DNA of 64,000 bases from Clostridiales bacterium (GTDB taxonomy: Bacteria; Bacillota; Clostridia; Oscillospirales; Oscillospiraceae). Location: the NCBI GenBank assembly GCA_022787565.1, contig JALFVN010000056.1, forward strand, positions 1 through 64,000, in the 5' to 3' direction. The translations under genes were made by a program, and so were the position numbers. Below are positions 1-64,000 of this stretch, piece by piece. Position 1 is the stretch's first letter, and every line of letters begins with the position of its first letter. The notes beneath the pieces were generated by a model. That model worked only from the letters and a program-made list of their open reading frames with translations, was not told the DNA's origin and did no database searches.

Positions 1-84
1 ATCAAGATACATAGTATCATAATAATCTGGCAGAGGCCGCCCCATCAGCTTTTCAAACACAGTCCTATCATCGAACATTGTCAT
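1..84 (-). CDS. Partial unknown protein of the mobile element (N-terminus only)
   Basis: The first 28 codons of a minus-strand gene are visible before the window edge, starting MTMFDDRTVFEKLMG. The start at 84 has a good ribosome site (AAGGAG about 8 nt upstream). A second ATG at codon 3 is possible. It lies directly downstream of the HNH endonuclease gene and probably shares its transcript. Too little is visible to assign a family. Confidence 0.55.
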   Translation of the reverse strand, partial: MTMFDDRTVFEKLMGRPLPDYYDTMYLD

Positions 85-100
85 TCTGTTTCCACTCCTT

Positions 101-433
101 CTAAACATTTTCTTTCAGGCTACACCAAGCGAGGTTGGAAGCCTTATTATTCATTTTGTCGTTGTCGATATGGTCAATAGTGGTCTTTGTCTCTGGGTCG
201 TCATTCACGCAGAACGCCGCGGCCACCAATCGGCTGACAAGAAAATGCCTGCCCTGACCATTGCTGCAGAGGCAGACACGCAGATAACCTTTATTGTTTG
301 CGAACGCCCTCAATAATCGAGCGTCATAATGTTTGAGGCTCTTGACCCTTCCCATATTGCTGATAAGGTATTTCCCCTAATAGCCCTCGATGGGTCGCCA
401 TTCCTCATTAGGCAAGTCAGGTATTTTATCCAT
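101..433 (-). pseudogene. NUMOD4-HNH endonuclease interrupted by an in-frame TAG codon
   Basis: Reading from the ATG at 433, which follows an AAGGAGAATACAGG ribosome site, gives a classic NUMOD4 start (EEWRPIEGY). The next codon (379-377) is TAG, and the motif then continues in the same frame as GKYLISNMGRVKSL. After this come an HNH_3-type body with HRLV-like VSRLVAAAF, the IDHIDNDKMNNKASNLAW block, and a stop at 103-101, also TAG. These enzymes are nicking homing endonucleases common in phages. With the standard code only the 84 codons from 355 are open, and they lack most of NUMOD4. Either this is a single-base pseudogene (for example GAG or CAG to TAG) or TAG is read as an amino acid. If the terminal TAG were also read, the protein would gain ten residues and end at TGA (70-68), overlapping the next gene. 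Confidence 0.8.
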
Positions 434-466
434 CCTGTATTCTCCTTTCGTAAAAATCTAATCGAA

Positions 467-482
467 CGCGCATTTATGCGCG
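467..482. repeat. Perfect short palindrome in the leader of the HNH gene
   Basis: CGCGCAT-TT-ATGCGCG forms a 7-bp perfect hairpin about 35 nt upstream of the HNH start at 433. A similar GCGC-TTTTT-GCGC hairpin (1873-1885) precedes the start at 1857. They may be leader structures of this element. The function is unknown. Confidence 0.5.
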
Positions 483-649
483 TGAGACTGTGCGTCTGAA
501 TAGCCGCCCCGAACAGGGGCGAGATATTCAGCGCACCATTCTCCATTATAGTTTGAGAAATTGAGAAGAAGGATTAACCAAGTTTAACAAAAAAGTTTTC
601 TGACTTTCTAACAACTTTATAATGAAAATGCCTTGACTTAATGACAAAT

Positions 650-704
650 CCCGCCAAAGGTTTTCCAAAGAATTTTTTTATAAGAATGGAAAACCTTTGG
701 CGGG
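650..704. repeat. Long hairpin, copy 1 (17-bp perfect inverted repeat)
   Basis: The arms 650-666 and 688-704 are perfect complements, beginning CCCGCCAAAGGTTTTCC, and are separated by an AT-rich 21-nt loop. The hairpin begins 6 nt after the stop codon of the gene at 710-1447. There is no T-run after either arm, so it is not a typical intrinsic terminator. It may be an mRNA 3'-end stabiliser, a MITE-like repeat or a protein-binding site. A second copy is at 1477-1528. Confidence 0.8.
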
Positions 705-709
705 AAGCG

Positions 710-1447
710 TCAGAGGGAGAGCCTTTCTTCCTTGCCCGATATTTGCCTTGTGAGTTCCAGCAGTTCAATCATAGTCTCATCATTTGAGAACGCTGTAAGG
801 AGAAAGCCCTTACAGCAATAATAGCAGCATTTCAGCTCATCCCAAAGAAGGGAATAGGCGACGCCCCATGCTTCTTTGTAGGCGCCTTTTCTTGTCATCC
901 CCGCAAGAATGTTTTTTCCTGTCTCCTGCTGGATGATTTCGGTTCGGCGGTTGTAGTAGGCAATGGTATCTTCCCGCTGGACCTGAGTGCGGACTTTGAT
1001 ACCATTCACGAACTCAGTCTTCCAGTAAGTTGATCCGCCAACCTTAGCAATGGCGTTCTGCGCCATCAGCTTACTACACCAATTCCGCAAGGTTCTTTCG
1101 CCTACGAACATACCTGAATAGGCAAAATAAGCGTTCTCGCGTTCGCCCCAAGGCATACTGTCAAAGCCCTCGACATCGGTGAAAGCGGTGATGAAACAGG
1201 CAAAGGCATAGGGATTGCTCTGAACATCAAGTTTGAATTGGCGAATCGCTATTTCCGCAAGACGCTCTTCCGCTGTTGTCGGGACATAGGTAATCCTGAC
1301 GCCTTCTTTTCTGTACTCAAAGCCATAGCCCCACTTCGTCAGTCTGTCTTTGACATTTCGTGCAAAATGGTCATAGTCGTTTCTGTTGACGCTCAGGACC
1401 TCGGCTATTTCCTCTCTGCTATAAAGGCGTTTTTCCAGCTATAGCAC
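710..1447 (-). CDS. Unknown mobile-element protein with TAG as third codon
   Basis: The minus-strand frame from 1447 to the TGA at 712-710 would encode 245 aa. An AAAGGAG site followed by 8 nt leads to GTG-CTA-TAG-CTG-GAA. After the TAG (1441-1439) the frame is open for 94 codons with no ATG, GTG or TTG before the ATG at 1156. The N-terminal half (REEIAEVLSVNRNDYDHF, then VKDRLTKWGYGFEYR) looks like a small helix-turn-helix-type domain and clearly belongs with the part after 1156. I do not recognise the family; a replication or regulatory role is only a guess from the HTH-like start. The gene is either broken at codon 3 or translated through TAG. With the standard code only 148 aa from 1156 have a normal start. 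Confidence 0.6.
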
Positions 1448-1476
1448 CTGATAATCTCCTTTTACTCTTGGCGTTT

Positions 1477-1528
1477 CCCACCAAAGGTTTTCCAAAGAAT
1501 TATAATAATCAGGAAAACCTTTGGCGGG
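1477..1528. repeat. Long hairpin, copy 2
   Basis: The arms 1477-1493 and 1512-1528 match copy 1 (650-704) except for one base in the left arm, and the flanking AAAGAATT of the loop is also shared. It starts 15 nt after the stop codon of the gene at 1543-1857, so both copies sit just behind a gene end on the minus strand. Confidence 0.8.
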
Positions 1529-1542
1529 GTTCTGTCATGGGG

Positions 1543-1857
1543 TCAGGGCGCTCTGTAATCTTCTTTTATTGGCTGGATGAGACAGTATGTATAGCAATGG
1601 CGGTCATCACTATATTCACGCATCAGCACCTCATCATAGACCATAGCCGTGAGCGTTGCGCCTCGGAGCACGATAAAATCGTCAGTCTCTTTTCTCATCT
1701 CTCTATTGATACGATCAGCAATATCGGCACAGGTGAGGAAATTTTTATCGCCCAAAAGCTCGACACAGTATTTGCGCTGAAACCATTCGGGATGGTCAGC
1801 GAGAAAATTATAAACTTGATGCTTGTTCATTTTTATCTGAGCCATTTTTATAGTCAT
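1543..1857 (-). CDS. Small unknown mobile-element protein (104 aa)
   Basis: The preferred start is the ATG at 1857, preceded by AAAGGAAATTATT, giving MTIKMAQIKMNKHQVY. An upstream in-frame ATG at 1956 would add 33 very basic residues but sits only a few bases from the predicted transcription start. The protein is charged and mostly helical, with a stretch (LTCADIADRINREMRKETDDF) compatible with a small DNA-binding or regulatory protein. No family is recognised. It is expressed from the promoter copy at 1974-2018 and ends in TGA. Confidence 0.6.
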   Translation of the reverse strand: MTIKMAQIKMNKHQVYNFLADHPEWFQRKYCVELLGDKNFLTCADIADRINREMRKETDDFIVLRGATLTAMVYDEVLMREYSDDRHCYTYCLIQPIKEDYRAP

Positions 1858-1973
1858 AATAATTTCCTTTCTGCGCTTTTTGCGCGATGGTGGTCTTTCT
1901 TGCCACCTATATTTAGCGGTTCTGGTCGCCACCCTATTTTGTGAGATGTTCTTCATCTCTTCTTTACGCTTTT

Positions 1974-2018
1974 ATTATACCTTTTCTTCTTGCTGAGCCT
2001 GTCGTTATAATTGCATTT
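1974..2018 (-). promoter_or_regulatory. Element promoter, copy B
   Basis: On the minus strand a 25-bp block beginning AAATGCAATTATAACGAC (2018-1994) is followed after 14 nt by a perfect TATAAT (1979-1974). The same block with one mismatch and identical spacing lies at 2596-2640. It reads into the gene ending at 1543. The 25-bp conservation goes well beyond a normal -35 box, which suggests an element-specific regulator site overlapping the promoter. Confidence 0.7.
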
Positions 2019-2545
2019 TAGGAGACCCTGATGAGTTCCTTTTCGATCACAGGCGCAGCGGAAGAAAGGTCAACCTCTTCACCACATTCAGGGCACACAT
2101 AAGACGCTTTGGGGTCATACTCTTCCATGAGGACAACAGCCTCTCCGCACTCAGGGCAGTAGAGATGCTCAGAATAGCCTTCGGGGAAGAAGGTCGCGGT
2201 CATTTCCAGCACGCCACTCTGGAACTTCCCATCCACCCAAGCTTCGGTGTAGGTGTCGCAGCCGCACACCGAGAACTCAAAAGGCTCATCTTTCAGGCGG
2301 AAGGCAAGAGCCTTGATGACCTTGCGGGAGGCGTCCATGAGATCCGCACTATCGAAGCAGCATTCATCAAAGGTGAGGGTCACATCGTCTTCGATAGTGA
2401 GGGTTTCAGCGGCGCAGATTGAAGGCTGCTTAGAGTAGAAGTCATAGCGAAGAGCGCGGAAGCTCTCATCGGCAATCTGCTTTGCATTGTTAGCGGCAGC
2501 AGCGTTGGTGAAGGTCACAGTGAAGTTGTTCTCGAAGATTTCCAT
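2018..2545 (-). CDS. Unknown protein with C-terminal double-CPECGE zinc ribbon
   Basis: 175 aa, with an excellent ribosome site (AAAGGAGAATAAAA-ATG). The N-terminal ~120 residues are acidic with alternating strands and no recognised fold. The C-terminus carries two CPECGE knuckles about 22 residues apart (around residues 130 and 152), the pattern of a zinc ribbon. It ends in TAA inside promoter copy B. In phages and conjugative elements such proteins are usually small nucleic-acid-binding accessories, but the role here is unknown. It is driven by promoter copy A. Confidence 0.65.
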   Translation of the reverse strand: MEIFENNFTVTFTNAAAANNAKQIADESFRALRYDFYSKQPSICAAETLTIEDDVTLTFDECCFDSADLMDASRKVIKALAFRLKDEPFEFSVCGCDTYTEAWVDGKFQSGVLEMTATFFPEGYSEHLYCPECGEAVVLMEEYDPKASYVCPECGEEVDLSSAAPVIEKELIRVS

Positions 2546-2595
2546 TTTTATTCTCCTTTTCTTTGAGGTTTGTTCCTCATCTCTTTTGTGATTTC

Positions 2596-2640
2596 ATTAT
2601 AGCAAGAAATCTGATTGAGCTTGTCGTTATAATTGCATTT
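2596..2640 (-). promoter_or_regulatory. Element promoter, copy A
   Basis: The minus-strand block AAATGCAATTATAACGAC... (2640-2616) is followed after 14 nt by TATAAT (2601-2596), about 50 nt upstream of the zinc-ribbon gene start. It is a duplicate of the element at 1974-2018 with the same spacing. Confidence 0.7.
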
Positions 2641-2650
2641 CACAAGAAAG

Positions 2651-2706
2651 AAAACACGGCTTTTTGCTCTTGGAAATACCCGAAATTGAGCAAAAAACCG
2701 TGTTTT
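2651..2706. terminator. Long inverted repeat, probable bidirectional terminator of the element
   Basis: The arms 2651-2669 and 2688-2706 (AAAACACGGCTTTTTGCTC and its near-complement) form a 19-bp stem with one mismatch. It is bounded by an A-run on one side and a T-run on the other, so it could end transcription in both directions. It separates the last element gene from the non-coding right end (2707-2958), where I see no gene. Confidence 0.6.
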
Positions 2707-2824
2707 TGAAACCGCCCCAAGAGGGGAGTTGTATTAAAGTTGTTTGAAGTTAAGACAGGGTTGTTTAGTGGTCATATTGAAGTCGCTTGCAAGTTGAAGA
2801 ATGTTGAACTTTTTTCGGTAAAAC

Positions 2825-2848
2825 AGTAACCATATTAGTAACCATATT
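2825..2848. repeat. Tandem 12-bp direct repeat near the element end
   Basis: AGTAACCATATT occurs twice in perfect tandem, about 110 bp inside the tRNA-Val junction. Short tandem repeats at this distance from an att core resemble integrase arm-binding sites. The assignment is inferred only from position and form. Confidence 0.5.
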
Positions 2849-2958
2849 GATTCAAAAAAGAGGCTATGATATACTCACTTTTAAAGGTGGCGCAGGTTTT
2901 TGTTGGTGATAATACGAACTCGAAAATCCAGTGGAATCAAGCCCCTCTGAGCGCGAAG

Positions 2959-3034
2959 CGCTCATTGGCGCAGCTGGTAGCGCATCCGCTTGACGTGCGG
3001 GAGGTCACAAGTTCGAGTCTTGTATCGTCCACCA
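2959..3034 (+). tRNA. tRNA-Val(GAC) copy with a non-pairing 5' acceptor strand (probable att site)
   Basis: The D arm (GCGC/GCGC, 2968-2983), anticodon arm with loop TTGACGT (anticodon GAC, 2992-2994), T arm (3007-3023) and 3' acceptor ATCGTCC-A-CCA fit a canonical 76-nt tRNA-Val. The seven bases that should pair with ATCGTCC are CGCTCAT instead of GGACGAT, so at most three or four acceptor pairs can form. Everything from position 6 onward is intact. This is what remains when an element integrates in a tRNA gene and leaves the 3' part at the far end, with the intact tRNA expected at the other end, left of this window. It could also be a weakly functional tRNA. Confidence 0.55.
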
Positions 3035-3036
3035 CG

Positions 3037-3068
3037 AAACTCCGTAGTTGATTGACTGCGGAGTTTTT
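3037..3068 (+). terminator. Intrinsic terminator behind the tRNA-Val copy
   Basis: AAACTCCGTAG pairs with CTGCGGAGTTT around an 8-nt loop and is followed by TTTTGTTTTG. It lies 2 nt after the CCA end of the tRNA copy, the normal position of a tRNA terminator. Confidence 0.8.
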
Positions 3069-3089
3069 GTTTTGCCTTGGCAAGGCAGG

Positions 3090-3196
3090 CTCGAACTTGT
3101 GACAAATTGAGCCTGGGCAAAGCCCAGGCGGACAGCGGCGAAAGCGTGCCGTTTTACGGCATGCGTTCGCAAGTTCGAGTCTTGTATCGTCCACCA
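3090..3196. repeat. Scrambled second copies of the tRNA-Val 3' end within hairpins
   Basis: The last 27 nt of the tRNA (3008-3034) recur exactly at 3170-3196. A 14-nt exact inverted copy of the T arm (3004-3017) lies at 3090-3103. Between them are a GCCTGGGC-AAA-GCCCAGGC hairpin (3111-3129) and a longer imperfect hairpin around GTGCCGTTTTACGGCAT (3146-3162). This reads as a scar from earlier insertions or a palindromic repeat that uses the tRNA end. The apparent proteins here are artefacts of the tRNA sequence. Confidence 0.7.
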
Positions 3197-3203
3197 GAAT
3201 ACC

Positions 3204-3240
3204 AAAATCCCGGAGCCGTTGAAGTTCCGGGATTTTTCTT
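3204..3240 (+). terminator. Intrinsic terminator
   Basis: ATCCCGGA (3207-3214) pairs with TCCGGGAT (3226-3233), followed by TTTTTCTT. It closes the tRNA-derived repeat region. From here to 3407 I see no gene. Confidence 0.75.
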
Positions 3241-3407
3241 GCTTTTACAAGGCTTTTCGGCGTTTTGTAATTTTAAAAAACTATCGCAGACGAAATAAAA
3301 TTATCGCTTTTGAACGTTTATTAAAGTGCAAAATTACTACGAAATTACTAACGCCCTTTTACGCCTTGAGCATGGCCAAAAGCCAGTGGATGCGGGGGGC
3401 TTGTCGA

Positions 3408-4334
3408 TCATTTTCCACGCTCGAGAAGCGCCTTTTCATAGCAGTCCAGCAGATAAAGGCCGTTTTTGTAGGTCATTTTCACCAGGTCCAGCTGCACATC
3501 ACCCCATGAATTAAAGGTGACTTTGCCGGTCTCATAATTCAGATTGCCTTCGTAACCGATCTCTACAAGTGTATTGATCACACCGGGCCAGTCCACCTCA
3601 CCCATATAGGGCAACAGATGCTCGTCGGTGTTGCCATAGTGGTTATCATTGATGTGCAGGGTTTTGACCCGTTTGCCCATGGCTCTCAGTGCGCGTACCT
3701 GATCAAACTGCATCTGGTTTGCGTGGCCGGTGTCCCAGCAGATCCCCACCATAGGATCGGCAAAGCTGTCTACATATTCAATAAGCTGGTCGTAGTGCTG
3801 GCAGTACCGGGAGGCAAACTTCCGGTCCAGGGATGGGAGCATATTCTCCACCGCAGTACCGGTGCCGTTTTTGATGCCCAGTTCCACAAATTTGTCCTGC
3901 CAGGCGTGGTTTGCCTCCAGGGTGGCCTTATTCTCGTAATTGAACTCCGGGTAGGACCGGGGATGCGCCACAGCCCACTTCACACCCAGCCTGCCGCAGG
4001 CGATATAGGCTCTGCGGGTGGACTCGTCAAAATATTCGGCATAGCCGGGCTGCTTGAATTCCGGACTGGCGTAAGGGGAGCAGCCGGGGACAAAGGGCAG
4101 GTGGCACTGGTAGAAAAATATGCCGAGTTTGGCGGCGGTTTCACCCAGTTGGTCGATCTTCTTCTCCCAGTCATCGCCCCGGAGAATGTACTCGGGACGG
4201 TTCTGGAAACAGAAGCTCAGGTCGATCTCCTCGTAGCCCACTTCGCGCAGAACGCGCAGGACTTCGTTTAAGTCTTTCAACACGGCGGAATTGCCGCTTT
4301 TCTGGTAAAGACCGGTCGTAGTGGAAAGTTTCAT
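3408..4334 (-). CDS. Sugar-phosphate isomerase/epimerase (xylose-isomerase-like TIM barrel), paralog A
   Basis: 308 aa of the AP-endonuclease-2/xylose-isomerase-like TIM-barrel family (PF01261), which isomerises or epimerises keto/aldo sugars using a divalent metal. Ligand candidates are all present: E163 (TAVENM), D201 and H204 (WDTGHAN), H227 and D230 (LHINDNH) and E268. It is the last gene of the ABC-importer operon, 15 bp after a paralog with the same fold and length. The two share the RYCQ-YDQLIE-VDSF, GICWD-GHANQ and DEHLLPYMG blocks. Having two diverged copies side by side suggests two successive or alternative substrates. The exact substrate cannot be read from sequence. Confidence 0.9.
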   Translation of the reverse strand: MKLSTTTGLYQKSGNSAVLKDLNEVLRVLREVGYEEIDLSFCFQNRPEYILRGDDWEKKIDQLGETAAKLGIFFYQCHLPFVPGCSPYASPEFKQPGYAEYFDESTRRAYIACGRLGVKWAVAHPRSYPEFNYENKATLEANHAWQDKFVELGIKNGTGTAVENMLPSLDRKFASRYCQHYDQLIEYVDSFADPMVGICWDTGHANQMQFDQVRALRAMGKRVKTLHINDNHYGNTDEHLLPYMGEVDWPGVINTLVEIGYEGNLNYETGKVTFNSWGDVQLDLVKMTYKNGLYLLDCYEKALLERGK

Positions 4335-4349
4335 TGCGGCTGACCTCCT

Positions 4350-5279
4350 TTATGCGTGCTTTTGGGCATATAAGCGCTGATAGAGCTCCAGGATGCGCCC
4401 GGCGTTGCTTCGGGCGGTCTTTACCCACTCAATCTGCAGCGCGGTGGGAGCGTTATCACAGAGTTTGCCCACTTCAAAGTTCAAAACGCCTTTGTAGTCG
4501 ATATCCACCAGCGCCGACATGACGCTTTCCCAATCCACAGTCCCCATATAGGGCAGCAGATGCTCGTCACGGCAGTTATAGTGATTGTCGTTCAGGTGCA
4601 GATTTTTCAACCTGCCGCCCATTGCACGAATGGCCCGGCCCTGATCGTGCCCGGCCTGGTTTGCGTGGCCGCTGTCCCAGCAGATGCCCACCATGGGATC
4701 GCCGAAGCTGTCCACCAACTCGATGAGCTGATCATAATTCTGACAATAGCGGCCGGGGAAAGGCCACTGAGGACTCTCCGGCCGCATATTTTCAAAGGCT
4801 GTGCCCACATTATGCTTGATGCCGAATTCAACAAAGGGCTCATAATAGGCGCGGTTGCGCTCCAGGGCCAGATCCGGGCTGCCCACGGCGTCAAGGTAGG
4901 TCAGGGGGTGGGTGGTGCCATAGGGGACGCCCAGCATTGCGCTGGCAACATATGCACGGCGCATACACTCTTCAAAATATTCGGGAAAGCCGGGCTTGCC
5001 CCAGTTGGGATCCAGATCCGTGCAGGCTTTCTTGATAAAGGGAAGATGGCTCTGGGCGAAAGTGACGCCCAGCTTTGCCGCGGTGTTGGCCAGGTCGTCA
5101 ATTTTTTGCTGCCAGTCATCGCCCCGGAGAATAAAATCGGGAAAGGTCTGCTCGGTGAAGCCGATGTCCAGCGTGTCATATCCGCAGTCGTGCAGGATGG
5201 TCACGACCTCGCTCATATCCCGGAGCCCCGGAAAATCCACGCTCCGCTTGACGATACCTGTTAAAATCGATACTTTCAT
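4350..5279 (-). CDS. Sugar-phosphate isomerase/epimerase (TIM barrel), paralog B
   Basis: 309 aa from the MKVSIL start at 5279, chosen because AAGAAGGG lies 6 nt upstream and it aligns with the paralog's MKLSTTTG start. An ATG at 5303 is possible but has no ribosome site. It has the same TIM-barrel family and metal ligands as its neighbour (E163, D202, H205, H228). It is a cytoplasmic enzyme in the minus-strand ABC operon, acting on an imported, probably phosphorylated, sugar. Confidence 0.9.
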   Translation of the reverse strand: MKVSILTGIVKRSVDFPGLRDMSEVVTILHDCGYDTLDIGFTEQTFPDFILRGDDWQQKIDDLANTAAKLGVTFAQSHLPFIKKACTDLDPNWGKPGFPEYFEECMRRAYVASAMLGVPYGTTHPLTYLDAVGSPDLALERNRAYYEPFVEFGIKHNVGTAFENMRPESPQWPFPGRYCQNYDQLIELVDSFGDPMVGICWDSGHANQAGHDQGRAIRAMGGRLKNLHLNDNHYNCRDEHLLPYMGTVDWESVMSALVDIDYKGVLNFEVGKLCDNAPTALQIEWVKTARSNAGRILELYQRLYAQKHA

Positions 5280-5332
5280 TTCTGCCCTTCTTTCGACAAT
5301 CATGCGGGAGGATAAAATCTGTCATCGTTTTC

Positions 5333-5974
5333 TCACGATGACAGGATGTTCTGATCCGCCAGAAAACGCCGCAGCGCCTCAGCCTGAAGCGCATACTCGG
5401 CTTCCTTGCCCGGTACCGCCTGCGCAACGCAGAGATACAGGTCTTCAAGCGGCTCCATATAATCACCGGAGAAGACCTCCAGCGTTGACAGCGGGACAAG
5501 GACAAAGTCGTCGGGATTATCGTTGTCCACGCCGATCTCACGCCAGGTGGCCGGAAGCTCATTTTCCCGCATCCAGTCCCATGCGTGATCATTAACGATA
5601 AAAAAGGAATATTCCTGGCCGGCCACCAGCACGGTTATCTCCGACTTGAGAGAGTAACTGAGCTGGTGGTAATCCTGCTCAAAATCCACATAGGTCAGCA
5701 GGATCCGGGTCTTTCCGTCTCCGTTGGTGTCCCAGTCCAGAGACTCCAGCCTGTCCCGCAGGGCATACTCACACTGGGTCGTATACTTGTCGGACATCCA
5801 CATGACCTGCAGGTCAGGCTTGGGCTTCAGGACGCCGTACAGTGTATACCCGATAAGGAAAGCGCCCAGCAGACCAAAGAGAAGGTGAAATTTGTAATAC
5901 ATCCAGAAATATTCCAGACGTTCGCCTTTGGGAAGATCCCGAAGGTGATACTTTTTGGTGCCTTTGATACTCAT
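5333..5974 (-). CDS. Membrane-anchored unknown protein of the ABC operon
   Basis: 213 aa with a basic, polar N-terminus, one membrane segment (about residues 29-49, FHLLFGLLGAFLIGYTL) and a soluble extracytoplasmic domain of ~160 residues. It contains DTNGDGKT, a possible calcium-loop-like stretch. The start shares one base with the stop of the upstream permease gene, so translation is coupled. Proteins of this shape recur in clostridial carbohydrate ABC operons without an assigned function. It may contribute to substrate delivery, but that is only inferred from context. Confidence 0.75.
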   Translation of the reverse strand: MSIKGTKKYHLRDLPKGERLEYFWMYYKFHLLFGLLGAFLIGYTLYGVLKPKPDLQVMWMSDKYTTQCEYALRDRLESLDWDTNGDGKTRILLTYVDFEQDYHQLSYSLKSEITVLVAGQEYSFFIVNDHAWDWMRENELPATWREIGVDNDNPDDFVLVPLSTLEVFSGDYMEPLEDLYLCVAQAVPGKEAEYALQAEALRRFLADQNILSS

Positions 5975-6837
5975 TACTTCATTGCGTTCTTGGAATAGCC
6001 CTTGAGCATGTACTTCTGATTGAAGGCAAAGATGAGGACAACGGGGATGATGGATATGACGACACCGGCCATAATGGAGTTATAAAAGCCCTCGGTGGAC
6101 ATTTCCTCCCACATATTCTTCATTTTTGCGATACCCACGGCCATGAGACGGGTGCTGTCACTCTTGGACAGGATCTTCGGCCAGAAGTAGTTGTTCCAGC
6201 CGTTGATGAAGGAAACCAGAGCAGTGGTGATGACGGAGGCCTTGCACATAGGAATGAGAACATGCCAGATGGTCCCCAGAATGCCCAGACCGTCCATTTT
6301 ACCGGCATCCAGATAGCTCTGGTCAACGGACTTGAAGTTGTTGCGCAGCAGAAACACCATATTTGCTGAAACGACGCCGGGCAGTACGATACCGGCCATG
6401 GTATCCACCCAGCCCAGCTTTGCGATCAGCACATAGATGGGAATGAACACCACCTGGGCAGGGATCATCATGGCGCTGAGCACCAGCAGGAAAAGCGCGT
6501 TTTTGCCGGGGAAATTTCCCCTTGCAAAGCCGTAGGCCGCCAGAATTCCGCTGGTGAGCTGAATGAACATCTGCCACAGGGTGACATAGAAGGTGTTGAA
6601 CGTGAGCCGGGGAAAATCCATATGTGTCCAGGCAAACACATAGCTCTGGAAATTGGGATTTTTCGGCCAGAAGGTGGGAATGGTGGTTATGATCTCGGCA
6701 TCGGTCTTCAGAGAGGTAATGATCATCCAGTACAGCGGAAAAAGCATCACCAGTGTGATGATAACTGCGCCTGCGGTCTGCAGATGGTGCCACAGCTGCT
6801 TTTTGAACGCCTCGGGGGAGCGGAGCCTTTTATTCAC
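5974..6837 (-). CDS. Carbohydrate ABC transporter permease (MalG type)
   Basis: 287 aa with about six membrane helices. It has the typical cytoplasmic EAA loop (DAGKMDGLGILGTIWHVLIP) by which CUT1-family permeases contact the ATPase. It pairs with the MalF-type permease 13 bp upstream to form the membrane channel of a sugar importer. No ATPase gene is present, as is common in Firmicutes that share one MsmK/UgpC-type ATPase among importers. Confidence 0.95.
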   Translation of the reverse strand: MNKRLRSPEAFKKQLWHHLQTAGAVIITLVMLFPLYWMIITSLKTDAEIITTIPTFWPKNPNFQSYVFAWTHMDFPRLTFNTFYVTLWQMFIQLTSGILAAYGFARGNFPGKNALFLLVLSAMMIPAQVVFIPIYVLIAKLGWVDTMAGIVLPGVVSANMVFLLRNNFKSVDQSYLDAGKMDGLGILGTIWHVLIPMCKASVITTALVSFINGWNNYFWPKILSKSDSTRLMAVGIAKMKNMWEEMSTEGFYNSIMAGVVISIIPVVLIFAFNQKYMLKGYSKNAMK

Positions 6838-6850
6838 GATTTCTTCCTCC

Positions 6851-7804
6851 TTAAGCGTCGTAATTGACCTTGCGGTCCTGCCACTTCATGGTAAGGGCGG
6901 TGATGATGACCATGAAGATAAAGAACAGAATGGACACCACGGACGCGCGGTCGATCCGGTAATCCTCAAAGGTCATCTTGTACAGCAGGTAGACCATCAC
7001 TTCCGTAGATCTGGCCGGACCGCCGGAAGTCATGATGTCCACCAGATTATAGACCTTCATGGAGCTGATGAACTGCGTAACCAGCAGAAATGCGGTGGTG
7101 GGGGACAGCAACGGCAGAGTAACGTCTCTGAACACCTGGAACTTATTTGCCCCGTCCAGCGCAGCGGCCTCATAGTAGTCCTTGCTGATGCCCTGCATGG
7201 CAGAGAGATAGATGAGCATATTATACCCGATGCCGCGCCAGGAGGCAACGATCACCAGCGAGAAGATCGCCATGCTGGAGGATGAAAGCCATGCCACCGG
7301 GTCAAGGCCGACCACCTTCAGGAGATAGTTGAATACGCCGTAGCTCTCATTGAACAGCCACACGAAAATGACCGCCACAGAGGACATGGCAATGTAGTGC
7401 GGCATAAAGACCACTGAACGCATGAAGCTGAAGCTCTTTGTCATCCGGTTGAAAAGCAGAGCCAGCAGCAGACCCACGACGATAATGATCGCCAGGTGCA
7501 ACACGGTGTAAATAAAGGTGACTTTAAAGGCGTTCCAGACATGATTTGTCTCCAGCGTGGAGAAAAACCAGGTCCAGTTCTTCAATCCTACGTATTTGTA
7601 GGTTTTCTTCAGCATGTTCCAGTCGGTAAAGCTGTATCTTACCAGCTCAACCAGAGGGTAGTGGTTGAGCAGAATGACCAGAAATACTGCGGGAAGAACG
7701 CAGAGAAATTCAAGAAAGTTTTCCTTTTTGTATTTCTTCCTGCGGACGGGGGATCCCGAAGCGGTCGCGGCGGAGGCCGCAGACTGTTTTTTTAATGCTT
7801 TCAC
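6851..7804 (-). CDS. Carbohydrate ABC transporter permease (MalF/UgpA type)
   Basis: 317 aa. A basic cytoplasmic N-terminus of ~30 residues precedes six predicted helices, and the EAA motif reads EAAALDGANKFQVFRDVTLP. It is the partner of the MalG-type permease. The gene is separated from the lipoprotein gene by a hairpin (7842-7873), which probably lowers its expression relative to the binding protein. Confidence 0.95.
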   Translation of the reverse strand: MKALKKQSAASAATASGSPVRRKKYKKENFLEFLCVLPAVFLVILLNHYPLVELVRYSFTDWNMLKKTYKYVGLKNWTWFFSTLETNHVWNAFKVTFIYTVLHLAIIIVVGLLLALLFNRMTKSFSFMRSVVFMPHYIAMSSVAVIFVWLFNESYGVFNYLLKVVGLDPVAWLSSSSMAIFSLVIVASWRGIGYNMLIYLSAMQGISKDYYEAAALDGANKFQVFRDVTLPLLSPTTAFLLVTQFISSMKVYNLVDIMTSGGPARSTEVMVYLLYKMTFEDYRIDRASVVSILFFIFMVIITALTMKWQDRKVNYDA

Positions 7805-7841
7805 AGCATTTTCCCCTTTCTTTTCAGCTCGCGTTTAAGAA

Positions 7842-7873
7842 CTTTATGCCGCCGGATTACCAGCGGCATAAAG
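7842..7873 (-). terminator. Intergenic hairpin between binding-protein and permease genes
   Basis: CTTTATGCCGC pairs perfectly with GCGGCATAAAG around a 10-nt loop. There is no strong T-run, so it is better read as a leaky attenuator or 3'-stabiliser of the lipoprotein mRNA than as a full terminator. Confidence 0.6.
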
Positions 7874-7913
7874 CATAGTTGTTCTGGAATCAAAGCCTGT
7901 ATAACGGATCGGA

Positions 7914-9278
7914 TCAGCCGGCTGCAGCGTCAGCAAGCATACCGTCCACTTCAGCCTTCAGATTGGCCCACTGGGCGTCGAAGTCTGCCTCGGAGATGTT
8001 GCCCTTGACGTACTCGCCGAATACGCCGGCAACAGCCTCCATGCACTTCTGCATTGCGGTGGAGGGGTTCTTTGCCACGATCCTGTCGGCGTGCTCAAAG
8101 ACGCCTTCCGCGCCGGGATACTGCTCATACATTGCGCTCAGGTCGCAGGCAGGGCGAACGGCGAACATGCCGGTGTCCACTGCCCAGCGGGAGATATTCT
8201 CGGCGTTGGTCAGGAAGAGGAGGAACTGAACGGCGGCGTTCTTTTCAATCTGGTCGTTGTCTGCGTAAACAAGCAAGGTCGCGCCGGAAACGGTGGAAAT
8301 GGGGGCTTGGTCGGTGCCGGTAACGCCGATGGCGGTGCCGACTTCAAAGTCAACAACCTTCATGATGTTGGCAATGCCGGAGCTGGTGTCGGTGTAAGCT
8401 GCGATCTCGCCGATCTTGAAGGCGGCCTGCTGGTCTTCCTGCGCACCATTGACGGAGGTGCCCATGTAGAGAGCGTAGCCGTTTTCTACAAGCTCGCGGA
8501 CGTCTTTGACGAAGCTGATAACGCGCTCGTCATCAAGAGCGGAGACAGTGCCGTCACCCAGGGGGTCGATGCCGGTGACGTTGAGGAAGAAGGTGTTCAG
8601 ATAGTTGAAGTCATAAGCAAAGCCGAAAGCAGGCTTGCCGGTAGCCTCGGTGACGTCCTTGCACCAGACCTTGAACTCCTCCCAGGTCTCGGGGAAGGGC
8701 AGATTCAACTCGTCAAGCAGGGTCTTGTTGTAGATGCAGCAGCCGGCGGAGATGCCGAAGGGCAGGCCGTAAAGCTGGCCGTCAGAGTAGGTCATGGCGT
8801 CCATCATGCCTTCGTAGTACTCGCTGCGGTCCAGGCCGTAGGCTTCCAGATAGGGATCCAGCGGTTCAATGATCTCGCTGGCCGCGAAGGGCTGGAGTCG
8901 GGGCGTGTTCATGGTGGAGAGAGTGGGGAGCCCTTCCCCTCCGGCTGCCAGAGCGCCGGCAACCTGCTCGGCAATTACAGGGTAGCCGCCGATGAGAACC
9001 AGGTCGACAGTGATCAGGGGATTTTCCTCGTGGAACTTATCGCACATTTCCTGCAGGAAAGCGGCACGCTTCTCGTTGGAGTAGTTGTGCCAGAAGGTGA
9101 TGGTTACGGGCTCGTTTACTTCGTACATGGAGTAATCGGGCTCGGCGGATTCGGCGGGTGAAGCTGCTCCTGCATCAGCAGGGGCTTCAGAGGCGGCGGG
9201 GGTCTCGGTTGTACTGCCGCAGGCGGTTATGCTGAGAAGCATAATGATCACAAGCAGCGCGGATAGAAATTTCTTCAT
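7914..9278 (-). CDS. Sugar-binding lipoprotein of the ABC importer (family 1 SBP)
   Basis: 454 aa with a lipoprotein signal (MKKFLSALLVIIMLLSITAC, lipid-modified C20), a low-complexity Ala/Glu/Pro linker and a family-1 extracellular solute-binding domain (VTITFWHNYSNEKRAAF...). It captures a carbohydrate outside the membrane and delivers it to the two permeases downstream. A GGAGGAC ribosome site overlaps the end of the YesL-like gene. The sulfatases around it suggest a sulfated sugar, but the binding pocket cannot be judged from sequence. Confidence 0.95.
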   Translation of the reverse strand: MKKFLSALLVIIMLLSITACGSTTETPAASEAPADAGAASPAESAEPDYSMYEVNEPVTITFWHNYSNEKRAAFLQEMCDKFHEENPLITVDLVLIGGYPVIAEQVAGALAAGGEGLPTLSTMNTPRLQPFAASEIIEPLDPYLEAYGLDRSEYYEGMMDAMTYSDGQLYGLPFGISAGCCIYNKTLLDELNLPFPETWEEFKVWCKDVTEATGKPAFGFAYDFNYLNTFFLNVTGIDPLGDGTVSALDDERVISFVKDVRELVENGYALYMGTSVNGAQEDQQAAFKIGEIAAYTDTSSGIANIMKVVDFEVGTAIGVTGTDQAPISTVSGATLLVYADNDQIEKNAAVQFLLFLTNAENISRWAVDTGMFAVRPACDLSAMYEQYPGAEGVFEHADRIVAKNPSTAMQKCMEAVAGVFGEYVKGNISEADFDAQWANLKAEVDGMLADAAAG

Positions 9279-9281
9279 TTT

Positions 9282-9977
9282 TTAGTCCTCCGATTTAATT
9301 TTGTTGTCTTGGCCGGTTTTATTTTCAGCGCTCTTTGCGCCGGAAAGACAATAGCGGGCAGAGGGAAGCAGAAGCTCCCTCACCAGAGGGTCGCGGGAAA
9401 AGGTCCAGACATACACCCGCGCAAACTGATAGCATACGATAAACGGGAACAGAATGGCAAGGCCGGGATACAAAAAGGCAAGAAACGCACCCAGCAGGGC
9501 CAGCACCAGCATGGAAAGCGAATGGGGAAGGAACGTGAGCGTCAGGTGAACAGCCATCTTCCAGCCTTTCAGCAGGCCGCAGGCCGTGTGGGAGATAAGC
9601 GGCCATGTATAAAAGGAGGCCATAAGGTACAACAGGCCCAGCATGGCAAACACCGGCAGGAGAAAGGCGCCCAGCTTCGTTTTCATCTGCCAGCACAGCC
9701 ACAGATCGGCTGCCAGCAGGAGCAGGATCGCCACATGACTGAGCCACATGAGCGTAGCGCGCGGAAAATTCTTTCTGAAGGCGCAGAAGAAGTCCCGCAT
9801 CACCGAGCCTTCACAATTCCGGTGGATCTTCATGGAGACCGTCACAAAGGCAGTACTGGCCGCGCCGAAGGTGACAACAGGGATCGAACACAGCATCCAG
9901 AGCAGACTCAGAAGAAATACGTCCGCCATTTTATTCATGAACTGCCAAAAGGGGGTATTTACATTAAAAAGAGACAT
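9282..9977 (-). CDS. YesL-like (DUF624) membrane protein
   Basis: 231 aa with about five membrane helices. The N-terminus (NVNTPFWQFMNKMADVFLLSLLW, then PVVTFGAASTAF) is characteristic of the YesL/DUF624 family, which is nearly always linked to CUT1 sugar importers in Firmicutes. It is the first gene of the minus-strand importer operon. The function is unproven; a transporter-assembly role is commonly suggested. The ribosome site before the ATG at 9977 is weak. Confidence 0.85.
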   Translation of the reverse strand: MSLFNVNTPFWQFMNKMADVFLLSLLWMLCSIPVVTFGAASTAFVTVSMKIHRNCEGSVMRDFFCAFRKNFPRATLMWLSHVAILLLLAADLWLCWQMKTKLGAFLLPVFAMLGLLYLMASFYTWPLISHTACGLLKGWKMAVHLTLTFLPHSLSMLVLALLGAFLAFLYPGLAILFPFIVCYQFARVYVWTFSRDPLVRELLLPSARYCLSGAKSAENKTGQDNKIKSED

Positions 9978-10029
9978 AACATTTTCCGGAAAATACCGCA
10001 GGTCGAAAACAACTTGCGTTTAGAAATTA

Positions 10030-10058
10030 ATTATATTTCGTTTCATTAGCTACGGATA
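10030..10058 (-). promoter_or_regulatory. Possible promoter and half-operator of the importer operon
   Basis: On the minus strand TATAAT (10035-10030) lies 17 nt from a poor -35 (TATCCG). The AACGAAATA sequence overlapping it matches one arm of the inverted repeat at 24254-24277 in front of the sulfatase operon. The 9978-10306 intergenic region is very AT-rich and holds divergent promoters but no gene. Confidence 0.35.
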
Positions 10059-10163
10059 ATATGATAAATGATAATTAAAAACTATTCAATGCATATTTTT
10101 CACATAATTTTATCGGTACTTTTTTGCAAAATAGCCAATAATACTTTTGAACTGCGGTTTGGT

Positions 10164-10192
10164 TTGACAAATAATTGCTTACGATATAAAAT
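10164..10192 (+). promoter_or_regulatory. Promoter of sulfatase 1 and MATE operon
   Basis: TTGACA (10164-10169), a 17-nt spacer and TAAAAT (10187-10192). It is followed by a ~110-nt leader to the sulfatase start at 10307. Confidence 0.65.
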
Positions 10193-10306
10193 CAAAAGAC
10201 AGGTAGAATTTTTACTTATCGAAATATTTGAGTTATTAAAACAAATGGTTGCCGCCGGCGTGCGCAAAGGCACAGTCTGCGCGGCGGCGGACGTGGGAGA
10301 TGTACG

Positions 10307-11839
10307 ATGAACGAAAGACCGAATATCCTGTTTATTCTGACAGACGATCAGGGCGCCTGGGCCATGGGCTGCTCCGGAAACAGCGAACTGAAAACCCCAA
10401 ATCTTGACAGAATAGCCGTGTCCGGCGTGCGCATGGAAAACTTTTTCTGCGTTTCGCCGGTATGTTCGCCTGCCCGCGCCTCCATCTATACAGGAGAGAT
10501 CCCCTCGCGGCACGGCGTCCATGACTGGCTGGCCAAGGGACACGTCTCTGAATTTCAGCTGGACGATGAGCTCCGGGAGATGATAAACCGGGATGAGCCT
10601 CCCTATGAATATCTCTGGCCCAAAACCCAGCTCAGGGGCGACACCGCCATACAGTATCTCTCCGGGCATAAGACCTTCACGGAGGTCCTTGCCGGCAGCG
10701 GTTACGACTGCGGGCTTTCAGGCAAATGGCACCTGGGTGACAGCGCCACGCCCCAGGCGGGTTTTCGCTTCTGGCGCACAGAGGCCATGGGCGGAGACAA
10801 TTACTATTACCCGGTGGCACTGGAAAACGGGAAAATGACCATGAAGCGCGGCGTCTATGTGACAGACTATATCACCGACAACGCACTGGATTTTCTCCGC
10901 CGGGACCGTGACAGGGAAAGGCCTTTCTTCCTTGCGGTACACTACACCGCACCGCACTCCCCCTGGTCCGCGCCCTGCCACCCGGAAAAGTATATTAATA
11001 TGTACGAGAATTGCCCCTTTGACTCCATACCCGCACTTCCGCCCCATCCCTGGTGCCCGGAAGCAGGACAGACCCGCGCCCAGTGGGACAGCAAGCCCCA
11101 TCCCGGCGTGCGATTCATCCACGCCCGGTATGCCCCCATTGAGGAGGAGTGGCAGCAGTACCGGCGTGAGAGCCTGCGCGGGTATTTTGCCGCGGTCACC
11201 GCAATGGACGCTGCCGTGGGCCGCCTGCTGGACGAGCTGGAAGCACAGGGCCTTTCGGAAAACACGCTGGTGGTGTTCACCTCCGACAACGGCAGCAACA
11301 TGGGCCATCACGGGATCTTCGGCAAGGGCAACGGCACTTATCCCCAGAACATGTACGACACTTCGGTAAAGATACCCGGCCTCTTCTCCTTCCCGGGCAG
11401 GATCCCCGGGGGAAGGGTATGCAGCCAGATGGCGAGCCACTACGATCTTTACGACACCATCCTGGACCTTGCCGGTGTTCCCCACAAGGCAGATCCCGAC
11501 CGTCCCGGCCGCAGCTTTGCGGACGTGCTTACCGGCAGAGAAGAGCGGTTTCGTGACGAGGTGGTGGTCTATGACGAGTACGGCCCGGTGCGGATGATCC
11601 GCACAAAGGAATGGAAATATGTCCGACGCTTCCCGGATGGTCCCGATGAGCTTTACGATCTGGTAAACGACCCGGAGGAATACGTCAATCGGATCGACGA
11701 ACCGGCACAGAGGGAGCGGATACGGGAAATGGACAGCCGCCTTACGGAATGGTTCCGGCGCTATGCCGACCCGGCGCTGGACGGCTCCCACGAACAGGTA
11801 CGGGGCAAGGGACAGCTGGACAGTCACCATTTCCTGTGA
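10307..11839 (+). CDS. Cytoplasmic S1-family sulfatase 1 (Cys type)
   Basis: 510 aa. The chain begins directly with the first strand and metal site (NERPNILFILTDDQ, D13/D14) and has no signal peptide, so it should act in the cytoplasm. C53 lies in the C-S-P-A-R motif, where Cys is converted to formylglycine by the sulfatase-maturing enzyme at 13360-14499. Further family signatures are KWHLG, TAPHSPW and TSDNGSNMG. It hydrolyses an organic sulfate ester, presumably on an imported sugar. The specificity subfamily cannot be assigned. It is followed 36 bp later by a MATE exporter in the same operon. Confidence 0.95.
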   Translation: MNERPNILFILTDDQGAWAMGCSGNSELKTPNLDRIAVSGVRMENFFCVSPVCSPARASIYTGEIPSRHGVHDWLAKGHVSEFQLDDELREMINRDEPPYEYLWPKTQLRGDTAIQYLSGHKTFTEVLAGSGYDCGLSGKWHLGDSATPQAGFRFWRTEAMGGDNYYYPVALENGKMTMKRGVYVTDYITDNALDFLRRDRDRERPFFLAVHYTAPHSPWSAPCHPEKYINMYENCPFDSIPALPPHPWCPEAGQTRAQWDSKPHPGVRFIHARYAPIEEEWQQYRRESLRGYFAAVTAMDAAVGRLLDELEAQGLSENTLVVFTSDNGSNMGHHGIFGKGNGTYPQNMYDTSVKIPGLFSFPGRIPGGRVCSQMASHYDLYDTILDLAGVPHKADPDRPGRSFADVLTGREERFRDEVVVYDEYGPVRMIRTKEWKYVRRFPDGPDELYDLVNDPEEYVNRIDEPAQRERIREMDSRLTEWFRRYADPALDGSHEQVRGKGQLDSHHFL

Positions 11840-11875
11840 TCATGACCGGCGAAGAACAGGACGACGAAGGGAAAA

Positions 11876-13264
11876 ATGCAGATACGGACGAAAAGCGTTG
11901 AGCTGACAGAGGGAAATATCCCAAAGCTTATGCTGAAATTCGCCCTGCCTATTCTGTTGGGGCAGGTGTTTCAAAATCTCTATCACAGCGCCGATTCCGT
12001 TGTGGTCGGCCGCTTCTGCGGCACCCACGCGCTGGCTGCCGTCAGCGCGTGCAGCGACGTATCCCGCCTTCTTACGGGATTTTTCGCCGGACTATCCATC
12101 GGTACCGGCGTTCTGATCGCGCGGTTTTTCGGCGCCAGGGACTACAAGAAGCTCCATGACACCATCCATACCGCGCTGCTGTTTTCCCTTATTCTCGGCG
12201 CAGTGATGGCGATGGCCGGTGTGCTGTGTTCCCCCCTCCTTCTCCGCGCCACCGACTGCCCGGAGGAGGTCTATGTTCAGGCACTGCAATATCTGCGCAT
12301 CTATCTGGTGGGCGTGCTGTTCACCGCCATGTATAACGTGGGCGCCGGGATCCTCCGCGCCGTGGGTGACGCAAAAACGCCGCTGTACTACCTGATCCTT
12401 TCCAGCCTGATCAATATTGTGGTGGATCTGCTGGCTGTGGTCTGGCTGGACATGGGCGTTACCGGCGCTGCGCTGGCCACTATTGTGTCTCAGCTTTTCT
12501 CCATGGTGCTTGTCTTTTCCACGCTGATGCGCACAAACGATGTGCACCGGGTGCAGCTCTCCCAGCTGATGCTCGACCGGGAACTGCTGGGGCAGATCAT
12601 CAACCTGGGCATCCCCACCGCGCTTCAGAACAGCCTCAACGCCCTTTCCGACGTTTTTATTCAGAAGTATATCAACGGCTTTCAGGCCAGCGCCATTGCC
12701 GGCGTGGGCGCGGCAAAGAGACTGGACCGCTTTGCGGGGCTGGTCGCTATCTCTGTGGGAAATGCCGAGACCATGTTCGTCAGCCAGAACGTTGGCGCGA
12801 AGAAAGAAGACCGGGCTCTCCGGGGTATCCGCGCCAGTCTGGTCATCACCCTTGTTTTCTCCACCTGCATCAGTATACCGGGCTATATCTTCGCTCCCTC
12901 GCTGGTGAAGATATTCAACGAAGCGCCGGAGGTGCTCCGATACGGCGTGGGGATGATGCGGGTGATGATGCCGCTGTATTGCCTGCAGGGACTGAGCCAC
13001 ATCTATGCCTGCGCCATCCGCGGCTTCGGACATTCCCGGGCGATCATGCTGCTGAATCTGTTCAGCCTTGTGGCAGTAAAGCAGCTCTTTCTGGCGGCGG
13101 CGCTCGGACAGGTTCACGACATTCGCTTCATCTATTGGTGCTATCCGCTGAGCTGGGCGGTGGCGGCGGTCATCAACATCGCGTTTTTTCATGTTTTCGT
13201 CAAAAAACGGCTGCCGGAACTGCGGACCAGCGCTTCACCGGGCTCTTCCGGGCCATTATCCTGA
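11876..13264 (+). CDS. MATE-family efflux transporter (sulfatase locus)
   Basis: 462 aa with about 12 membrane helices and the MATE opening PKLMLKFALPILLGQVFQNLYHSADSVVVG. These proteins export organic molecules in exchange for H+ or Na+. It is co-transcribed with sulfatase 1, which suggests export of an intermediate or toxic by-product of the sulfated-sugar pathway, though an unrelated drug-type substrate is equally possible. It ends before a strong terminator shared with the convergent sulfatase-maturase gene. Confidence 0.92.
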   Translation: MQIRTKSVELTEGNIPKLMLKFALPILLGQVFQNLYHSADSVVVGRFCGTHALAAVSACSDVSRLLTGFFAGLSIGTGVLIARFFGARDYKKLHDTIHTALLFSLILGAVMAMAGVLCSPLLLRATDCPEEVYVQALQYLRIYLVGVLFTAMYNVGAGILRAVGDAKTPLYYLILSSLINIVVDLLAVVWLDMGVTGAALATIVSQLFSMVLVFSTLMRTNDVHRVQLSQLMLDRELLGQIINLGIPTALQNSLNALSDVFIQKYINGFQASAIAGVGAAKRLDRFAGLVAISVGNAETMFVSQNVGAKKEDRALRGIRASLVITLVFSTCISIPGYIFAPSLVKIFNEAPEVLRYGVGMMRVMMPLYCLQGLSHIYACAIRGFGHSRAIMLLNLFSLVAVKQLFLAAALGQVHDIRFIYWCYPLSWAVAAVINIAFFHVFVKKRLPELRTSASPGSSGPLS

Positions 13265-13312
13265 TCTGCTTCTGTTGTGTCCGACGTTTTCCTGATGAAT
13301 ACAGCACAACAA

Positions 13313-13345
13313 CAGGCCGTACCGGAGAAGGTACGGCCTGATATT
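13313..13345. terminator. Terminator between convergent genes
   Basis: CAGGCCGTACC (13313-13323) pairs perfectly with GGTACGGCCTG (13330-13340), followed by ATATTTTG. It serves the MATE gene and possibly the opposing maturase gene. Confidence 0.75.
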
Positions 13346-13359
13346 TTGCCTTTCGTAAG

Positions 13360-14499
13360 CTATTCCATTTTCAGCTTTTTGCACTGGATGAGCCGGGCCA
13401 CCTGGGAGAGCCGCGGAGCCGCGTAAGCAAAGAAATCCTTGTATGCCTCGCAGAAATAGTTTTCGCCCAGAGGAGAGCCTGCCAAACCCTCCCGGTTGCG
13501 GCGGCAGCCGCCCCGGCAGAGTCCAAGCCACCGGCAGTTCCGGCAGTGCTCCAGCGCCTCCGCCGAAAGCTCTACAAACCGCAGTTCCCGGCGCTTTTCG
13601 TCCAGCATTTCAAAGCTGTCCGTCACCAGATTGCCCAGACGCCACTGATCCAGCATGTAAAAATCACAGGGGTAGACACTGCCGTCGGCCTCCACCACAT
13701 ACTGTATGCCGCAGACCCCGTTCATGTCGCAGGCCTCCGGCGGCTGACCCAGCATCAGGCCCATAATGTTGAAGAAATACCGGTGGTAACGGAGCTTCCC
13801 GCTTATGGCGTCCTGATACCAGCAGTCAAAAACAGCGCGGAGATACTGGGAAAATCCTTCCACCGTCAGAGAATAGGGGGTATGTCCCGGCTCGCAGCCC
13901 AAAGGGTCCAGGCAGGGGATATACTGCTGCCACACCAGATCGTTCCGCGCGAAAAAGCCGTAGGTGCTGCGGATGGATCTGGCTCCCTGCTCGGTGAGGA
14001 CACTGAGAATATTGAACTGCACATGGTGCTTTTTCAACAGCTGCACCGCCCGCATCACCCGGGCGTGGGTGCCCTTGCCCTGGGCATCCACCCGGTAGGC
14101 GTCGTGGAGCTGCTTTTTTCCGTCCAGCGAGAGACCCACCAGAAAATCATTTTCCGCGAAAAATTCCGCCCACTCATCGTCCATCAGCAGACCGTTGGTC
14201 TGGATCGCGTGGCTGATCTTTACGCGGCGGACATTGTGTTTTTGCTCCAGCGCCAGCTGCCTGCGGAAGAAGTCCAGCCCGGCCAGAGTCGGCTCCCCGC
14301 CCTGAAAGGCGATGGTGCAGCTGCCTCCCGCCGTTTCCAGCACCCGCTTGGTGACGGCCTCCTGGGTTTCCGGCGTCATCAGCCCATAGCTGCTTATTTC
14401 CCGATTGGCCGCCTCGTCCGCGTAAAAACAGTAGCGGCAGCGCATGTTGCACAGCCCGGACGCAGGTTTTATCATTATGGTGAGAGGCGTCATGTTCAT
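13360..14499 (-). CDS. Anaerobic sulfatase-maturing enzyme (radical SAM/SPASM)
   Basis: 379 aa. The radical-SAM cluster motif is C17-x3-C21-x2-C24 (GLCNMRCRYCFYAD), followed by FQGGEPTL and, in the C-terminal third, a SPASM set of cysteines (CGIQYVVEADGSVYPCDFY, then C-x2-C-x5-C-x3-C in CRNCRWLGLCRGGCRR). The enzyme oxidises the Cys or Ser of sulfatase C/S-x-P-x-R motifs to formylglycine without oxygen, using two auxiliary 4Fe-4S clusters. It would activate the four sulfatases around it. The gene has its own promoter and is the only chromosomal gene in the window that I read as ending in TAG. Confidence 0.95.
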   Translation of the reverse strand: MNMTPLTIMIKPASGLCNMRCRYCFYADEAANREISSYGLMTPETQEAVTKRVLETAGGSCTIAFQGGEPTLAGLDFFRRQLALEQKHNVRRVKISHAIQTNGLLMDDEWAEFFAENDFLVGLSLDGKKQLHDAYRVDAQGKGTHARVMRAVQLLKKHHVQFNILSVLTEQGARSIRSTYGFFARNDLVWQQYIPCLDPLGCEPGHTPYSLTVEGFSQYLRAVFDCWYQDAISGKLRYHRYFFNIMGLMLGQPPEACDMNGVCGIQYVVEADGSVYPCDFYMLDQWRLGNLVTDSFEMLDEKRRELRFVELSAEALEHCRNCRWLGLCRGGCRRNREGLAGSPLGENYFCEAYKDFFAYAAPRLSQVARLIQCKKLKME

Positions 14500-14529
14500 G
14501 TTCCGTGTCCCCGTTCAGTTAATGCGGCC

Positions 14530-14558
14530 ATTATACACCATTTTTCGATATAAGTTAA
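14530..14558 (-). promoter_or_regulatory. Promoter of the sulfatase-maturing enzyme
   Basis: On the minus strand TTAACT (14558-14553), a 17-nt spacer and TATAAT (14535-14530), about 30 nt upstream of the start codon. The leader is therefore very short. Confidence 0.7.
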
Positions 14559-14600
14559 GAAAAATATATTCCCGGGGCAATGATCCGGAGAATGTGCGGC

Positions 14601-16025
14601 TCAGAGGTCGATCTGATATCCTTCAGGAAGGGCTGCCTTCTCCGCATTATGGAACAGACCCTGGTCCATGCGCCCGGGATAATGGGGATGGGTGCGGGAT
14701 ACCGGTTCATAGGTCGTGCTGCTGGCAGAACGGTTTCTGTCGCTGAGCCGGTAGCTGTCAAGCAGGGACTGAAGCTTCCGGCACATAGGGTTTTCCGGGT
14801 CGTAGCGATCCCGTTCCTCAGGACAGGTGTCGAAGAAATAATAGCGGTCTCCGGCAGCATGGTAAATCAGCTTGTTTTTCCCGTCGGTGACCATATAGGT
14901 ACCCGCGTTACCGCAGCCGTGCTGGGAAAAGACATATTCCCGCTCCTGACCGCCCAGCAGGTCGATGCCGTCAAACTCGCCTGCCTCGGTCTTCACGCCG
15001 GCATAGTGCAGCAGGGTGGGCGCAACATCGATCAGGGAGCAGGGGGAAGAGATCTCCTCATGCGCACGTCCGGGAACATGCAGGATGAAGGGCACATGAC
15101 AGGAGGAGTCCACCATGGTACGCTTGCCAATGGCGTTGTAGTCGCCCATCATATCGCCGTGGTCGCTGGTGAAGAGAATGAGCGTATCCTCATACATTCC
15201 CTTGTCCTTGAGGGCCTGAATGATGCGGCCCACCTGATAATCCACATAGGAGACGCAGGCATAGTAAAAGTTTTTGCTGCGCAGAATGTCCTGACGGCTC
15301 ATCTGAAGGCGTTCAAGAGAACAGCGTGAGCCAATCAGCCCGGAGAAACCGGAAAGAGCCTCTTCCTCCGGAACAAAAGGCGCGGGAGGATCCTCGCGGT
15401 ACAGCTTCTGCCAGGGTGTGGGCGGACAGTAGGGCGGATGGGGATGAATGAAGGAGGAGAACAGGAACATGGGCTTATCGGAGGAATAGTTCTCGATAAA
15501 TTCCACGCTCCTGTCGCCGACCCAGGCGCTGGGATGGTCGTCCGGAGCATAGGGGGAGATCTGGGGGATATAGTACATCTCGCTGCGCATCCCGTGAATG
15601 TCAAAGACCCAGGGATACTTTTTGCGGATAAACGCGGCGTATTCGTCACCGGGAGCGGCAAGCTCCTCCTGACTGCGGCGCTGCGTAAAGCCCATTGCTC
15701 CGTAGGGATCCCAGAGGTTATGCATCTTCCCCACACAGCAGCTGGTATAGCCCGCAGCAGTGAGCCGGGAATAGAAGCCCTCTCCCCGATATACTCTGTC
15801 AGCGTTGTTGTTGTTGCAGCCGGTGCGGGCAGGATACTGGCCCGCCATCAGCGAAAGCCGTGCCGGAACGCAGACGGGAGAAGGGGTTATGCACCTGTTG
15901 TACACCAGAGAATCCCGCGCAAGCGCGTCAAGATTGGGCGTCTGTATGGCAGGATTGCCCAATGCGGACACGGTGTCGTATCGCTGCTGATCAGTGAACA
16001 GAATCAGAATATGTTTCATCGCCAT
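14601..16025 (-). CDS. Cytoplasmic S1-family sulfatase 2 (Cys type)
   Basis: 474 aa from the ATG at 16025, which follows AAAGGATCC. An ATG two codons further in (MKHILILFTDQQ) is equally plausible. There is no signal peptide. The metal site is in FTDQQRYD, the formylglycine Cys is C52 in C-V-P-A-R, and later motifs include CVGKMH and LFTSDHGDMMGDY. It is probably co-transcribed with the BadF-type kinase 92 bp upstream, linking desulfation to phosphorylation. Its sequence differs strongly from sulfatase 1, so it likely acts on a different sulfate position or sugar. Confidence 0.93.
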   Translation of the reverse strand: MAMKHILILFTDQQRYDTVSALGNPAIQTPNLDALARDSLVYNRCITPSPVCVPARLSLMAGQYPARTGCNNNNADRVYRGEGFYSRLTAAGYTSCCVGKMHNLWDPYGAMGFTQRRSQEELAAPGDEYAAFIRKKYPWVFDIHGMRSEMYYIPQISPYAPDDHPSAWVGDRSVEFIENYSSDKPMFLFSSFIHPHPPYCPPTPWQKLYREDPPAPFVPEEEALSGFSGLIGSRCSLERLQMSRQDILRSKNFYYACVSYVDYQVGRIIQALKDKGMYEDTLILFTSDHGDMMGDYNAIGKRTMVDSSCHVPFILHVPGRAHEEISSPCSLIDVAPTLLHYAGVKTEAGEFDGIDLLGGQEREYVFSQHGCGNAGTYMVTDGKNKLIYHAAGDRYYFFDTCPEERDRYDPENPMCRKLQSLLDSYRLSDRNRSASSTTYEPVSRTHPHYPGRMDQGLFHNAEKAALPEGYQIDL

Positions 16026-16117
16026 AAAGGATCCTTTCCGCAGCACCGCGATCCCGGCAGAAGCTTCTTCTGCCCCGCACAGCACAGCCTTTATTTTCAA
16101 TCAGTTTTTTCACCATT

Positions 16118-17086
16118 TCACACAGAGACGCAGCCTTCGGCCTGCCCCTGTTCCCAGCGCTTATAGTCGGCAAGAAATCTGTTTTTCACCGCCTCGGTCA
16201 CGGCAATATCTGCATCCCACATGGCCTCTGCCGCCGCGCCGAAAACGGGAGGCGCCTTCTGCAGGATCATGTCCGCCTGGGGGGAGGATTTCTCTTTGAT
16301 CGCCTCCACATATTCGGGGAAGTGCGCAACGATCCCGCCGCCCAGAACGACGGAAAAGCGGCCTTTAAAAAACCGCTCTGCCGCGAAGGTCAGGTCCGCC
16401 AGAAGTGCGGATTGCCGTTCAACGATCTCGCAGCAAATCCGGTCCCCAAGGCGTCTGCCCTCAAACACGGCGGGGGCAAAGGAGGCAATATATGCCCGAC
16501 CGCCCCGGTGTACCAGCGGGATGATCCGATCACTGACCGGCTGACCCAGACGCTTTTCCAGAAGCGCCAGCAGCACCGTGTCCCCGCAGCGCCCATCCAC
16601 AGAGCGCAGCGCCATACACAGCGCCTCGCGCCCCAGCTCAAAACCGCTGCCGCCGGTGTCAATCAGGTAGCCCTTGCCGCCGATGTGGCGCAGAGGCTGG
16701 CCTTCCACCCGGACAAACAGGGAGGAACCTGTGCCGCAGACCATGCCGCAGCCGTCACTGTGCCCCAGCGTACCGGAAATAAGGTTGCTCCCGTCGTCAT
16801 CAAAACGTACCGAGTCCACCGCGTACCGCGCCTGTACTGCTTGGGAGTAAATGTCCCCGTTGGGCAGTACGCCGGCCACGCCGCCGTACAGCGCCGCAAG
16901 TCTTCCGGGCGCATGAGCGATTACCTGATCCAGACAGACCAGCATACGCCGACGCGCTTCTTCGGCGCCAAGATCTGTGGCTATTCCGGCGTTCCCCAGA
17001 TGCCGCAGCAGAATATGCCCCGTCTCGTCAAACAGTACGGATTCTGTTTTCGTTCCGCCGCCGTCCACGGCAATACAGTACTTCAT
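16118..17086 (-). CDS. BadF/BadG-type sugar kinase 1 (N-acetylglucosamine-kinase-like)
   Basis: 322 aa of the ASKHA fold. The phosphate-1 loop is DGGGTKTESVLFD near the N-terminus, with a second glycine-rich segment (VCGTGSSLFVR, around residue 115), the IGGKGYLIDTGGSGFELG block and a C-terminal VVLGGGIVAHFPEY. Bacterial single-subunit members of this family phosphorylate N-acetylglucosamine or related amino sugars with ATP, in contrast to the benzoyl-CoA reductase activators that share the fold and carry extra Fe-S cysteines not seen here. It is divergent from the deoR gene and upstream of sulfatase 2. A second paralog is at 20132. Confidence 0.9.
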   Translation of the reverse strand: MKYCIAVDGGGTKTESVLFDETGHILLRHLGNAGIATDLGAEEARRRMLVCLDQVIAHAPGRLAALYGGVAGVLPNGDIYSQAVQARYAVDSVRFDDDGSNLISGTLGHSDGCGMVCGTGSSLFVRVEGQPLRHIGGKGYLIDTGGSGFELGREALCMALRSVDGRCGDTVLLALLEKRLGQPVSDRIIPLVHRGGRAYIASFAPAVFEGRRLGDRICCEIVERQSALLADLTFAAERFFKGRFSVVLGGGIVAHFPEYVEAIKEKSSPQADMILQKAPPVFGAAAEAMWDADIAVTEAVKNRFLADYKRWEQGQAEGCVSV

Positions 17087-17191
17087 TTCCTCCTCCTGAA
17101 AGACAGCGGGTCTTGTGCGGCCTGGTGTTGTGATACCTGGTCCCTGTCTTTATCCATCCACCCGGTTTCTGCCGGAATGGGCTTAAGATGG

Positions 17192-17220
17192 TTGACTTTT
17201 GAAGGTTTTAACCCTATAAT
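17192..17220 (+). promoter_or_regulatory. Promoter of the DeoR-family regulator
   Basis: TTGACT (17192-17197), a 17-nt spacer and TATAAT (17215-17220), giving a leader of about 30 nt. Confidence 0.8.
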
Positions 17221-17257
17221 TGTTAGCATATTGAAATATGTGATGCAGGTGAAAGCA

Positions 17258-18010
17258 ATGGGAAAAAATATTGACAGCAGGCGCGATATTATCCTCTCCA
17301 TGGTGAACGAATACGGAAGTCTTGATTTTCAGCAGCTCCGCGACGCGTTCCCCAACGTGTCCGATGTTACGCTCCGAAAGGATCTGCAGTATCTCAACGA
17401 TACTCAGCAGGCGATCCGTACCCATGGCGGCATCAAATCGATCCCTTCGTTTCTCAACTACTACTACCGCTCAAACATCAATTCCGAACTGAAAAAGTCC
17501 ATTGCCTCCAAGGCGGTGAATCTCATCAGACCAGGAGATTATATTTTCATCTCCGCGGGCACGACCTGCGCCCAGCTTGCAAGCTGTCTGCCCAGCTTCC
17601 CGCTGTGCGTCTGTACAGACGGGATCTATACCGTCAACAGTATTTCTGCCCAACCCCATATCTCCGTAGAGCTTCTGGGCGGCGATGTGGATCTGAACAT
17701 CATGCGCACCGAGGGAATCAACACGATCAACCGCCTTGATTCCCTGCATTTTTCCACCGCGTTTCTCGGCGCCATCTATGTGAACGACGACTTCGGCTTC
17801 GCCCACAACAGCGCAATGACCATGGCCACGCTGAAAAAAGTGATCGAACATTCGGACAGGACTGTGGTCATGGTAGACTCCACAAAATTCAACTCCACCT
17901 TCTGCTCACACTGCATCCCCTTTTCCATGGTCGATATCGTCGTGTCTGACGATGATCTGCCCGCGGAGATGGCAGAGAAGCTCAGAAGCAAAGGGATCGA
18001 GGTCATCTGA
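17258..18010 (+). CDS. DeoR-family transcriptional regulator
   Basis: 250 aa from the ATG at 17258 (MGKNIDSRRDIILSMVNEYG), with AGGTGA upstream. It has an N-terminal DeoR helix-turn-helix (LDFQQLRDAFPNVSDVTLRKDL, about residues 20-41) and a C-terminal DeoR sensor domain (ISAGTTCAQLA, LLGGDVD, FLGAIYV, VMVDSTKFN) that binds phosphorylated sugars in this family. It sits in the middle of the sulfatase locus, divergent from sugar kinase 1, so it is the likely local repressor. The same frame is open upstream to 16322, but that stretch is antisense to the kinase gene. Confidence 0.93.
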   Translation: MGKNIDSRRDIILSMVNEYGSLDFQQLRDAFPNVSDVTLRKDLQYLNDTQQAIRTHGGIKSIPSFLNYYYRSNINSELKKSIASKAVNLIRPGDYIFISAGTTCAQLASCLPSFPLCVCTDGIYTVNSISAQPHISVELLGGDVDLNIMRTEGINTINRLDSLHFSTAFLGAIYVNDDFGFAHNSAMTMATLKKVIEHSDRTVVMVDSTKFNSTFCSHCIPFSMVDIVVSDDDLPAEMAEKLRSKGIEVI

Positions 18011-18041
18011 ACCTCTTCGGAGGCAGTCTCTCCCACCTGAT

Positions 18042-18080
18042 CCCCATCACGGCAGCGCTTTGTGCCGTGATGGGGATTTT
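18042..18080. terminator. Strong terminator between deoR gene and dehydrogenase gene
   Basis: CCCCATCACGGCA (18042-18054) pairs with TGCCGTGATGGGG (18063-18075), followed by ATTTTTG. It can serve both convergent genes. Confidence 0.85.
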
Positions 18081-18085
18081 TGTGC

Positions 18086-19450
18086 TCATACCCGGCCCTG
18101 TTCCGCCAACTGCGCGACAATGCGGTCGGAAATGCGGTCCAGCACGCCCAGATCCCAGGCGAGCTGAAACACGGTGTAGCGCGCCCGTGTCTCCTTGCAG
18201 TACAGCAGAGCGTCCTTCAGCACCTCGGGCGTGACGCCCAGATCCACCGGGTCGGCCGGGCAGCCCAGATCCTTGAGAAGCTCATGGAGTTTCCGGGAAG
18301 AATAGACGCCTGCAAGCATCTGCTGAATCTCATCCCAATGGGCCTGCATCGTATCGATGCGGCGGAGGCGGGCGGAAGTTTCGTTTTTGCCGGAGGCTTC
18401 TTCCAGCTCGATAATGGCCTCGGCGGCGCTGCCGTAGGCGCGGCGGATCTCGCTCCTCCACGTCTCCGGATCATAGGCCCTTGCGGCGGACCGGGCAGCT
18501 TCAAAGTCAATTTGTTCACCGGCCAGTGCTTCCGCTACAGAAAGCGCGATGACAGTACCCACGGCAACCTGCTCGCCGTGCATGGCGTAGGGCTTGCCCC
18601 GCTGATCTCCGACAACTTCCAGATAGTGAGAGAAGTGGTGCTCCGCACCGGAGATAGGACGGGAGCTGCCGTAAAGACTGATGGTGGCCCCGGCAAGCAG
18701 AAGAGCGTTGAGGACGTCACCGATGGTCTCCGGATCCCGTTTTTTCAGGGATCCGGTTTTGCTCAGAATGTCATGCACATAGTCGCTGATCAGCTTGTCT
18801 ATGCTGGCACAGTAGTGGTCGCCGTTGATCAGCGCAGCCAGATGCCAGTCGCTGAGGGCATTGAGCTTGCCGATCAGGTCTGCAAATCCGGCAAGGGTCA
18901 TGCGGAAGGGGGCGCCGGAGAGAATGTCCGTGTCGCCGATGATGACCTCTGTGCTGTGAGCGGGCATGGTGGCCTTGAGATTGTTCACGTTCATAATGCC
19001 AACCGAGGCGGAAAAACCGTCCATCGGGGCCGCTGTGGGGATGGTAAAGCAGGGGAGGCCCAGCTTGAAGCTGGCATAGCGGAGCATGTCGGTGATGGAG
19101 CCGGTGCCGCAGCCGATCATCAGGTCGCAGTTGTCGGGCTTGTTGATCACGATCTCGCCCAGTGTGGCCTCATCAAAGCCCAGATGCTTTATGATCAGCA
19201 CATGGCAGCGCAGACCTGCGGCTTTGAGCAGCTCCTCACACTTGCGGCCGGCCAGCTCATAGGTAATCTTGTCACAGAGAATGTAGGGATAGCAATAGCC
19301 ATATTCCTTTACATAGCCGGGCAGATCGTTGATGGCGCCGCTTCTGATGTCCACGGCCTTGATGGGGGCGTAGTGGGTGCGGCCGCAGTCACATTCAAGC
19401 GGAACGTTCAGGTATTTTTCAACGCTTTGTGTGGTCTCATACATCTTCAT
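18086..19450 (-). CDS. AraM/EgsA-type glycerol-1-phosphate dehydrogenase family protein
   Basis: 454 aa of the iron-containing-alcohol-dehydrogenase/dehydroquinate-synthase-like superfamily, closest in pattern to AraM/EgsA. The NAD-binding loop is MIGCGTGSITDM with TIPTAAPMDGFSAS. Metal ligands are in GFADLIGK (Asp), GAEHHFSHYLE (His) and YAMHGEQV (His). Known bacterial members reduce dihydroxyacetone phosphate to sn-glycerol-1-phosphate. In this locus, next to a SIS isomerase, a kinase and sulfatases, it may instead act on a sugar or polyol phosphate. The CDCGRTH stretch near residue 20 is typical of AraM. It lies 16 bp downstream of the SIS gene. Confidence 0.88.
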   Translation of the reverse strand: MKMYETTQSVEKYLNVPLECDCGRTHYAPIKAVDIRSGAINDLPGYVKEYGYCYPYILCDKITYELAGRKCEELLKAAGLRCHVLIIKHLGFDEATLGEIVINKPDNCDLMIGCGTGSITDMLRYASFKLGLPCFTIPTAAPMDGFSASVGIMNVNNLKATMPAHSTEVIIGDTDILSGAPFRMTLAGFADLIGKLNALSDWHLAALINGDHYCASIDKLISDYVHDILSKTGSLKKRDPETIGDVLNALLLAGATISLYGSSRPISGAEHHFSHYLEVVGDQRGKPYAMHGEQVAVGTVIALSVAEALAGEQIDFEAARSAARAYDPETWRSEIRRAYGSAAEAIIELEEASGKNETSARLRRIDTMQAHWDEIQQMLAGVYSSRKLHELLKDLGCPADPVDLGVTPEVLKDALLYCKETRARYTVFQLAWDLGVLDRISDRIVAQLAEQGRV

Positions 19451-19466
19451 GGTACAGTCCTCCCGC

Positions 19467-20075
19467 TTATTTCCTGTCGTTCAGCAGCCTTTCGCCCACC
19501 GCGCCGGCGGGGTGAATGACCGCAAACTGCTCCCGTGTATAGCCGGTCATCTGCATGAGAGCGATGCAGATGGAGTCAAACATGGATATGACCGCCAGGG
19601 TGCTGGCGGTGGCCAGCATGTTGAAGCGGCAGGGCTCCTGCTCCACCCTGACCCGGAGATAGATATCCGCGTTTTGGGCGATGACTGAAGCGGGGTTTTC
19701 CGAAACCCCGATCAGCAGCGCCTTTTTTGCCCTGCAGGCCGGAATGAGCCTGACCAACTCCTCAGTGCCGCCGCCCTTGCTGATGAGGATCAGAATGTCC
19801 TCCTCCTGCAATACGCCCAGTCCGCCGTGTACGGCGTCGGAAGGGGTGAGAAACAGGGCGGGGATCTCTATACAGTTGAGGGAATGGGCGATCTTCTTTG
19901 CCGCCATGGCAGAGGTGCCGCAGCCGGATAGAATGACTTTGCCCCGGCAGTTCATCAGCGCCCTGGCCGTATCCAGAACCTGCTGCCCGTCAAGCTCCTC
20001 CGAGAGCCTGCGGACGGACTCCGCTTCCATCGCAATGCTGCGCTTTACTTCGGACAGAATCTCGCTGTCAGTCAT
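19467..20075 (-). CDS. SIS-domain sugar-phosphate isomerase (KpsF/GutQ-like, no CBS domains)
   Basis: 202 aa from the ATG at 20075 (MTDSEILSEV), preceded by GGAGAG at 7 nt; an ATG at 20090 lacks a ribosome site. It is a single SIS domain: GKVILSGCGTSAMAAKKIA (sugar-phosphate loop), LTPSDAVHGGLG, LILISKGGGTEELV and a terminal HPAGAVGERLL. These features match arabinose-5-phosphate isomerases and related hexulose-phosphate isomerases, but the two CBS domains of KpsF/KdsD are missing. It probably interconverts an aldose and a ketose phosphate in the pathway served by the neighbouring kinase and dehydrogenase. Confidence 0.88.
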   Translation of the reverse strand: MTDSEILSEVKRSIAMEAESVRRLSEELDGQQVLDTARALMNCRGKVILSGCGTSAMAAKKIAHSLNCIEIPALFLTPSDAVHGGLGVLQEEDILILISKGGGTEELVRLIPACRAKKALLIGVSENPASVIAQNADIYLRVRVEQEPCRFNMLATASTLAVISMFDSICIALMQMTGYTREQFAVIHPAGAVGERLLNDRK

Positions 20076-20131
20076 TACTGTTCTCTCCATACATTATAGT
20101 TTTGTTTTGTTTTGTTCTTCTGGACGGCCTT

Positions 20132-21067
20132 TTATTTTCTCAGACTGCGCAGAAACACCGTTCTGAAATCCTCCGGCAATTCAATGCCGCACAGGTGCAT
20201 GGCCTCTACTGCGGCGCCGAACACCGGGGGCGCCTCCGCCGGAATGATGTTGGCCTTCGGCGGACATTTGGCGCGGATCAGCTCCACATACTCCGGAAAG
20301 TTTGCGGCAATGCCGCCGCCCATCACCACGCTGAAAGGCGCGTCGAAAAAACCGCCGGCGACCCAGATCAGCTCCGCAAGGAACTCCGCGCCCTGGTCCA
20401 GAATCCGCTGGCACACCCGGTCGCCCATGCGCCGCCCTTCAAATACGAGATGGGCCAGCGAGGCAAACTTTGCTCTTCCCCCGGCGTACAGCGGCGGTAT
20501 GCAGTCGGGCATGGCCAGTCCCGTCTCCCGCTGCAACAGCCCGGACAGAAGGGTCTCCTCCCCCCGCCCGTCAAAGGCCCGGCATACGGCGCGGACAATT
20601 TCCCGGCCCAGCCAGTACCCGCTGCCCTGAGAGTCAGCCAGATAGCCCCAGCCGCCGGTGTGGGTAAACACATCCCCCTCCTGACGGCGGATCCAGGTCC
20701 CGCAGCCGGTGCCCACGATGAGGCAGCAGCCGTCTTCCTTGTGGGTCAGCTCGCAGGAGATCATGTTGCGCCCGTCAGTCTCTATGCGGAAATGATCACA
20801 GCCCAGTTCGGCACACATGTCCCGACCGAAAAAGTCGCTGAAATAATATAATCCCGCTACGCCGGCATAGATGCCGCTTATGGGACCGGGAGACTGGGCG
20901 GCAATGCGGCCTATCCCCTCCAGAAGGAGGCTGCGCGACTGCTCAACCCCGATATCCAGCGGATCGCTGCCCGGCAGCAGCAGCTCGTACAGCACTTGTC
21001 CGTCCTGACGGAAGAGAACGAAGCGGGTCTTTGTCCCACCGCCGTCAATGGCAATCATATAATGCAT
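20132..21067 (-). CDS. BadF/BadG-type sugar kinase 2 (N-acetylglucosamine-kinase-like)
   Basis: 311 aa, paralogous to kinase 1. It has DGGGTKTRFVLF at the start, IVGTGCGTWIRR, GGWGYLADSQGSGYWLG and VVMGGGIAANFPEY. An AAAGGAGG ribosome site precedes the start. It is separated from the upstream sulfatase operon by a strong terminator (21119-21154), so it appears to head its own unit: kinase, SIS isomerase, dehydrogenase. Two kinases of one family in one locus imply two sugar substrates or two steps. Confidence 0.9.
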   Translation of the reverse strand: MHYMIAIDGGGTKTRFVLFRQDGQVLYELLLPGSDPLDIGVEQSRSLLLEGIGRIAAQSPGPISGIYAGVAGLYYFSDFFGRDMCAELGCDHFRIETDGRNMISCELTHKEDGCCLIVGTGCGTWIRRQEGDVFTHTGGWGYLADSQGSGYWLGREIVRAVCRAFDGRGEETLLSGLLQRETGLAMPDCIPPLYAGGRAKFASLAHLVFEGRRMGDRVCQRILDQGAEFLAELIWVAGGFFDAPFSVVMGGGIAANFPEYVELIRAKCPPKANIIPAEAPPVFGAAVEAMHLCGIELPEDFRTVFLRSLRK

Positions 21068-21118
21068 ATTTTTTCCTCCTTTACGGGCGGATGAATTTTT
21101 GGGGAAAAACGTCCGGCA

Positions 21119-21154
21119 GAAAAAAACAGTATGCAGGGCTGCCCTGCATACTGT
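21119..21154 (-). terminator. Strong intrinsic terminator of the sulfatase 4-3 operon
   Basis: A near-perfect palindrome (ACAGTATGCAGGGC at 21126-21139 with its complement at 21141-21154) is followed on the minus strand by a run of seven to eight T. It lies about 90 bp downstream of the sulfatase 3 stop codon. Confidence 0.85.
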
Positions 21155-21240
21155 TTTGTTACGCAGAGATCAGATTTTTATTTCCTGCGCCTCTTTCCCG
21201 GCCTGTTTCCGAGAAGCGCAGCTCTTTTCGAAACGCCGGG

Positions 21241-22704
21241 TCAGGTCATGCGCCGGGGCCGTATGGCCACGCTGTCGCCGTAGTTTTCTCTGAATTCTTC
21301 GGATAGCGGCGGCTCGGTCATCTGCATGACGGCGGCGGTCAGGCAGCGGGTCTGCGCCAGCTCACGAAACAGCCGGAGCGTAAGCCGGGTCTCGGTCTCT
21401 TTATATTCCTCTGCCCCGGCAAGGTTCAGAAGCTCGTCCGGGTCCTTCTCAAGATCAAAGAGCTGATACACATCGCCTTTGGCATTGGTGACCAGCTTCC
21501 ACCGGCTGTCCATATACATCAGCTCCCCGGAAAGCTCAGAGAGGAGACAGTCGCGGAAGCTGTCGGATTCATTCTCAATCACACCGCGCAGAGAGCGGCC
21601 GAACTGAATGTAGTTCTGCTCGCCGCCGGCGTAGTCCACCAGCGTGGCGCCGATATCCAGAAGACTCACCAGCGCGGGGCAGAAATGCCCGGTACGCCCG
21701 GCAGTGTCCGGCGTGCGGACGATCAGGGGAACGTTCAGCGCACCGCGGTAGAAGTTGCGTTTCTTGACCATGCCGTGATCGCCGTTCAGCTCGCCGTGGT
21801 CGGAGCTGATGAGCACCACAGTGTTGTCCCACTCGCCCCGGCGTTTTACTGTTTCAATGATCTCCCCGATCTGCCGGTCTATCAGAGTCACTGCGCCGCA
21901 GTAATCCGCCCGCAGCGCCGCGGCCGTCTCTTCAGTGCAGCGGAGTCTTGGCTTTTTCAGATTTGCGTCCACCATGCCCCTGGGCCTGTCCGGATTCAGA
22001 TCCTCCGTCAATGGCAGGGGCCTGGGCATGGCCTCCGGCGCGTACAGGCTGGCATAGGGCTCCGGCGTGTCCCAGGGCTCGTGAGGGCCGCCGAAGCTTA
22101 CATGGCAGAACCAGGGACGCTCATCCCTGTAGTTTTCCAGATAGTTTCTGCCTGCCCTGCCCACATAGACATCGTAGTAATCCTCCAGCGGCAGGGGGGA
22201 GGGGCGGGCAAAGGGCTCCTTGCGGGTATCCATGTCAAGACAGTATGCCTCCCACAGCCCCTTCTCCTTCCACATTTCGGACATGTGGGTGCGGGTCTGG
22301 GTGCTGGAATGGGGGCCGCTGATCTCGTTTACCGTGTCAAAGCCGTAGCCCTGCACAATCGGTTCATAGGCGATCATATCGCCGTAATCCGAATGGAGAT
22401 GGAGTTTGCCGAAGACCGATGTGGCATAGCCCTGCGCCCGGATGAGCTTGGGCCACAGATCCGCATCCGGAGAGAGAATATAGGGGGCATTATCCCAGGC
22501 CCCGTTGCTGTGGGGGTATTTGCCGGTCATGAGACTGATCCGCGCAGGAACACACAGCGGTGCCACGGTCATGCAATTGGTAAAGCACACGCCCTCTGCC
22601 GCCAGAGCATCCAGATTTGGCGTGGCCGCCGGGCCGCCCATGCAACCCAGCACGTCAGCACGGAGCTGATCGCACAGGATAAAAAGTATGTTTGGCTTTT
22701 TCAC
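21241..22704 (-). CDS. Cytoplasmic S1-family sulfatase 3 (Cys type)
   Basis: 487 aa. It begins KKPNILFILCDQLRADVLG, with no signal peptide; the metal site uses D12 and Q13. C51 is the formylglycine residue in C-V-P-A-R. Other signatures are FGKLHLHSDYGD, CHVSFGGPHEPW and LISSDHGELNGDHG. The FILCDQLR opening and HSDYGD loop are seen in several sulfatases of unknown specificity. It follows sulfatase 4 by 14 bp in one operon. The different motif surroundings of the four enzymes suggest they remove sulfate from different positions or sugars. Confidence 0.94.
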   Translation of the reverse strand: MKKPNILFILCDQLRADVLGCMGGPAATPNLDALAAEGVCFTNCMTVAPLCVPARISLMTGKYPHSNGAWDNAPYILSPDADLWPKLIRAQGYATSVFGKLHLHSDYGDMIAYEPIVQGYGFDTVNEISGPHSSTQTRTHMSEMWKEKGLWEAYCLDMDTRKEPFARPSPLPLEDYYDVYVGRAGRNYLENYRDERPWFCHVSFGGPHEPWDTPEPYASLYAPEAMPRPLPLTEDLNPDRPRGMVDANLKKPRLRCTEETAAALRADYCGAVTLIDRQIGEIIETVKRRGEWDNTVVLISSDHGELNGDHGMVKKRNFYRGALNVPLIVRTPDTAGRTGHFCPALVSLLDIGATLVDYAGGEQNYIQFGRSLRGVIENESDSFRDCLLSELSGELMYMDSRWKLVTNAKGDVYQLFDLEKDPDELLNLAGAEEYKETETRLTLRLFRELAQTRCLTAAVMQMTEPPLSEEFRENYGDSVAIRPRRMT

Positions 22705-22718
22705 TTGTCTGCCCCTTT

Positions 22719-24206
22719 TCAGCGCTTGTTGGTCCCCCAGTCGTTTACCTGAACGGTCATATCGGCGCCCTTGGGCTGGGCCACGCCGTGAACGGCAGCC
22801 TCTTCATACTGCCTCCACTGCTGCCAGTATTGCCGCCCGAAGAGAATGCCCTCGTCCTCCCACTCGTCCCGCATGCGGAAGAGGTTTTCCCGCAGCCGTG
22901 CGGTCACATCCTCGTATCCTGCCATGCCAAAGAGATTCATGGTCTCCCATGGGTCGTTTTCAAGGTCGAAAAGCTGCGTCAGCTTCAGATCCTCGGTGCG
23001 GTATTCAATGAGTTTGTAGCGGCTGTCCATAATTCCGCGGATCCGCGCCTGAAAGGCCAGATACAGATATTCTCTGGTCACATGGCTGCTGTCTTCAAAC
23101 ATTTTCGCAAAGCTTATGCTCTCCACGCTCTCGGGGATCTCCAGACCACAGAGCTCGCAGAGCGTGGGATAAATGTCCATCAGATACACGCTGCCGCGGC
23201 AGATGTTATCCTCCGGGATCCCGGGGCCCGCCATGATCAGCGGCACTTTCACGCTGTGCTCATAAACGTTCTGCTTGCCCATCAGACCGTGCTGGCCGAT
23301 GGCAAGGCCGTTGTCTCCAGCCAGGACGATGATGGTGTCCTCCGTCATGCCCCTGGCGTCCAGAGCGTCAAGAATCTGCCCAATGCGCCAGTCGATATGG
23401 CTTATCATGGCGTAATAGTCTGCAATGTGCCGGCGGATATTCTCCGGACGGCGGGGGAAAGCCTCCGTGTTCTCATCCCTGCCCTTGGCGCACCAGCCAA
23501 AGTCAAACTGAGGCATGGGATAATAATTGGGGGGAAGGGAAATCCTGTCGGGATCATACATGTTCCTGAACTGGGGGGGCATGGTCCGGGGATCGTGGGG
23601 AGCCAGATAGGCCACGTACATGAAGAAGGGCTCCTCACTGTCATAGTTTTCAATGAATTTGACGGCAGACTGGGAGAACAGGTCAGTGGAGTGAACACCG
23701 GCGGTGATCTTCTCGGCTCTCACGGTCACGGGGGTCTCGTTGGCGGTAAAGTTTGGAGTGAACATGACCTCCTTGTCATAACAGCCGTTTTCCTTAAAAT
23801 CGTTCACCGGCACGTTCCAGTGATCCCACATGCCGCCGAAAAAAATGTTTTCGCCGCAGTCAAAGCTGCGCACAAAGCTGTCGATGCCGTTATGCCACTT
23901 GCCGGTCTCAAAGCAGTGGTAGCCGTTATGCAGAAAGCACTGTCCCATGGTGACCTGGTCCGCCGGGATGTTTTTGCCGCAGTCTTCAAGATGGAAAAGG
24001 GTCCGGCCCGAATTGATCATGGCTCTGCTGGGCATACAGACCGCGGAAGCGGTGCCGCCGGGAATATGGGCGTTGACAAAAGAAGTGCCTCTGCGGACGA
24101 TGCGATCCATATTGGGCGTATGGATTTCCTCGTTTCCCAGTGCGTGGATGGTGCCGCAACGCTGGTCGTCGGTTAACAGAAACAAAATATTCGGTCTTTT
24201 TTTCAT
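22719..24206 (-). CDS. Cytoplasmic S1-family sulfatase 4 (Cys type, C-M-P-S-R)
   Basis: 495 aa, first gene of the operon, with an AAGGGGATC ribosome site. It begins KKRPNILFLLTDDQRCG without a signal peptide. The formylglycine Cys is C57 in C-M-P-S-R, and a Pro/Gly-rich insert (HIPGGTASAV) precedes it, a variant seen in heparan- and choline-sulfatase-like groups. Further motifs are ETGKWHNGIDSF, VAYLAPHDPRTMP and VLAGDNGLAIGQHGLMGKQN, where the usual S/T-S-D of the last motif is replaced by A-G-D. It is preceded by the palindromic operator at 24254-24277. Confidence 0.94.
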   Translation of the reverse strand: MKKRPNILFLLTDDQRCGTIHALGNEEIHTPNMDRIVRRGTSFVNAHIPGGTASAVCMPSRAMINSGRTLFHLEDCGKNIPADQVTMGQCFLHNGYHCFETGKWHNGIDSFVRSFDCGENIFFGGMWDHWNVPVNDFKENGCYDKEVMFTPNFTANETPVTVRAEKITAGVHSTDLFSQSAVKFIENYDSEEPFFMYVAYLAPHDPRTMPPQFRNMYDPDRISLPPNYYPMPQFDFGWCAKGRDENTEAFPRRPENIRRHIADYYAMISHIDWRIGQILDALDARGMTEDTIIVLAGDNGLAIGQHGLMGKQNVYEHSVKVPLIMAGPGIPEDNICRGSVYLMDIYPTLCELCGLEIPESVESISFAKMFEDSSHVTREYLYLAFQARIRGIMDSRYKLIEYRTEDLKLTQLFDLENDPWETMNLFGMAGYEDVTARLRENLFRMRDEWEDEGILFGRQYWQQWRQYEEAAVHGVAQPKGADMTVQVNDWGTNKR

Positions 24207-24253
24207 AAAGAAAAGATCCCCTTATTTATTTTTTACATCGTCATATCATTTAA

Positions 24254-24277
24254 AAACGAATAAAAGTTATTTCGTTT
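24254..24277. promoter_or_regulatory. Candidate operator upstream of the sulfatase 4-3 operon
   Basis: AAACGAA (24254-24260) and TTCGTTT (24271-24277) form a perfect inverted repeat with a 10-nt AT-rich centre, about 50 nt upstream of the sulfatase 4 start. One arm recurs at the importer promoter (10036-10044). It is a plausible target of the DeoR regulator in the locus. Confidence 0.55.
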
Positions 24278-24405
24278 CGCAAGTCTCGAGCTATTTTAGC
24301 ATGGGGGCTTCTTCTAAATCAATTAACCATTTGCACAATCTTGCTGCCAAGTTTTTGGCTATTTTGCTTTGCGCACAAAAACCGGGCCAAATTGCAGTGC
24401 CGAAA

Positions 24406-24457
24406 CGAAAAAGGCGTTGCCTCTCAATAGCTCTTTCGGCTATTTTGAGACAACGCC
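24406..24457 (-). terminator. Terminator of the DUF4132 operon
   Basis: On the minus strand GGCGTTG-TCTC-AAATAGC pairs with GCTATT-GAGA-GGCAACGCC around a CGAAAGA loop, followed by TTTTTCG. It lies about 30 bp after the stop codon at 24489. Confidence 0.85.
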
Positions 24458-24488
24458 ATCGGCTGGTAATGTATGCTGCTTTATGGGA

Positions 24489-27400
24489 TCAGGTGCAGAT
24501 CTGATCGAGGATCATCGGATCTTTGATCTTGTCATCCCCGGCCAGCAGGATGATTTTGGACATGATCTCCGCTGTCTTGGGATCGTCATCCGCAAAGGGC
24601 AGGAAGATACGGCCCCGCGCCTGGGAATGGACCGGCAGAATGGCGATCATGCCCTTGCTCTCCGCGTGGACAATGCCGGAGCCCATATGTACACTGTAAT
24701 TTCCCAGCTTGCCCTGAATTTTTGCGTGGGCGCCGAGCCAGGAGACATTGTGCAGCCTGAGAAGCTGTACCAGCTCCGCGGCAATGGCTGTCCGCATCTC
24801 CACGGTGGAGTGGCTGGCCTCGGGATCCACGCCGCCCGCATGGGCCACGCTGACCACCAGATCGATGTCCCGCATGGTTTCGGAGAACACGATGGGCGGC
24901 ACCTTGTCCAGCGCTACAGGCTCGCCGGTGCTGCGGTCATAAAAACGGATCGTCTCCAGGGTGGGCGCTTCGATTTCCGCCGGGGAGAACCAATCGGCCA
25001 AGGCATACAGGCGGACGATCAGATTCTCCCTGTAGCATACCTTTTGCAGACCCTCCTCGTAGTCCACCGTCCAGGCCCTGCTTTTCAGCAGGGCTGCTGT
25101 CTTCTTGGGCTGAACCTGATGGCCCGCGTATCTTCGGGAAACCAGGCCCTCCTGTTTTTCCTCCTCTGTAATGGGATAATATTCGCGGAACACCTGCTTG
25201 AAGGGCTGCACCAGCTTCTGCTCGTACAGAAGGTGCATATAGTCTGCCCATTCGTTGGCCGTGCGGAGGTCATGGGGGTGGGCGAGCCGAAGATACACGC
25301 CTTTAAGGGGCTTGCTCGCGCCGGACAGCATGGTCAGGATCAATTGATCCCCGTCCAGGCCCAGAAAACCCCGGTCAATGTCATCCGTCCAGACCAGGCT
25401 TTGCACCAGCGGAGAAATGACAGGGTTTTTGCTGATATTGATCAGCTCGTCCACGCCGAAGCGGGTGGATTCCACCATGGCCCGCTCCAGACTTTCCCTG
25501 GCGCGGCGTTTCTGCTCCTTCAGCTCCTTTGCCAGCGCTTTCAAGGTCAGAAAATATTCATTTTTGGCAATGGACTTGGGCACAGTCCGGATCGCCCTGC
25601 CGTTCTTCTCCATGGCGACAGAGGCTTCGCCGTCTGTACCGATCGCCAAGCGGACAGCTGCACCATCCAGCTCGGTCGTTTCCAAATACGGACGGATCTC
25701 ATCCATCTTGGCGCTTTCCATCTGCCAGATCAGGCGGTTTACATCCATCAGGCCGGTGGTGATCGCCAGATTTTCCAAAGCGGTGGCGCAGGCTTTCTTT
25801 TCACTGTCCCGCCGCTGAGCGCCGAACTGCCGGCTCTCCTTTTGGAAGCGCTGGATGAACTCATAGCGGCGCAGGGATTCCTGCCGGTCACCGTCCGCAA
25901 TGGGGAGCAGGGGATAACAGCGCAGTTTTTCCTGATTGCGTTTCTCCGTGATCTCCTGAACCAGCTCCTTTGCATCCAATCTGCCCAGAACCGCATCGGA
26001 ATAGAGCTGGGAGCGCCGGTGCTGATTGCTGCCGGAGGTGATATACTTGGCGGACTTGTAAAGGATCTGGAAACGTTTTTCTCCCAACTGCCCGTAAGCC
26101 GCCAGAAACCAGTTTTTATCAAAAGCGCCGTCGTTAAAGTGCTGGGGACTGATGGGTGAATAGATGGCGACCTCTGTCTCTTTCTCCGCGGAGAAGGTCT
26201 CGTTGATGTGCGCGTGGAAAAACCACACGCCGCATTTAAGCCCCGGCCAGCCCAGGATCTTTTCCGCAAAGCCGGCCCACTGGGGCGCGTACATGACCGC
26301 TTCCGCCAGACGCTTCTCGCTGATATCCGTCTGCTTCAACAGCTCCGCCAGGCGTTCGGGGCTGTCTTCCTTCGCGGGATAGCACCGCTTCAGCAGGCGG
26401 CTGAGCGTGGCTTTCTTTGTGGTGTCGTGGGAATATTCATAGCCCCGGAAAAAGCTCTCCTTGCCCAGCGCGGCCAGCAGCCTGCAGAAATGCTCTGCGC
26501 CTTCAAAGCGTTCGATGGACTGGGCGTGGCCGGTCAGATCGGTGGGAAGCTCGCCGCGTTTTTCTTCGACCTGCACGATCCGCTCCACCAGAAGCCGGGC
26601 GACGCTTTCTGCCCAGGGGTATTTTGCAAACAGGGCCCGGCTCTCCGGCCAGCGGTTGGGGTTTGTCAGACGCCGGATATTGGCGGGAATTTGGGACTGA
26701 GCCTGGATCAGATACTCCATCAGGGTATCCCTCGGCGCGAATCCCTCCGCGCAGGCTCTGAAATGATCCGCCATGGCAAGGCCATCCTCCACCCAGACGC
26801 CCACCGTTTTCTCAATACGGTATTCCTGAAGGAACCAGGTCCTGAAATCCTCCGCCGGCAATTCCAGATTGCCCAGGATACTGCGCATACAGCAGAGGGA
26901 CGGGTGATTGACCACATAGTTGTCCAGCCGGGGATTGTAGACAGTGTATCCGGCATTCTCTTTCTTCCGGGTGTAGGACCTGGCCAGATTTTCCTCGCCG
27001 TATATGCCAATCAGGCTGAGGTACAGCTTCAGACCGGCCGCAAATAGCTCTTGATTGTCCATCTTCTGCTGGGCCTTGGCAATAAAGGACAAAATCTGAA
27101 AATATCTCCCGCCGTATTTCTTGCTGGCCGCCAGGTGGAAGCTGTACGCAATCTGCATTTTCTCGTAAGGCAGAAACCAGGGTGCGGTTTCAAAAATGCT
27201 GCCGATACCGCAGCCAAACAGGCCTCCCGTGATATAGCGAAGAGCGATATACCGCTCCGCGTTCACGGCATAGATGCCCATGGCTTCCCAAAATTCCTCC
27301 CAGAAAGGCGCCATTTCGATTTTTGCGCCCTTATCAGAAAGACTCCGCAGGCCGTACTCCGCCGGGAGCATGATCTCCCGGCCGGCATTGCCGAACAGGG

Positions 27401-29546
27401 ACTTGGTTTTCCCCTCCCAGGTATTGACCTCGTATTCGTGATCCTTGTGCCGCTCAAACACCTGGTTCATGCGGTCGAGCAGAGCGTCAAGCGCCTGCCA
27501 ATCAGGGAGCATTGCCCGGATCTGCTCCGGGGACAGCAGATCATTGGACGGCTCCTTTTTGCCGAACAGCCTGCCGAAAAAGCCGCGCTTCTGCGGCTCA
27601 GGCACGGAAACGGGAATATTTGCCGCAAACGCCGCAATCACCGCGGGACGGTATAAGCCGTATCCGTTTTCCCGGGTATACTCCGCGGTATCCTCCTGCC
27701 CGACAAAAAGCCGGTCCAGAAGGATCTGCGTTTGGGTGGAGAGTTTTTTGCCTTTCAGCGCGTCAAGAGAGGGAGCGTGGGCTTCCGCAATCCGGGGATC
27801 CTTGTCCTTCAGCGCCAGCAGCAGCTCAATGGCGGCCTGATTCTGATATTCCTCCTGGGCGGTCAGCAGCGCTGTGATGACCTGCTCCAGATCCTCCCTG
27901 TTCTGCTTGAGGAACACCGACAGGATCGCTTTGCGCAGAGAACTGCTCCGGGAACGAAGACTGTCTGCCAGAGCAACATAGTCCTGCTGCTCCAGCCGGC
28001 AGACAGACAGCCGATCCACGGCCTCCTCCTTCACATAGACGCTTCTGTCATTGAGCGCCTCCCGGAGACAGCTGCGGTGCGCCGCCTCCTTCTCCGGCCG
28101 GAGGAAACGGACGATAAGGGTGCGGCGCTGGTCGGCGCTCATCAGCTGCCGCAGACCGATCAGCTCATCGATCATGCCCGCGTCCATGTCGTACCCGGCA
28201 AGGCTCATCATACAGCTGATGACCTGGCCGTTTTCCAGCGTGATACCGACGAAGTCAAAGGGATTGCCGGTGAAGCTGCGGGACTTGTTCCCGATGAACA
28301 GCGCCGCCTCTTTGAGCTGGGCAAACAGGCTCCTTCGCGCACTTTTTCCCGCCGGAAACAGCTCGTTCTTCTCCGGCTGGTTATCATAGGCTGCGCCGGG
28401 AGAATGGTAACTGTTCATCAGTCGGAAAGTGACCGGCAGACAGGAGCAGATCCAGGCCAGCAGCTCTTCATCCCGCTCCGCCAGGTACTTCTTTGCAAAG
28501 TGGAACTTGTAGGAATCGCTGTTGGACCGGGTGACGAACAGCCAGCCCAGGATACGGCGGTAACGGCTCTCGTCCGACAGCAGCGTTTCCGTCATCGCTT
28601 CCGTATCCCGGATCTCATAGCATCCCATGGCCCAAAGGGCAAAGTAGGCCTGTTGAGTGTTCTCACTTTTGAGGTATTGGCTGCGGAGTCCCTCATCCGT
28701 CAGGCAGTCATAGGCATATTGGGCGCAGTGTTTTACGTTGGCGGGTTTGGCGTCGCCATAGCCCAGACCGGACCAGGTATCAAAAGCCCGGATTGTGCTG
28801 CTGTAGCGGAACAGGTCTTCATCCAGGCACAGCCTGATGATCCTGGCCAATACTTTGGTGCTGCCCGCGTCGGCGCTCTCCAGAATCTGCTGCCGGACGC
28901 CTTCCTGCAATCTCGCCGCGAGGAGGAGCTTCAGCAGAGCATCCACAAGGTCCTCGTTATTGCTGATAATGACCGCTTCAATGATGGCGCGGGACAGGAG
29001 CACTTCGGTGTTGTCTCCCATAATGGCCTCCCGCACCAGCGCGATCACTTTTTTATTCCCTCTGCGGATCTCCCGGGCAAGGCTATATTTGTAGCCGGGG
29101 ATCGTATCCGTATTGCAATACAGCAGCTCTTCAACGGACTGGGTAAGGAAGGAGGAATGGATCAGATCGCAGAGCAGGTCGATCATCGCGGGAGCATAAT
29201 AGCCAAAGACCCCGGAGTGATAGCTGTGCCGCCACATGTGCTGGGAAAATTGGCCCTCCATACGCAGCGCCAGAATCTCGCGGATCTGGTCTGTACAGGC
29301 AGGGCCTGCCAGTGAGCGGACTGCACGCTCCAGCGCGGGAATCCAGAATTGTTCCAGGGTCGTGAGCTGGGACGGCGCTTGCCCGTATTCCTTCGTGAGC
29401 ATACTCCAGAGATCATAGAACCGCTGGCCGTAAATGCCGTAACGGACACAGCCTGCCAACAGGGCGGACAGACCGGAGCCCTTGTCCGCGACTTGCTGAA
29501 GCTCAGTCCAGCGCGCTTCATTCCGTTCAACTTTTCTTCGCTCCAT
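24489..29546 (-). CDS. Giant HEAT-repeat protein with C-terminal DUF4132
   Basis: 1685 aa from the ATG at 29546, which follows AAGGAG at 7 nt. A GTG at 29564 would overlap the upstream gene. It is soluble, with no signal peptide or membrane segments. The N-terminal ~650 residues show HEAT/ARM-like helical pairs (for example around residues 490-600, DRSVYVKEEAVDRLSV, SLRKAILSVFLKQNRED). Near residues 1270-1380 lies a DUF4132 domain (VPKSIAKNEYFLTLKALAKE, ending in LVQSLVW), followed by a conserved C-terminal region. Proteins of this class (MolR/YehI-like) are large and poorly understood, and some occur with AAA/VWA conflict or chaperone systems. Here the partners are two small upstream genes. 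The function is unknown. Confidence 0.88.
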   Translation of the reverse strand: MERRKVERNEARWTELQQVADKGSGLSALLAGCVRYGIYGQRFYDLWSMLTKEYGQAPSQLTTLEQFWIPALERAVRSLAGPACTDQIREILALRMEGQFSQHMWRHSYHSGVFGYYAPAMIDLLCDLIHSSFLTQSVEELLYCNTDTIPGYKYSLAREIRRGNKKVIALVREAIMGDNTEVLLSRAIIEAVIISNNEDLVDALLKLLLAARLQEGVRQQILESADAGSTKVLARIIRLCLDEDLFRYSSTIRAFDTWSGLGYGDAKPANVKHCAQYAYDCLTDEGLRSQYLKSENTQQAYFALWAMGCYEIRDTEAMTETLLSDESRYRRILGWLFVTRSNSDSYKFHFAKKYLAERDEELLAWICSCLPVTFRLMNSYHSPGAAYDNQPEKNELFPAGKSARRSLFAQLKEAALFIGNKSRSFTGNPFDFVGITLENGQVISCMMSLAGYDMDAGMIDELIGLRQLMSADQRRTLIVRFLRPEKEAAHRSCLREALNDRSVYVKEEAVDRLSVCRLEQQDYVALADSLRSRSSSLRKAILSVFLKQNREDLEQVITALLTAQEEYQNQAAIELLLALKDKDPRIAEAHAPSLDALKGKKLSTQTQILLDRLFVGQEDTAEYTRENGYGLYRPAVIAAFAANIPVSVPEPQKRGFFGRLFGKKEPSNDLLSPEQIRAMLPDWQALDALLDRMNQVFERHKDHEYEVNTWEGKTKSLFGNAGREIMLPAEYGLRSLSDKGAKIEMAPFWEEFWEAMGIYAVNAERYIALRYITGGLFGCGIGSIFETAPWFLPYEKMQIAYSFHLAASKKYGGRYFQILSFIAKAQQKMDNQELFAAGLKLYLSLIGIYGEENLARSYTRKKENAGYTVYNPRLDNYVVNHPSLCCMRSILGNLELPAEDFRTWFLQEYRIEKTVGVWVEDGLAMADHFRACAEGFAPRDTLMEYLIQAQSQIPANIRRLTNPNRWPESRALFAKYPWAESVARLLVERIVQVEEKRGELPTDLTGHAQSIERFEGAEHFCRLLAALGKESFFRGYEYSHDTTKKATLSRLLKRCYPAKEDSPERLAELLKQTDISEKRLAEAVMYAPQWAGFAEKILGWPGLKCGVWFFHAHINETFSAEKETEVAIYSPISPQHFNDGAFDKNWFLAAYGQLGEKRFQILYKSAKYITSGSNQHRRSQLYSDAVLGRLDAKELVQEITEKRNQEKLRCYPLLPIADGDRQESLRRYEFIQRFQKESRQFGAQRRDSEKKACATALENLAITTGLMDVNRLIWQMESAKMDEIRPYLETTELDGAAVRLAIGTDGEASVAMEKNGRAIRTVPKSIAKNEYFLTLKALAKELKEQKRRARESLERAMVESTRFGVDELINISKNPVISPLVQSLVWTDDIDRGFLGLDGDQLILTMLSGASKPLKGVYLRLAHPHDLRTANEWADYMHLLYEQKLVQPFKQVFREYYPITEEEKQEGLVSRRYAGHQVQPKKTAALLKSRAWTVDYEEGLQKVCYRENLIVRLYALADWFSPAEIEAPTLETIRFYDRSTGEPVALDKVPPIVFSETMRDIDLVVSVAHAGGVDPEASHSTVEMRTAIAAELVQLLRLHNVSWLGAHAKIQGKLGNYSVHMGSGIVHAESKGMIAILPVHSQARGRIFLPFADDDPKTAEIMSKIILLAGDDKIKDPMILDQICT

Positions 29547-29557
29547 AGGGCCGCTCC

Positions 29558-29977
29558 TTACCACATCCGGCCTGCCAGAAAGGTCAGCCGGATAAATATA
29601 AATTCCGCGTTTTCAGGCACAGAGAGCGGCGCATCCAGCGCGGTCAGCTCCGTGTCATTCATAAATACGCGCACAAGGCCGTCCTGCCAGCATTGGACCG
29701 CATTTTCCGCCGCTTTCCGTCTGTCGGCTTTCTTGTCGGAGAAGACGGCGCCGAAGGAGACCTTACCGGCTGCTGCCTGATCGTTGATCTGGCCGGCCGT
29801 CAGAAAAGGGATCAACTGTGCGCCGCTTTCTTTTTTGTTATACCGGTCTGCCTCATTTTCCGCGATTGCTGTCAGAAGCTGCCGCAGACTTGCGGTATCA
29901 TCCGGTATCATATATTGCGTGGGCTGCAGAACATCCTTACGCCTCCCGGCAGTTTTCATTCTGACATAGATATGCAT
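29558..29977 (-). CDS. Small protein, possibly beta-grasp, coupled to the DUF4132 gene
   Basis: 139 aa from the ATG at 29977 (MHIYVRMKTAGRRKDV), preceded by GGAGGTG at 6 nt. It ends 11 bp before the giant gene. The start strand, a central helix (TASLRQLLTAIAENEADRY) and the C-terminal pattern (VRVFMNDTELTALDAPLSV, then AEFIFIRLTFLAG) resemble a ThiS/MoaD-like ubiquitin fold, but the terminal GG needed for conjugation or sulfur transfer is replaced by AGRMW. The fold is an inference from pattern only. Tight linkage suggests it binds or regulates the giant partner. Confidence 0.7.
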   Translation of the reverse strand: MHIYVRMKTAGRRKDVLQPTQYMIPDDTASLRQLLTAIAENEADRYNKKESGAQLIPFLTAGQINDQAAAGKVSFGAVFSDKKADRRKAAENAVQCWQDGLVRVFMNDTELTALDAPLSVPENAEFIFIRLTFLAGRMW

Positions 29978-30010
29978 TTTAAGCACCTCCGAATGAGAGA
30001 CTTGTTCGGT

Positions 30011-30415
30011 TCAGAACATAAAGTAAGGCGAGAACAATTCCCGGTTTTCTTCTGTATCCCCGAAGGCAAGATAATGCCCGTGCAGTGAATAGGCAGAGCT
30101 GTTGCTATACTGTTTAAAAGGCATCTTCTCTGCGCAGACGAGCATCTTTTTTGTCGGCGTTCTTCCTCTTCCCAGCACAGGGAGCGGGCCTATATAGGAA
30201 AAATCAGACCACGGACAGGTTTTGACCCTGACTTTCCCCCAAAAGGCATAGCAGCTTATGCCAGAGCTGCTGACTTCCCATTCCAGATTGATCAGCAGGT
30301 GCAGGAGGAACAAAATAAACATTAAAGGGAGCAATATGGCAAGCTCCCATCTTTGGGGAGAAAAAATGACCAGATACCGAATACGGCGAGCAGGCAGAAG
30401 AAAAGAAAAAGGCAA
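30011..30415 (-). CDS. Small membrane protein with PH-like tail, first gene of the DUF4132 operon
   Basis: 134 aa starting with TTG at 30415, supported by AGGAGA nine bases upstream and no alternative ATG. One long membrane segment (about residues 23-45, RWELAILLPLMFILFLLHLLI) is followed by a soluble beta-rich region (EVSSSGISCYAFWGKVRVK, then WSDFSYIG) resembling bacterial PH-like domains. It ends 33 bp before the next gene. It may tether the operon products to the membrane. No certain family is recognised. Confidence 0.7.
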   Translation of the reverse strand: MPFSFLLPARRIRYLVIFSPQRWELAILLPLMFILFLLHLLINLEWEVSSSGISCYAFWGKVRVKTCPWSDFSYIGPLPVLGRGRTPTKKMLVCAEKMPFKQYSNSSAYSLHGHYLAFGDTEENRELFSPYFMF

Positions 30416-30505
30416 GTGTTAATTCTCCTGATTTCCTTTGATTTCCTTATTCTCATTGTATCCCTCCGGTTTCGGGCTTTTTACCAGAACACATTTCCCA
30501 TTTTT

Positions 30506-30534
30506 ATTATCTGCCATGCCGGGGAAAGTGTCAA
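30506..30534 (-). promoter_or_regulatory. Promoter of the DUF4132 operon
   Basis: On the minus strand TTGACA (30534-30529), a 17-nt spacer and GATAAT (30511-30506), with a ~85-nt leader to the TTG start at 30415. Confidence 0.8.
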
Positions 30535-30547
30535 TAGAGAAAAACTT

Positions 30548-30562
30548 GTCCCGAAATGGGAC
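30548..30562. promoter_or_regulatory. Candidate operator between divergent promoters
   Basis: GTCCC-GAAAT-GGGAC is a perfect 5-bp inverted repeat adjoining the -35 box of the yaaA promoter and 14 nt from that of the DUF4132 operon. It could couple the two units, for example in oxidative stress. Confidence 0.4.
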
Positions 30563-30591
30563 TTGCAATCGGAATTGGACTGAAATATACT
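30563..30591 (+). promoter_or_regulatory. Promoter of yaaA-bcp
   Basis: TTGCAA (30563-30568), a 17-nt spacer and TATACT (30586-30591), about 45 nt before the yaaA start. Confidence 0.7.
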
Positions 30592-30639
30592 GAGAAGCAG
30601 CGTTTACAAAAACCGCAGAATACCGATCGGAGAGAGAAT

Positions 30640-31398
30640 ATGAGGATCATTATTTCCCCGGCGAAGAAAATGAATGTGGATACGGACAGCTTTGCCGTTG
30701 AAGCGCTCCCCCGCTTTCTCGGGGAGACGGAAAAGCTGATGGCCGCGCTGAAGGGGATGACGGGAGAGGCGCTGCAGAAGCTCTGGAAGTGCAGCGACGC
30801 TATCACGGCGCTGAACGTGGAGCGGCTGCGGGACATGGACCTGCGCCATGGCCTGACCCCGGCGGTGCTGGCCTATGAGGGCATACAATATCAATATATG
30901 GCTCCGGGTGTGCTGGAGACGGAGGGACTGGACTATCTGCGGCAGCATCTGAGGATCCTGTCCGGCTTTTACGGGCTGCTGCGCCCCTTCGACGGGGTGA
31001 CGCCCTACCGGCTGGAGATGCAGGCAAAGCTGGGCGTTGAAGGAAATAAGGACCTTTACGGCTTCTGGGGCGGACGCCTGGCAGAACAGCTGGCGACAGA
31101 GACGGAGCTGATCCTGAACCTGGCCTCCAAAGAGTACAGCAAGGCAGTGGAGCCCTGGCTGCCCCGGACAGTCCGCTTTCTGACCTGCACCTTTGGGGAA
31201 GAAAATGCGGGAAAAATCATGGAAAAGGGCACCATGTGCAAAATGGCCCGGGGCCAGATGCTGCGCTGGATGGCGGAGAACCAGATCACAGACCCGGAAG
31301 ACCTGCGGGAATTTCACGACCTGGAATACCGCTTCTCCGCTGAACATTCATCAGAGAACAATTATGTGTTTGTCAAAGGAGAAAAGAAAAATGCTTGA
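30640..31398 (+). CDS. yaaA: YaaA peroxide-stress protein (UPF0246)
   Basis: 252 aa from the ATG at 30640 (MRIIISPAKKMN), with GGAGAG upstream. The N-terminal ISPAKKM signature, YEGIQYQ, LSGFYGLLRPFD and the terminal FSAEHSSENNYVFVK are diagnostic of the YaaA family. Family members protect cells from peroxide by limiting intracellular free iron and bind DNA in E. coli. Its end overlaps a peroxiredoxin gene by 8 bp, which fits a peroxide-defence operon. Confidence 0.95.
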   Translation: MRIIISPAKKMNVDTDSFAVEALPRFLGETEKLMAALKGMTGEALQKLWKCSDAITALNVERLRDMDLRHGLTPAVLAYEGIQYQYMAPGVLETEGLDYLRQHLRILSGFYGLLRPFDGVTPYRLEMQAKLGVEGNKDLYGFWGGRLAEQLATETELILNLASKEYSKAVEPWLPRTVRFLTCTFGEENAGKIMEKGTMCKMARGQMLRWMAENQITDPEDLREFHDLEYRFSAEHSSENNYVFVKGEKKNA

Positions 31399-31852
31399 AA
31401 CAGGAACAAAAGCGCCGGACTTCACCTTAAACGATAAGGACGGGAACGCCGTCTCTCTGACGGACTTTGCGGGAAAGAAGGTGGTGCTGTATTTCTACCC
31501 CAAAGACAGTACCCCCGGCTGCACCCGCCAGGCCTGTGCCTTCGCGGCGGCCTATGAGGAGTTCAAAACCCTGGACGCCGTGGTCATCGGCATAAGTAAA
31601 GACTCCGAAGCCTCCCACAGGAGGTTTGCGGAGAAAAACGGCCTGCCCTTTATTCTGCTGTCTGACCCGGAGCTGAAAGCCATTCAGGCCTACGGTGTCT
31701 GGCAGGAAAAGAAGAACTATGGCAAAGTGAGCATGGGTGTGGTGCGCTCCACCTTTATCATTGATGAAAAGGGCCTCATTGAAAAGGTGATGCCCAAGGT
31801 CAGGCCGGACACCAACGCCGCTGAGATTCTGGACTACCTGAAAAACGCATGA
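31391..31852 (+). CDS. bcp: Thioredoxin-dependent peroxiredoxin (Bcp/PrxQ)
   Basis: 153 aa from the ATG at 31391, with a GGAGAAAAGAAAA ribosome site inside yaaA. It is a thioredoxin-fold protein of the AhpC/TSA family with the PrxQ motif DSTPGCTRQACAF, where C44 is the peroxidatic and C49 the resolving cysteine. It reduces H2O2 and organic hydroperoxides using thioredoxin. It is translationally coupled to yaaA. Confidence 0.95.
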   Translation: MLETGTKAPDFTLNDKDGNAVSLTDFAGKKVVLYFYPKDSTPGCTRQACAFAAAYEEFKTLDAVVIGISKDSEASHRRFAEKNGLPFILLSDPELKAIQAYGVWQEKKNYGKVSMGVVRSTFIIDEKGLIEKVMPKVRPDTNAAEILDYLKNA

Positions 31853-31892
31853 CCGGCCCGGTTTTCGGGCAGGATATCCCGGAGGTGATTTC

Positions 31893-32072
31893 ATGTCCAG
31901 GCAGGGAATGGCAAGGCCGGATCGGACCCATGTGCAGCCCAAAAACCAACAGACCCCGGTGCCGGAAATTCAGGGGAAGGCCAAACAGGGCAAAATGCCC
32001 GCAAAGCCGGTGATCGCAGGCACGGAAGGCAGAGAGATTCCCAAGGTCTTTCATCAGAAGAAGGACGGCTGA
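31893..32072 (+). CDS. Small basic unknown protein (59 aa)
   Basis: MSRQGMARPDRTHVQP... is preceded by a near-perfect GGAGGTGATTTC ribosome site, 40 bp after bcp, and ends in TGA. It is rich in Lys, Gln and Pro with no hydrophobic stretch, so probably disordered and cytoplasmic. The strong ribosome site and operon position argue that it is real. The function is unknown. From here to 32208 there is AT-rich intergenic DNA with no gene that I can see. Confidence 0.6.
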   Translation: MSRQGMARPDRTHVQPKNQQTPVPEIQGKAKQGKMPAKPVIAGTEGREIPKVFHQKKDG

Positions 32073-32208
32073 GACCCCGGGAAACAATACTTTTTCGGTT
32101 ATGGTTATCATACGAAAAAGATATGATAAAAGGCGAATTATATCTAATTTCTAAAAAGCACACAAAACCGTGGTATAGAACAGTGTGTTTTTTGTAAATT
32201 CATGTCGA

Positions 32209-32237
32209 TTGACAAAAGAAAAGGCCAAACCTATAAT
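32209..32237 (+). promoter_or_regulatory. Promoter of the liv operon
   Basis: TTGACA (32209-32214), a 17-nt spacer and TATAAT (32232-32237), a consensus sigma-A promoter. Confidence 0.9.
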
Positions 32238-32246
32238 GTGCACAAC

Positions 32247-32290
32247 GCAAAGGCGCGTGGATGTTTTTTCAAGTCATCCGCGCGCTTTGC
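32247..32290 (+). promoter_or_regulatory. Long 5'-leader hairpin of the liv operon
   Basis: GCAAAGGCGCGTGGATG (32247-32263) pairs almost perfectly with CATCCGCGCGCTTTGC (32275-32290) around a T-rich loop. It forms the very start of the transcript. No T-run follows, so it is more likely a 5' stabiliser or regulator site than a terminator. Confidence 0.6.
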
Positions 32291-32346
32291 CCTTTCCCGG
32301 GGCGGGCCGACGGCCTGCGTGATTTCACATCAGGAGGATTTGCAAA

Positions 32347-33555
32347 ATGAAAAAATGGAAACTGCTCAGTATGCTTCTGGCCGTCTGCATGGTATTCAGC
32401 CTTGCTGCCTGCGGAGACAGCGCAGCCCCTGCTTCTTCCGCGCCGGCCGACGGCGGCGATGGGAGCGGCGATCCTATCGTGATCGGCGTCATCTCCCCCA
32501 ATACCGGCGCTCTGGCCGCTTACGGCAACGGCATTGTCACCGGCGTTGATCTGGCCGTGGAAGAGATCAACGCGGCAGGCGGTATTCTGGGCCGTCCGGT
32601 CCAGGTCATCAAGACCGACGACCAGAGCGACCCCACCGAGTGCCTGAACGCCTTTAACTCTCTGGTATCTCAGGACGTGGGCCTGATCATCGGCTCCGCC
32701 ACCTCCGGCTGCACTTCCGCTATCACTGACGCAGCCAACGAAGAGGAGGTCTGCCTCCTCAGCCCCACCGCCACCGCCGACTCCATCACCACCGAGGACG
32801 ACTACATCTTCCGCGCCTGCTACGCAGACAGCTTCCAGGGCGCTATCGCAGCGGCCTACGCAAAGCAGGCCGGCTATGAAAAGGTGGGCGTGGTCTACTG
32901 CGCCGCCGACGTTTACTCCAAGGGCCTGTTCGACTCCTTCTCCTCCGCCTGCGCAGAGTACGGCGTGGAGGTCGTGGCTTCCGAGTCTACCGCTTCCCTT
33001 GATGTGCAGGATTACACCAACCAGTTCACCTCCATGGTGACCGCAGGCGTTGATTTTGTCTACGCTCCCTTCTACTATGACGTGATCGGCCCCTATGTGG
33101 TGCCCCAGGCCCGCGCTGCCGGATACACCGGCGTGATCATGGGCGCTGACGGCTACGACACCACCCCTGACTACGTTGTAGAGGGCGCTGACCTGACCGC
33201 TTTTAACGACATTTACTGGACCAACCACTACGATCCCTCCGATACCTCCGAGAAGGTCAGCTCCTTCGTCAAGGCCTACGAGGCCAAGTACGGCAGCATC
33301 CCCAGCGCGTTCGGCGCAACCGGCTATGACTGCGTGTATATGTACAAGGCCGCTATCGAGGCTGCCGGCACTGCCGAGTCCAGTGCTGTGCGCGACGCGC
33401 TGGCTGACACCTCCGCGGTTTACGAATGCGTCACCGGTACCTTCTCTCTGGACGAGAGCGGCACGCCGGTAAAGGGCGCGGCAATTATTTCCTTCGTGTC
33501 TGACGGCAGCACCGTCACCTCCAAGCTGGTGGACGTGGTCACCGAACTTCCCTGA
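32347..33555 (+). CDS. Branched-chain amino-acid ABC transporter, binding lipoprotein
   Basis: 402 aa with a lipoprotein signal (MKKWKLLSMLLAVCMVFSLA-AC, C22), a Ser/Ala-rich linker and a periplasmic-binding-protein type I domain (DPIVIGVISPNTGALAAYG, then EEINAAGGILGRPV) as in LivJ/LivK. It binds branched-chain amino acids or a related amide and hands them to LivHMGF. It is the first gene of a six-gene operon and the codon usage looks highly expressed. Confidence 0.95.
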   Translation: MKKWKLLSMLLAVCMVFSLAACGDSAAPASSAPADGGDGSGDPIVIGVISPNTGALAAYGNGIVTGVDLAVEEINAAGGILGRPVQVIKTDDQSDPTECLNAFNSLVSQDVGLIIGSATSGCTSAITDAANEEEVCLLSPTATADSITTEDDYIFRACYADSFQGAIAAAYAKQAGYEKVGVVYCAADVYSKGLFDSFSSACAEYGVEVVASESTASLDVQDYTNQFTSMVTAGVDFVYAPFYYDVIGPYVVPQARAAGYTGVIMGADGYDTTPDYVVEGADLTAFNDIYWTNHYDPSDTSEKVSSFVKAYEAKYGSIPSAFGATGYDCVYMYKAAIEAAGTAESSAVRDALADTSAVYECVTGTFSLDESGTPVKGAAIISFVSDGSTVTSKLVDVVTELP

Positions 33556-33670
33556 GTCACACACTTTTTCACTCCTTAAATTAAAAAATTGACCACAACC
33601 ACCGCAATGCGGCAGGGCGCCCCCGGGCTTCCTGCCGCAGCTTGTATTGAACGAGAAAGGAAAGAAACCT

Positions 33671-34567
33671 GTGAGTACATTTTTTCAGACGCTTATCGTC
33701 GGGCTGAGACTGGGCAGCATCTACGCGCTGATCGCGCTGGGCTATACCATGGTCTACGGCATTATCCGACTGATCAACTTCGCCCACGGCGATTTTATCA
33801 TGGTGGGCGGCTATACCATGATTTTTACCATCCCTCTGGCTCTCCGAATGGGTCTGCCTGCCTGGGCGGCAGTGCTGGCCGGCGTGGTGGTCTGCGTGCT
33901 GGTGGGCGTGGGCACGGAGCTGATCGCCTACCGCCCGGTACGAAAAACCGGTACCGCCATGACCGCGCTGATTACCGCCATTGCCATGAGCCTGTTTCTG
34001 GAAAACCTGGCCCAGGCCATCCCGGCCATCGGCCCTAACCCCAAGGTTTCCAGCCAGATTTTTGCCTCGGGCGGCATCAACATCGGCTCTGTCACCATGG
34101 AATACACCACCATCATCACTATCGTGATCAGCGCAGTGGTTATGGTCATTCTCTATGAGTTTACCCAGAAGACCCGGCTGGGCCGGGCCATGCGCTGCGT
34201 GTCCGAGGACAAGGCGGCGGCTACATTGATGGGCATCAATGTCAACCACACCATTTTGCTGACTTTTGCCATCGGCTCCGGCCTTGCGGCGGTGGCGGCG
34301 CTGATGTATATGGCGCAGTATCCCAAGGTGTACACCACAATGGGCTCTCTGCTGGGTCTGAAGGCCTTTGTCTCCGCCGTGCTGGGCGGCATCGGCATCA
34401 TCCCCGGCGCGGTGCTGGGCGGTGTGGTGATCGGTCTGGTGGAGTCTTTTACCACAAGCTATATCTCCTCCAGCATGGCCGATACGTTCGTGTTTTTGAT
34501 CCTGATCATTGTGCTGGTGATCAAGCCCGCCGGCATCATGGGAAAGAATGTGGGGGAAAAGGTATGA
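33671..34567 (+). CDS. livH: Branched-chain amino-acid ABC permease LivH
   Basis: 298 aa from the GTG at 33671 (VSTFFQTLIVGLRLGSIYAL), preceded by GAAAGGAAAG. It has eight to nine membrane helices and the LivH signatures GYTMVYGIIRLINFAHGD and RAMRCVSEDKAAATLMGI. It forms the channel with LivM. Its stop overlaps the livM start (ATGA). Confidence 0.95.
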   Translation: MSTFFQTLIVGLRLGSIYALIALGYTMVYGIIRLINFAHGDFIMVGGYTMIFTIPLALRMGLPAWAAVLAGVVVCVLVGVGTELIAYRPVRKTGTAMTALITAIAMSLFLENLAQAIPAIGPNPKVSSQIFASGGINIGSVTMEYTTIITIVISAVVMVILYEFTQKTRLGRAMRCVSEDKAAATLMGINVNHTILLTFAIGSGLAAVAALMYMAQYPKVYTTMGSLLGLKAFVSAVLGGIGIIPGAVLGGVVIGLVESFTTSYISSSMADTFVFLILIIVLVIKPAGIMGKNVGEKV

Positions 34568-35715
34568 AAAAGAACAAAACCGGCTTCGGCTATCTGCTGA
34601 ACACCATTGTCATCATCCTGCTTTTTACCGCTTTCCAGATTCTTACCGGCGTGTTCGGCGCTGAGGGACCGTTCAAGCTCGTGATCGTGCCCTGCCTGTG
34701 GCAGTGCTGCTATCTGATCATCCTGGCCGCCTCCCTGAACCTGGTGCTGGGGTTCCTTGGCCAGCTCTCCCTGGGACACTGCGGCTTTATGGCCATCGGC
34801 GCCTATACTGCGGCGCTGCTGAGCCTTGCCTGCGAACGGGCCGGCGTTTTTCAGGAAAAGGAGGGCGCAGTATTTATTCTGGTGCTCTTCGGCTGCATTC
34901 TTGCCGCCGGAATTCTGGCCGCGCTGGTGGGCCTGCTGGTTGGCGTCCCCGCTCTGCGGCTCAAGGGCGACTATCTGGCCATCATCACCCTTGGCTTCGG
35001 CATGATCATTGTCAATATCATCAACAACCTGCCCTTCTGCGGTCAGGACGGTCTTGGCCAGGGCTCCGCTGCCGCCTCCCTGTATAAAAACGGCCTGGGC
35101 TTCGGCAGCAAGGGCAAGGTCGCTTTCCTGTGGGTGGCGCTGCTGGTGACCATCGTCTGCATCGCGCTGATGTTCATGTTTATCCGCTCCAAGTATGGCA
35201 GAGCCATCAAGGCCATCCGGGATGACGAGATCGCTGCCTCCGCCTCCGGCATCAATACTGCCTATTATAAGGTATTCACCTTTGCTTACTCCGCCTTCTT
35301 CGCGGGGATTGCCGGGGCGCTTTACGCCTGCGCCAACGCCACGCTGTCCACCTCCTCCTTCGCCTTTACCAACGGCGGCATATTGAACTCCACCTTTGTG
35401 GTGGTCATGGTGGTGCTGGGCGGTATGGGCTCCATCACCGGCTCCGTGGTGGCGGCAGTGATCATGTTCCTGGTGAACTACCAGATCAAAAACGGCAGCT
35501 GGGTGTCTGCCCTGCCCGCCTCGATACAGGGCGTTTTCGAGTACCCCATGCTTGTTTACGCCATTGTGCTGATCGTGGTGATTTTGTTCCGTCCCAAGGG
35601 CATCTTCGGTACCTATGAATTCTCACTGATGAACCTGGGGAAGGACATGAAAGCCTCTCTTGCCAGAAAACGCGCGGAGAGGGCCGAACGAAAGGGGGCA
35701 AAGAGCCATGGCTGA
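34564..35715 (+). CDS. livM: Branched-chain amino-acid ABC permease LivM
   Basis: 383 aa, starting inside the livH stop. It shows LivM features: SLNLVLGFLGQLSLGHCGF, LRLKGDYLAIITLGFG and RAIKAIRDDEIAASASGI. The C-terminal tail is long, basic and Arg/Lys-rich (KASLARKRAERAERKG). It partners LivH. Confidence 0.95.
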   Translation: MKKNKTGFGYLLNTIVIILLFTAFQILTGVFGAEGPFKLVIVPCLWQCCYLIILAASLNLVLGFLGQLSLGHCGFMAIGAYTAALLSLACERAGVFQEKEGAVFILVLFGCILAAGILAALVGLLVGVPALRLKGDYLAIITLGFGMIIVNIINNLPFCGQDGLGQGSAAASLYKNGLGFGSKGKVAFLWVALLVTIVCIALMFMFIRSKYGRAIKAIRDDEIAASASGINTAYYKVFTFAYSAFFAGIAGALYACANATLSTSSFAFTNGGILNSTFVVVMVVLGGMGSITGSVVAAVIMFLVNYQIKNGSWVSALPASIQGVFEYPMLVYAIVLIVVILFRPKGIFGTYEFSLMNLGKDMKASLARKRAERAERKGAKSHG

Positions 35716-36484
35716 AACAGAGAGAGTCCCCGTACTGGAGACAAGAAAACTGGGCATCAGCTTCGGCGGTCTGAAAGCCGTCAACGACTTCAATATTAAA
35801 ATCTACCAGGGCGAGCTGGTGGGTCTGATCGGCCCCAACGGCGCGGGCAAAACCACGGTATTCAACCTGCTCACCGGCGTCTATGCGCCTACGGAGGGAA
35901 CCGTGCTGCTAAACGGCGTGCCCCTGAACGGAAAAAAGACCCACCAGTTCGTGGCGGCAGGCGTGGCCCGCACCTTCCAGAATATCCGCCTGTTCAAGCA
36001 GATGAGCGTGATCGACAATGTCAGGACCGCCTTTACCAAGGACATCAGATACAACCTTTTTGACGCCACCTTCCGCACCAAAAAGTTCTGGCAGACGGAG
36101 AAGGCTATCACGGAAAAAGCCATGGAACTGCTGGCCATCTGCCATCTGGAGGACAAGGCTGATGTGCTGGCTTCCAGTCTCCCTTACGGCCAGCAGAGAA
36201 AGCTGGAAATTGCAAGAGCCCTGGCAACCGACATGAAGCTGCTGCTTCTGGACGAGCCTGCGGCCGGTATGAACCCCACCGAGACGGCGGAGCTGCTGGA
36301 GTGCATCAACACCATCCGGGACCGCTTCGGTATCGCCATACTGCTCATCGAGCACGACATGTCCCTGGTGATGAACGTATGCGAGCGCATCCAGGTCATC
36401 GACTACGGCCAGACCATCGCCTCCGGCCTGCCGGCGGAGATCGCGGCCAACCCCAAGGTCATTGCCGCCTATCTTGGACAGTGA
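35708..36484 (+). CDS. livG: Branched-chain amino-acid ABC ATPase LivG
   Basis: 258 aa from the ATG at 35708, overlapping livM by 8 bp. Walker A is GPNGAGKTT (about residue 42), with the LivG-type long insertion between Walker A and the signature. The signature is LPYGQQRKLEIARAL, Walker B is LLLLDEPAAGMNP and the switch His is in IEHDM. It drives transport with LivF. Confidence 0.96.
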   Translation: MAETERVPVLETRKLGISFGGLKAVNDFNIKIYQGELVGLIGPNGAGKTTVFNLLTGVYAPTEGTVLLNGVPLNGKKTHQFVAAGVARTFQNIRLFKQMSVIDNVRTAFTKDIRYNLFDATFRTKKFWQTEKAITEKAMELLAICHLEDKADVLASSLPYGQQRKLEIARALATDMKLLLLDEPAAGMNPTETAELLECINTIRDRFGIAILLIEHDMSLVMNVCERIQVIDYGQTIASGLPAEIAANPKVIAAYLGQ

Positions 36485-36498
36485 GGAGGAAGAGACAG

Positions 36499-37203
36499 AT
36501 GCTTGAAATCAAAGATCTGAACGTGTTTTACGGCGCCATTCATGCCCTGAAAGGCATATCCCTTACCGTGGACGAGGGGGAACTGGTGTCCCTCATCGGC
36601 GCGAACGGCGCGGGCAAGACCACAACGCTGCACACCATTTCCGGCCTGCTCCCTGCCGCCTCCGGCTCCATCACCCTGGACGGCAAGGATCTGCAGAAGG
36701 TGGCCCCCAACAAGATCATCGGCATGGGTCTTGCCCATGTGCCTGAGGGACGGCATGTTTTCGCCCGCATGACTGTGGAAGAAAACCTGCGCATGGGCGC
36801 ATACATCATCAAAGACCAGAAAAAGATCGGTGAGAACCTGGAAAATGTGTATTCCCATTTTCCCCGGCTGAAGGAGCGCAGCCGCCAGCTGGCAGGCACC
36901 CTCTCCGGCGGCGAGCAGCAGATGCTGGCCACCGGCCGCGCCCTGATGACAAACCCCAGAATCGTACTGATGGATGAGCCGTCCATGGGCCTTTCCCCCC
37001 TGCTGGTCAAGGAGATATTCTCCATCATTCAGGAGCTGCACGAGAGCGGCATCACCATATTGCTGGTGGAGCAGAACGCAAAAATGGCCCTGGCCGTGGC
37101 CGACCGGGCCTATGTATTGGAAACCGGCAGCATCTCCATGTCGGGCAAAGCCGCGGAGCTTGCCGAGGATGACCGGGTGCGCAAGGCCTATCTGGGCGCA
37201 TAA
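36499..37203 (+). CDS. livF: Branched-chain amino-acid ABC ATPase LivF
   Basis: 234 aa from the ATG at 36499, after AGGAGGAAGAGAC. Walker A GANGAGKTT, signature LSGGEQQMLATGRAL, Walker B IVLMDEPSMGLSP. Together with LivG it forms the ATPase pair of the importer. Confidence 0.96.
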   Translation: MLEIKDLNVFYGAIHALKGISLTVDEGELVSLIGANGAGKTTTLHTISGLLPAASGSITLDGKDLQKVAPNKIIGMGLAHVPEGRHVFARMTVEENLRMGAYIIKDQKKIGENLENVYSHFPRLKERSRQLAGTLSGGEQQMLATGRALMTNPRIVLMDEPSMGLSPLLVKEIFSIIQELHESGITILLVEQNAKMALAVADRAYVLETGSISMSGKAAELAEDDRVRKAYLGA

Positions 37204-37216
37204 GGAGGAAACAGCT

Positions 37217-37843
37217 ATGGAAAAATTCGTGATCACCATTGCCAGAGAGACCGGCAGCGGCGGACTGAACATCACCCGCAAGCTGTCGGAGGCGCTGGGC
37301 GTGCCCTACTATGACAGAGATCTGCTGCGCAAGGCCTCAGAGGTCAGCGGCATCCACGAACGGCTTTTCGGCGCGGCCGATGAGCGGATCGGATTGAAAG
37401 AGATGCTCTCTGCCGCAGAGAAAGTATACACCGGGGAGGTCCTGCCCCCGGACAGCGATGACTTTACCTCCACAAGAAATCTGTTCAGCTTCCAGGCCAG
37501 AATCATCAAGGAACTGGCGGAGACGGAGAGCTGCATCATTCTGGGCCGCTGCGCAAACTATCTGCTTGCGGACAGAAAGGACGTCCTGCGGGTGTTCATC
37601 CACGCACCCCTGGAGGCCAGAGAGGAGCGGGTTGCCTCCTACTCCCTGGCCTGGAGCCCCCGGGAGGTCACCAAATACATCCGGGTGGAGGACAAGCGCC
37701 GGGCCTCCTATTACCGCTACTACACCGGCGAAGAGTGGCGGGACGCCGCCGGTTATGATCTGAGCCTGAATTCCGGCGAACTTGGCGAGGAGGGCTGCGT
37801 CCGGCGTATTCTGGACGTGCTGCCCCGGTTCCTCGGCAAATAA
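37217..37843 (+). CDS. Cytidylate-kinase-like protein
   Basis: 208 aa, starting 14 bp after livF with a TAAGGAGG ribosome site. It belongs to the cytidylate-kinase-like family (PF13189): ITIARETGSGGLNITRKLSEALG resembles the P-loop region, but the usual Lys of GxGK is absent (GSGGLNI). YYDRDLL and LGRCANYLL follow the family pattern. Such proteins occur after many transporter genes in Clostridia. The substrate is unknown and nucleotide phosphorylation is unproven. Confidence 0.85.
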   Translation: MEKFVITIARETGSGGLNITRKLSEALGVPYYDRDLLRKASEVSGIHERLFGAADERIGLKEMLSAAEKVYTGEVLPPDSDDFTSTRNLFSFQARIIKELAETESCIILGRCANYLLADRKDVLRVFIHAPLEAREERVASYSLAWSPREVTKYIRVEDKRRASYYRYYTGEEWRDAAGYDLSLNSGELGEEGCVRRILDVLPRFLGK

Positions 37844-37890
37844 AGCGAAGGGCGGCTTTTTCTGATTCGGATATTCCCCCCGGTTAACCC

Positions 37891-37914
37891 AATATTAATT
37901 TTTTTCTTAATATT
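37891..37914. repeat. AT-rich palindrome upstream of the heptad-repeat protein
   Basis: AATATTAA (37891-37898) and TTAATATT (37907-37914) flank an 8-nt T-rich centre, about 50 nt before the GTG at 37961. It may be a terminator for the liv operon (T-rich) or a binding site for the next gene. Confidence 0.4.
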
Positions 37915-37960
37915 TGCTGTTATACCGGAGTACACATATATTGACAGAGGGGGATCTGCC

Positions 37961-39523
37961 GTGAAAAACATTCTCATCCGCGTATTCAGCGGGGTGCTTG
38001 CTCTGGTATGCCTGATATGTCTGGTGATCGGAGCGGTCAACATCAAGGATATTCTGGACTGTAAGGACGTATGGGAGAAGATCAGGAAGGACGCACTGGA
38101 GAGCTTTGAAATGCTGGAGGACGGCATAGCGCAGCTCAAGGAGAACGAGGAAGCCTACACCGAGGGCGTGAGCGCCTATGAAGAGGGGCTGGAAAGCTAC
38201 GAGGCAGGGCAGAATAAGCTGGCAGCCGGCGGGGCGGCTTTATCCTCCGGCCAGGCGGCATACGACGCCAATGCAGCAAAGCTTGCCGAAGCCCACAAGC
38301 AGTATGAGGAAGGGCAGCGTACCCTGGAACAGGGCAAGGCAGAGCTTGCCCAGGGAAAAGCGGAGCTGGAGCAGGGCAAGGCTGCGGTGGAAGCGGGAAA
38401 AGCCCAGCTTGAGGCAAACCGGGAAGCCTATGAAGAGGGAAAAGCACAGCTTGAACGGGTGGCGCCCATCTACTATGCAGCGAAACCTTATTACGACGCA
38501 TGTATGGCCCTCAAGGCCGAGTACGATCAGGCGGTCGCTGACGGAGATATGGTAAAAGCGGCTATTCTGCAGGAACAGGTGATCGAGCAGCAGATGATCC
38601 TGAACGCCACCTTGGGCGGCTATTCCATCAACACGATCATCACCGAGTACGAGGCCGGTCAGGCCAAAATCGCCGAATATGAGGCGGCCCAGGCCAAGGT
38701 GGCTGCCGGCGAGAAAGCCATTGCCGAAGCGGAGCAGAAAATTGCCGAGGGAGAAAAGAATATCGCTGAAGGCGAGGCAAAGCTTGCCGCCTCCAAGGCC
38801 GTTCTGGACGAGAACGACCGGAAGCTGGCCGAGGCAAAATCGGAGCTGGATAAAGGCTATGCAAATTACGCCGCAGGAAAGGCCCAGCTGGAAAACGGCG
38901 CGGCCGATCTTGCCGAGGGGCTGAAGCAGCTGGAGGTATATGAAGGCGGCCAGCAGCAGGTGGCCCAGGGACTTGACCTGGTCATTGCCACGGAGACCTA
39001 CTATAATAAAAAAGGAGACGCGCTGGTGGAGAGCATCGCGGACCGACTGGGGCCCAACTTCTCCTACTGGAAGACCGATGCAAACGGTTATCCGCTTATC
39101 CTTAACGATGAACAGGTGCTTGACCTTGAAAAGGCCCTTCGGGTTTGCCGGGCCGGCCGGGACTTTGTGGACGACACCACTGAGGCGGTGACCGGGGAAC
39201 TTACTGCCCGCATCATCCATACCGCCGCCCTGCTGCTTTCCTCGTTAGTGGGGCTTGCTGCCGGTATCGTCGGGCTGTTTGCCCGGACGCTGGGTTCGGC
39301 TGTTGCTTCCACTGTATGCGCGGGCCTCGGGATCATCGGCCTTGCTGCCGGCTTCATTCTGGGCGGCTTTGAATGCCCCCTGTCCCGCATCGCCGGAGCC
39401 TCTGCGCCGGGGATTATCTGCGGCATGCTGATCACCCTGACCTGCGCCGCGGCGGCTCATACGGTCATCGGCTATATCTGCGCGGCGAAGAAAACCCCTG
39501 CAGCGACAGCCGCGGCAACCTGA
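37961..39523 (+). CDS. Membrane protein with long Gly/Leu heptad coiled-coil region
   Basis: 520 aa with a GTG start behind GAGGGGGATC. It has an N-terminal membrane helix (residues ~5-27) and an extracytoplasmic helical region of ~330 residues built from heptads such as YEEGLESYEAGQNKL and AEGEKNIAEGEAKLA. A short globular part is followed by three C-terminal membrane helices (LLLSSLVGLAAGIVGLFA, VCAGLGIIGLAAGFILG, GIICGMLITLTCAAAAH). The xxGxxxL heptads are like those in YhgE/Pip and ESX-related membrane proteins. A role in envelope scaffolding is plausible but unproven. The repeats are near-identical at DNA level in places. Confidence 0.82.
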   Translation: MKNILIRVFSGVLALVCLICLVIGAVNIKDILDCKDVWEKIRKDALESFEMLEDGIAQLKENEEAYTEGVSAYEEGLESYEAGQNKLAAGGAALSSGQAAYDANAAKLAEAHKQYEEGQRTLEQGKAELAQGKAELEQGKAAVEAGKAQLEANREAYEEGKAQLERVAPIYYAAKPYYDACMALKAEYDQAVADGDMVKAAILQEQVIEQQMILNATLGGYSINTIITEYEAGQAKIAEYEAAQAKVAAGEKAIAEAEQKIAEGEKNIAEGEAKLAASKAVLDENDRKLAEAKSELDKGYANYAAGKAQLENGAADLAEGLKQLEVYEGGQQQVAQGLDLVIATETYYNKKGDALVESIADRLGPNFSYWKTDANGYPLILNDEQVLDLEKALRVCRAGRDFVDDTTEAVTGELTARIIHTAALLLSSLVGLAAGIVGLFARTLGSAVASTVCAGLGIIGLAAGFILGGFECPLSRIAGASAPGIICGMLITLTCAAAAHTVIGYICAAKKTPAATAAAT

Positions 39524-39534
39524 AAACCAGATAA

Positions 39535-39575
39535 ACGCAAAACTACCCGGACGAAGATCCGGGTAGTTTTTGCGT
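39535..39575. terminator. Bidirectional terminator
   Basis: CGCAAAACTACCCGG pairs with CCGGGTAGTTTTTGCG around a 7-nt loop. It has A- and T-runs on both sides, between convergent genes. Confidence 0.85.
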
Positions 39576-39586
39576 CTGGGCAGATG

Positions 39587-40057
39587 TCAGAGCTCTTTGA
39601 TCTCGCAGATGACGCCGCCGTTATCGAATACTGTTACCAGCGCCCAGGTCAGCCTGCGGCCCTTCCCGGCGGTGCCGGGATTTAAAAGCTGTACGCCGCC
39701 CACCTCCTCATAGACCGCGCGGTGGGTATGACCGTACATGGCAATCTTTGCTCCGGCCTCCTGCGCGGCATAGACCAGGGGAGACATGTCGTAGCCGTCG
39801 GCCCCCAAAGTGTGACCATGGCAGATCAGGGCCTTCACCGGACCAAGCTGCACCGTGTCCACCAGCGGGGCAGAGGGAAACATGTCGCAGTTGCCGCATA
39901 CGTTGAAAAGGGGAATATCGGGGAATTCCCGTTTCAGCGCCTCCGTATCCCGCTCGTAGTCTCCCAGATGGATGACAGCGTCGGGACGGCAGCGGCGAAC
40001 CGCCTCAAGCATGAGGGCGGTGTTGGAATGGGTGTCGGAAAAAACGGCAGCTTTCAT
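39587..40057 (-). CDS. YfcE/MJ0936-type metallophosphoesterase
   Basis: 156 aa of the small calcineurin-like phosphoesterase family: D8 and H10 (FSDTHSN), D33 (HLGDYE), N56/D58 (CGNCDM), GHT and GHTHRAVYEE. It hydrolyses phosphodiesters in vitro in characterised relatives. It is a single gene, divergent from a small-protein cluster. Confidence 0.9.
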   Translation of the reverse strand: MKAAVFSDTHSNTALMLEAVRRCRPDAVIHLGDYERDTEALKREFPDIPLFNVCGNCDMFPSAPLVDTVQLGPVKALICHGHTLGADGYDMSPLVYAAQEAGAKIAMYGHTHRAVYEEVGGVQLLNPGTAGKGRRLTWALVTVFDNGGVICEIKEL

Positions 40058-40127
40058 TTTTCTTCTCCTGAGGTATCATTATTTTGACTCCTGAATATAC
40101 TGGAATGAACAGGAGTGTGGTAAGACG

Positions 40128-40367
40128 ATGCAGAATTTTGAAACCCTGAGCCGTGAGCTGGAACGCCGGGGCAAGACAGAGGAGATCAAAAAGATCGCCC
40201 AGTCTCCAGACGGACAGCGCATCAGCAGTATGCTCGACCCCCAGGCCATGGAAAAAGCGGCGCGGGGTGGCGATGCGGAGGGACTGAAAAACATGCTGGG
40301 CAAGATTCTGGAGACCCCGGAGGGCAGGAGACTTGCCGAGAGCGTAAGAAAAATGATGGAAGACTGA
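40128..40367 (+). CDS. Small acidic-basic helical protein 1 of a three-gene cluster
   Basis: 79 aa, charged, mostly helical (ETLSRELERRGKTEEIKKIA), no hydrophobic segment. The region LKNMLGKILETPEGRRLAESV resembles short amphipathic helices of the next protein, suggesting that the two are related or interact. The start at 40128 follows GTGGTAAGACG, a weak site. The family is unknown. Confidence 0.65.
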   Translation: MQNFETLSRELERRGKTEEIKKIAQSPDGQRISSMLDPQAMEKAARGGDAEGLKNMLGKILETPEGRRLAESVRKMMED

Positions 40368-40383
40368 AAAGAGGTGAGCCGCC

Positions 40384-40785
40384 GTGAGCGAATTTGAGGA
40401 CAGGATAAACAGCGTACTTAACGACCCGGAGCAAATGGATAAAATAGCGAACCTGGCCAAGTCGCTTATGGGCGGCGACGGGCAGAAGACTGCTCCCGGC
40501 GACGGCGGCATGATGGGAAAGCTTGGGGAACTGGCAAAGAGTCTTGCCGGCGGAGATTCCACCGGCAGAGACGGCCCGGAGATAGACCCCGCAATGCTGG
40601 GGAAGATCGGCCGGCTGATGAACGCCGGAAATGCCCGAAGCAGTAATGAACGGGCACTGTTGGAGGCCATGAAGCCCTATCTGACGGAAAAACGGCGGCA
40701 AAAGATGGACCGGGCGCTGCAGCTGGCAAGGCTTGCCCGGATCGCTCGTATTGCCATGGGAGAAATGGGGGAGGGAGATGTATAA
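40384..40785 (+). CDS. Small protein 2 of the cluster (Gly-rich linker, basic C-terminus)
   Basis: 133 aa from a GTG at 40384, with AAAGAGGTGAGCC upstream. It has an N-terminal helix (DRINSVLNDPEQMDKIANLAKSL), a flexible Gly/Asp-rich centre and a C-terminal amphipathic basic helix (RQKMDRALQLARLARIARIA). It follows small protein 1 by 16 bp. The pattern is frequent in Clostridia but has no function known to me. Confidence 0.7.
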   Translation: MSEFEDRINSVLNDPEQMDKIANLAKSLMGGDGQKTAPGDGGMMGKLGELAKSLAGGDSTGRDGPEIDPAMLGKIGRLMNAGNARSSNERALLEAMKPYLTEKRRQKMDRALQLARLARIARIAMGEMGEGDV

Positions 40786-41095
40786 CCGCTATCAGGGCAA
40801 CTCCGGAAAGGTGGTGCGGGTAGAGGAACGGCGGGAAAACAACCGCCCGGTACGGGAGTACAGCCAGTTCCCGGCCCCGGCGCCTGTTCCTGCCCCGGCA
40901 AAAGGGCAGATGAACCGGCAGACCGGGCGGCAGAGTATGCCGGATCCCTTTTCGTCCATCGGCTCCCTGCTGCAAAACAGCCTGGGTGGACTGGAGACGG
41001 ACGATATCATTCTCCTGCTGGTCCTCTACCTGATGTACCGGGAGAGCGGGGACAGCGAGCTGCTGATCATCATGGGCGCCATGTTCCTGCTGTAA
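40778..41095 (+). CDS. Small protein 3 of the cluster (C-terminal membrane-active helix)
   Basis: 105 aa from the ATG at 40778 (MYNRYQGNSGKVVRVEE), overlapping the previous gene by 8 bp, with GGGGGAGGGAG upstream. The N-terminal half is Pro/Arg-rich and disordered. The C-terminus (IILLLVLYLMYRESGDSELLIIMGAMFLL) has two short hydrophobic stretches. Coupling of the three genes suggests one complex at the membrane. Confidence 0.7.
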   Translation: MYNRYQGNSGKVVRVEERRENNRPVREYSQFPAPAPVPAPAKGQMNRQTGRQSMPDPFSSIGSLLQNSLGGLETDDIILLLVLYLMYRESGDSELLIIMGAMFLL

Positions 41096-41113
41096 GGGCA
41101 TGTACGGGGGAGT

Positions 41114-42100
41114 TCAGCTGCGTTCTGCCAGAGCGTAGATGAATTTCCCCTCTGCGTTTTCCCGCTGATCGATCAGACCGGCATCCATCAGGTGATCCAG
41201 ATGGGCAAGCCCCTCGCCCATGGCGAACCATTTCTGGTTGTCGGGAAATGTGCTCCAGCTTCCGGCATTGACGCGCCAGGCCATGTGGCCGGATACCTCG
41301 TATCCGGTCAGCTCCGGGTAGTCGTGAACGATCTGCAGTGCCTCGTTCAGCCGCGCGGTGTGGTGGGCAATGATCTCGTCGATACGGCTGTGCAGATCCA
41401 GAGCGCCGTATCTGCGGTGTCCGGGAAGGACAAGCTCCGGACGGCAGGCCCGGATCTTTTCCAGACTGGTCAGGTAGATGCACAGAATATCCCGGCGCTC
41501 ACAGCGGCAGGTGATATTGGGCGTGATATCGAACAGCACATGGTCCCCGGAAAAGAGGATGCGGTTTTCCTCGTCGTAAAGGCACATATGTCCCATGGAG
41601 TGGCCGGGGGTGTGGATACATTTCAGCCGGTGTCCGCCGTAGCACAGGATTTCCCCGTCCTCCACCAGACGGGCGGGCACAAAGTCTGTTGGCATATAGC
41701 GCATGGAGGGATTATCGTAAAAGGTGCTGACGATGCTGTCGGGCATACCCTCGTGACCGAAGCGGTTTGGCACTCTGGGCCAGACGCTGCGGTCAAACTC
41801 TACCAGCTCAATACGGCCCAGAATGATGGGAAAGCCCATGTCATACAGCGCCCCCACATTGCCGGAGTGGTCGGAATGAAAGTGGGTGATGAAAACGTCT
41901 GTATTCTCCGGCCGAAGATCCAGACTTTTCATGCCCGCCAGCAGCATGTTCAGGCAATCCTTGCGGTTGAAGCCGGTGTCGATCAGCAGGTTCCGCCCGC
42001 CGTCCGTGGCCCTGATCACATAGCAGTTGACGTATTGCAGGGGGTTGCGGGGCAGCTTGACGGGAAAGGTATAGATATTATCGGTGATATTTACGCTCAT
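41114..42100 (-). CDS. MBL-fold metallo-hydrolase
   Basis: 328 aa from the ATG at 42100, after TTGAGGAAGAAC. The binuclear zinc motif is HFHSDHSG (about residue 76), with further ligands in HTPGHSMGHMC, SGDHVLFD and LPGHR. The C-terminal ~80 residues form a helical domain typical of the glyoxalase-II-like LACTB2/YobT group. The substrate is unknown, probably a thioester or a phosphodiester. Confidence 0.9.
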   Translation of the reverse strand: MSVNITDNIYTFPVKLPRNPLQYVNCYVIRATDGGRNLLIDTGFNRKDCLNMLLAGMKSLDLRPENTDVFITHFHSDHSGNVGALYDMGFPIILGRIELVEFDRSVWPRVPNRFGHEGMPDSIVSTFYDNPSMRYMPTDFVPARLVEDGEILCYGGHRLKCIHTPGHSMGHMCLYDEENRILFSGDHVLFDITPNITCRCERRDILCIYLTSLEKIRACRPELVLPGHRRYGALDLHSRIDEIIAHHTARLNEALQIVHDYPELTGYEVSGHMAWRVNAGSWSTFPDNQKWFAMGEGLAHLDHLMDAGLIDQRENAEGKFIYALAERS

Positions 42101-42134
42101 GTTCTTCCTCAATTTTCTCGTTTTTATTTTACCA

Positions 42135-42162
42135 ATCATACCACAACCGCAAAATTCGTCAA
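42135..42162 (-). promoter_or_regulatory. Promoter of the MBL hydrolase
   Basis: On the minus strand TTGACG (42162-42157), a 16-nt spacer and TATGAT (42140-42135). Confidence 0.75.
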
Positions 42163-42213
42163 CACGATTTTTGCCTGTTTTTCTTGCAAAACCCGGAAAA
42201 AGAGAAATACAGG

Positions 42214-42242
42214 TTGCTTTTTGCGCGCCTTTAGCGTAGAAT
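42214..42242 (+). promoter_or_regulatory. Promoter of the second MATE gene
   Basis: TTGCTT (42214-42219), a 17-nt spacer and TAGAAT (42237-42242), with a short leader to 42275. Confidence 0.55.
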
Positions 42243-42274
42243 AGGCCCGCTGACTGCTATTTGCGAGGTGTATA

Positions 42275-43660
42275 ATGAATTTAAGAAGCCTTATCGGCGA
42301 CCGGGCCTTTTACCGCAAGCTTTTCGCTGTCATGACGCCGGTGCTGATACAAAATGTGATCACAAATTTTGTAAGTCTGCTGGACAATGTGATGGTGGGA
42401 CAGGTGGGTACGGAGCCCATGTCCGGCGTCGCCATTGTCAACCAGCTCATCTTCGTGTTCAATCTCTGCATCTTCGGCGGCCTGGCCGGGGCAGGGATCT
42501 TTACCGCCCAATATTACGGGAAAAATGACCAGGAGGGCGTGCGGAACACCTTCCGGGCAAAGCTCTATATCGCCATGGGTGCACTGATCGTTTTCGTGTC
42601 GGTGTTTCTGCTGTTCGGCGAGGAGCTGATCTCTCTTTTCCTTCATGAGGGACAGGAGAATCTGGACCTGGCGGCCACCCTGGCCTACGGCAGGGAGTAC
42701 CTGCTGGTAATGGTAATCCAGACCGTGCCTTTTGCCATCATGCAGGTCTACGGCAGCACACTGAGGGAGACCGGGGAGACGCTGCTGCCCATGAAGGCGG
42801 GCATTATCGCGGTTTTTGTCAATCTGATCCTCAACTATGTTCTTATTTTCGGCAAATTCGGTGCGCCGGCCCTGGGCGTGGTGGGCGCGGCCGCTGCCAC
42901 GGTGATCGCCCGGTTTGTGGAGTGCTTCATCGTTATCGGCTGGACCCACCGCCACAGCGAGCAGTGCCGCTTTATCCGGGGGGCTTACCGCTCATTGAAG
43001 GTGCCTGCCCAGCTGGCAAAGCAGATCCTTGTTCTGGGCGCGCCGCTGCTGATCAACGAGGTGCTCTGGTCCTCCGGCATGGCCGTGCTGAACCAGTGCT
43101 ACTCGCTGCGTGGCCTTGAGGTGGTCTCCGCCGTGAACATCTCCACCACCGTGTCCAACCTGTTTTTCTGCGCCTTTTTGTCCATGGGCACCACGGTGTC
43201 CATCATTGTGGGACAGCTTCTGGGCGCCGGCGAGCTGGAAAGAGCCGTGGAGGAGGACAAGCAGCTCATTGCCTTTGCTGTGGCCCTGTGTGCCGCAGTG
43301 GGCGTGGTCATGGCCCTGATCGCGCCGCTGGTGCCGGAGATCTACAACACCACCGCTATGGTCAAGGAGCTGGCGGCCGACCTGCTGTTTGTCAGCGCGG
43401 CCATGATGCCGGTAAACGCCTTTACCAACTCCTGCTATTTTACCCTGCGCTCCGGGGGCAAAACCATCATCACCTTCATTTTCGACAGCGCCTTTGTCTG
43501 GGTGATCTGCATCCCTGTGGCATTCCTGCTGTCAAGGTATACCGCCGTGGCCATTTTACCCATGTATATCACGGTGCAGGCCCTGGATCTGATCAAGTGC
43601 CTTATCGGCTTTTATCTGGTGAAAAAGAGAAAATGGGTCAACAACCTTGTTGCCGCATAA
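42275..43660 (+). CDS. MATE-family efflux transporter 2
   Basis: 461 aa with 12 predicted helices. It starts MNLRSLIGDRAFYRKLFAVMTPVLIQNVITNFVSLLDNVMVGQVG, a standard MATE opening, with a second half-repeat around KQILVLGAPLLINEVLW. It exports cationic or drug-like molecules. It is a single-gene unit ending at a terminator. Confidence 0.93.
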   Translation: MNLRSLIGDRAFYRKLFAVMTPVLIQNVITNFVSLLDNVMVGQVGTEPMSGVAIVNQLIFVFNLCIFGGLAGAGIFTAQYYGKNDQEGVRNTFRAKLYIAMGALIVFVSVFLLFGEELISLFLHEGQENLDLAATLAYGREYLLVMVIQTVPFAIMQVYGSTLRETGETLLPMKAGIIAVFVNLILNYVLIFGKFGAPALGVVGAAAATVIARFVECFIVIGWTHRHSEQCRFIRGAYRSLKVPAQLAKQILVLGAPLLINEVLWSSGMAVLNQCYSLRGLEVVSAVNISTTVSNLFFCAFLSMGTTVSIIVGQLLGAGELERAVEEDKQLIAFAVALCAAVGVVMALIAPLVPEIYNTTAMVKELAADLLFVSAAMMPVNAFTNSCYFTLRSGGKTIITFIFDSAFVWVICIPVAFLLSRYTAVAILPMYITVQALDLIKCLIGFYLVKKRKWVNNLVAA

Positions 43661-43668
43661 ATGAAAGG

Positions 43669-43705
43669 AAAGAGCCGGAAGTCATCGGACTGCCGGCTCT
43701 TTTCT
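43669..43705. terminator. Bidirectional terminator
   Basis: AAGAGCCGG (43670-43678) pairs with CCGGCTCTT (43693-43701) and is followed by TTCTTT. It lies between the convergent MATE and DUF2798 genes. Confidence 0.75.
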
Positions 43706-43714
43706 TTATCCGCT

Positions 43715-44215
43715 TCAGCGCCGGAAGAGTTTGCCGAAAACCAGCCGGGAGAAGGGGCCGGCGGCAAACAGGTTCCAGAGCAGCGCCATGGGAAAATTCT
43801 TGATCAGTGTGCCCACCCATATGGCGGGCAGTTGGCTTATGGGGTTTCCCGCAAGAATGACATTAAAGAGAATGGCGGCCACCATGCTCATGGTGGGGCA
43901 CATCACCAGCACCGTGCAGGAGGAGACCATCAGGGTGATGAAAAAGGGATTATCCTGCTCCGGGCGGATGATCTTTGCCGCCAGGGCATGTCCCAGCCGG
44001 TTGCCCCAGAGATTGGAGAACAGGAACACGAAAATCCACATATAGGCGGCCTCCGCCAGCGCGTCGGGGAAAACCTGGTTTGTCATGCTGCTCAGGCCGC
44101 CGGGCATGGCGTTACAGCCCATTTTTATGGCCACATTGTATACCTCCATGCCGATGGCCATGCTTACCGACATGAGGACGCCGAAGATGATTTTTTCTGC
44201 TTTTGTTTCAGGCAT
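43715..44215 (-). CDS. DUF2798-type membrane protein
   Basis: 166 aa from the ATG at 44215 (MPETKAEKIIFGVLMSVSMAIGMEVYN), with GGAAGGAGTG 4 nt upstream. It has four membrane helices in two repeats with the DUF2798 core (VLMSVSMAIGM and LMVSSCTVLVMCPTMSM). The function is unknown. The ribosome site is part of a leader hairpin (44224-44253), which suggests regulated translation. Confidence 0.8.
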   Translation of the reverse strand: MPETKAEKIIFGVLMSVSMAIGMEVYNVAIKMGCNAMPGGLSSMTNQVFPDALAEAAYMWIFVFLFSNLWGNRLGHALAAKIIRPEQDNPFFITLMVSSCTVLVMCPTMSMVAAILFNVILAGNPISQLPAIWVGTLIKNFPMALLWNLFAAGPFSRLVFGKLFRR

Positions 44216-44223
44216 TTTGCACT

Positions 44224-44327
44224 CCTTCCGCCGCCCTGCGCCCCGTCGGAAGGTCTGCATCCGGCCTGAAAAACAGACAGCGCACCGCCCCTTCAGCCGG
44301 ATTTACGCCAAAGGGCAACACGCTGTC
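44224..44327 (-). promoter_or_regulatory. Structured leader that can hide the ribosome site
   Basis: The ~130-nt leader of the DUF2798 gene has an outer stem GACAGCG/CGCTGTC (44327-44321 with 44282-44276). Further complementary GC-rich pairs lie within it. A final hairpin CCTTCCG/CGGAAGG (44253-44247 with 44230-44224) has a 3' arm that contains the GGAAGG ribosome site. I do not recognise a known riboswitch consensus. Confidence 0.45.
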
Positions 44328-44350
44328 TCAATGAGAATTTTTACCGCTGG

Positions 44351-44380
44351 ATTATACCCGCTGAAAAGGGGGTTTGTCAA
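44351..44380 (-). promoter_or_regulatory. Promoter of the DUF2798 gene
   Basis: On the minus strand TTGACA (44380-44375), an 18-nt spacer and TATAAT (44356-44351). Confidence 0.8.
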
Positions 44381-44446
44381 AGGGGGAAAATCATTTTTGC
44401 CCTTTTGAACAAAAACATGCCGCTGTATTTTCGGTAAAACCGCCCT

Positions 44447-44475
44447 TTGAGAATGAATGGGAAAAATATTAAAAT
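44447..44475 (+). promoter_or_regulatory. Promoter of the 79-aa protein
   Basis: TTGAGA (44447-44452), a 17-nt spacer and TAAAAT (44470-44475), about 70 nt upstream of the start at 44548. Confidence 0.6.
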
Positions 44476-44547
44476 TAGAACATATCAATTGAGAAAAAAG
44501 CGAGATCCCAGAAAAAAGAACTTTTTTGAACGAATTGGAGGAAAAAC

Positions 44548-44787
44548 ATGAAAAGAGTAAAAGCGGCATGCCTGTGCCAGACCCTGCATTTCCTGCTGAA
44601 AGAGGATCTGGGCCACGATTACGCGGCAAAGCTGGTGAAGCAGGAGGTTCAGCACTACAAGGAGGGGCTTGACAGAAGCGGAACCAAATACAAAATCATC
44701 GAGGAGACCGTTCAGCCGGACGACTCCATCATCATCAAGATCAAGAAGCAGTACAACAATTCCAGCGTGGGCGAATATTTGGACTGA
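44548..44787 (+). CDS. Small conserved-looking unknown protein (79 aa)
   Basis: MKRVKAACLCQTLHFLLKED... with a TTGGAGG ribosome site. An N-terminal amphipathic helix is followed by two strands (KYKIIEETVQPDD, SIIIKIKKQYN). It has its own promoter and terminator, so it is a monocistronic gene. No signal peptide. The cysteines at residues 8 and 10 (ACLC) could bind metal. The function is unknown. Confidence 0.75.
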   Translation: MKRVKAACLCQTLHFLLKEDLGHDYAAKLVKQEVQHYKEGLDRSGTKYKIIEETVQPDDSIIIKIKKQYNNSSVGEYLD

Positions 44788-44789
44788 AA

Positions 44790-44823
44790 GAAACCCGGAA
44801 AGCGGTCTCCGGGTTTCCTTTTT
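44790..44823 (+). terminator. Intrinsic terminator
   Basis: GAAACCCGGA (44790-44799) pairs with TCCGGGTTTC (44808-44817), followed by CTTTTT. Confidence 0.85.
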
Positions 44824-44835
44824 CCGGGCCTGCGC

Positions 44836-44864
44836 TTGTCAAGACCACCTTGATCCTGTATAAT
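44836..44864 (+). promoter_or_regulatory. Promoter of the methyltransferase operon
   Basis: TTGTCA (44836-44841), a 17-nt spacer and TATAAT (44859-44864). The start codon follows at 44890, giving a very short leader. Confidence 0.85.
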
Positions 44865-44889
44865 CAGGGCCGGGAAGGAGGTGCACCAT

Positions 44890-45528
44890 ATGCTGAACAG
44901 CAGCGGATTTGACCTGTGGGCGGACGGCTATGACAAGAGCGTACAGCTCAGCGAGGAGGACGATGCCTATCCCTTTGCCGGGTATAAAAAGGTTCTGGGC
45001 GCGGTCTACCGCAGCATCCGGGAGAGCAGGGGCACGAAGGTTTTGGATATGGGCCTGGGGACGGCGGTTCTGACCCAACGGCTGTACCAAGACGGATATG
45101 AAATTTTCGGTCTGGACTTTTCGGAGAAAATGCTGGAGATCGCGAGAGAAAAAATGCCCGGTGCCAGGCTGATCCAGTACGATTTTTCCTGGGGCTTCCC
45201 GCCTGCCTTCGCCGGAGAACGCTTTGATTTTATCGTCTGCACCTACGCCATTCACCACCTGGACGACCGGCAGAAGGTGGAGCTGATCCGCGAGCTTCTC
45301 CCGCATCTGACGGAGGAGGGGCTGATATTGATCGGAGATGTGGCATTTCAGACGGCGGAGGAGCTGGCGGAATGCAGAAGAGCCAGCGGCGGGCTGTGGG
45401 ATGAGGAGGAGCTCTACATGGTGGAGGAGACCATGAGCCGGGAAATCCCGAACCTGCACTTTGAGAAGCTAAGCTTCTGTTCCGGCGTGTTTACTATCAC
45501 CAAACAAGCGCATGGAGGTACGAAATGA
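44890..45528 (+). CDS. Class I SAM-dependent methyltransferase
   Basis: 212 aa from the ATG at 44890, with AAGGAGG 8 nt upstream. A Rossmann methyltransferase: motif I VLDMGLGTAVLTQRL (around residue 47), then GLDFSEKMLEIAREKMP and YAIHHLDDRQKVEL. The N-terminus (FDLWADGYDKSV) matches the small YrrT/UbiE-like group. The substrate is unknown. It is coupled to the next gene by an ATGA overlap. Confidence 0.9.
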   Translation: MLNSSGFDLWADGYDKSVQLSEEDDAYPFAGYKKVLGAVYRSIRESRGTKVLDMGLGTAVLTQRLYQDGYEIFGLDFSEKMLEIAREKMPGARLIQYDFSWGFPPAFAGERFDFIVCTYAIHHLDDRQKVELIRELLPHLTEEGLILIGDVAFQTAEELAECRRASGGLWDEEELYMVEETMSREIPNLHFEKLSFCSGVFTITKQAHGGTK

Positions 45529-45833
45529 GATATTTTCCCATCTTGCAGGAGCTGTTTGAATCGGACACGGTGCTCTTTCTCCTGTTCGGCGCCGCTGCCG
45601 CCATGGCGCTGGGAGCGAGACGGGAAGAGAAAAAGAAGCTGTGGGCGGACGCCGGCATTGCCGCGGGTCTGTATCTGGCCTGCGAGCTGCTGTCCAATAC
45701 GCACACGAATTTTATGCTGGAGCTGGTTCTGCTCTTCTTCGGCACGGTGGCCCTGGGCTGCGTGCTGGGCTTTGTAATCTGCCTTTTAGCAGGGGCGGTC
45801 AGAAAAAACGGGCGCAGTGACGGCGGTAAATAA
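45525..45833 (+). CDS. Small membrane protein linked to the methyltransferase
   Basis: 102 aa, starting inside the methyltransferase stop. It has three hydrophobic segments (VLFLLFGAAAAMALGA, AGIAAGLYLACELL, ELVLLFFGTVALGCVLGFVICLLAG). No family is recognised. Translational coupling suggests a shared function. Confidence 0.7.
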   Translation: MRYFPILQELFESDTVLFLLFGAAAAMALGARREEKKKLWADAGIAAGLYLACELLSNTHTNFMLELVLLFFGTVALGCVLGFVICLLAGAVRKNGRSDGGK

Positions 45834-45834
45834 G

Positions 45835-45865
45835 AGGAACCCCGGGAATTCCGGGGTTCCTCCTT
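45835..45865. terminator. Bidirectional terminator
   Basis: AGGAACCCCGG (45835-45845) pairs perfectly with CCGGGGTTCCT (45851-45861) and is followed by CCTTTT. Confidence 0.75.
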
Positions 45866-45875
45866 TTACTTGCTT

Positions 45876-46754
45876 TTACTTGCCTTTTCCGAAAAACTGT
45901 TCGCGGAAGGCCTGGGCAGTGGGGCTTGCGGCGATACCGCCCCGGCCGGTCTCCCTCAGAGAGGAAGGGAGAACTTCGCCCACGGCGCGCATGGCGTCAA
46001 TCACCTCGTCCGCCGGGATGTGAGAGCCGATCCCTGCCAGAGCCAGCTCCGCCGCAGTCAGGGCATTCATGGCCCCGGCGGCGTTTCGCTTCACACAGGG
46101 CACTTCCACAAGGCCCGCCACCGGGTCGCAGACCAGACCCATCATGTTTTTCAGGGCGATAGCCACTGCGTTTGCCATCTGCTCATTGTCCCCGCCGTGA
46201 AGATACACCAGCGCGGCGGCGGCCATGGCGGAGGCAGAGCCGATCTCCGCCTGGCAGCCCGCTTCCGCCCCGGAAATGGAGGCACGCTGGGCGATCACCG
46301 CACCGAAACCCGCCGAGATATACAGCGCGCGGATCAACGCGTCGTCCTTTAAACCGTATTTTTCCCCATAGGGCAGCAGCACAGCCGGCAGCACCCCGCA
46401 GGCGCCCGCCGTGGGGGCGGCCACAATGCAGTGCATACAGGCGTTGCACTCGCCCATACGCAGGGCTGCGGAGAGAACGGCGCCGATAAAATCCCCGCAG
46501 ATGGATCTGCCGCTTTCAACCTGAAGCCGCATTTTCTCCCCGTCCCCGCCGCTGAGACCGCTCTTTGAGCGCTGGGCAGGGTCATAGGAGCTGTCCGCCT
46601 GACGCATGGCCTGAAGCCGCTGGGACATCATGCCCCAGGACTGTTCCGGGCTGATGCCGCTCTCCTCGGCGGAGGCGTCCAGAATCAGCTTCCAGAGGGG
46701 AAGAGCGCGCTGCTCAGCCACCTGTAAAAGCTGCTTGACGGAATAAAAAACCAT
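45876..46754 (-). CDS. sdaAA: L-serine dehydratase, iron-sulfur-dependent, alpha subunit
   Basis: 292 aa. It carries the 4Fe-4S cysteines of the two-subunit serine dehydratases (NACMHCIVAAPTAGA, GLVCDPVAGLVEVPC) and KSGLSGGDGEKM. With the beta subunit it deaminates L-serine to pyruvate and ammonia. It lies 13 bp after the beta-subunit gene. Confidence 0.96.
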   Translation of the reverse strand: MVFYSVKQLLQVAEQRALPLWKLILDASAEESGISPEQSWGMMSQRLQAMRQADSSYDPAQRSKSGLSGGDGEKMRLQVESGRSICGDFIGAVLSAALRMGECNACMHCIVAAPTAGACGVLPAVLLPYGEKYGLKDDALIRALYISAGFGAVIAQRASISGAEAGCQAEIGSASAMAAAALVYLHGGDNEQMANAVAIALKNMMGLVCDPVAGLVEVPCVKRNAAGAMNALTAAELALAGIGSHIPADEVIDAMRAVGEVLPSSLRETGRGGIAASPTAQAFREQFFGKGK

Positions 46755-46767
46755 TTGCGTCCCTCCC

Positions 46768-47421
46768 TCAGTTGATGCAGACTGCGCCCAGTATCCCGGG
46801 CAGATTGCTGATCGTATTCACCACATCCTGACGGATGGGGGCGTCACACTCGATGACCATTACGGCGCAGCCGCCCCGCCCGTCCCGGTTCACCTGAAAG
46901 GTGCCGATGTTGATGCCCTGTTGGGCCAGTACCCGGGATACGTCGGCCACGCTGCCGGGCTGATCCTCGTTTTTGACGATAAGGGTAGGCTGCTCGGCAG
47001 TGAAGCACAGCTCCATGCCGCCCAGACGGCGGATCTGGATCCGGCCGCCGCCGACAGACGCGCCTACGATCTCCAGCTCCGCGCCGCTTTTGCCCCGAAG
47101 CTTCAGCAGCACGCTGTTAGGATGGGCGGCGCGCAGCTCCGTCACGCCGAAGGAAAACTCCAGACCGGCTTTTTCCGCATATTCAAAGCTGTGAGGAATG
47201 CGCTCGTCATCCGGCTCCATACCCAAAAGCCCCGCGATCAGGGCCTTGTCTGTGCCGTGGCCCAGGCCGGTGTCCGCAAAGGAACCGTAAAGATACAGCT
47301 CCGCTTCCACCGGGGGCTCCCCCAGCAGCTTGCGGGAGACCAGCCCGATGCGCACGGCCCCCGCCGTGTGGGAGCTGGAAGGGCCAACCATGATCGGGCC
47401 GATAAGGTCAAAGATATCCAT
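46768..47421 (-). CDS. sdaAB: L-serine dehydratase, iron-sulfur-dependent, beta subunit
   Basis: 217 aa from the ATG at 47421 (MDIFDLIGPIMVGPSSSHTAGA), with GGAGGAATAACA upstream. The PSSSHTAG motif and a C-terminal ACT domain (PTLIVKNEDQPGSVADVSRVL) are diagnostic. It has its own consensus promoter. Confidence 0.96.
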   Translation of the reverse strand: MDIFDLIGPIMVGPSSSHTAGAVRIGLVSRKLLGEPPVEAELYLYGSFADTGLGHGTDKALIAGLLGMEPDDERIPHSFEYAEKAGLEFSFGVTELRAAHPNSVLLKLRGKSGAELEIVGASVGGGRIQIRRLGGMELCFTAEQPTLIVKNEDQPGSVADVSRVLAQQGINIGTFQVNRDGRGGCAVMVIECDAPIRQDVVNTISNLPGILGAVCIN

Positions 47422-47451
47422 TGTTATTCCTCCATTGGGGAAGATAAACCT

Positions 47452-47480
47452 ATTATACCCGCCCTCGGCCCCGTTGACAA
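47452..47480 (-). promoter_or_regulatory. Promoter of sdaAB-sdaAA
   Basis: On the minus strand TTGTCA (47480-47475), a 17-nt GC-rich spacer and TATAAT (47457-47452), about 30 nt before the start. Confidence 0.85.
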
Positions 47481-47580
47481 GCCACGCTGTATCCAAAATC
47501 TGCTGCCATCCTGATACAGCATATTCTGACTGCGGGATCCTTCCCCGCCGCACAGCCTGGCATGAGAGAGAACATTTGCC

Positions 47581-47665
47581 GTCCTGAGCGCAGCGAAGGA
47601 TCCCGTCCGGTTAGACTTCATGTTCTGCCCATGGGATTCTTCGTCACTGCGTTCCTCAGAATGAC
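47581..47665. repeat. Palindromic dispersed-repeat element
   Basis: GTCCTGAGCGCAGCGAAGGA (47581-47600) and the inverted arm ending in GTTCCTCAGAATGAC (47633-47665) are imperfect inverted repeats. They belong to the CTGAG-CGCAG-GAAG-ATCCC family scattered in many clostridial genomes. The 47481-47713 intergenic region between sdaAB and sigE holds this element and no gene. Confidence 0.65.
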
Positions 47666-47713
47666 AGCGTGTATTATGGGTGCTGTGGACACCGCGTCAT
47701 TGACAAGGGCTTA

Positions 47714-48436
47714 TCAGCACTGCATCTGCCGCAGCATCTCTTTTCTCAGCCGGTCGATGATCCGTTTTTCCAGGCGGCTGATGTAGCTCTGGGATATGCC
47801 CATTTTATCCGCCACCTCCTTTTGGGTGTACTCTTTTCCGCCGGGCAGACCAAAGCGCATCAGAATGATGCTGCGTTCCCGTTGGGAAAGACAGTCAATG
47901 GCCTCCATCAGCATCTGTTTGTCCGCGTCGTCCTCCAGCGGGCGGTACACCTCGTCGTCATCGGTGCCCAGAATATCGGAAAGCAGCAGCTCGTTCCCGT
48001 CCCAGTCGGTGTTCAGCGGCTCGTCAAAGCTGATTTCCGTGCGCTGAGCGCTGATTTTGCGCAGATACATCAAAATTTCGTTTTCAATGCAGCGGGAGGC
48101 ATAGGTGGCCAGTTTGATGTTCTTGCCGGATTTGAAGGTGTTTACCGCCTTGATCAGGCCGATGGTGCCGATGGAGATCAGATCCTCAATGTTGATTCCG
48201 GTGTTTTCAAAGCGTTTGGAGATGTATACCACCAGGCGCAGGTTGTGCTCGATCAGCTTTTGCCGCGCCGCCTCATCTCCCTGTTCCAGGGCGCTTATGG
48301 CCTGCTCCTCGGCCTCCCTTTCCAGGGGCGGCGGCAGGGTGTCGCTGCCGCCGATATAAAAAACCGGGGAGGGCTCCAGCCCCAATATATTCAGTATCCT
48401 GTCCTTGAGAAAAAGAATTTGCGGTTTACATAACAT
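47714..48436 (-). CDS. sigE: Sporulation sigma factor SigE (pro-sigma-E)
   Basis: 240 aa. It starts with the membrane-associating pro-sequence region ([31 protein letters not shown]), which SpoIIGA removes, followed by sigma-70 regions 2 ([22 protein letters not shown]) and 4 ([23 protein letters not shown]). It directs mother-cell transcription early in sporulation. It lies directly downstream of spoIIGA. Confidence 0.97.
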
Positions 48437-48461
48437 TAAAATGTCCCTTTCCTGTTCATCA

Positions 48462-49286
48462 TTAAATCACGGCCTCAAAGCCGTCCCCCACGGCGGTTGG
48501 GGAGACGGCAACAAGCAGCTCTTTTTCCTCTTTCCCGTCGATGGTCAGCAGCTCCGGGGTAAAAACCGGCAGCATCCCTGCGACGCCCACGGCGGAGTAG
48601 GGGATGAGGCGGAATTTGCCCGCGTATTCCGGCAGCTGAGACAGCAGCTCCAGTGCGTCCACCGGAGAGACGGAGGAAAAGACCTCCGCCGCCCGGCCCA
48701 GCACCGGGCGCAGGGCATGAAGCCCGGCCACCATCACCTCTTTGCCGCTGACCGGGTCGGAAAGACTGTTCCCGGTGTCAAGCAGGGCCATAAAACGGCT
48801 CTCCCGGCCAAGAAAGACCAATCGGACCTGAACGCAGCGCCGGTCCATGAGCTTTGCCCTGCGGCGGAACAGAAGGCTTATTCCGCCGTAGCACAAGGCG
48901 AAGGACAGCACCAGCACCCGTGAGGAGACGGGCAGACAGACTCTGTCGGAAAAGGCGCCTCTCCCTGCCAGGGATATGGCCCACACCGCCCCGCCGAAGG
49001 CGGCGGATACCGACAGAAACACCGCGCAGCAGCGCAGCATTTTTGCCTCTCCCCCAAAGGCGGCAAGCCCCATCAGCAGCGCCGCGGCCAGCTTGCACAA
49101 CGGCTCGGCCAGAAAGTCCAGACCCGGCAGGAGGACCGCTACGGAGTAACAAGCGCCAATCAGCGCGGCGAGCAGATATCTGAGCCGTTTCAGGACCAGC
49201 CCGCAGACTCTGGCGGAGACAAGGCAGAGAAGATAGTCGATACAGAGGTTGAGGAAAAACAGACTGTCTACATAGATCACTTGCAT
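48462..49286 (-). CDS. spoIIGA: Sigma-E processing peptidase SpoIIGA
   Basis: 274 aa from the ATG at 49286 ([20 protein letters not shown]). Five membrane helices are followed by an aspartic-protease domain with the active-site motif [12 protein letters not shown]. It cleaves pro-sigma-E at the septum. spoIIGA-sigE is the standard arrangement. The sigG gene that often follows is not present here. Confidence 0.95.
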
Positions 49287-49332
49287 GAGCAGATTATACG
49301 CCAGCGGCTCTGCATATTTTGTCATTTGGGAA

Positions 49333-49361
49333 TTGTCAAAAAGGCTATGCTGTGGTAAAAT
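49333..49361 (+). promoter_or_regulatory. Promoter of the pyrH operon
   Basis: TTGTCA (49333-49338), a 17-nt spacer and TAAAAT (49356-49361), with a ~95-nt leader to pyrH. Usually pyrH follows rpsB-tsf; here it heads the run. Confidence 0.75.
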
Positions 49362-49464
49362 CGTTTAGAATGTACGATTTTGCAGTGATCATCATCTGCC
49401 GCGTCTGACGCAGCGACCGGGGCGCGGCCATTGTGGGTATACTTCAATATGAGGAGGTCCAGCC

Positions 49465-50178
49465 ATGGAAAAGCCTGTTTACAAACGAGTAGTGATCAAA
49501 ATAAGCGGCGAGGCCCTTGCCGGAGAAAAAAAGACCGGCTTTGATTTTGATTTTGTCACCAAGGTTTGCCATACCGTGAAGCGCTGTGCCGAAATGGGAG
49601 TAGAGACTTCCATTGTCATCGGCGCGGGCAACTTCTGGCGCGGCGTGAAGGACGGCGCAGGAAAGGTAGAACGTGTCAGCGCAGACCGGATGGGCATGCT
49701 TGGCACCGCAATGAACTGCCTGGCCGTGGCGGACGTGTTCAAGCAGATCGGCGCGGACGCCAGAGTGCAGACCGCCGTGGATATCCAGGGCGTGGGCGAG
49801 CGGTACAGCACACAGAAGAGCATTGAATATATGGAAAAGGGCAGCATCGTCCTTTTTGCCTGCGGCACAGGCCAACCCTTCTTCTCCACCGATACGGCGG
49901 CAGTCCTCCGCGCGGCGGAGATCCACGCAGACGCCATCCTGCTTGCCAAGAATATCGACGGCGTATACAGTGACGATCCCCGCAAAAATCCCGACGCGGT
50001 GAAATTCGACGAGATCAGCTACGATGAGGTTCTGGCCCGTCATCTGGCCGTTATGGATACCACCGCCACCAGTCTGGCCATGGACAACAGCATCCCCGTT
50101 ATCGTGTTCGGCCTGGCCGAGCCGGAAAACATCGTCCGCGTTCTTCGTGGCGAAAAAATCGGCACCACTGTAAGATAA
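49465..50178 (+). CDS. pyrH: UMP kinase
   Basis: 237 aa of the amino-acid-kinase family: VVIKISGEALAG (phosphate loop), GAGNFWRG and FFSTDTAAVLRAAEI. It converts UMP to UDP with ATP. First gene of the pyrH-frr-uppS-dxr-rseP-ispG-polC run, with a TGAGGAGG ribosome site. Confidence 0.97.
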   Translation: MEKPVYKRVVIKISGEALAGEKKTGFDFDFVTKVCHTVKRCAEMGVETSIVIGAGNFWRGVKDGAGKVERVSADRMGMLGTAMNCLAVADVFKQIGADARVQTAVDIQGVGERYSTQKSIEYMEKGSIVLFACGTGQPFFSTDTAAVLRAAEIHADAILLAKNIDGVYSDDPRKNPDAVKFDEISYDEVLARHLAVMDTTATSLAMDNSIPVIVFGLAEPENIVRVLRGEKIGTTVR

Positions 50179-50213
50179 AAATTTTTACACTATAATTTTT
50201 CGGAGGGATCATC

Positions 50214-50765
50214 ATGTCAGATTACAAAGAATTTGAATCCAAAATGAAAAAGACCTGCGACGCGCTGACCGCGCAGCTGGCCACCATCCGCGCAGGCCGG
50301 GCGAACGCCTCTGTTCTGGACCAGATCCAGGTAGATTACTACGGCGTACCTACCCCCATTCAGCAGGTGGCCTCTATTTCCACCCCCGACCCCCGCTCTC
50401 TGGTTATCCAGCCCTGGGACGGCTCAGTACTCAAGGGCATTGAGAAGGCTATTCTGGCCTCTGAGCTGGGCATCAACCCCCAGAACGACGGCCGCATGAT
50501 CCGCCTGGTCTTCCCCCCGCTCACGGAGGAGAGACGTAAGGATCTGGCCAAGCAGACCAAGAAATACGGCGAGGAGTCCAAGGTGGCCATCCGCAACATC
50601 CGCCGGGATGCCATCGAAAAATTCAAGAAGCAGCAGAAAGCCTCTGAGATCACCGAGGACGACTACAAGATCGCCGAGAAGGACATCCAGAAGCTGACCG
50701 ACGACTTTATCAAGGAGATCGACAAGATCACCGAGAAGAAAGAAAAAGAACTGACCGAGATATAA
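50214..50765 (+). CDS. frr: Ribosome recycling factor
   Basis: 183 aa, the usual length: an antiparallel three-helix bundle with a small beta domain, with RAGRANASVLDQIQVDYYG, PTPIQQVASIS and RRDAIEKFKKQQK. It splits post-termination ribosomes with EF-G. Its stop overlaps the uppS start by one base. Confidence 0.97.
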   Translation: MSDYKEFESKMKKTCDALTAQLATIRAGRANASVLDQIQVDYYGVPTPIQQVASISTPDPRSLVIQPWDGSVLKGIEKAILASELGINPQNDGRMIRLVFPPLTEERRKDLAKQTKKYGEESKVAIRNIRRDAIEKFKKQQKASEITEDDYKIAEKDIQKLTDDFIKEIDKITEKKEKELTEI

Positions 50766-51508
50766 TGGCTGAGGACAGAAAGAACAATAAGGCGGGGGAG
50801 CCGGAGCAGTCCGGTATTCCCCGCCATATTGCCATCATCCTGGATGGCAACGGGCGCTGGGCCAAGAAACGTGGCCTGCCCAGAACGGCGGGCCACGCCG
50901 CCGGATCGGAAAATTTCCGGCGGATCGCCACCTATTGCAAGAATATCGGCGTGAAGTATCTGACGGTTTACGCCTTCTCCACGGAGAACTGGCAGCGGCC
51001 GGAGGACGAGGTCAGCACCATCATGAAGCTGCTGGAGCGCTACCTGAACGAGGCCATCAACACCATGGAGCGGGACCATATCCGCATGAAGGTGTTCGGG
51101 GAGGTCAGCGGCCTGTCGCCCAAGCTCCAGAAGCTGGTGGCAAAGACCGATGAGATCTCATCCCGCTACGAGGGCTTTCAGGCCAACATCTGCTTGAACT
51201 ACGGTGGACGGAACGAGATCGTCAGCGCCGCGAAGCGCTATGCCCGGGACTATGCCGAGGGCAGAGTCACCGGCGAGCTTACCGAGGAGCAGTTCGGCAA
51301 TTACCTGTACTCCGCCGGCATCAGCGACCCGGACCTGCTTATCCGCCCCGGCGGGGAGCAGCGGATTTCCAATTTTCTGCTGTGGCAGTGCGCCTATGCG
51401 GAGTTTTATTTTACCGACGTGCTCTGGCCGGACTTTTCCACGGCCGAGCTTGACAAGGCTATTGCCGAGTATCAGCGCCGGGACAGGCGCTTCGGAAAGG
51501 TGAAATGA
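50765..51508 (+). CDS. uppS: Undecaprenyl diphosphate synthase (cis-prenyltransferase)
   Basis: 247 aa. The catalytic Asp is in HIAIILDGNGRWAKKRGLPR. Other signatures are TVYAFSTENWQRP, LNYGGRNEI and DLLIRPGGEQRISNFLLWQ. It makes the C55 lipid carrier for cell-wall synthesis. It overlaps the next gene by 4 bp (ATGA). Confidence 0.97.
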   Translation: MAEDRKNNKAGEPEQSGIPRHIAIILDGNGRWAKKRGLPRTAGHAAGSENFRRIATYCKNIGVKYLTVYAFSTENWQRPEDEVSTIMKLLERYLNEAINTMERDHIRMKVFGEVSGLSPKLQKLVAKTDEISSRYEGFQANICLNYGGRNEIVSAAKRYARDYAEGRVTGELTEEQFGNYLYSAGISDPDLLIRPGGEQRISNFLLWQCAYAEFYFTDVLWPDFSTAELDKAIAEYQRRDRRFGKVK

Positions 51509-52182
51509 ACATCAGAGAGACGCTTCTTTCCCTGCAGGACGGGAAATTTGCCGCCTTTCAGGCAAGGCTCATCCCCAATGTCGCCCCGGAGCGCATCCTC
51601 GGCGTGCGCACCCCGGAGCTTCGGAAGCTGGCAAAGCAGCTCCGGGGCAGCAGCGATGCGGAAGCCTTCCTGAATACGCTGCCCCACGAATTCTTTGAGG
51701 AGAACAACCTCCACGCCTTCCTCCTTTGCGGGATAAAGGATTTTGAACGCTGTGTGCAGGCTGTGGAGGATTTCCTCCCTTATGTGGACAACTGGGCAAC
51801 CTGCGACCAACTGAGGCCGAAAGCTTTTGCCCGGAACAGGCAGGCGCTTCTGCCCCGTATCCGTTCCTGGCTGGATTCAGACCGGACATATACCCAGCGC
51901 TTTGGTATAGGCATGCTGATGAGCCACTTTCTGGACGAAGATTTCCGGGAAGAGTATCTCAGCTGGGTATCGGACATCCATTCTGAGGAATACTATGTAA
52001 ATATGATGATCGCCTGGTACTTCGCCACCGCCCTGGCAAAGCAATATAGGGCGGCGCTGCCTTACATCGAGGAGCGGCGGCTGGGCCCCTGGGTACACAA
52101 CAAGACCATTCAAAAAGCCCTGGAGAGTTACCGGGTCAGCGAAGAGCATAAGGCCTGTTTAAAAACACTGAAGAGCAAATAA
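51505..52182 (+). CDS. DNA alkylation repair protein (AlkD-like HEAT-repeat glycosylase)
   Basis: 225 aa of the AlkD-like HEAT-repeat family (PF08713). The residues used by AlkD to grip DNA have counterparts here: DNWATCDQL (Trp and Asp), YTQRFGIGMLM (Arg) and MMIAWYFATA (Trp). It removes alkylated bases without flipping them in characterised members. It is coupled to uppS by an ATGA overlap and occupies the position where cdsA is normally found between uppS and dxr. Confidence 0.88.
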   Translation: MNIRETLLSLQDGKFAAFQARLIPNVAPERILGVRTPELRKLAKQLRGSSDAEAFLNTLPHEFFEENNLHAFLLCGIKDFERCVQAVEDFLPYVDNWATCDQLRPKAFARNRQALLPRIRSWLDSDRTYTQRFGIGMLMSHFLDEDFREEYLSWVSDIHSEEYYVNMMIAWYFATALAKQYRAALPYIEERRLGPWVHNKTIQKALESYRVSEEHKACLKTLKSK

Positions 52183-52195
52183 AGAGGAAAGCAAT

Positions 52196-53344
52196 ATGGT
52201 AAGAGCCATTTCCATACTGGGCTGCACCGGCTCCATCGGCCGGCAGACCATCGCCGTGGCGGAGCACATCAATATGCCCGTGGCCGCGCTGACGGCGAAC
52301 AGAAAGATTGACCTGCTGGAGGAGCAGGCCCGGCGGCTGCGCCCCAAATTTGTGGCGGTGTACGATGAAACGGCGGCAAAACAGTTCAAAATCGCCGTGG
52401 CGGACACAGATATTCGTGTGGGTTCCGGCATGGCGGGCCTGATCGAGGCTGCCACCATGGAGGAGAGCGACTGCGTGGTAACGGCGGTTTCCGGCTCCGT
52501 GGGCCTGCGCCCCACCCTGGCCGCTATTGATGAAAGAAAGCGTATCGCCCTGGCCAACAAGGAGACCCTGGTCTGTGCCGGGGACATCGTCATGGCCCGG
52601 GCAGAAGAGAAGGGCGCGGAGATCGTGCCTGTGGACTCGGAGCACTCCGCCATTTTCCAGTGCCTGATGGGCAGGAAAAAAGGCGAGCTGAGAAAGATCC
52701 TTCTCACCGGCTCCGGCGGGCCTTTCCGGGGGAAAGAGCGCCGGGAGCTTGAGGATGTGACGCCGGAGCAGGCGGTGAAGCACCCCAACTGGAGCATGGG
52801 GGCCAAGATCTCCGTGGACAGCGCCACCATGATGAACAAGGGCCTGGAATTTATTGAGGCCATGCACCTCTTCTCTGTGACGCCGGACGACATTCAGGTG
52901 GTCATCCACCCCCAGAGCGTCATCCACTCTATGGTAGAGCTGATCGACGGCACGGTGATCGCCCAGATGGGCGTACCCGACATGGGCCTGCCCATCCAGC
53001 TGGCTCTGACCTACCCGGAACGACAGGAATCCATGTTTGAGAGGCTGGATTTCACCAGACTGAAGGATCTGAGCTTTGAAGCGCCCGACTTTGAAAAGAC
53101 CCCCTGCTTGAAGCTGGCCATGGACGCTGCCCGCACCGGCGGCACTGCCCCCTGCGTTATGAGCGCGGCAAATGAGGTGGCCGTGGGCATGTTCCTGCGC
53201 CATGAGCTGGGCTACAACCGGATCTATGACGCCGCTGCCGGGGCCATTGAGGCGGTGGGCGTGGTGCAGGACCCTGATCTGGATACCATTCTGGAGGCGG
53301 ACGCCGCCGCCAGAGCCTATGTTTTGGAGCAATACAGAAAATGA
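52196..53344 (+). CDS. dxr: 1-deoxy-D-xylulose-5-phosphate reductoisomerase
   Basis: 382 aa. NADPH site ISILGCTGSIGRQT, metal and substrate motifs VPVDSEHSAIFQ, TGSGGPFRG and NWSMGAKISVDSATMMNKGLE (split here as MGAKISVDSATMMNKG). It makes MEP in the non-mevalonate isoprenoid pathway; ispG downstream belongs to the same pathway. Confidence 0.96.
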   Translation: MVRAISILGCTGSIGRQTIAVAEHINMPVAALTANRKIDLLEEQARRLRPKFVAVYDETAAKQFKIAVADTDIRVGSGMAGLIEAATMEESDCVVTAVSGSVGLRPTLAAIDERKRIALANKETLVCAGDIVMARAEEKGAEIVPVDSEHSAIFQCLMGRKKGELRKILLTGSGGPFRGKERRELEDVTPEQAVKHPNWSMGAKISVDSATMMNKGLEFIEAMHLFSVTPDDIQVVIHPQSVIHSMVELIDGTVIAQMGVPDMGLPIQLALTYPERQESMFERLDFTRLKDLSFEAPDFEKTPCLKLAMDAARTGGTAPCVMSAANEVAVGMFLRHELGYNRIYDAAAGAIEAVGVVQDPDLDTILEADAAARAYVLEQYRK

Positions 53345-54399
53345 CCGTTTTATACATTATCATCGCAGTTTTACTGTTCGGCGTGCTGATCGCCGTCCAC
53401 GAGCTGGGCCATTTCGCTGCGGCTAAGGCCTGCGGCGTGCGGGTGGAGGAGTTTGCCATCGGCATGGGCCCGGCCATCTTCAAAAGGAAAAAGGGGGAGA
53501 CGGAATATTCCCTGCGCTGCATCCCCTTCGGCGGCTTCTGCGCCATGGCCGGAGAGGACGAGAGCTCCGAGGACCCCAGAGCCTTTACCAATCAGGCGGC
53601 CTGGAAGCGGGTCATCATCCTGGCGGCAGGTTCCTTTATGAATTTCCTGCTGGGCTTTGTGATCGTCCTGCTCCTCTATGCCAACGCCGCCGCCTTCCGC
53701 GCCCCGGTGCTGACGGAATTTATGGAGGGCTGCCCCTATGAAAGCGCACAGGGCCTGCAGCAGGGGGACCGGTTTTACAGCATTGACGGCAAACGGGTGT
53801 ACCAGTATTACAACGTATCGGAGTTTCTCTCCAAGGGAGACGGCACCTACGATATTGTGGTCATCCGGGACGGGAAAAAGCTGAAGCTGGAAGATTTCCC
53901 TATGGTTCCCATCCAGTATGAGGGCCAGGAGAACAAGATGTACGGCTTCTACTTCGGCTATGATGAGGCCACCTTCGGCGCCAAGCTGAAAAACGCCTGG
54001 TACACCTGCCTGGAGTTTGCCCGCATGGTCTGGATGAGTCTGCGTGAGCTGGTCAGCGGCAATGTGGGCGTAAAGGATCTTTCCGGCCCGGTGGGCATTG
54101 TGGACATGATGGCGGAGACCGGCCAGCAGGCCGCCTCGGTGGCTGACGCGCTGTACAGCATTTTTTATTTTGGCGCTTTTATTGCGGTGAACCTAGCGGT
54201 GATGAATATGCTGCCTATCCCTGCCCTGGACGGCGGCAGAGTGTTTCTGCTGCTGGTCACCTGGGTGATCGAGACCGTGACGAGAAAGAAACTCAACCCC
54301 AAGTACGAGGGCTATATCCACGCCGGCGGCATGATTTTGCTGCTGGCACTGATGGCCTTTGTGATGCTCAATGATATCATCAGGATCGTGACAGGATAA
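53341..54399 (+). CDS. rseP: Site-2 intramembrane metalloprotease RseP
   Basis: 352 aa. The zinc motif HELGH is at residues 20-24 in the first membrane helix, a PDZ domain lies in the middle (EGCPYESAQGLQQGD), and the third metal ligand is in LPIPALDGGRV. It cleaves membrane-bound anti-sigma factors. It overlaps dxr by 4 bp and abuts ispG. Confidence 0.95.
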   Translation: MTVLYIIIAVLLFGVLIAVHELGHFAAAKACGVRVEEFAIGMGPAIFKRKKGETEYSLRCIPFGGFCAMAGEDESSEDPRAFTNQAAWKRVIILAAGSFMNFLLGFVIVLLLYANAAAFRAPVLTEFMEGCPYESAQGLQQGDRFYSIDGKRVYQYYNVSEFLSKGDGTYDIVVIRDGKKLKLEDFPMVPIQYEGQENKMYGFYFGYDEATFGAKLKNAWYTCLEFARMVWMSLRELVSGNVGVKDLSGPVGIVDMMAETGQQAASVADALYSIFYFGAFIAVNLAVMNMLPIPALDGGRVFLLLVTWVIETVTRKKLNPKYEGYIHAGGMILLLALMAFVMLNDIIRIVTG

Positions 54400-55460
54400 T
54401 GGAAAGAAAAACTACGAAAAAGATAAAAGTGGCCGGACTGGAGATCGGCGGCGGGGCCGCCGTCACGGTCCAGTCCATGTGCAATACGAAAACCTGGGAT
54501 GTGGAGGCCACCGTCGCCCAAATTAAGCGGCTCCGGGCCGCGGGCTGCGAGATCGTGCGCCTTGCGGTGCCGGATCAGCGCTCCGCCGAGGCTATCTCCG
54601 CCATCAAGGAGCAGGTGGACATTCCCCTGGTGGCGGATATCCACTTTGACTACAGGCTGGCACTGATCTGCGCGGAGCGGGGCATCGACAAGATCCGCAT
54701 CAACCCCGGCAACATCGGCGCCGAGGAGAACGTGAAGGCCGTGGCAGAGGCATGCCGGGCCAGAAATATTCCCATCCGCATCGGGGTGAACGCGGGCAGT
54801 CTGGAACAGCGGCTGCTGGAAAAGTACGGCCACCCCTGCCCGGAGGCCATGGTGGAGAGCGCCCGGGGGCATGTGATGCTGCTGAACAAATTCGGCTTTG
54901 ACGATATCTGCCTGTCCATGAAGTCCTCCTCCGTGCCGCTGACCATAGAGAGCTACCGCATGGCATCGGAGTGCTTTGCCTATCCCCTGCACCTGGGCGT
55001 GACCGAGACCGGCACCGCCTGGAACGGCACCATTCAGTCCGCCGTGGGTATCGGCACCCTCCTCAGCGAGGGAATCGGGGACACCATCCGCGTCTCCCTC
55101 ACCGCGGACCCGGTGGAGGAGGTCAAAACCGGTATCGCCATTTTGAAGGCGGCGGGGCTGAGAAAGGGCGGCGTGAAATTCGTCTCCTGCCCCACCTGCG
55201 GCAGAACGGAAATTGATCTGATCGGCCTGGCAAACCAGGTGGAGAGCCTGGTATCCGGCCTTGACCGGGACATTACCGTGGCGGTGATGGGCTGCGTGGT
55301 CAACGGACCCGGTGAGGCCCGGGAGGCGGACTACGGCATTGCCGGCGGCAAGGACAAGGGCCTGTTATTTAAAAAGGGACAGGTGGTAGGCACCTATCCC
55401 TATGAGCGCCTGTGCGGCGCGCTGATGGAACTGATCCGAAGCGACGAGGAAAAGCAATGA
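54399..55460 (+). CDS. ispG: 4-hydroxy-3-methylbut-2-enyl diphosphate synthase (flavodoxin-type)
   Basis: 353 aa, the two-domain bacterial form: an N-terminal TIM barrel (VQSMCNTKTWDVEATVAQIK, DIHFDYRLAL) and a C-terminal Fe-S domain with cysteines in FVSCPTCGRTEIDL and VMGCVVNGPGE. Penultimate step of the MEP pathway. It overlaps polC by 4 bp. Confidence 0.96.
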   Translation: MERKTTKKIKVAGLEIGGGAAVTVQSMCNTKTWDVEATVAQIKRLRAAGCEIVRLAVPDQRSAEAISAIKEQVDIPLVADIHFDYRLALICAERGIDKIRINPGNIGAEENVKAVAEACRARNIPIRIGVNAGSLEQRLLEKYGHPCPEAMVESARGHVMLLNKFGFDDICLSMKSSSVPLTIESYRMASECFAYPLHLGVTETGTAWNGTIQSAVGIGTLLSEGIGDTIRVSLTADPVEEVKTGIAILKAAGLRKGGVKFVSCPTCGRTEIDLIGLANQVESLVSGLDRDITVAVMGCVVNGPGEAREADYGIAGGKDKGLLFKKGQVVGTYPYERLCGALMELIRSDEEKQ

Positions 55461-58400
55461 GCGAGCAGTATACCCCATTTCTTACCATGTTTCCCGGCTG
55501 CAGCGATCTTGGCCCATCCTGCGGCGGGCTGGAAAAAGCATATGTGACCCAGGTGCAGGTAGACATGTCCGCAAGGACCATGGCTGTCTGCGCCTGGTTT
55601 GCCGCCATGCCCTCTCCGGCGGAGGAGAGCATTCTGACCGGGCGGCTCCGGGAGGACTATGGTCTGACCGGCGCGGAGCTGGCGGCCGATTACCCCAGGC
55701 AGAAGACCCCCGCCCCAGCCTATACGCCCACGGCCCCCGCCTCCGCCGGCGCGCCCAAGGGAGACGTGCTCATGGGCAGGGCCATCAAGCAAAAGCCCAT
55801 CCCCATGGAGCTGCTGACCCTGGAGTCCGGCAAAGTGACCGTGGAGGGCGACGTGGTGGCCGTCACCAGCCGAACGGTGAAAAAGGGCGGCGCGGTGCTG
55901 TGCTTTGATATTTCTGACCGCACAAACTCCGTGCGCGTCTCCCGTTTTCTCCGCTCGGATGACGATCAGTCCATTATCAGCAAGATTGCTGAGGGAGACC
56001 ATCTTGTCATCCAAGGCGAGATCATTTACAGCAAGTACGACGAGGATATGGTGCTGGATCCCCGGAACATTATGAAGGGCAAGAGCTTTGTCCGCCCGGA
56101 CAACGCCCCGGAGAAGCGGGTGGAGCTGCACATGCATACCCGTTTCTCTGCCCTGGACGCCCTGACCGACCCTGCCGCCATCGTCAAACGGGCAGCCTAC
56201 TGGGGCATGCCCGCCATTGCCGTCACCGACCACGGCGTTGCCCAGGCTTTCCCTGACATGTGGAAAGCGGGGAAAAAGCACGGCGTCAAGATCATTTACG
56301 GTCTGGAAGCCTACTATGTGAACGATATGGACGGCAACAGCGCCGTCATGGGCAAGAGCAAGCTGCCGCTGGATACGGAGTTTGTGGCCTTTGATATCGA
56401 GACCACCGGCCTGAACGCCATGAACGACCGCATGACGGAGATCGGCGCGGTGATTTTTTCCGGCAATGAGATCAAAGAGGTGTTCAACACCTTTGTTGAC
56501 CCGCAGATGCACATCCCGCCCGACATTACGGAGCTGACCGGCATCCGGGACAGCGATGTGGCCGGCGCCCCCCTGGAGGATGAGGCCCTGCGCATGTTTA
56601 TGGACTTCGCGGGGGACAGGCCCATCATTGCCCACAACGCCCATTTCGACGTGGGCTTCATGTCCTCCACCGCCCGGCGGCACGGGATCAAATTCAGCCC
56701 CGTGTTTCTGGACACCCTGGCTCTGTCCCAGGCTCTGCTGCCGGAACTGAAGCGCTTCAAGCTGGACACCGTGTCCAACCACCTGGGTCTGCCCAAGTTT
56801 AACCACCACCGGGCCTCGGACGACGCCCTGGTGGCGGCACGGATCATGGGCAAATTCCTGCCCATGCTGACGGCCCAGGGCGCCCGTACCGTGGACGATA
56901 TCGAGACGGTCTACCACTCTCTGCGCCGCACGGACGTGGCCAAGACCTACCACATGGTCATGCTGGCCAAAAACCGGACCGGACTGAAGAACCTGTACGA
57001 GATGATCTCCCAGTCCTATCTGAAATATTTTCACCGCAGCCCCACAATCCCCAAAAGTCTGCTCCTGCAGCACCGGGAGGGCCTGCTGATCGGCTCTGCC
57101 TGCGGCATGGGCGAGCTGTACGGCGCGGTGATGAACGGCGCGGAGGAAAAAGAGCTGGAAAAGATCGCAAGTCTTTACGACTATCTGGAGATTCAGCCCA
57201 TCTGCAACAATGCCTTTCTGATCGAAAACGGCCGGGTCAGGGACGAGACGGTATTGCAGGATTATAACCGCACCATTCTGGAGCTGGGCCGGAAGCTGAA
57301 TAAGCCGGTCATCGCCGCCAGCGACGTGCATTTTCTGGACGCGGAGGACGAGCAGTTCCGCAAGATCCTGCAGGCGGCCAAGAAGTTCTCCGACGCGGAC
57401 CGGGACTGCCCCATCTTCTTCCGCAACACGGAGGAGATGCTGGCGGAGTTCATGTATCTGGGGGAGGAGACGGCAAAAGAGGTGGTCATCACCAACACCC
57501 GGGCCATTGCCGACCAGGTGGAGGAGATCGAGCTGCTGCCCAAAGACCTGTTCCCGCCCAAGATCGAGCACTCGGCGGAGGATCTGAAGGAGCTGGTCTA
57601 CAGCAAGATGCACCGCATCTACGGCGAAAACCCGCCCGCCATCGTGCAGGAGCGCGTGGATGTGGAGCTGAACACCATATTGGACCACAACTACGACGTG
57701 ATTTACATGAGCGCCCAGAAGCTGGTGCAGAACTCTCTGGAAAACGGCTACCTGGTAGGCAGCCGGGGCAGCGTAGGCTCTTCCATCGTGGCCTATATGT
57801 CCGGCATCACGGAGGTCAACTCCCTGCCGCCCCACTATGTCTGCCCCAAGTGCTGCCACAGCGAGTTCATTACCGACGGCAGCTTCGGCTGCGGCGCGGA
57901 CATGCCCCCGAAAAACTGCCCGGAATGCGGCACACTGATGAACCAGGATGGCTTCGATATTCCTTTTGAGACCTTCCTTGGTTTCCCGGGAAATGAAAAG
58001 ACCCCCGATATCGACCTGAACTTCTCCGGCGAGTATCAGGCCAAGGCACATAAATATACCGAAACCCTGTTCGGCCCCGACCATGTGTTCCGCGCCGGTA
58101 CCATCGGCACCCTGGCGGAGAAAACGGCCTACGGCTATGTGAAAAAGTATCTGGAGGAGCGGGGAAGAAAGGTCACCAAGGCGGAGGAAAACCGGCTGAC
58201 TCTGGGTTTGGTGGGCATCAAGCGCACCACGGGCCAGCACCCTGGCGGCCTGGTGGTCATCCCCCAGGACATGGACGTGACGGACTTCTGCCCGGTGCAG
58301 CACCCGGCGGACGACCCCAACAGCGACATTATCACCACCCATTTTGAATATCACTGCATGGAGGCAAACCTGCTGAAGCTGGACGAGCTGGGCCATGATG

Positions 58401-59461
58401 ACCCGACGATGATCCGCATGATGGAGGATGCCACCGGCGTGGATGCCAAAAAAATTCTGCTCTCCGACCCGGACACTATGTCCATCTTTGTCAGCCCCGC
58501 CGTGCTGGGCCTGCCGGAGGACGATCCCATCATCGGCAAGACCGGCACCATCGGCATCCCGGAATTCGGCACCGGCTTTACCCGCCAGATGCTGGTGGAG
58601 ACCCAGCCCAGGCAGTTTGACACGCTGGTGCGTCTGTCCGGCTTCTCCCACGGCACCGACGTGTGGGCAGGCAACATCCGGGACCTGATCGTAAACGGAA
58701 TCGCCACCGTCAACGAAACCGTGGGCTGCCGCGACGATATTATGCTCTACCTGATCGCCAAGGGGATGGAACCCTCTCTGGCCTTCAAGACCATGGAGGC
58801 CGTGCGTAAGGGCAAGGTGAAAAAGAGCGGCGAATTCCCCGGCGACGCGGAAAAGCAGATGCGTGATCTGGGCGTGCCGGACTGGTATATCGAGTCCTGC
58901 CGCAAGATCGCCTACCTTTTCCCCAAGGCCCATGCCGTGGCCTATGTGATGATGGCCTTCCGCATTGCCTGGTTCAAGGTGCACAAGCCTCTGGCCTTTT
59001 ACAGCGCCTATTTCTACCGCCGCAGTCAGAAGGGCGGCTTTGACGCGGCGCTGATGACCGGCGGAACCGACGCGGTGCGGCGAAAGATCAACGAAATGCG
59101 CCGGAAGAGCGATCTGACGGCCAACGAGGAGGATCTGCTGGTGACCATGGAGGCAGTGTACGAGTTTAACATGCGGGGCTTCACCTTTGCCCCCATCGAC
59201 CTGTACCAGTCCGATGCCACAAAATTCATCATTGTTGACGATAAGCAGCTGCGCCCGCCCTTCGTGTCCATCTCCGGTCTGGGCGAGACGGCGGCGCTGG
59301 ATCTGGCCCGCTGCAAGGAGACGGGAGAGAAATTCATCTCCATGGAGGAGCTGAGCCGGGCCTGTCCCAAGGTCAGCCAGACCCACCTGGAGCAGCTGAA
59401 AGCGCTGGACGCCCTGGGCGATATGCCCGAGAGCAGCCAGATCAGCCTTTTCGGCATGTAA
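55457..59461 (+). CDS. polC: DNA polymerase III alpha subunit, PolC type
   Basis: 1334 aa from the ATG at 55457 (MSEQYTPFLTMF). The N-terminus is short compared with the ~1440-aa Bacillus enzyme. OB fold about residues 115-205, PHP domain starting H225-M-H227, and a 3'-5' exonuclease inserted into the PHP with D313-I-E315-TTG. A zinc cluster (YVCPKCC, GCGAD, NCPECG) is followed by the catalytic TPDIDLNFSGEYQ. It is the replicative polymerase of low-GC Firmicutes. Last gene of the run, ending at a strong terminator. Confidence 0.97.
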   Translation: MSEQYTPFLTMFPGCSDLGPSCGGLEKAYVTQVQVDMSARTMAVCAWFAAMPSPAEESILTGRLREDYGLTGAELAADYPRQKTPAPAYTPTAPASAGAPKGDVLMGRAIKQKPIPMELLTLESGKVTVEGDVVAVTSRTVKKGGAVLCFDISDRTNSVRVSRFLRSDDDQSIISKIAEGDHLVIQGEIIYSKYDEDMVLDPRNIMKGKSFVRPDNAPEKRVELHMHTRFSALDALTDPAAIVKRAAYWGMPAIAVTDHGVAQAFPDMWKAGKKHGVKIIYGLEAYYVNDMDGNSAVMGKSKLPLDTEFVAFDIETTGLNAMNDRMTEIGAVIFSGNEIKEVFNTFVDPQMHIPPDITELTGIRDSDVAGAPLEDEALRMFMDFAGDRPIIAHNAHFDVGFMSSTARRHGIKFSPVFLDTLALSQALLPELKRFKLDTVSNHLGLPKFNHHRASDDALVAARIMGKFLPMLTAQGARTVDDIETVYHSLRRTDVAKTYHMVMLAKNRTGLKNLYEMISQSYLKYFHRSPTIPKSLLLQHREGLLIGSACGMGELYGAVMNGAEEKELEKIASLYDYLEIQPICNNAFLIENGRVRDETVLQDYNRTILELGRKLNKPVIAASDVHFLDAEDEQFRKILQAAKKFSDADRDCPIFFRNTEEMLAEFMYLGEETAKEVVITNTRAIADQVEEIELLPKDLFPPKIEHSAEDLKELVYSKMHRIYGENPPAIVQERVDVELNTILDHNYDVIYMSAQKLVQNSLENGYLVGSRGSVGSSIVAYMSGITEVNSLPPHYVCPKCCHSEFITDGSFGCGADMPPKNCPECGTLMNQDGFDIPFETFLGFPGNEKTPDIDLNFSGEYQAKAHKYTETLFGPDHVFRAGTIGTLAEKTAYGYVKKYLEERGRKVTKAEENRLTLGLVGIKRTTGQHPGGLVVIPQDMDVTDFCPVQHPADDPNSDIITTHFEYHCMEANLLKLDELGHDDPTMIRMMEDATGVDAKKILLSDPDTMSIFVSPAVLGLPEDDPIIGKTGTIGIPEFGTGFTRQMLVETQPRQFDTLVRLSGFSHGTDVWAGNIRDLIVNGIATVNETVGCRDDIMLYLIAKGMEPSLAFKTMEAVRKGKVKKSGEFPGDAEKQMRDLGVPDWYIESCRKIAYLFPKAHAVAYVMMAFRIAWFKVHKPLAFYSAYFYRRSQKGGFDAALMTGGTDAVRRKINEMRRKSDLTANEEDLLVTMEAVYEFNMRGFTFAPIDLYQSDATKFIIVDDKQLRPPFVSISGLGETAALDLARCKETGEKFISMEELSRACPKVSQTHLEQLKALDALGDMPESSQISLFGM

Positions 59462-59473
59462 ACCATAAAGATT

Positions 59474-59515
59474 ACGGCCCCGATTCATCAGGAATCGGGG
59501 CCGTCGTTTGTTTTT
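59474..59515. terminator. Bidirectional terminator behind polC
   Basis: ACGGCCCCGATT (59474-59485) pairs perfectly with AATCGGGGCCGT (59493-59504), followed by CGTTTGTTTTTG. It also serves the convergent cotH-like gene. Confidence 0.9.
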
Positions 59516-59517
59516 GT

Positions 59518-61974
59518 TCAGTTGAGGATATCGCCGAAATACTGTTCTATCTCAGCGGAAGTCAGGTCGGCGTGATTGATAAAGGACTGGGCGATCTGTG
59601 CGGCGCGGCCGCCCTTGCGTGTCACATAATCCCGCAGAGACTGGACCATCTCCGCACCGGTCTCCCAGTGCTCCACGTTGTCTCCGGCACCGCCCAGAGC
59701 CCAGCGCTCCCGGTTCCGCTGCATCTCGGGACGCAGCTCGTCGGCCAGAGAGTCGATCAGGGCCAGCACATTCTCGTCGGACATGGGGCCGGTGAGGGCC
59801 GCGCTGAGCTGCTCCGCCATGGCAAGCTGGAACTGCTTGTTGCCCATAAGCCGCTTGAGCAGGTCGTTATAGCTGAACCCGGCGTTCAGCGGGATATCAT
59901 ACATGTCATAGGTAAAGAAGCCCAGATCCAGATCCACCAGAGCAAAACGCATCTTTTCGTCCTCGGTGGAATAATAGAAGCGCATGTTTGGCGGGTTGCA
60001 GTCGTAATTCCCGCAGTAGGCCTCCAGAATACACCAGCCAATAATGCTGTCGATGTTCAGATGCTCGGCCACGGTATTGTAGTTGTCGTCATTGGAGAGA
60101 CTGTGGCTCTGGGCAAAGCTGTACATGTCGGCGATGACGCTGTCGGAATCCCAGGAGCTCTTCCACTGGACGACGGTGCTCTCGTCATAGCCGTAATGGT
60201 TGGCGTAATGGGTGGTGGAGTGGGCCTCGCGGATGTTGTATATGCCCCAGTATTCCCCGTTGATGTACAGCACGGAATACTTGTAATCCTGGGCCGGAAG
60301 CTCCGGGAAGCACTGAATGGCAAGCTGGTGCATGATGTTGTCCCGCATCAGGGTGGAGTAGGTGCTCTCCTGGGCGGCGCGGAGCAGGATGGAGGAGAAA
60401 TCGGTGATGCCGTTGTCAAAGAGATTATATTCCAGCTCCCCGTCGTAGCGGGAACGGAAGCAGAGCTTGAAGGATTTCTTGCTCTGGGCCACCTTGGAGG
60501 TGGCGCCGTGGAGCTTGATGCCGCAGTCGATGGTGAAGCTGCTGCCGTCCTCATACAGCATGGCCGCGCCCTCAATCTCCTTGTCCAGCGTGGGGTTGGA
60601 GTAGATGCCGCTGCCGCCGAACAGATCTGCCGGATCGGCGACGATGCTGACCACGGGCATGGTGTGGTTTTCGTTGATGATAAAGCTCAGGTTCAGAATG
60701 TCGCTGTCGATCTGGCCCTCCGCCACGTTCACGGCCCTGACCACAGTAGTGGACGTGAGGGTGATGGGCCCGGTGTATTCCAGAGAGGCAGAGCTGGGCG
60801 CGCTGCCGTCCAGCGTGTAATACACGGTGCCGGTGCCGGTGAGCTCCACGGTCACGGTGCTGACATTATTGTATACGCCGTCGCTGCCCAGAAGCACAGG
60901 CATTTCCGCCCGCACCCTGGCTCCGCCGGCGTTGTCGCTGCCGGGAGTGGGGGCAGTAAAGAGAAAGAAGCCATCCTCCCCGTCCTGCCGGCCGAAGCTG
61001 CAGCCGGTGGGGATGTCATGGAGATGGGCGTAATCAACAAGGGTTCCGTCCTTATAACTGAGGAAAAGCTGGTCATCCTCGGCATTCAGACCGAAAGCGG
61101 CCAGAGGCGCCGCGGCGGTCTCCAGTTCGTCGGAGCAGAGGATCACATAGGTCTGGCCCGGCTCAAGGGTATATACGGGCAGCTGGTAAAAAGCACGGTC
61201 GCTGCCGCTGTCGGACAGATAGTATTCACTCAGTTCCACGGGATTTGCGGAGATATTTTTGACCTCCACCCAGTCGGGATACTCCCCGTTCTGGGGCAGG
61301 TACCACTGGTTATATACCATGGCCTCGCTGATAACCAGCGGCCCCTGGGTGCTGCGCCCGGCCAGATACTGCGCATAGCCGGCAGTGGAGTTTTCAAAGC
61401 CGGGGGTGGCAAAGCGGGTGGTGATGATAGCGCCGTCCTCGCTGCGGTACACGCTTTCATCAGAGCCGGAGGCGGGCACATCAAAGCGCTCCACCACAAA
61501 ACCGGCCTCGCTTTCCAGGGTCAGCGCAGCGCCGTCCTTGGATATGGTGAAGCCGCTGTGGCGGTTGTCCCGGCCGTCGCCGCTGCAGAAGATCACAAGG
61601 TATGCGCCCGGCTCCAGCCTGGTGCCGGAAAGCGCCCAGCGGTCGCCGCCGCAGCAAAGATAGAAGCCGGAGAGATCCACCGCTTCGGTGCCGTAGTTAT
61701 AAAGCTCCACCCAGTCGGGAAACAGCCCGTCATCATCGGCAAGGGTGCTCTTGTTGGAGGCCATTACCTCGTTGATGCTCACAGGGATGAACACGGACTC
61801 CGGCGCGGCAGTGGCTTCCGGCACAGGCTCCGGCGTTGTCTCGACAGGGGGAGCGGATTCCTGAACCTGGGCCGGCGACTCCTCCTGACCGGGGATCAGG
61901 GAACAGGCCGCAAGGCTCAGCAGCAGGGACAGAATCAAAAACAGGGATGTGGTTCGGGTAAAAAGCTTGTTCAT
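59518..61974 (-). CDS. CotH-kinase-domain lipoprotein with lamin-tail domains
   Basis: 818 aa from the ATG at 61974, with GGAGACG upstream. A lipoprotein signal (MNKLFTRTTSLFLILSLLLS, then LAAC, C24) precedes a Pro/Glu-rich linker. Next are two lamin-tail domains (VSINEVMASNKSTLADDDGL and VISEAMVYNQWYLPQNGEYP), a chitobiase/FN3-like segment (GTVYYTLDGSAPSS) and a CotH kinase domain with LYINGEYWGIYNIRE, NPPNMRFYY and FALVDLDLGFF. CotH-type kinases phosphorylate spore-coat or cell-surface proteins. This one would act outside the membrane. Confidence 0.92.
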   Translation of the reverse strand: MNKLFTRTTSLFLILSLLLSLAACSLIPGQEESPAQVQESAPPVETTPEPVPEATAAPESVFIPVSINEVMASNKSTLADDDGLFPDWVELYNYGTEAVDLSGFYLCCGGDRWALSGTRLEPGAYLVIFCSGDGRDNRHSGFTISKDGAALTLESEAGFVVERFDVPASGSDESVYRSEDGAIITTRFATPGFENSTAGYAQYLAGRSTQGPLVISEAMVYNQWYLPQNGEYPDWVEVKNISANPVELSEYYLSDSGSDRAFYQLPVYTLEPGQTYVILCSDELETAAAPLAAFGLNAEDDQLFLSYKDGTLVDYAHLHDIPTGCSFGRQDGEDGFFLFTAPTPGSDNAGGARVRAEMPVLLGSDGVYNNVSTVTVELTGTGTVYYTLDGSAPSSASLEYTGPITLTSTTVVRAVNVAEGQIDSDILNLSFIINENHTMPVVSIVADPADLFGGSGIYSNPTLDKEIEGAAMLYEDGSSFTIDCGIKLHGATSKVAQSKKSFKLCFRSRYDGELEYNLFDNGITDFSSILLRAAQESTYSTLMRDNIMHQLAIQCFPELPAQDYKYSVLYINGEYWGIYNIREAHSTTHYANHYGYDESTVVQWKSSWDSDSVIADMYSFAQSHSLSNDDNYNTVAEHLNIDSIIGWCILEAYCGNYDCNPPNMRFYYSTEDEKMRFALVDLDLGFFTYDMYDIPLNAGFSYNDLLKRLMGNKQFQLAMAEQLSAALTGPMSDENVLALIDSLADELRPEMQRNRERWALGGAGDNVEHWETGAEMVQSLRDYVTRKGGRAAQIAQSFINHADLTSAEIEQYFGDILN

Positions 61975-62130
61975 AGAGGCGTCTCCGTTTCGCTCATTTC
62001 TCCAACTTTTATCATAACACACTTTTATTGCTAAATCTATCCTCAAACGACAAATTAAGAATAATTAATTTCAGGGGGAGAAAAGTAAATAAATCATAAC
62101 TGTACAATTATTAAAGTTTTATGACAGGCA

Positions 62131-62159
62131 TTGATAAGCAAAAAAGTCTGGTGTAAAAT
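62131..62159 (+). promoter_or_regulatory. Promoter of the beta-CASP nuclease
   Basis: TTGATA (62131-62136), a 17-nt spacer and TAAAAT (62154-62159), about 30 nt before the start. Confidence 0.8.
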
Positions 62160-62189
62160 AAAAACAAAAACAGAGAAGGAGCGATGTGC

Positions 62190-63797
62190 ATGAAAGTCAC
62201 GTTTTTGGGTGCGGCCCATGAGGTCACAGGAAGCTGTACGCTGATCGAAGCGGGCGACAAAAAGGGCCTTGTAGACTGCGGCATGGAGCAGGGAAAGGAT
62301 ATCTTTGAAAATCAGAAGCTGCCTGTGGACCCCTCGCAGATCGACTTTGTCCTGTTGACCCACGCCCATATCGACCATTCGGGCAACCTGCCCCTGCTGT
62401 ACAAAAACGGCTTTCGCGGAGCGGTCTATGCAAGCGCGGCAACCTGCTCCCTCTGCGATATCATGCTCCGCGACAGCGCACACATACAGATGTCCGAGGC
62501 GGAGTGGAAAAGCCGCAAATCCATACGAAACGGCGGCCCGGAAATCCAGCCGCTGTACGACCTGGACGATGTGGCAGGGCTTATGGGCTGTATGCGCCCC
62601 TGCTCTTACAACACCCCGGTGCAGGTGAACGACTGCGTCACTGTCCGCTTCACCGATGTGGGCCACCTTCTCGGCTCCGCCGCCATAGAGGTGTGGCTTA
62701 CGGAAAAGGACGAGCACAGAAAAATCACCTTCAGCGGCGACGTGGGCAATACCAATCAGCCCATTTTGCAGGACCCCCAGCAGGTGAAGGAGACGGACTA
62801 TCTGGTGATCGAGTCTACCTACGGCGACAGGCTCCACTGCGACGAGCGGCCGGACTATGTTTCCGCTCTGGCGGATAAAATACAGTCGACCCTTGACCGG
62901 GGCGGCAACGTGGTGATCCCCTCTTTTGCCGTGGGCAGGACCCAGGAGATGCTGTACTTCATCCGGGAGATCAAGGAAAAGGGCCTGGTCACCGGCCACG
63001 GGGATTTCCCCGTCTATGTGGACAGCCCTCTGGCCATTGAGGCCACCAACGTCTTTTTGCAGTGTGACACGGAATTTGTGGACGAAGAGATGCGCCGGGT
63101 GATCCGCTCCGGCGTGAACCCCATCGTGTTCCCGGGGCTGAAGATTGCTGTATCCCAGCAGGAGTCCATCGCCATTAACGAGGACAAGACCCCCAAGGTC
63201 ATCATCTCTGCCAGCGGCATGTGCGATGCGGGCCGTGTGCGCCACCATCTGAAGCATAACCTTTGGCGGCCGGAGAGCACGGTGCTGTTTGTGGGCTATC
63301 AGGCTGTCGGTACCCTGGGCCGTCTGCTGGTGGACGGGGTGAAGGACGTAAAGCTCTTTAACGAGGATATCCATGTGAACGCGGAGATCACGGCCCTCCC
63401 CGGTGTCAGCGGCCACGCGGACAAAAACGGGCTGATCTCCTGGCTGGGCGGCTTTGCGCAAAAGCCCCAAATGGTCTTTGTCAACCACGGCGACCCGGAC
63501 GCGGCGGACAGCTTCACCGCATGCCTGAACGACGAGCTGGGCTACCGGGCTTTTGCCCCCTACAGCGGCACCAGCTTTGACCTGCTGGCGGGCAGCTTTG
63601 TGCGCGTCACCCAGGGTAAGCCTGTTGAAAAGCCTGCCGCAGCCGGCGGCAGAAAGATCAGCGCCGCCTTTACCCGGCTTGTTGCCGCTGCCGAGCGCCT
63701 GCTGAAAGCGGCCAAAAAATGCGAGGGCAGACCCAACAAGGAACTGGCCCGCTATGCGGATAAAATCAACGCCATTGCTGAAGAAATGGAAAAATAA
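62190..63797 (+). CDS. MBL/beta-CASP-fold nuclease (CPSF73-like)
   Basis: 535 aa from the ATG at 62190 (MKVTFLGAAHEVTGS), 8 nt after AAGGAGCG; the ATG at 62184 is too close to the ribosome site. The metallo-beta-lactamase motif is HAHIDHSG (H58, H60, D62, H63), followed by SGDVGNTNQP, a beta-CASP domain (VIESTYGDR, SASGMCDAGRVRHHL) and VSGHADKNGL. A short basic C-terminal tail has two predicted helices. Bacterial members process RNA. The exact substrate is unknown. Confidence 0.93.
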   Translation: MKVTFLGAAHEVTGSCTLIEAGDKKGLVDCGMEQGKDIFENQKLPVDPSQIDFVLLTHAHIDHSGNLPLLYKNGFRGAVYASAATCSLCDIMLRDSAHIQMSEAEWKSRKSIRNGGPEIQPLYDLDDVAGLMGCMRPCSYNTPVQVNDCVTVRFTDVGHLLGSAAIEVWLTEKDEHRKITFSGDVGNTNQPILQDPQQVKETDYLVIESTYGDRLHCDERPDYVSALADKIQSTLDRGGNVVIPSFAVGRTQEMLYFIREIKEKGLVTGHGDFPVYVDSPLAIEATNVFLQCDTEFVDEEMRRVIRSGVNPIVFPGLKIAVSQQESIAINEDKTPKVIISASGMCDAGRVRHHLKHNLWRPESTVLFVGYQAVGTLGRLLVDGVKDVKLFNEDIHVNAEITALPGVSGHADKNGLISWLGGFAQKPQMVFVNHGDPDAADSFTACLNDELGYRAFAPYSGTSFDLLAGSFVRVTQGKPVEKPAAAGGRKISAAFTRLVAAAERLLKAAKKCEGRPNKELARYADKINAIAEEMEK

Positions 63798-63818
63798 GGT
63801 TTTTTAAACCTTCCTGAT

Positions 63819-63846
63819 TGACGAAGAGAAAAGCCTGTGATACGAT
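63819..63846 (+). promoter_or_regulatory. Promoter of the gene at the right edge
   Basis: TTGACG (63819-63824), a 16-nt spacer and TACGAT (63841-63846). Confidence 0.6.
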
Positions 63847-63877
63847 AAGATAAGCATCCGGACAGGGAGGAAACCCA

Positions 63878-64000
63878 ATGGAAGAAAACAGAAAATTTGA
63901 CCCGCAGCAGGTGCTGGGAGATAAGATAACAAAATTCAGCCGCAGGGAGCTCTGTGCCTTTGGTTCCCGGCTCTGTGCGCAGATCCGGGAGGACGCCGGG
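63878..64000 (+). CDS. Partial unknown protein (N-terminus only)
   Basis: The first 41 codons (MEENRKFDPQQVLGDKITKF...) follow an AGGGAGG ribosome site and a promoter and run off the window. There is no signal peptide. The visible part is charged and helical, and cannot be assigned. Confidence 0.7.
   Translation, partial: MEENRKFDPQQVLGDKITKFSRRELCAFGSRLCAQIREDAG

Follow-up and report, generated by a model that had tools for sequence, protein, structure and literature searches.

A predicted gene island for cytosolic desulfation of imported small sulfate esters, with a sulfatase-linked clade of AraM-type dehydrogenases

The 21-kb island at 3408-24206 of the window (the whole 64-kb stretch of DNA analysed) comprises 18 genes. 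Pfam and NCBIfam profile searches identified among them four PF00884 sulfatases, an anaerobic sulfatase-maturating enzyme (anSME), two BPD_transp_1 permeases, an SBP_bac_8 binding protein, two BcrAD_BadFG kinases, two AP_endonuc_2 TIM barrels, a SIS protein, an Fe-ADH_2 dehydrogenase, a MatE exporter and a DeoR-type regulator. These family matches are too strong for chance to matter, and every gene named in the preliminary description of this DNA received its assignment. Neither a glycoside hydrolase nor a lyase turned up in the same searches of the 18 genes, in agreement with the earlier claim. The whole genome (2.63 Mb) encodes six sulfatases, the four of the island and two on another contig, C19.

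The sulfatases Sulf1 (10307..11839, plus strand), Sulf2 (14601..16025, minus), Sulf3 (21241..22704, minus) and Sulf4 (22719..24206, minus) match PF00884 at 1e-48, 1e-46, 4e-44 and 3e-37, respectively (129-166 bits, cut-off 25), and are 26-31% identical to each other in the longer BLAST alignments. The formylglycine motif CxP[AS]R is intact in all four (CSPAR at residue 53 of Sulf1, CVPAR in Sulf2 and Sulf3, CMPSR in Sulf4), and the radical SAM maturase anSME is encoded at 13360..14499 on the minus strand (NF010321, 452 bits, cut-off 441). Given the PF00884 scores, the CxPxR motif and the nearby anSME, all four are predicted to be Cys-type S1 sulfatases that hydrolyze sulfate esters. The first catalytic strand begins some 3-8 residues after the likely start of each protein, and a crude hydropathy test detected no signal-like N terminus in Sulf1-4, nor a signal-like stretch in a longer TTG-started frame of Sulf2 that runs to 16100. 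The N termini thus agree with the earlier statement that these sulfatases lack signal peptides, and the enzymes are probably cytosolic.

On the minus strand, a sugar-type ABC importer is represented by permeases of the MalG/UgpE type (5974..6837) and the MalF/UgpA type (6851..7804), both matching PF00528 and both under the NCBIfam cut-offs (UgpE, 112 bits against 297; UgpA, 134 bits against 335), and by a substrate-binding lipoprotein with a lipobox-like LLSITAC (7914..9278; SBP_bac_8 3e-34) whose PDB relatives bind sugars and glycerol phosphate. A DUF624/MusI-like membrane protein lies beside the importer (9282..9977, minus; PF04854 3e-14; NF052431 94 bits, cut-off 160). A 213-aa protein (5333..5974, minus) has a single hydrophobic stretch close to the N terminus and no Pfam or NCBIfam match. 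The exporter counted as an island member in the preliminary description is present as a MATE-family gene (11876..13264, plus; PF01554 1e-57), but none was seen beside the sulfatases of annotated related loci; its role is doubtful and it may be a passenger.

Five further minus-strand genes would act on the sugar moiety together with the dehydrogenase described below. BadF1, a sugar kinase of the NAGK/MurK type (16118..17086; PF01869 2e-15), and BadF2, a second predicted sugar kinase (20132..21067; PF01869 6e-20; 44% identical to BadF1), score above the PF01869 cut-off and fall short of the GlcNAc kinase NagK equivalog NF046058 (70.5 and 83.2 bits, cut-off 370). The xylose-isomerase-like TIM barrels EpiA (3408..4334; PF01261 1e-21) and its paralogue EpiB (4350..5303, likely start 5279; PF01261 4e-27) are putative epimerases or isomerases; EpiA shares 50% identity with EpiB and 47% with a C19 copy from the second locus, and Glu, Asp and His residues of a presumably metal-binding kind are invariant in all four aligned proteins. 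The KpsF/GutQ-like SIS-domain protein (19467..20090; PF01380) has 3fxa as its closest solved chain (4e-71) and retains Glu111, Glu152 and His193 at the KdsD positions. Its identification as a KpsF/GutQ arabinose-5-phosphate isomerase is not supported, with 145.9 bits against a cut-off of 203.7 and Thr in place of Lys59 of KdsD, which we take to be catalytic.

The DeoR-family regulator (17258..18010, plus; AgaR 126 bits, under the cut-off of 260), read from 17258 within a longer ORF at 16322-18010, has a promoter-like TTGACT-17-TATAAT at 17192-17220. The candidate operator GGCTATTTTGC, an exact 11-mer with two occurrences in the 64 kb (10126 and 24357), is found on the minus strand at 10126..10136, immediately ahead of a site that resembles a Sulf1 promoter (TTGACA-17-TAAAAT, 10164..10192, plus, by consensus match only), and on the plus strand at 24357..24367, upstream of Sulf4. 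A second candidate operator, AGCTATTTTAG (24289..24299, plus), covers the -10 element of a minus-strand site at 24322-24293 that resembles a promoter for Sulf4.

The gene-neighborhood survey suggested in the preliminary description shows the sulfatases of this set in other gut bacteria as well, again in the company of importers, BadF kinases, DeoR regulators and AraM-type dehydrogenases. It covered ten loci in eight genomes, the window and C19 included, defined by at least 45% identity to Sulf2, the anchor of the family survey, or at least 60% to Sulf1 or Sulf4. Relatives reach 64-69% for Sulf2, 64% (L100) and 62% (L118) for Sulf1, and 68% (L082) and 71% (L100) for Sulf4. An ABC importer is present in 8/10 loci, its type varying between them (SsuABC-type in four), BadF and DeoR in seven each, TauE, AraM and anSME in five each, Epi proteins in three and SIS in two. 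Because BadF is missing from three loci and AraM from five, the set is a loose one. Locus L118 reads DeoR/SsuA-C-C-B-B-Sulf1-AraM-BadF-TauE and L083 reads DeoR-Sulf2-SsuA-C-C-B-B-BadF-AraM, followed by anSME and TauE; L082 and L115 contain both kinds of sulfatase. Two contig ends of one MAG hold DeoR-BadF-SsuACCBB and the first part of Sulf2 (L087), and the last part of Sulf2 with TauE and anSME (L086). Among the six more distant Sulf2 relatives (37-42%), no BadF was found, and no AraM on the 4-20 kb stretches first examined. TauE-type exporters, absent from the window with the nearest known copy on C19, accompany 9/19 of the examined loci that bear a sulfatase (with L099 and L100 as two separate loci) as opposed to 0/77 AraM loci without a sulfatase.

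The AraM/EgsA-type dehydrogenase of the island (18086..19450, minus; Fe-ADH_2 7e-23) falls in a separate clade of five sequences (SH-aLRT 100). All five members have a sulfatase within 10 kb, compared with 2/81 other AraMs, and the sulfatase label changes three times on the AraM tree, against 6.8 times in shuffles, none of 500 being as low. The Sulf2 scan led to the genomes of three members (L082, L083, L118), which are a biased sample for this link, so that the window and L039 (genome G035) are the only clade members that test it free of this bias; L039, which was found via AraM alone, shows the gene order Sulf-TauE-AraM. AraM-sulfatase neighbors are not confined to the clade, since AraMs outside it lie within 10 kb of sulfatases on C19 and in L164 (G824), and at 10.1 kb in L166 (G539). 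The protein belongs to the same family as glycerol-1-phosphate dehydrogenase and keeps D144, D191, H271 and H291, the last three of which we take to be metal ligands. It differs in missing the cut-off of the G1PDH equivalog (181.5 bits, cut-off 413) and in the clade's own motif: in 5/5 members TAAPMDG replaces TAPSMDG near a conserved Asp, with P141 changed to Ala and S142, present in 99% of 79 others, changed to Pro.

We propose that the island likely allows small sulfate esters of sugars or sugar alcohols to be imported intact, desulfated in the cytosol and catabolized; its gene content backs the earlier suggestion of intracellular desulfation followed by phosphorylation. Hypothetically, the lipoprotein-dependent ABC importer, whose place an SsuABC-type importer would fill in several relatives, takes up a small carbohydrate or polyol sulfate ester, probably of monosaccharide size. 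Once matured by anSME in the cytosol, the four sulfatases would cleave sulfate from different positions or compounds, and a BadF kinase would phosphorylate the freed hydroxy compound. The AraM-type dehydrogenase may then pass the phosphorylated product into central metabolism through sugar- or polyol-phosphate oxidoreduction, the SIS protein and TIM-barrel enzymes serving as isomerases for some substrates. Sulfate would leave the cell by export, and a sugar phosphate is probably the signal to which the DeoR repressor responds. The "isomerase" and "reduction" of the preliminary description are predictions of the same kind, and oxidation of a polyol phosphate by an AraM- or MtlD-type enzyme after the kinase step fits equally well.

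A narrower reading, which we consider a real possibility but would not favor, is that the substrates are hexosamine or hexose monosaccharide sulfates (of GlcNAc, GalNAc or Gal) freed from host glycans by other bacteria, with sulfatase and BadF hexosamine kinase feeding NagA and NagB encoded elsewhere and AraM and SIS as side branches. The BadF profile is closest in the PDB to a MurNAc/GlcNAc kinase (6e-34), with a hexokinase next (2e-29), and Sulf2 is nearest to 7oz8, labelled a choline-sulfatase, which we take to be the S1_46 GlcNAc enzyme BT1918. Sulf1 lies near S1_11 chains, but in a pairwise HMMER alignment D361 and R363 of 5g2v, presumably the S1_11 Asp/Arg pair, fall opposite Gly and Gln (sites located by counting, with a six-residue insertion adjoining them), which speaks against its identification as an S1_11 GlcNAc-6-sulfatase. 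Such a pair contacts O4 in the S1_11 enzymes described in a passage of PMC10154612. The organism's own genome has nagA (305 bits, cut-off 226) and a nagB-like gene just under its cut-off (221 against 237), but on contigs other than those of both sulfatase loci; in G812, of the same genus, ~7 kb separates nagA (279 bits) from the sulfatase cluster, and G830 has an additional sulfatase fragment ~0.8 kb from nagA. The absent Asp/Arg pair, set against the kinase similarity and the nagA of G812, makes the evidence for GlcNAc-6-sulfate itself mixed. Bifidobacterium breve provides a precedent for such a route, which would nevertheless leave the separate sulfatase-linked AraM clade unexplained.

Polyol sulfates, converted by sulfatase and BadF to a polyol phosphate and by AraM- or MtlD-type oxidation to a ketose phosphate, are another narrower and rather unlikely reading. 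L083 and L118 combine kinase and AraM with sulfatase and importer, without Epi or SIS; AraM has glycerol-1-phosphate dehydrogenases as its closest named relatives; and on C19 an MtlD-like gene (346 bits, cut-off 368 for mannitol-1-phosphate 5-dehydrogenase) sits between sulfatase and AraM. However, hexosamines or hexoses are the substrates of the named BadF relatives, both the TIM barrels and the SIS protein suit aldose/ketose chemistry, and we know of no abundant sulfated polyol in the gut.

It is improbable that the PF00884 proteins are instead phosphodiesterases or phosphonate hydrolases, or enzymes that deconjugate aryl or steroid sulfates. The top solved relatives of Sulf3 are 4upi (1e-51) and 4upl (1e-48), both labelled sulfatase family protein and presumably promiscuous arylsulfatase/phosphonate hydrolases; 4upk, whose label is phosphonate monoester hydrolase, ranks lower in the match list. 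Sulf1 matches 6ust, which we take to be a gut sulfatase active on steroid sulfates. Yet carbohydrate- or choline-sulfatase chains are among the best matches of Sulf1, Sulf2 and Sulf4, the TauE exporters of relatives fit sulfate, and the kinases and isomerases would have no role in deconjugation.

SsuABC and AtsRBC are systems for scavenging sulfonates and sulfate esters, and relatives of the island resemble them in that a sulfatase is flanked by genes for an SsuA-like binding protein (2e-18; SsuA structure 3uif 2e-4; in L118, 66 bits for SsuA-family TIGR01728, cut-off 163.5) and for two each of permeases and ATPases; they differ in adding a kinase, a dehydrogenase, DeoR and a TauE exporter, and the window's own importer is of the sugar type. 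Scavenging of sulfur rather than carbon from organic sulfates is a very remote prospect despite these binding proteins and sulfatases, as the TauE/SafE-type exporters near sulfatases in 5/10 loci suggest disposal of sulfate as a waste product, the sugar kinases, AraM and DeoR would have nothing to do, and the 18 genes include none for sulfate assimilation.

Returning to the import and cytosolic desulfation of sugar or polyol sulfates, we tentatively suggest, at somewhat less than even confidence, that the genes form an undescribed module, sporadic in gut bacteria, that unites intact sulfate-ester import, cytosolic sulfatases, a TauE-type sulfate exporter, BadF and a new, sulfatase-dedicated AraM clade whose TAAPMDG signals a new substrate, perhaps some polyol or sugar phosphate that is not glycerol-1-phosphate. 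Neither this gene set nor the AraM clade was described in the literature that we searched. The preliminary description knew of no matching pathway, which holds for the gene set but not for desulfation inside the cell: a passage of PMC7326374 reports that B. breve combines an intracellular sulfatase with growth on GlcNAc-6-sulfate and cross-feeds on mucin-derived sulfated monosaccharides, so the principle is not new. An intracellular sulfatase, judged in the island by N termini only, is common to it and the glycosulfatase clusters of B. breve UCC2003; compared by description, that passage names no BadF, AraM, SIS or SsuABC, whereas the island joins four sulfatases to such genes. Bacteroides sulfatase PULs for mucin and GAGs, as portrayed in parts of PMC10154612 and PMC6994673, are active on the cell surface or within the periplasm and import through SusC/D. 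Their S1 sulfatases act on sulfated sugars, as proposed for the island, which by contrast would be cytosolic and ABC-fed and has no glycosidase or lyase. With no signal-like N termini in the crude test and no SusC or SusD among its 18 genes, the island does not fit a Bacteroides-type PUL.

Sulfation protects host and dietary glycans, and to our knowledge little is known of the fate of small sulfated fragments left by surface degraders outside Bacteroides and B. breve. The sulfatase-linked AraM clade as a marker gene, together with the recurrent gene set, would allow cytosolic sulfate-ester use to be tracked across genomes and would make it testable with few enzymes. The marker and gene set would also suggest a supply of free sulfate on which sulfide-producing gut bacteria could draw.

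The island (3408-24206) contains 18 genes by Pfam and NCBIfam annotation, and the families found bear out the gene inventory of the preliminary description. Leftmost, on the minus strand, lie genes for EpiA and EpiB (xylose-isomerase-like TIM barrels, 50% identical to each other), an unclassified 213-aa protein, two sugar-type ABC permeases, a substrate-binding lipoprotein and a DUF624 membrane protein. To the right of this importer block are Sulf1, the first sulfatase gene, and a MATE protein gene on the plus strand, and then, on the minus strand, the sulfatase maturase (anSME), Sulf2 and the sugar kinase BadF1. The regulator gene DeoR (17258-18010, plus strand) stands between BadF1 and the rightmost block, which is on the minus strand and comprises the AraM/EgsA-type dehydrogenase (AraM), a KpsF/GutQ-like protein (SIS), the kinase BadF2, Sulf3 and Sulf4. 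No importer ATPase was found among the 18 genes, nor any glycoside hydrolase or lyase, the latter as had been described. All four sulfatases have the Cys-type formylglycine motif, and a crude hydropathy test found a signal-like N terminus in none of the four, in agreement with the earlier claim that they lack signal peptides. The 213-aa protein (5333-5974) has one hydrophobic segment and no Pfam or NCBIfam match, and its start overlaps the stop codon of a permease gene.

Two exact copies of the 11-mer GGCTATTTTGC are present in the 64-kb window, one at 10126 in the promoter region of the divergon formed by Sulf1 and the importer, the other at 24357 in that of the operon headed by Sulf4. A related sequence at 24289, AGCTATTTTAG, overlies the -10 element of a promoter-like site, and a similar site at 24438 resembles, by eye, part of a hairpin. 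We regard these as candidate operators of one regulon. However, the motif is not specific, because six of the nine one-mismatch matches to GGCTATTTTGC in the window (1.4 expected) lie elsewhere, one of them within Sulf1. An Rfam search of the window at the gathering threshold returned no riboswitch, its sole hit being one tRNA.

Just left of the island is a tRNA-like gene (2959-3031), which Rfam scores at 44.7 bits and ARAGORN does not call; by eye, its 5' acceptor strand appears unpaired. A second copy (97%) of its 30-nt 3' end lies 162 bp further on, at 3167-3196, and the window holds no other exact 14-base match to the duplicated stretch. This duplication may mark an old integration site. 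The left flank (1-3407) has a GC content of 0.456, against 0.564 in the island, and carries short ORFs, one HNH-endonuclease-like by eye and another with zinc-ribbon-like matches; on the other side the island adjoins a gene (24489-29564) whose 1691-aa product contains DUF5724, DUF4132 and DUF7737 domains. Foreign base composition was rejected, as GC to the right of the island is 0.578, and so was a plasmid origin, the best plasmid matches listed for Sulf2 and AraM being below 40% identity.

All six sulfatases that a Pfam search found in the genome lie either in the window or on a second contig, C19. The C19 row consists of EpiA (47% identical to the window copy), a Sulf4-like gene (30%), BadF1 (44%), a Sulf2-like gene (49%), an MtlD-like gene and an AraM-like gene (29%), with a TauE/SafE-type exporter-like gene (TauE) about 4.5 kb away. 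The gene-neighborhood survey suggested in the preliminary description shows that the sulfatase set recurs, but not in full. Ten loci from eight genomes qualified by having Sulf2 at no less than 45% identity, or Sulf1/Sulf4 at no less than 60% (the window, C19, L082/L115, L083, L084, L085, L086+L087, the G812 cluster L099/L100, L114 and L118; L-numbers denote stretches fetched from genomes). BadF and DeoR are each present in seven of the ten, TauE, AraM and anSME in five each, Epi in three and SIS in two; BadF is thus missing from three and AraM from five. The clearest case is L118, where DeoR, SsuA-C-C-B-B, Sulf1, AraM, BadF and TauE form an uninterrupted row. An ABC importer is found at eight of the ten loci, four of sugar type (the window included) and four of the sulfonate type SsuABC. 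Because the importer type varies while sulfatase, kinase and dehydrogenase persist, we suggest that these loci share one kind of cargo.

TauE/SafE proteins export sulfur oxyanions or sulfonates. Outside the window, their genes accompany 9 of the 19 sulfatase-bearing loci that were fetched, versus 0 of 77 AraM loci without a sulfatase. Pfam made the call for L083, L086 and L105 and a small custom HMM made it for the others (including L118, C19 and L039); the copies of L118 and C19 received no TauE name from NCBIfam. The presence of these exporters near sulfatases fits release of sulfate in the cytosol. This differs from Bacteroides systems, whose sulfatases are surface or periplasmic enzymes (PMC10154612, PMC6994673). 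The earlier view that the combination matches no known pathway stands for the gene set, as searches of an open-licence library found no paper on a sulfatase-BadF-AraM-TauE-importer set. It does not stand for the principle proposed here, since intracellular sulfatase use of GlcNAc-6-sulfate is already on record for Bifidobacterium breve (PMC7326374).

The distribution of Sulf2 is sporadic. A scan of genome contigs gave eight loci, two distant and six at 64-69% identity; these six come from five MAGs (RUG166, one whose name marks it as a mouse-gut-type MGBC genome, two of roe deer gut origin and a MAG labelled Hungatella), a pair of the loci being contig ends from a single MAG. At E <= 1e-100, and counting the center genome each time, Sulf2 was found in 2 of 200 genomes in the family of RUG166 (G826), 2 of 299 in that of the Hungatella-labelled MAG (G828) and 1 of 16 in the genus of the mouse MAG (G827). 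In the genus of the island-bearing genome, 3 of 31 genomes had a match at E <= 1e-30: that genome itself, G812 with a closely related Sulf2, and G824, where the sulfatase is distant. In the class sample, 7 of 391 genomes, the island-bearing one included, matched at E <= 1e-100, the other six at only 37-42% identity. These six (L102-L107) are from two other families of the class; on the stretches fetched, anSME accompanies four and TauE two. The initially fetched stretches around the six, several of which are short, showed neither AraM nor BadF; in G539, one of the six, an AraM lies 10.1 kb from the sulfatase.

To judge from these sequences, the substrate would be a small sulfated sugar or polyol, and we retain this broad label because the evidence points two ways. 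Hexosamine-type sulfated monosaccharides are a possibility to which we give somewhat less than even weight. The BadF proteins are closest to MurNAc/GlcNAc kinases, and carbohydrate or choline sulfatases are among the nearest solved relatives of Sulf1 and Sulf2. The genome also has nagA and a nagB-like gene, though on contigs other than those of the sulfatase loci. However, in alignment Sulf1 lacks the Asp/Arg pair that PMC10154612 gives for S1_11 GlcNAc-6-sulfatases, and for this reason GlcNAc-6-sulfate is not accepted as the assigned substrate. It stays a candidate through nagA genes near sulfatases in two other genomes, which also slightly raise the weight of the hexosamine reading: in G812 (L100 14943-16070, G812:C1) nagA and the Sulf1/Sulf4 cluster are about 7 kb apart, and in G830 (L165 10361-13049, G830:C122) nagA is about 0.8 kb from another sulfatase fragment. 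On the other side, the pairing of a kinase with AraM, plus the MtlD-like gene of C19 (346 bits; the cut-off for mannitol-1-phosphate 5-dehydrogenase is 368), looks like polyol-phosphate catabolism. The SIS protein as an arabinose-5-phosphate isomerase was rejected, being KpsF-like but below the family cut-off, with Thr in place of KdsD Lys59.

Genes of AraM type are widespread (present in 100 of 295 genomes of the order at E <= 1e-30 and in 103 of 391 of the class at E <= 1e-70), and we sampled the stretches around 39 hits of the order search and 40 of the class search. As a guide to the substrate, these 79 stretches yielded no single sugar; Pfam naming of neighbors covered a few of them, with ten proteins (aldolase II, GDPD, HAD-type, UxaC, FAD oxidoreductases and others). 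Other AraM clades adjoin GDPD phosphodiesterase-like and HAD-type genes (L062 11055-11792, L067 8783-9529, L069 10997-11716, L066 5708-7693), possibly a glycerol-1-phosphate pathway, and the L066 AraM is seemingly fused to a member of the neighboring HAD-type group.

Two quick AraM trees were built, the first with 84 proteins (a 330-residue minimum excluded the AraM of L101, truncated where the stretch ends) and the second with 86, adding L166 and, as L164, the complete form of the L101 protein. In both, the AraMs of the window, L082, L083, L118 and L039 form one clade with SH-aLRT 100. A sulfatase lies within 10 kb of all five, versus 2 of 81 others (1 of 79 before the addition); L082, L083 and L118 came through the Sulf2 scan or a genome it gave, and L039, where sulfatase, TauE and AraM are consecutive, through AraM only. 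The two exceptions are C19 and L164 of G824, the latter sampled because of its sulfatase, and L166 falls outside the limit by 0.1 kb. The sulfatase-neighbor label requires three changes on the tree against a shuffled mean of 6.8, with 0 of 500 shuffles as low. All five clade members have the motif TAAPMDG where other AraMs have TAPSMDG: in the 84 rows without L164 and L166, position 142, two residues before the invariant Asp144, is Ser in 99% of the 79 non-clade AraMs and Pro in none. L166 has TAPSMDG and L164 neither motif. The putative metal ligands align identically in the clade and in other AraMs. The altered motif beside Asp144 suggests that the sulfatase-linked AraM clade uses a different substrate or cofactor, and the clade may represent a new activity.
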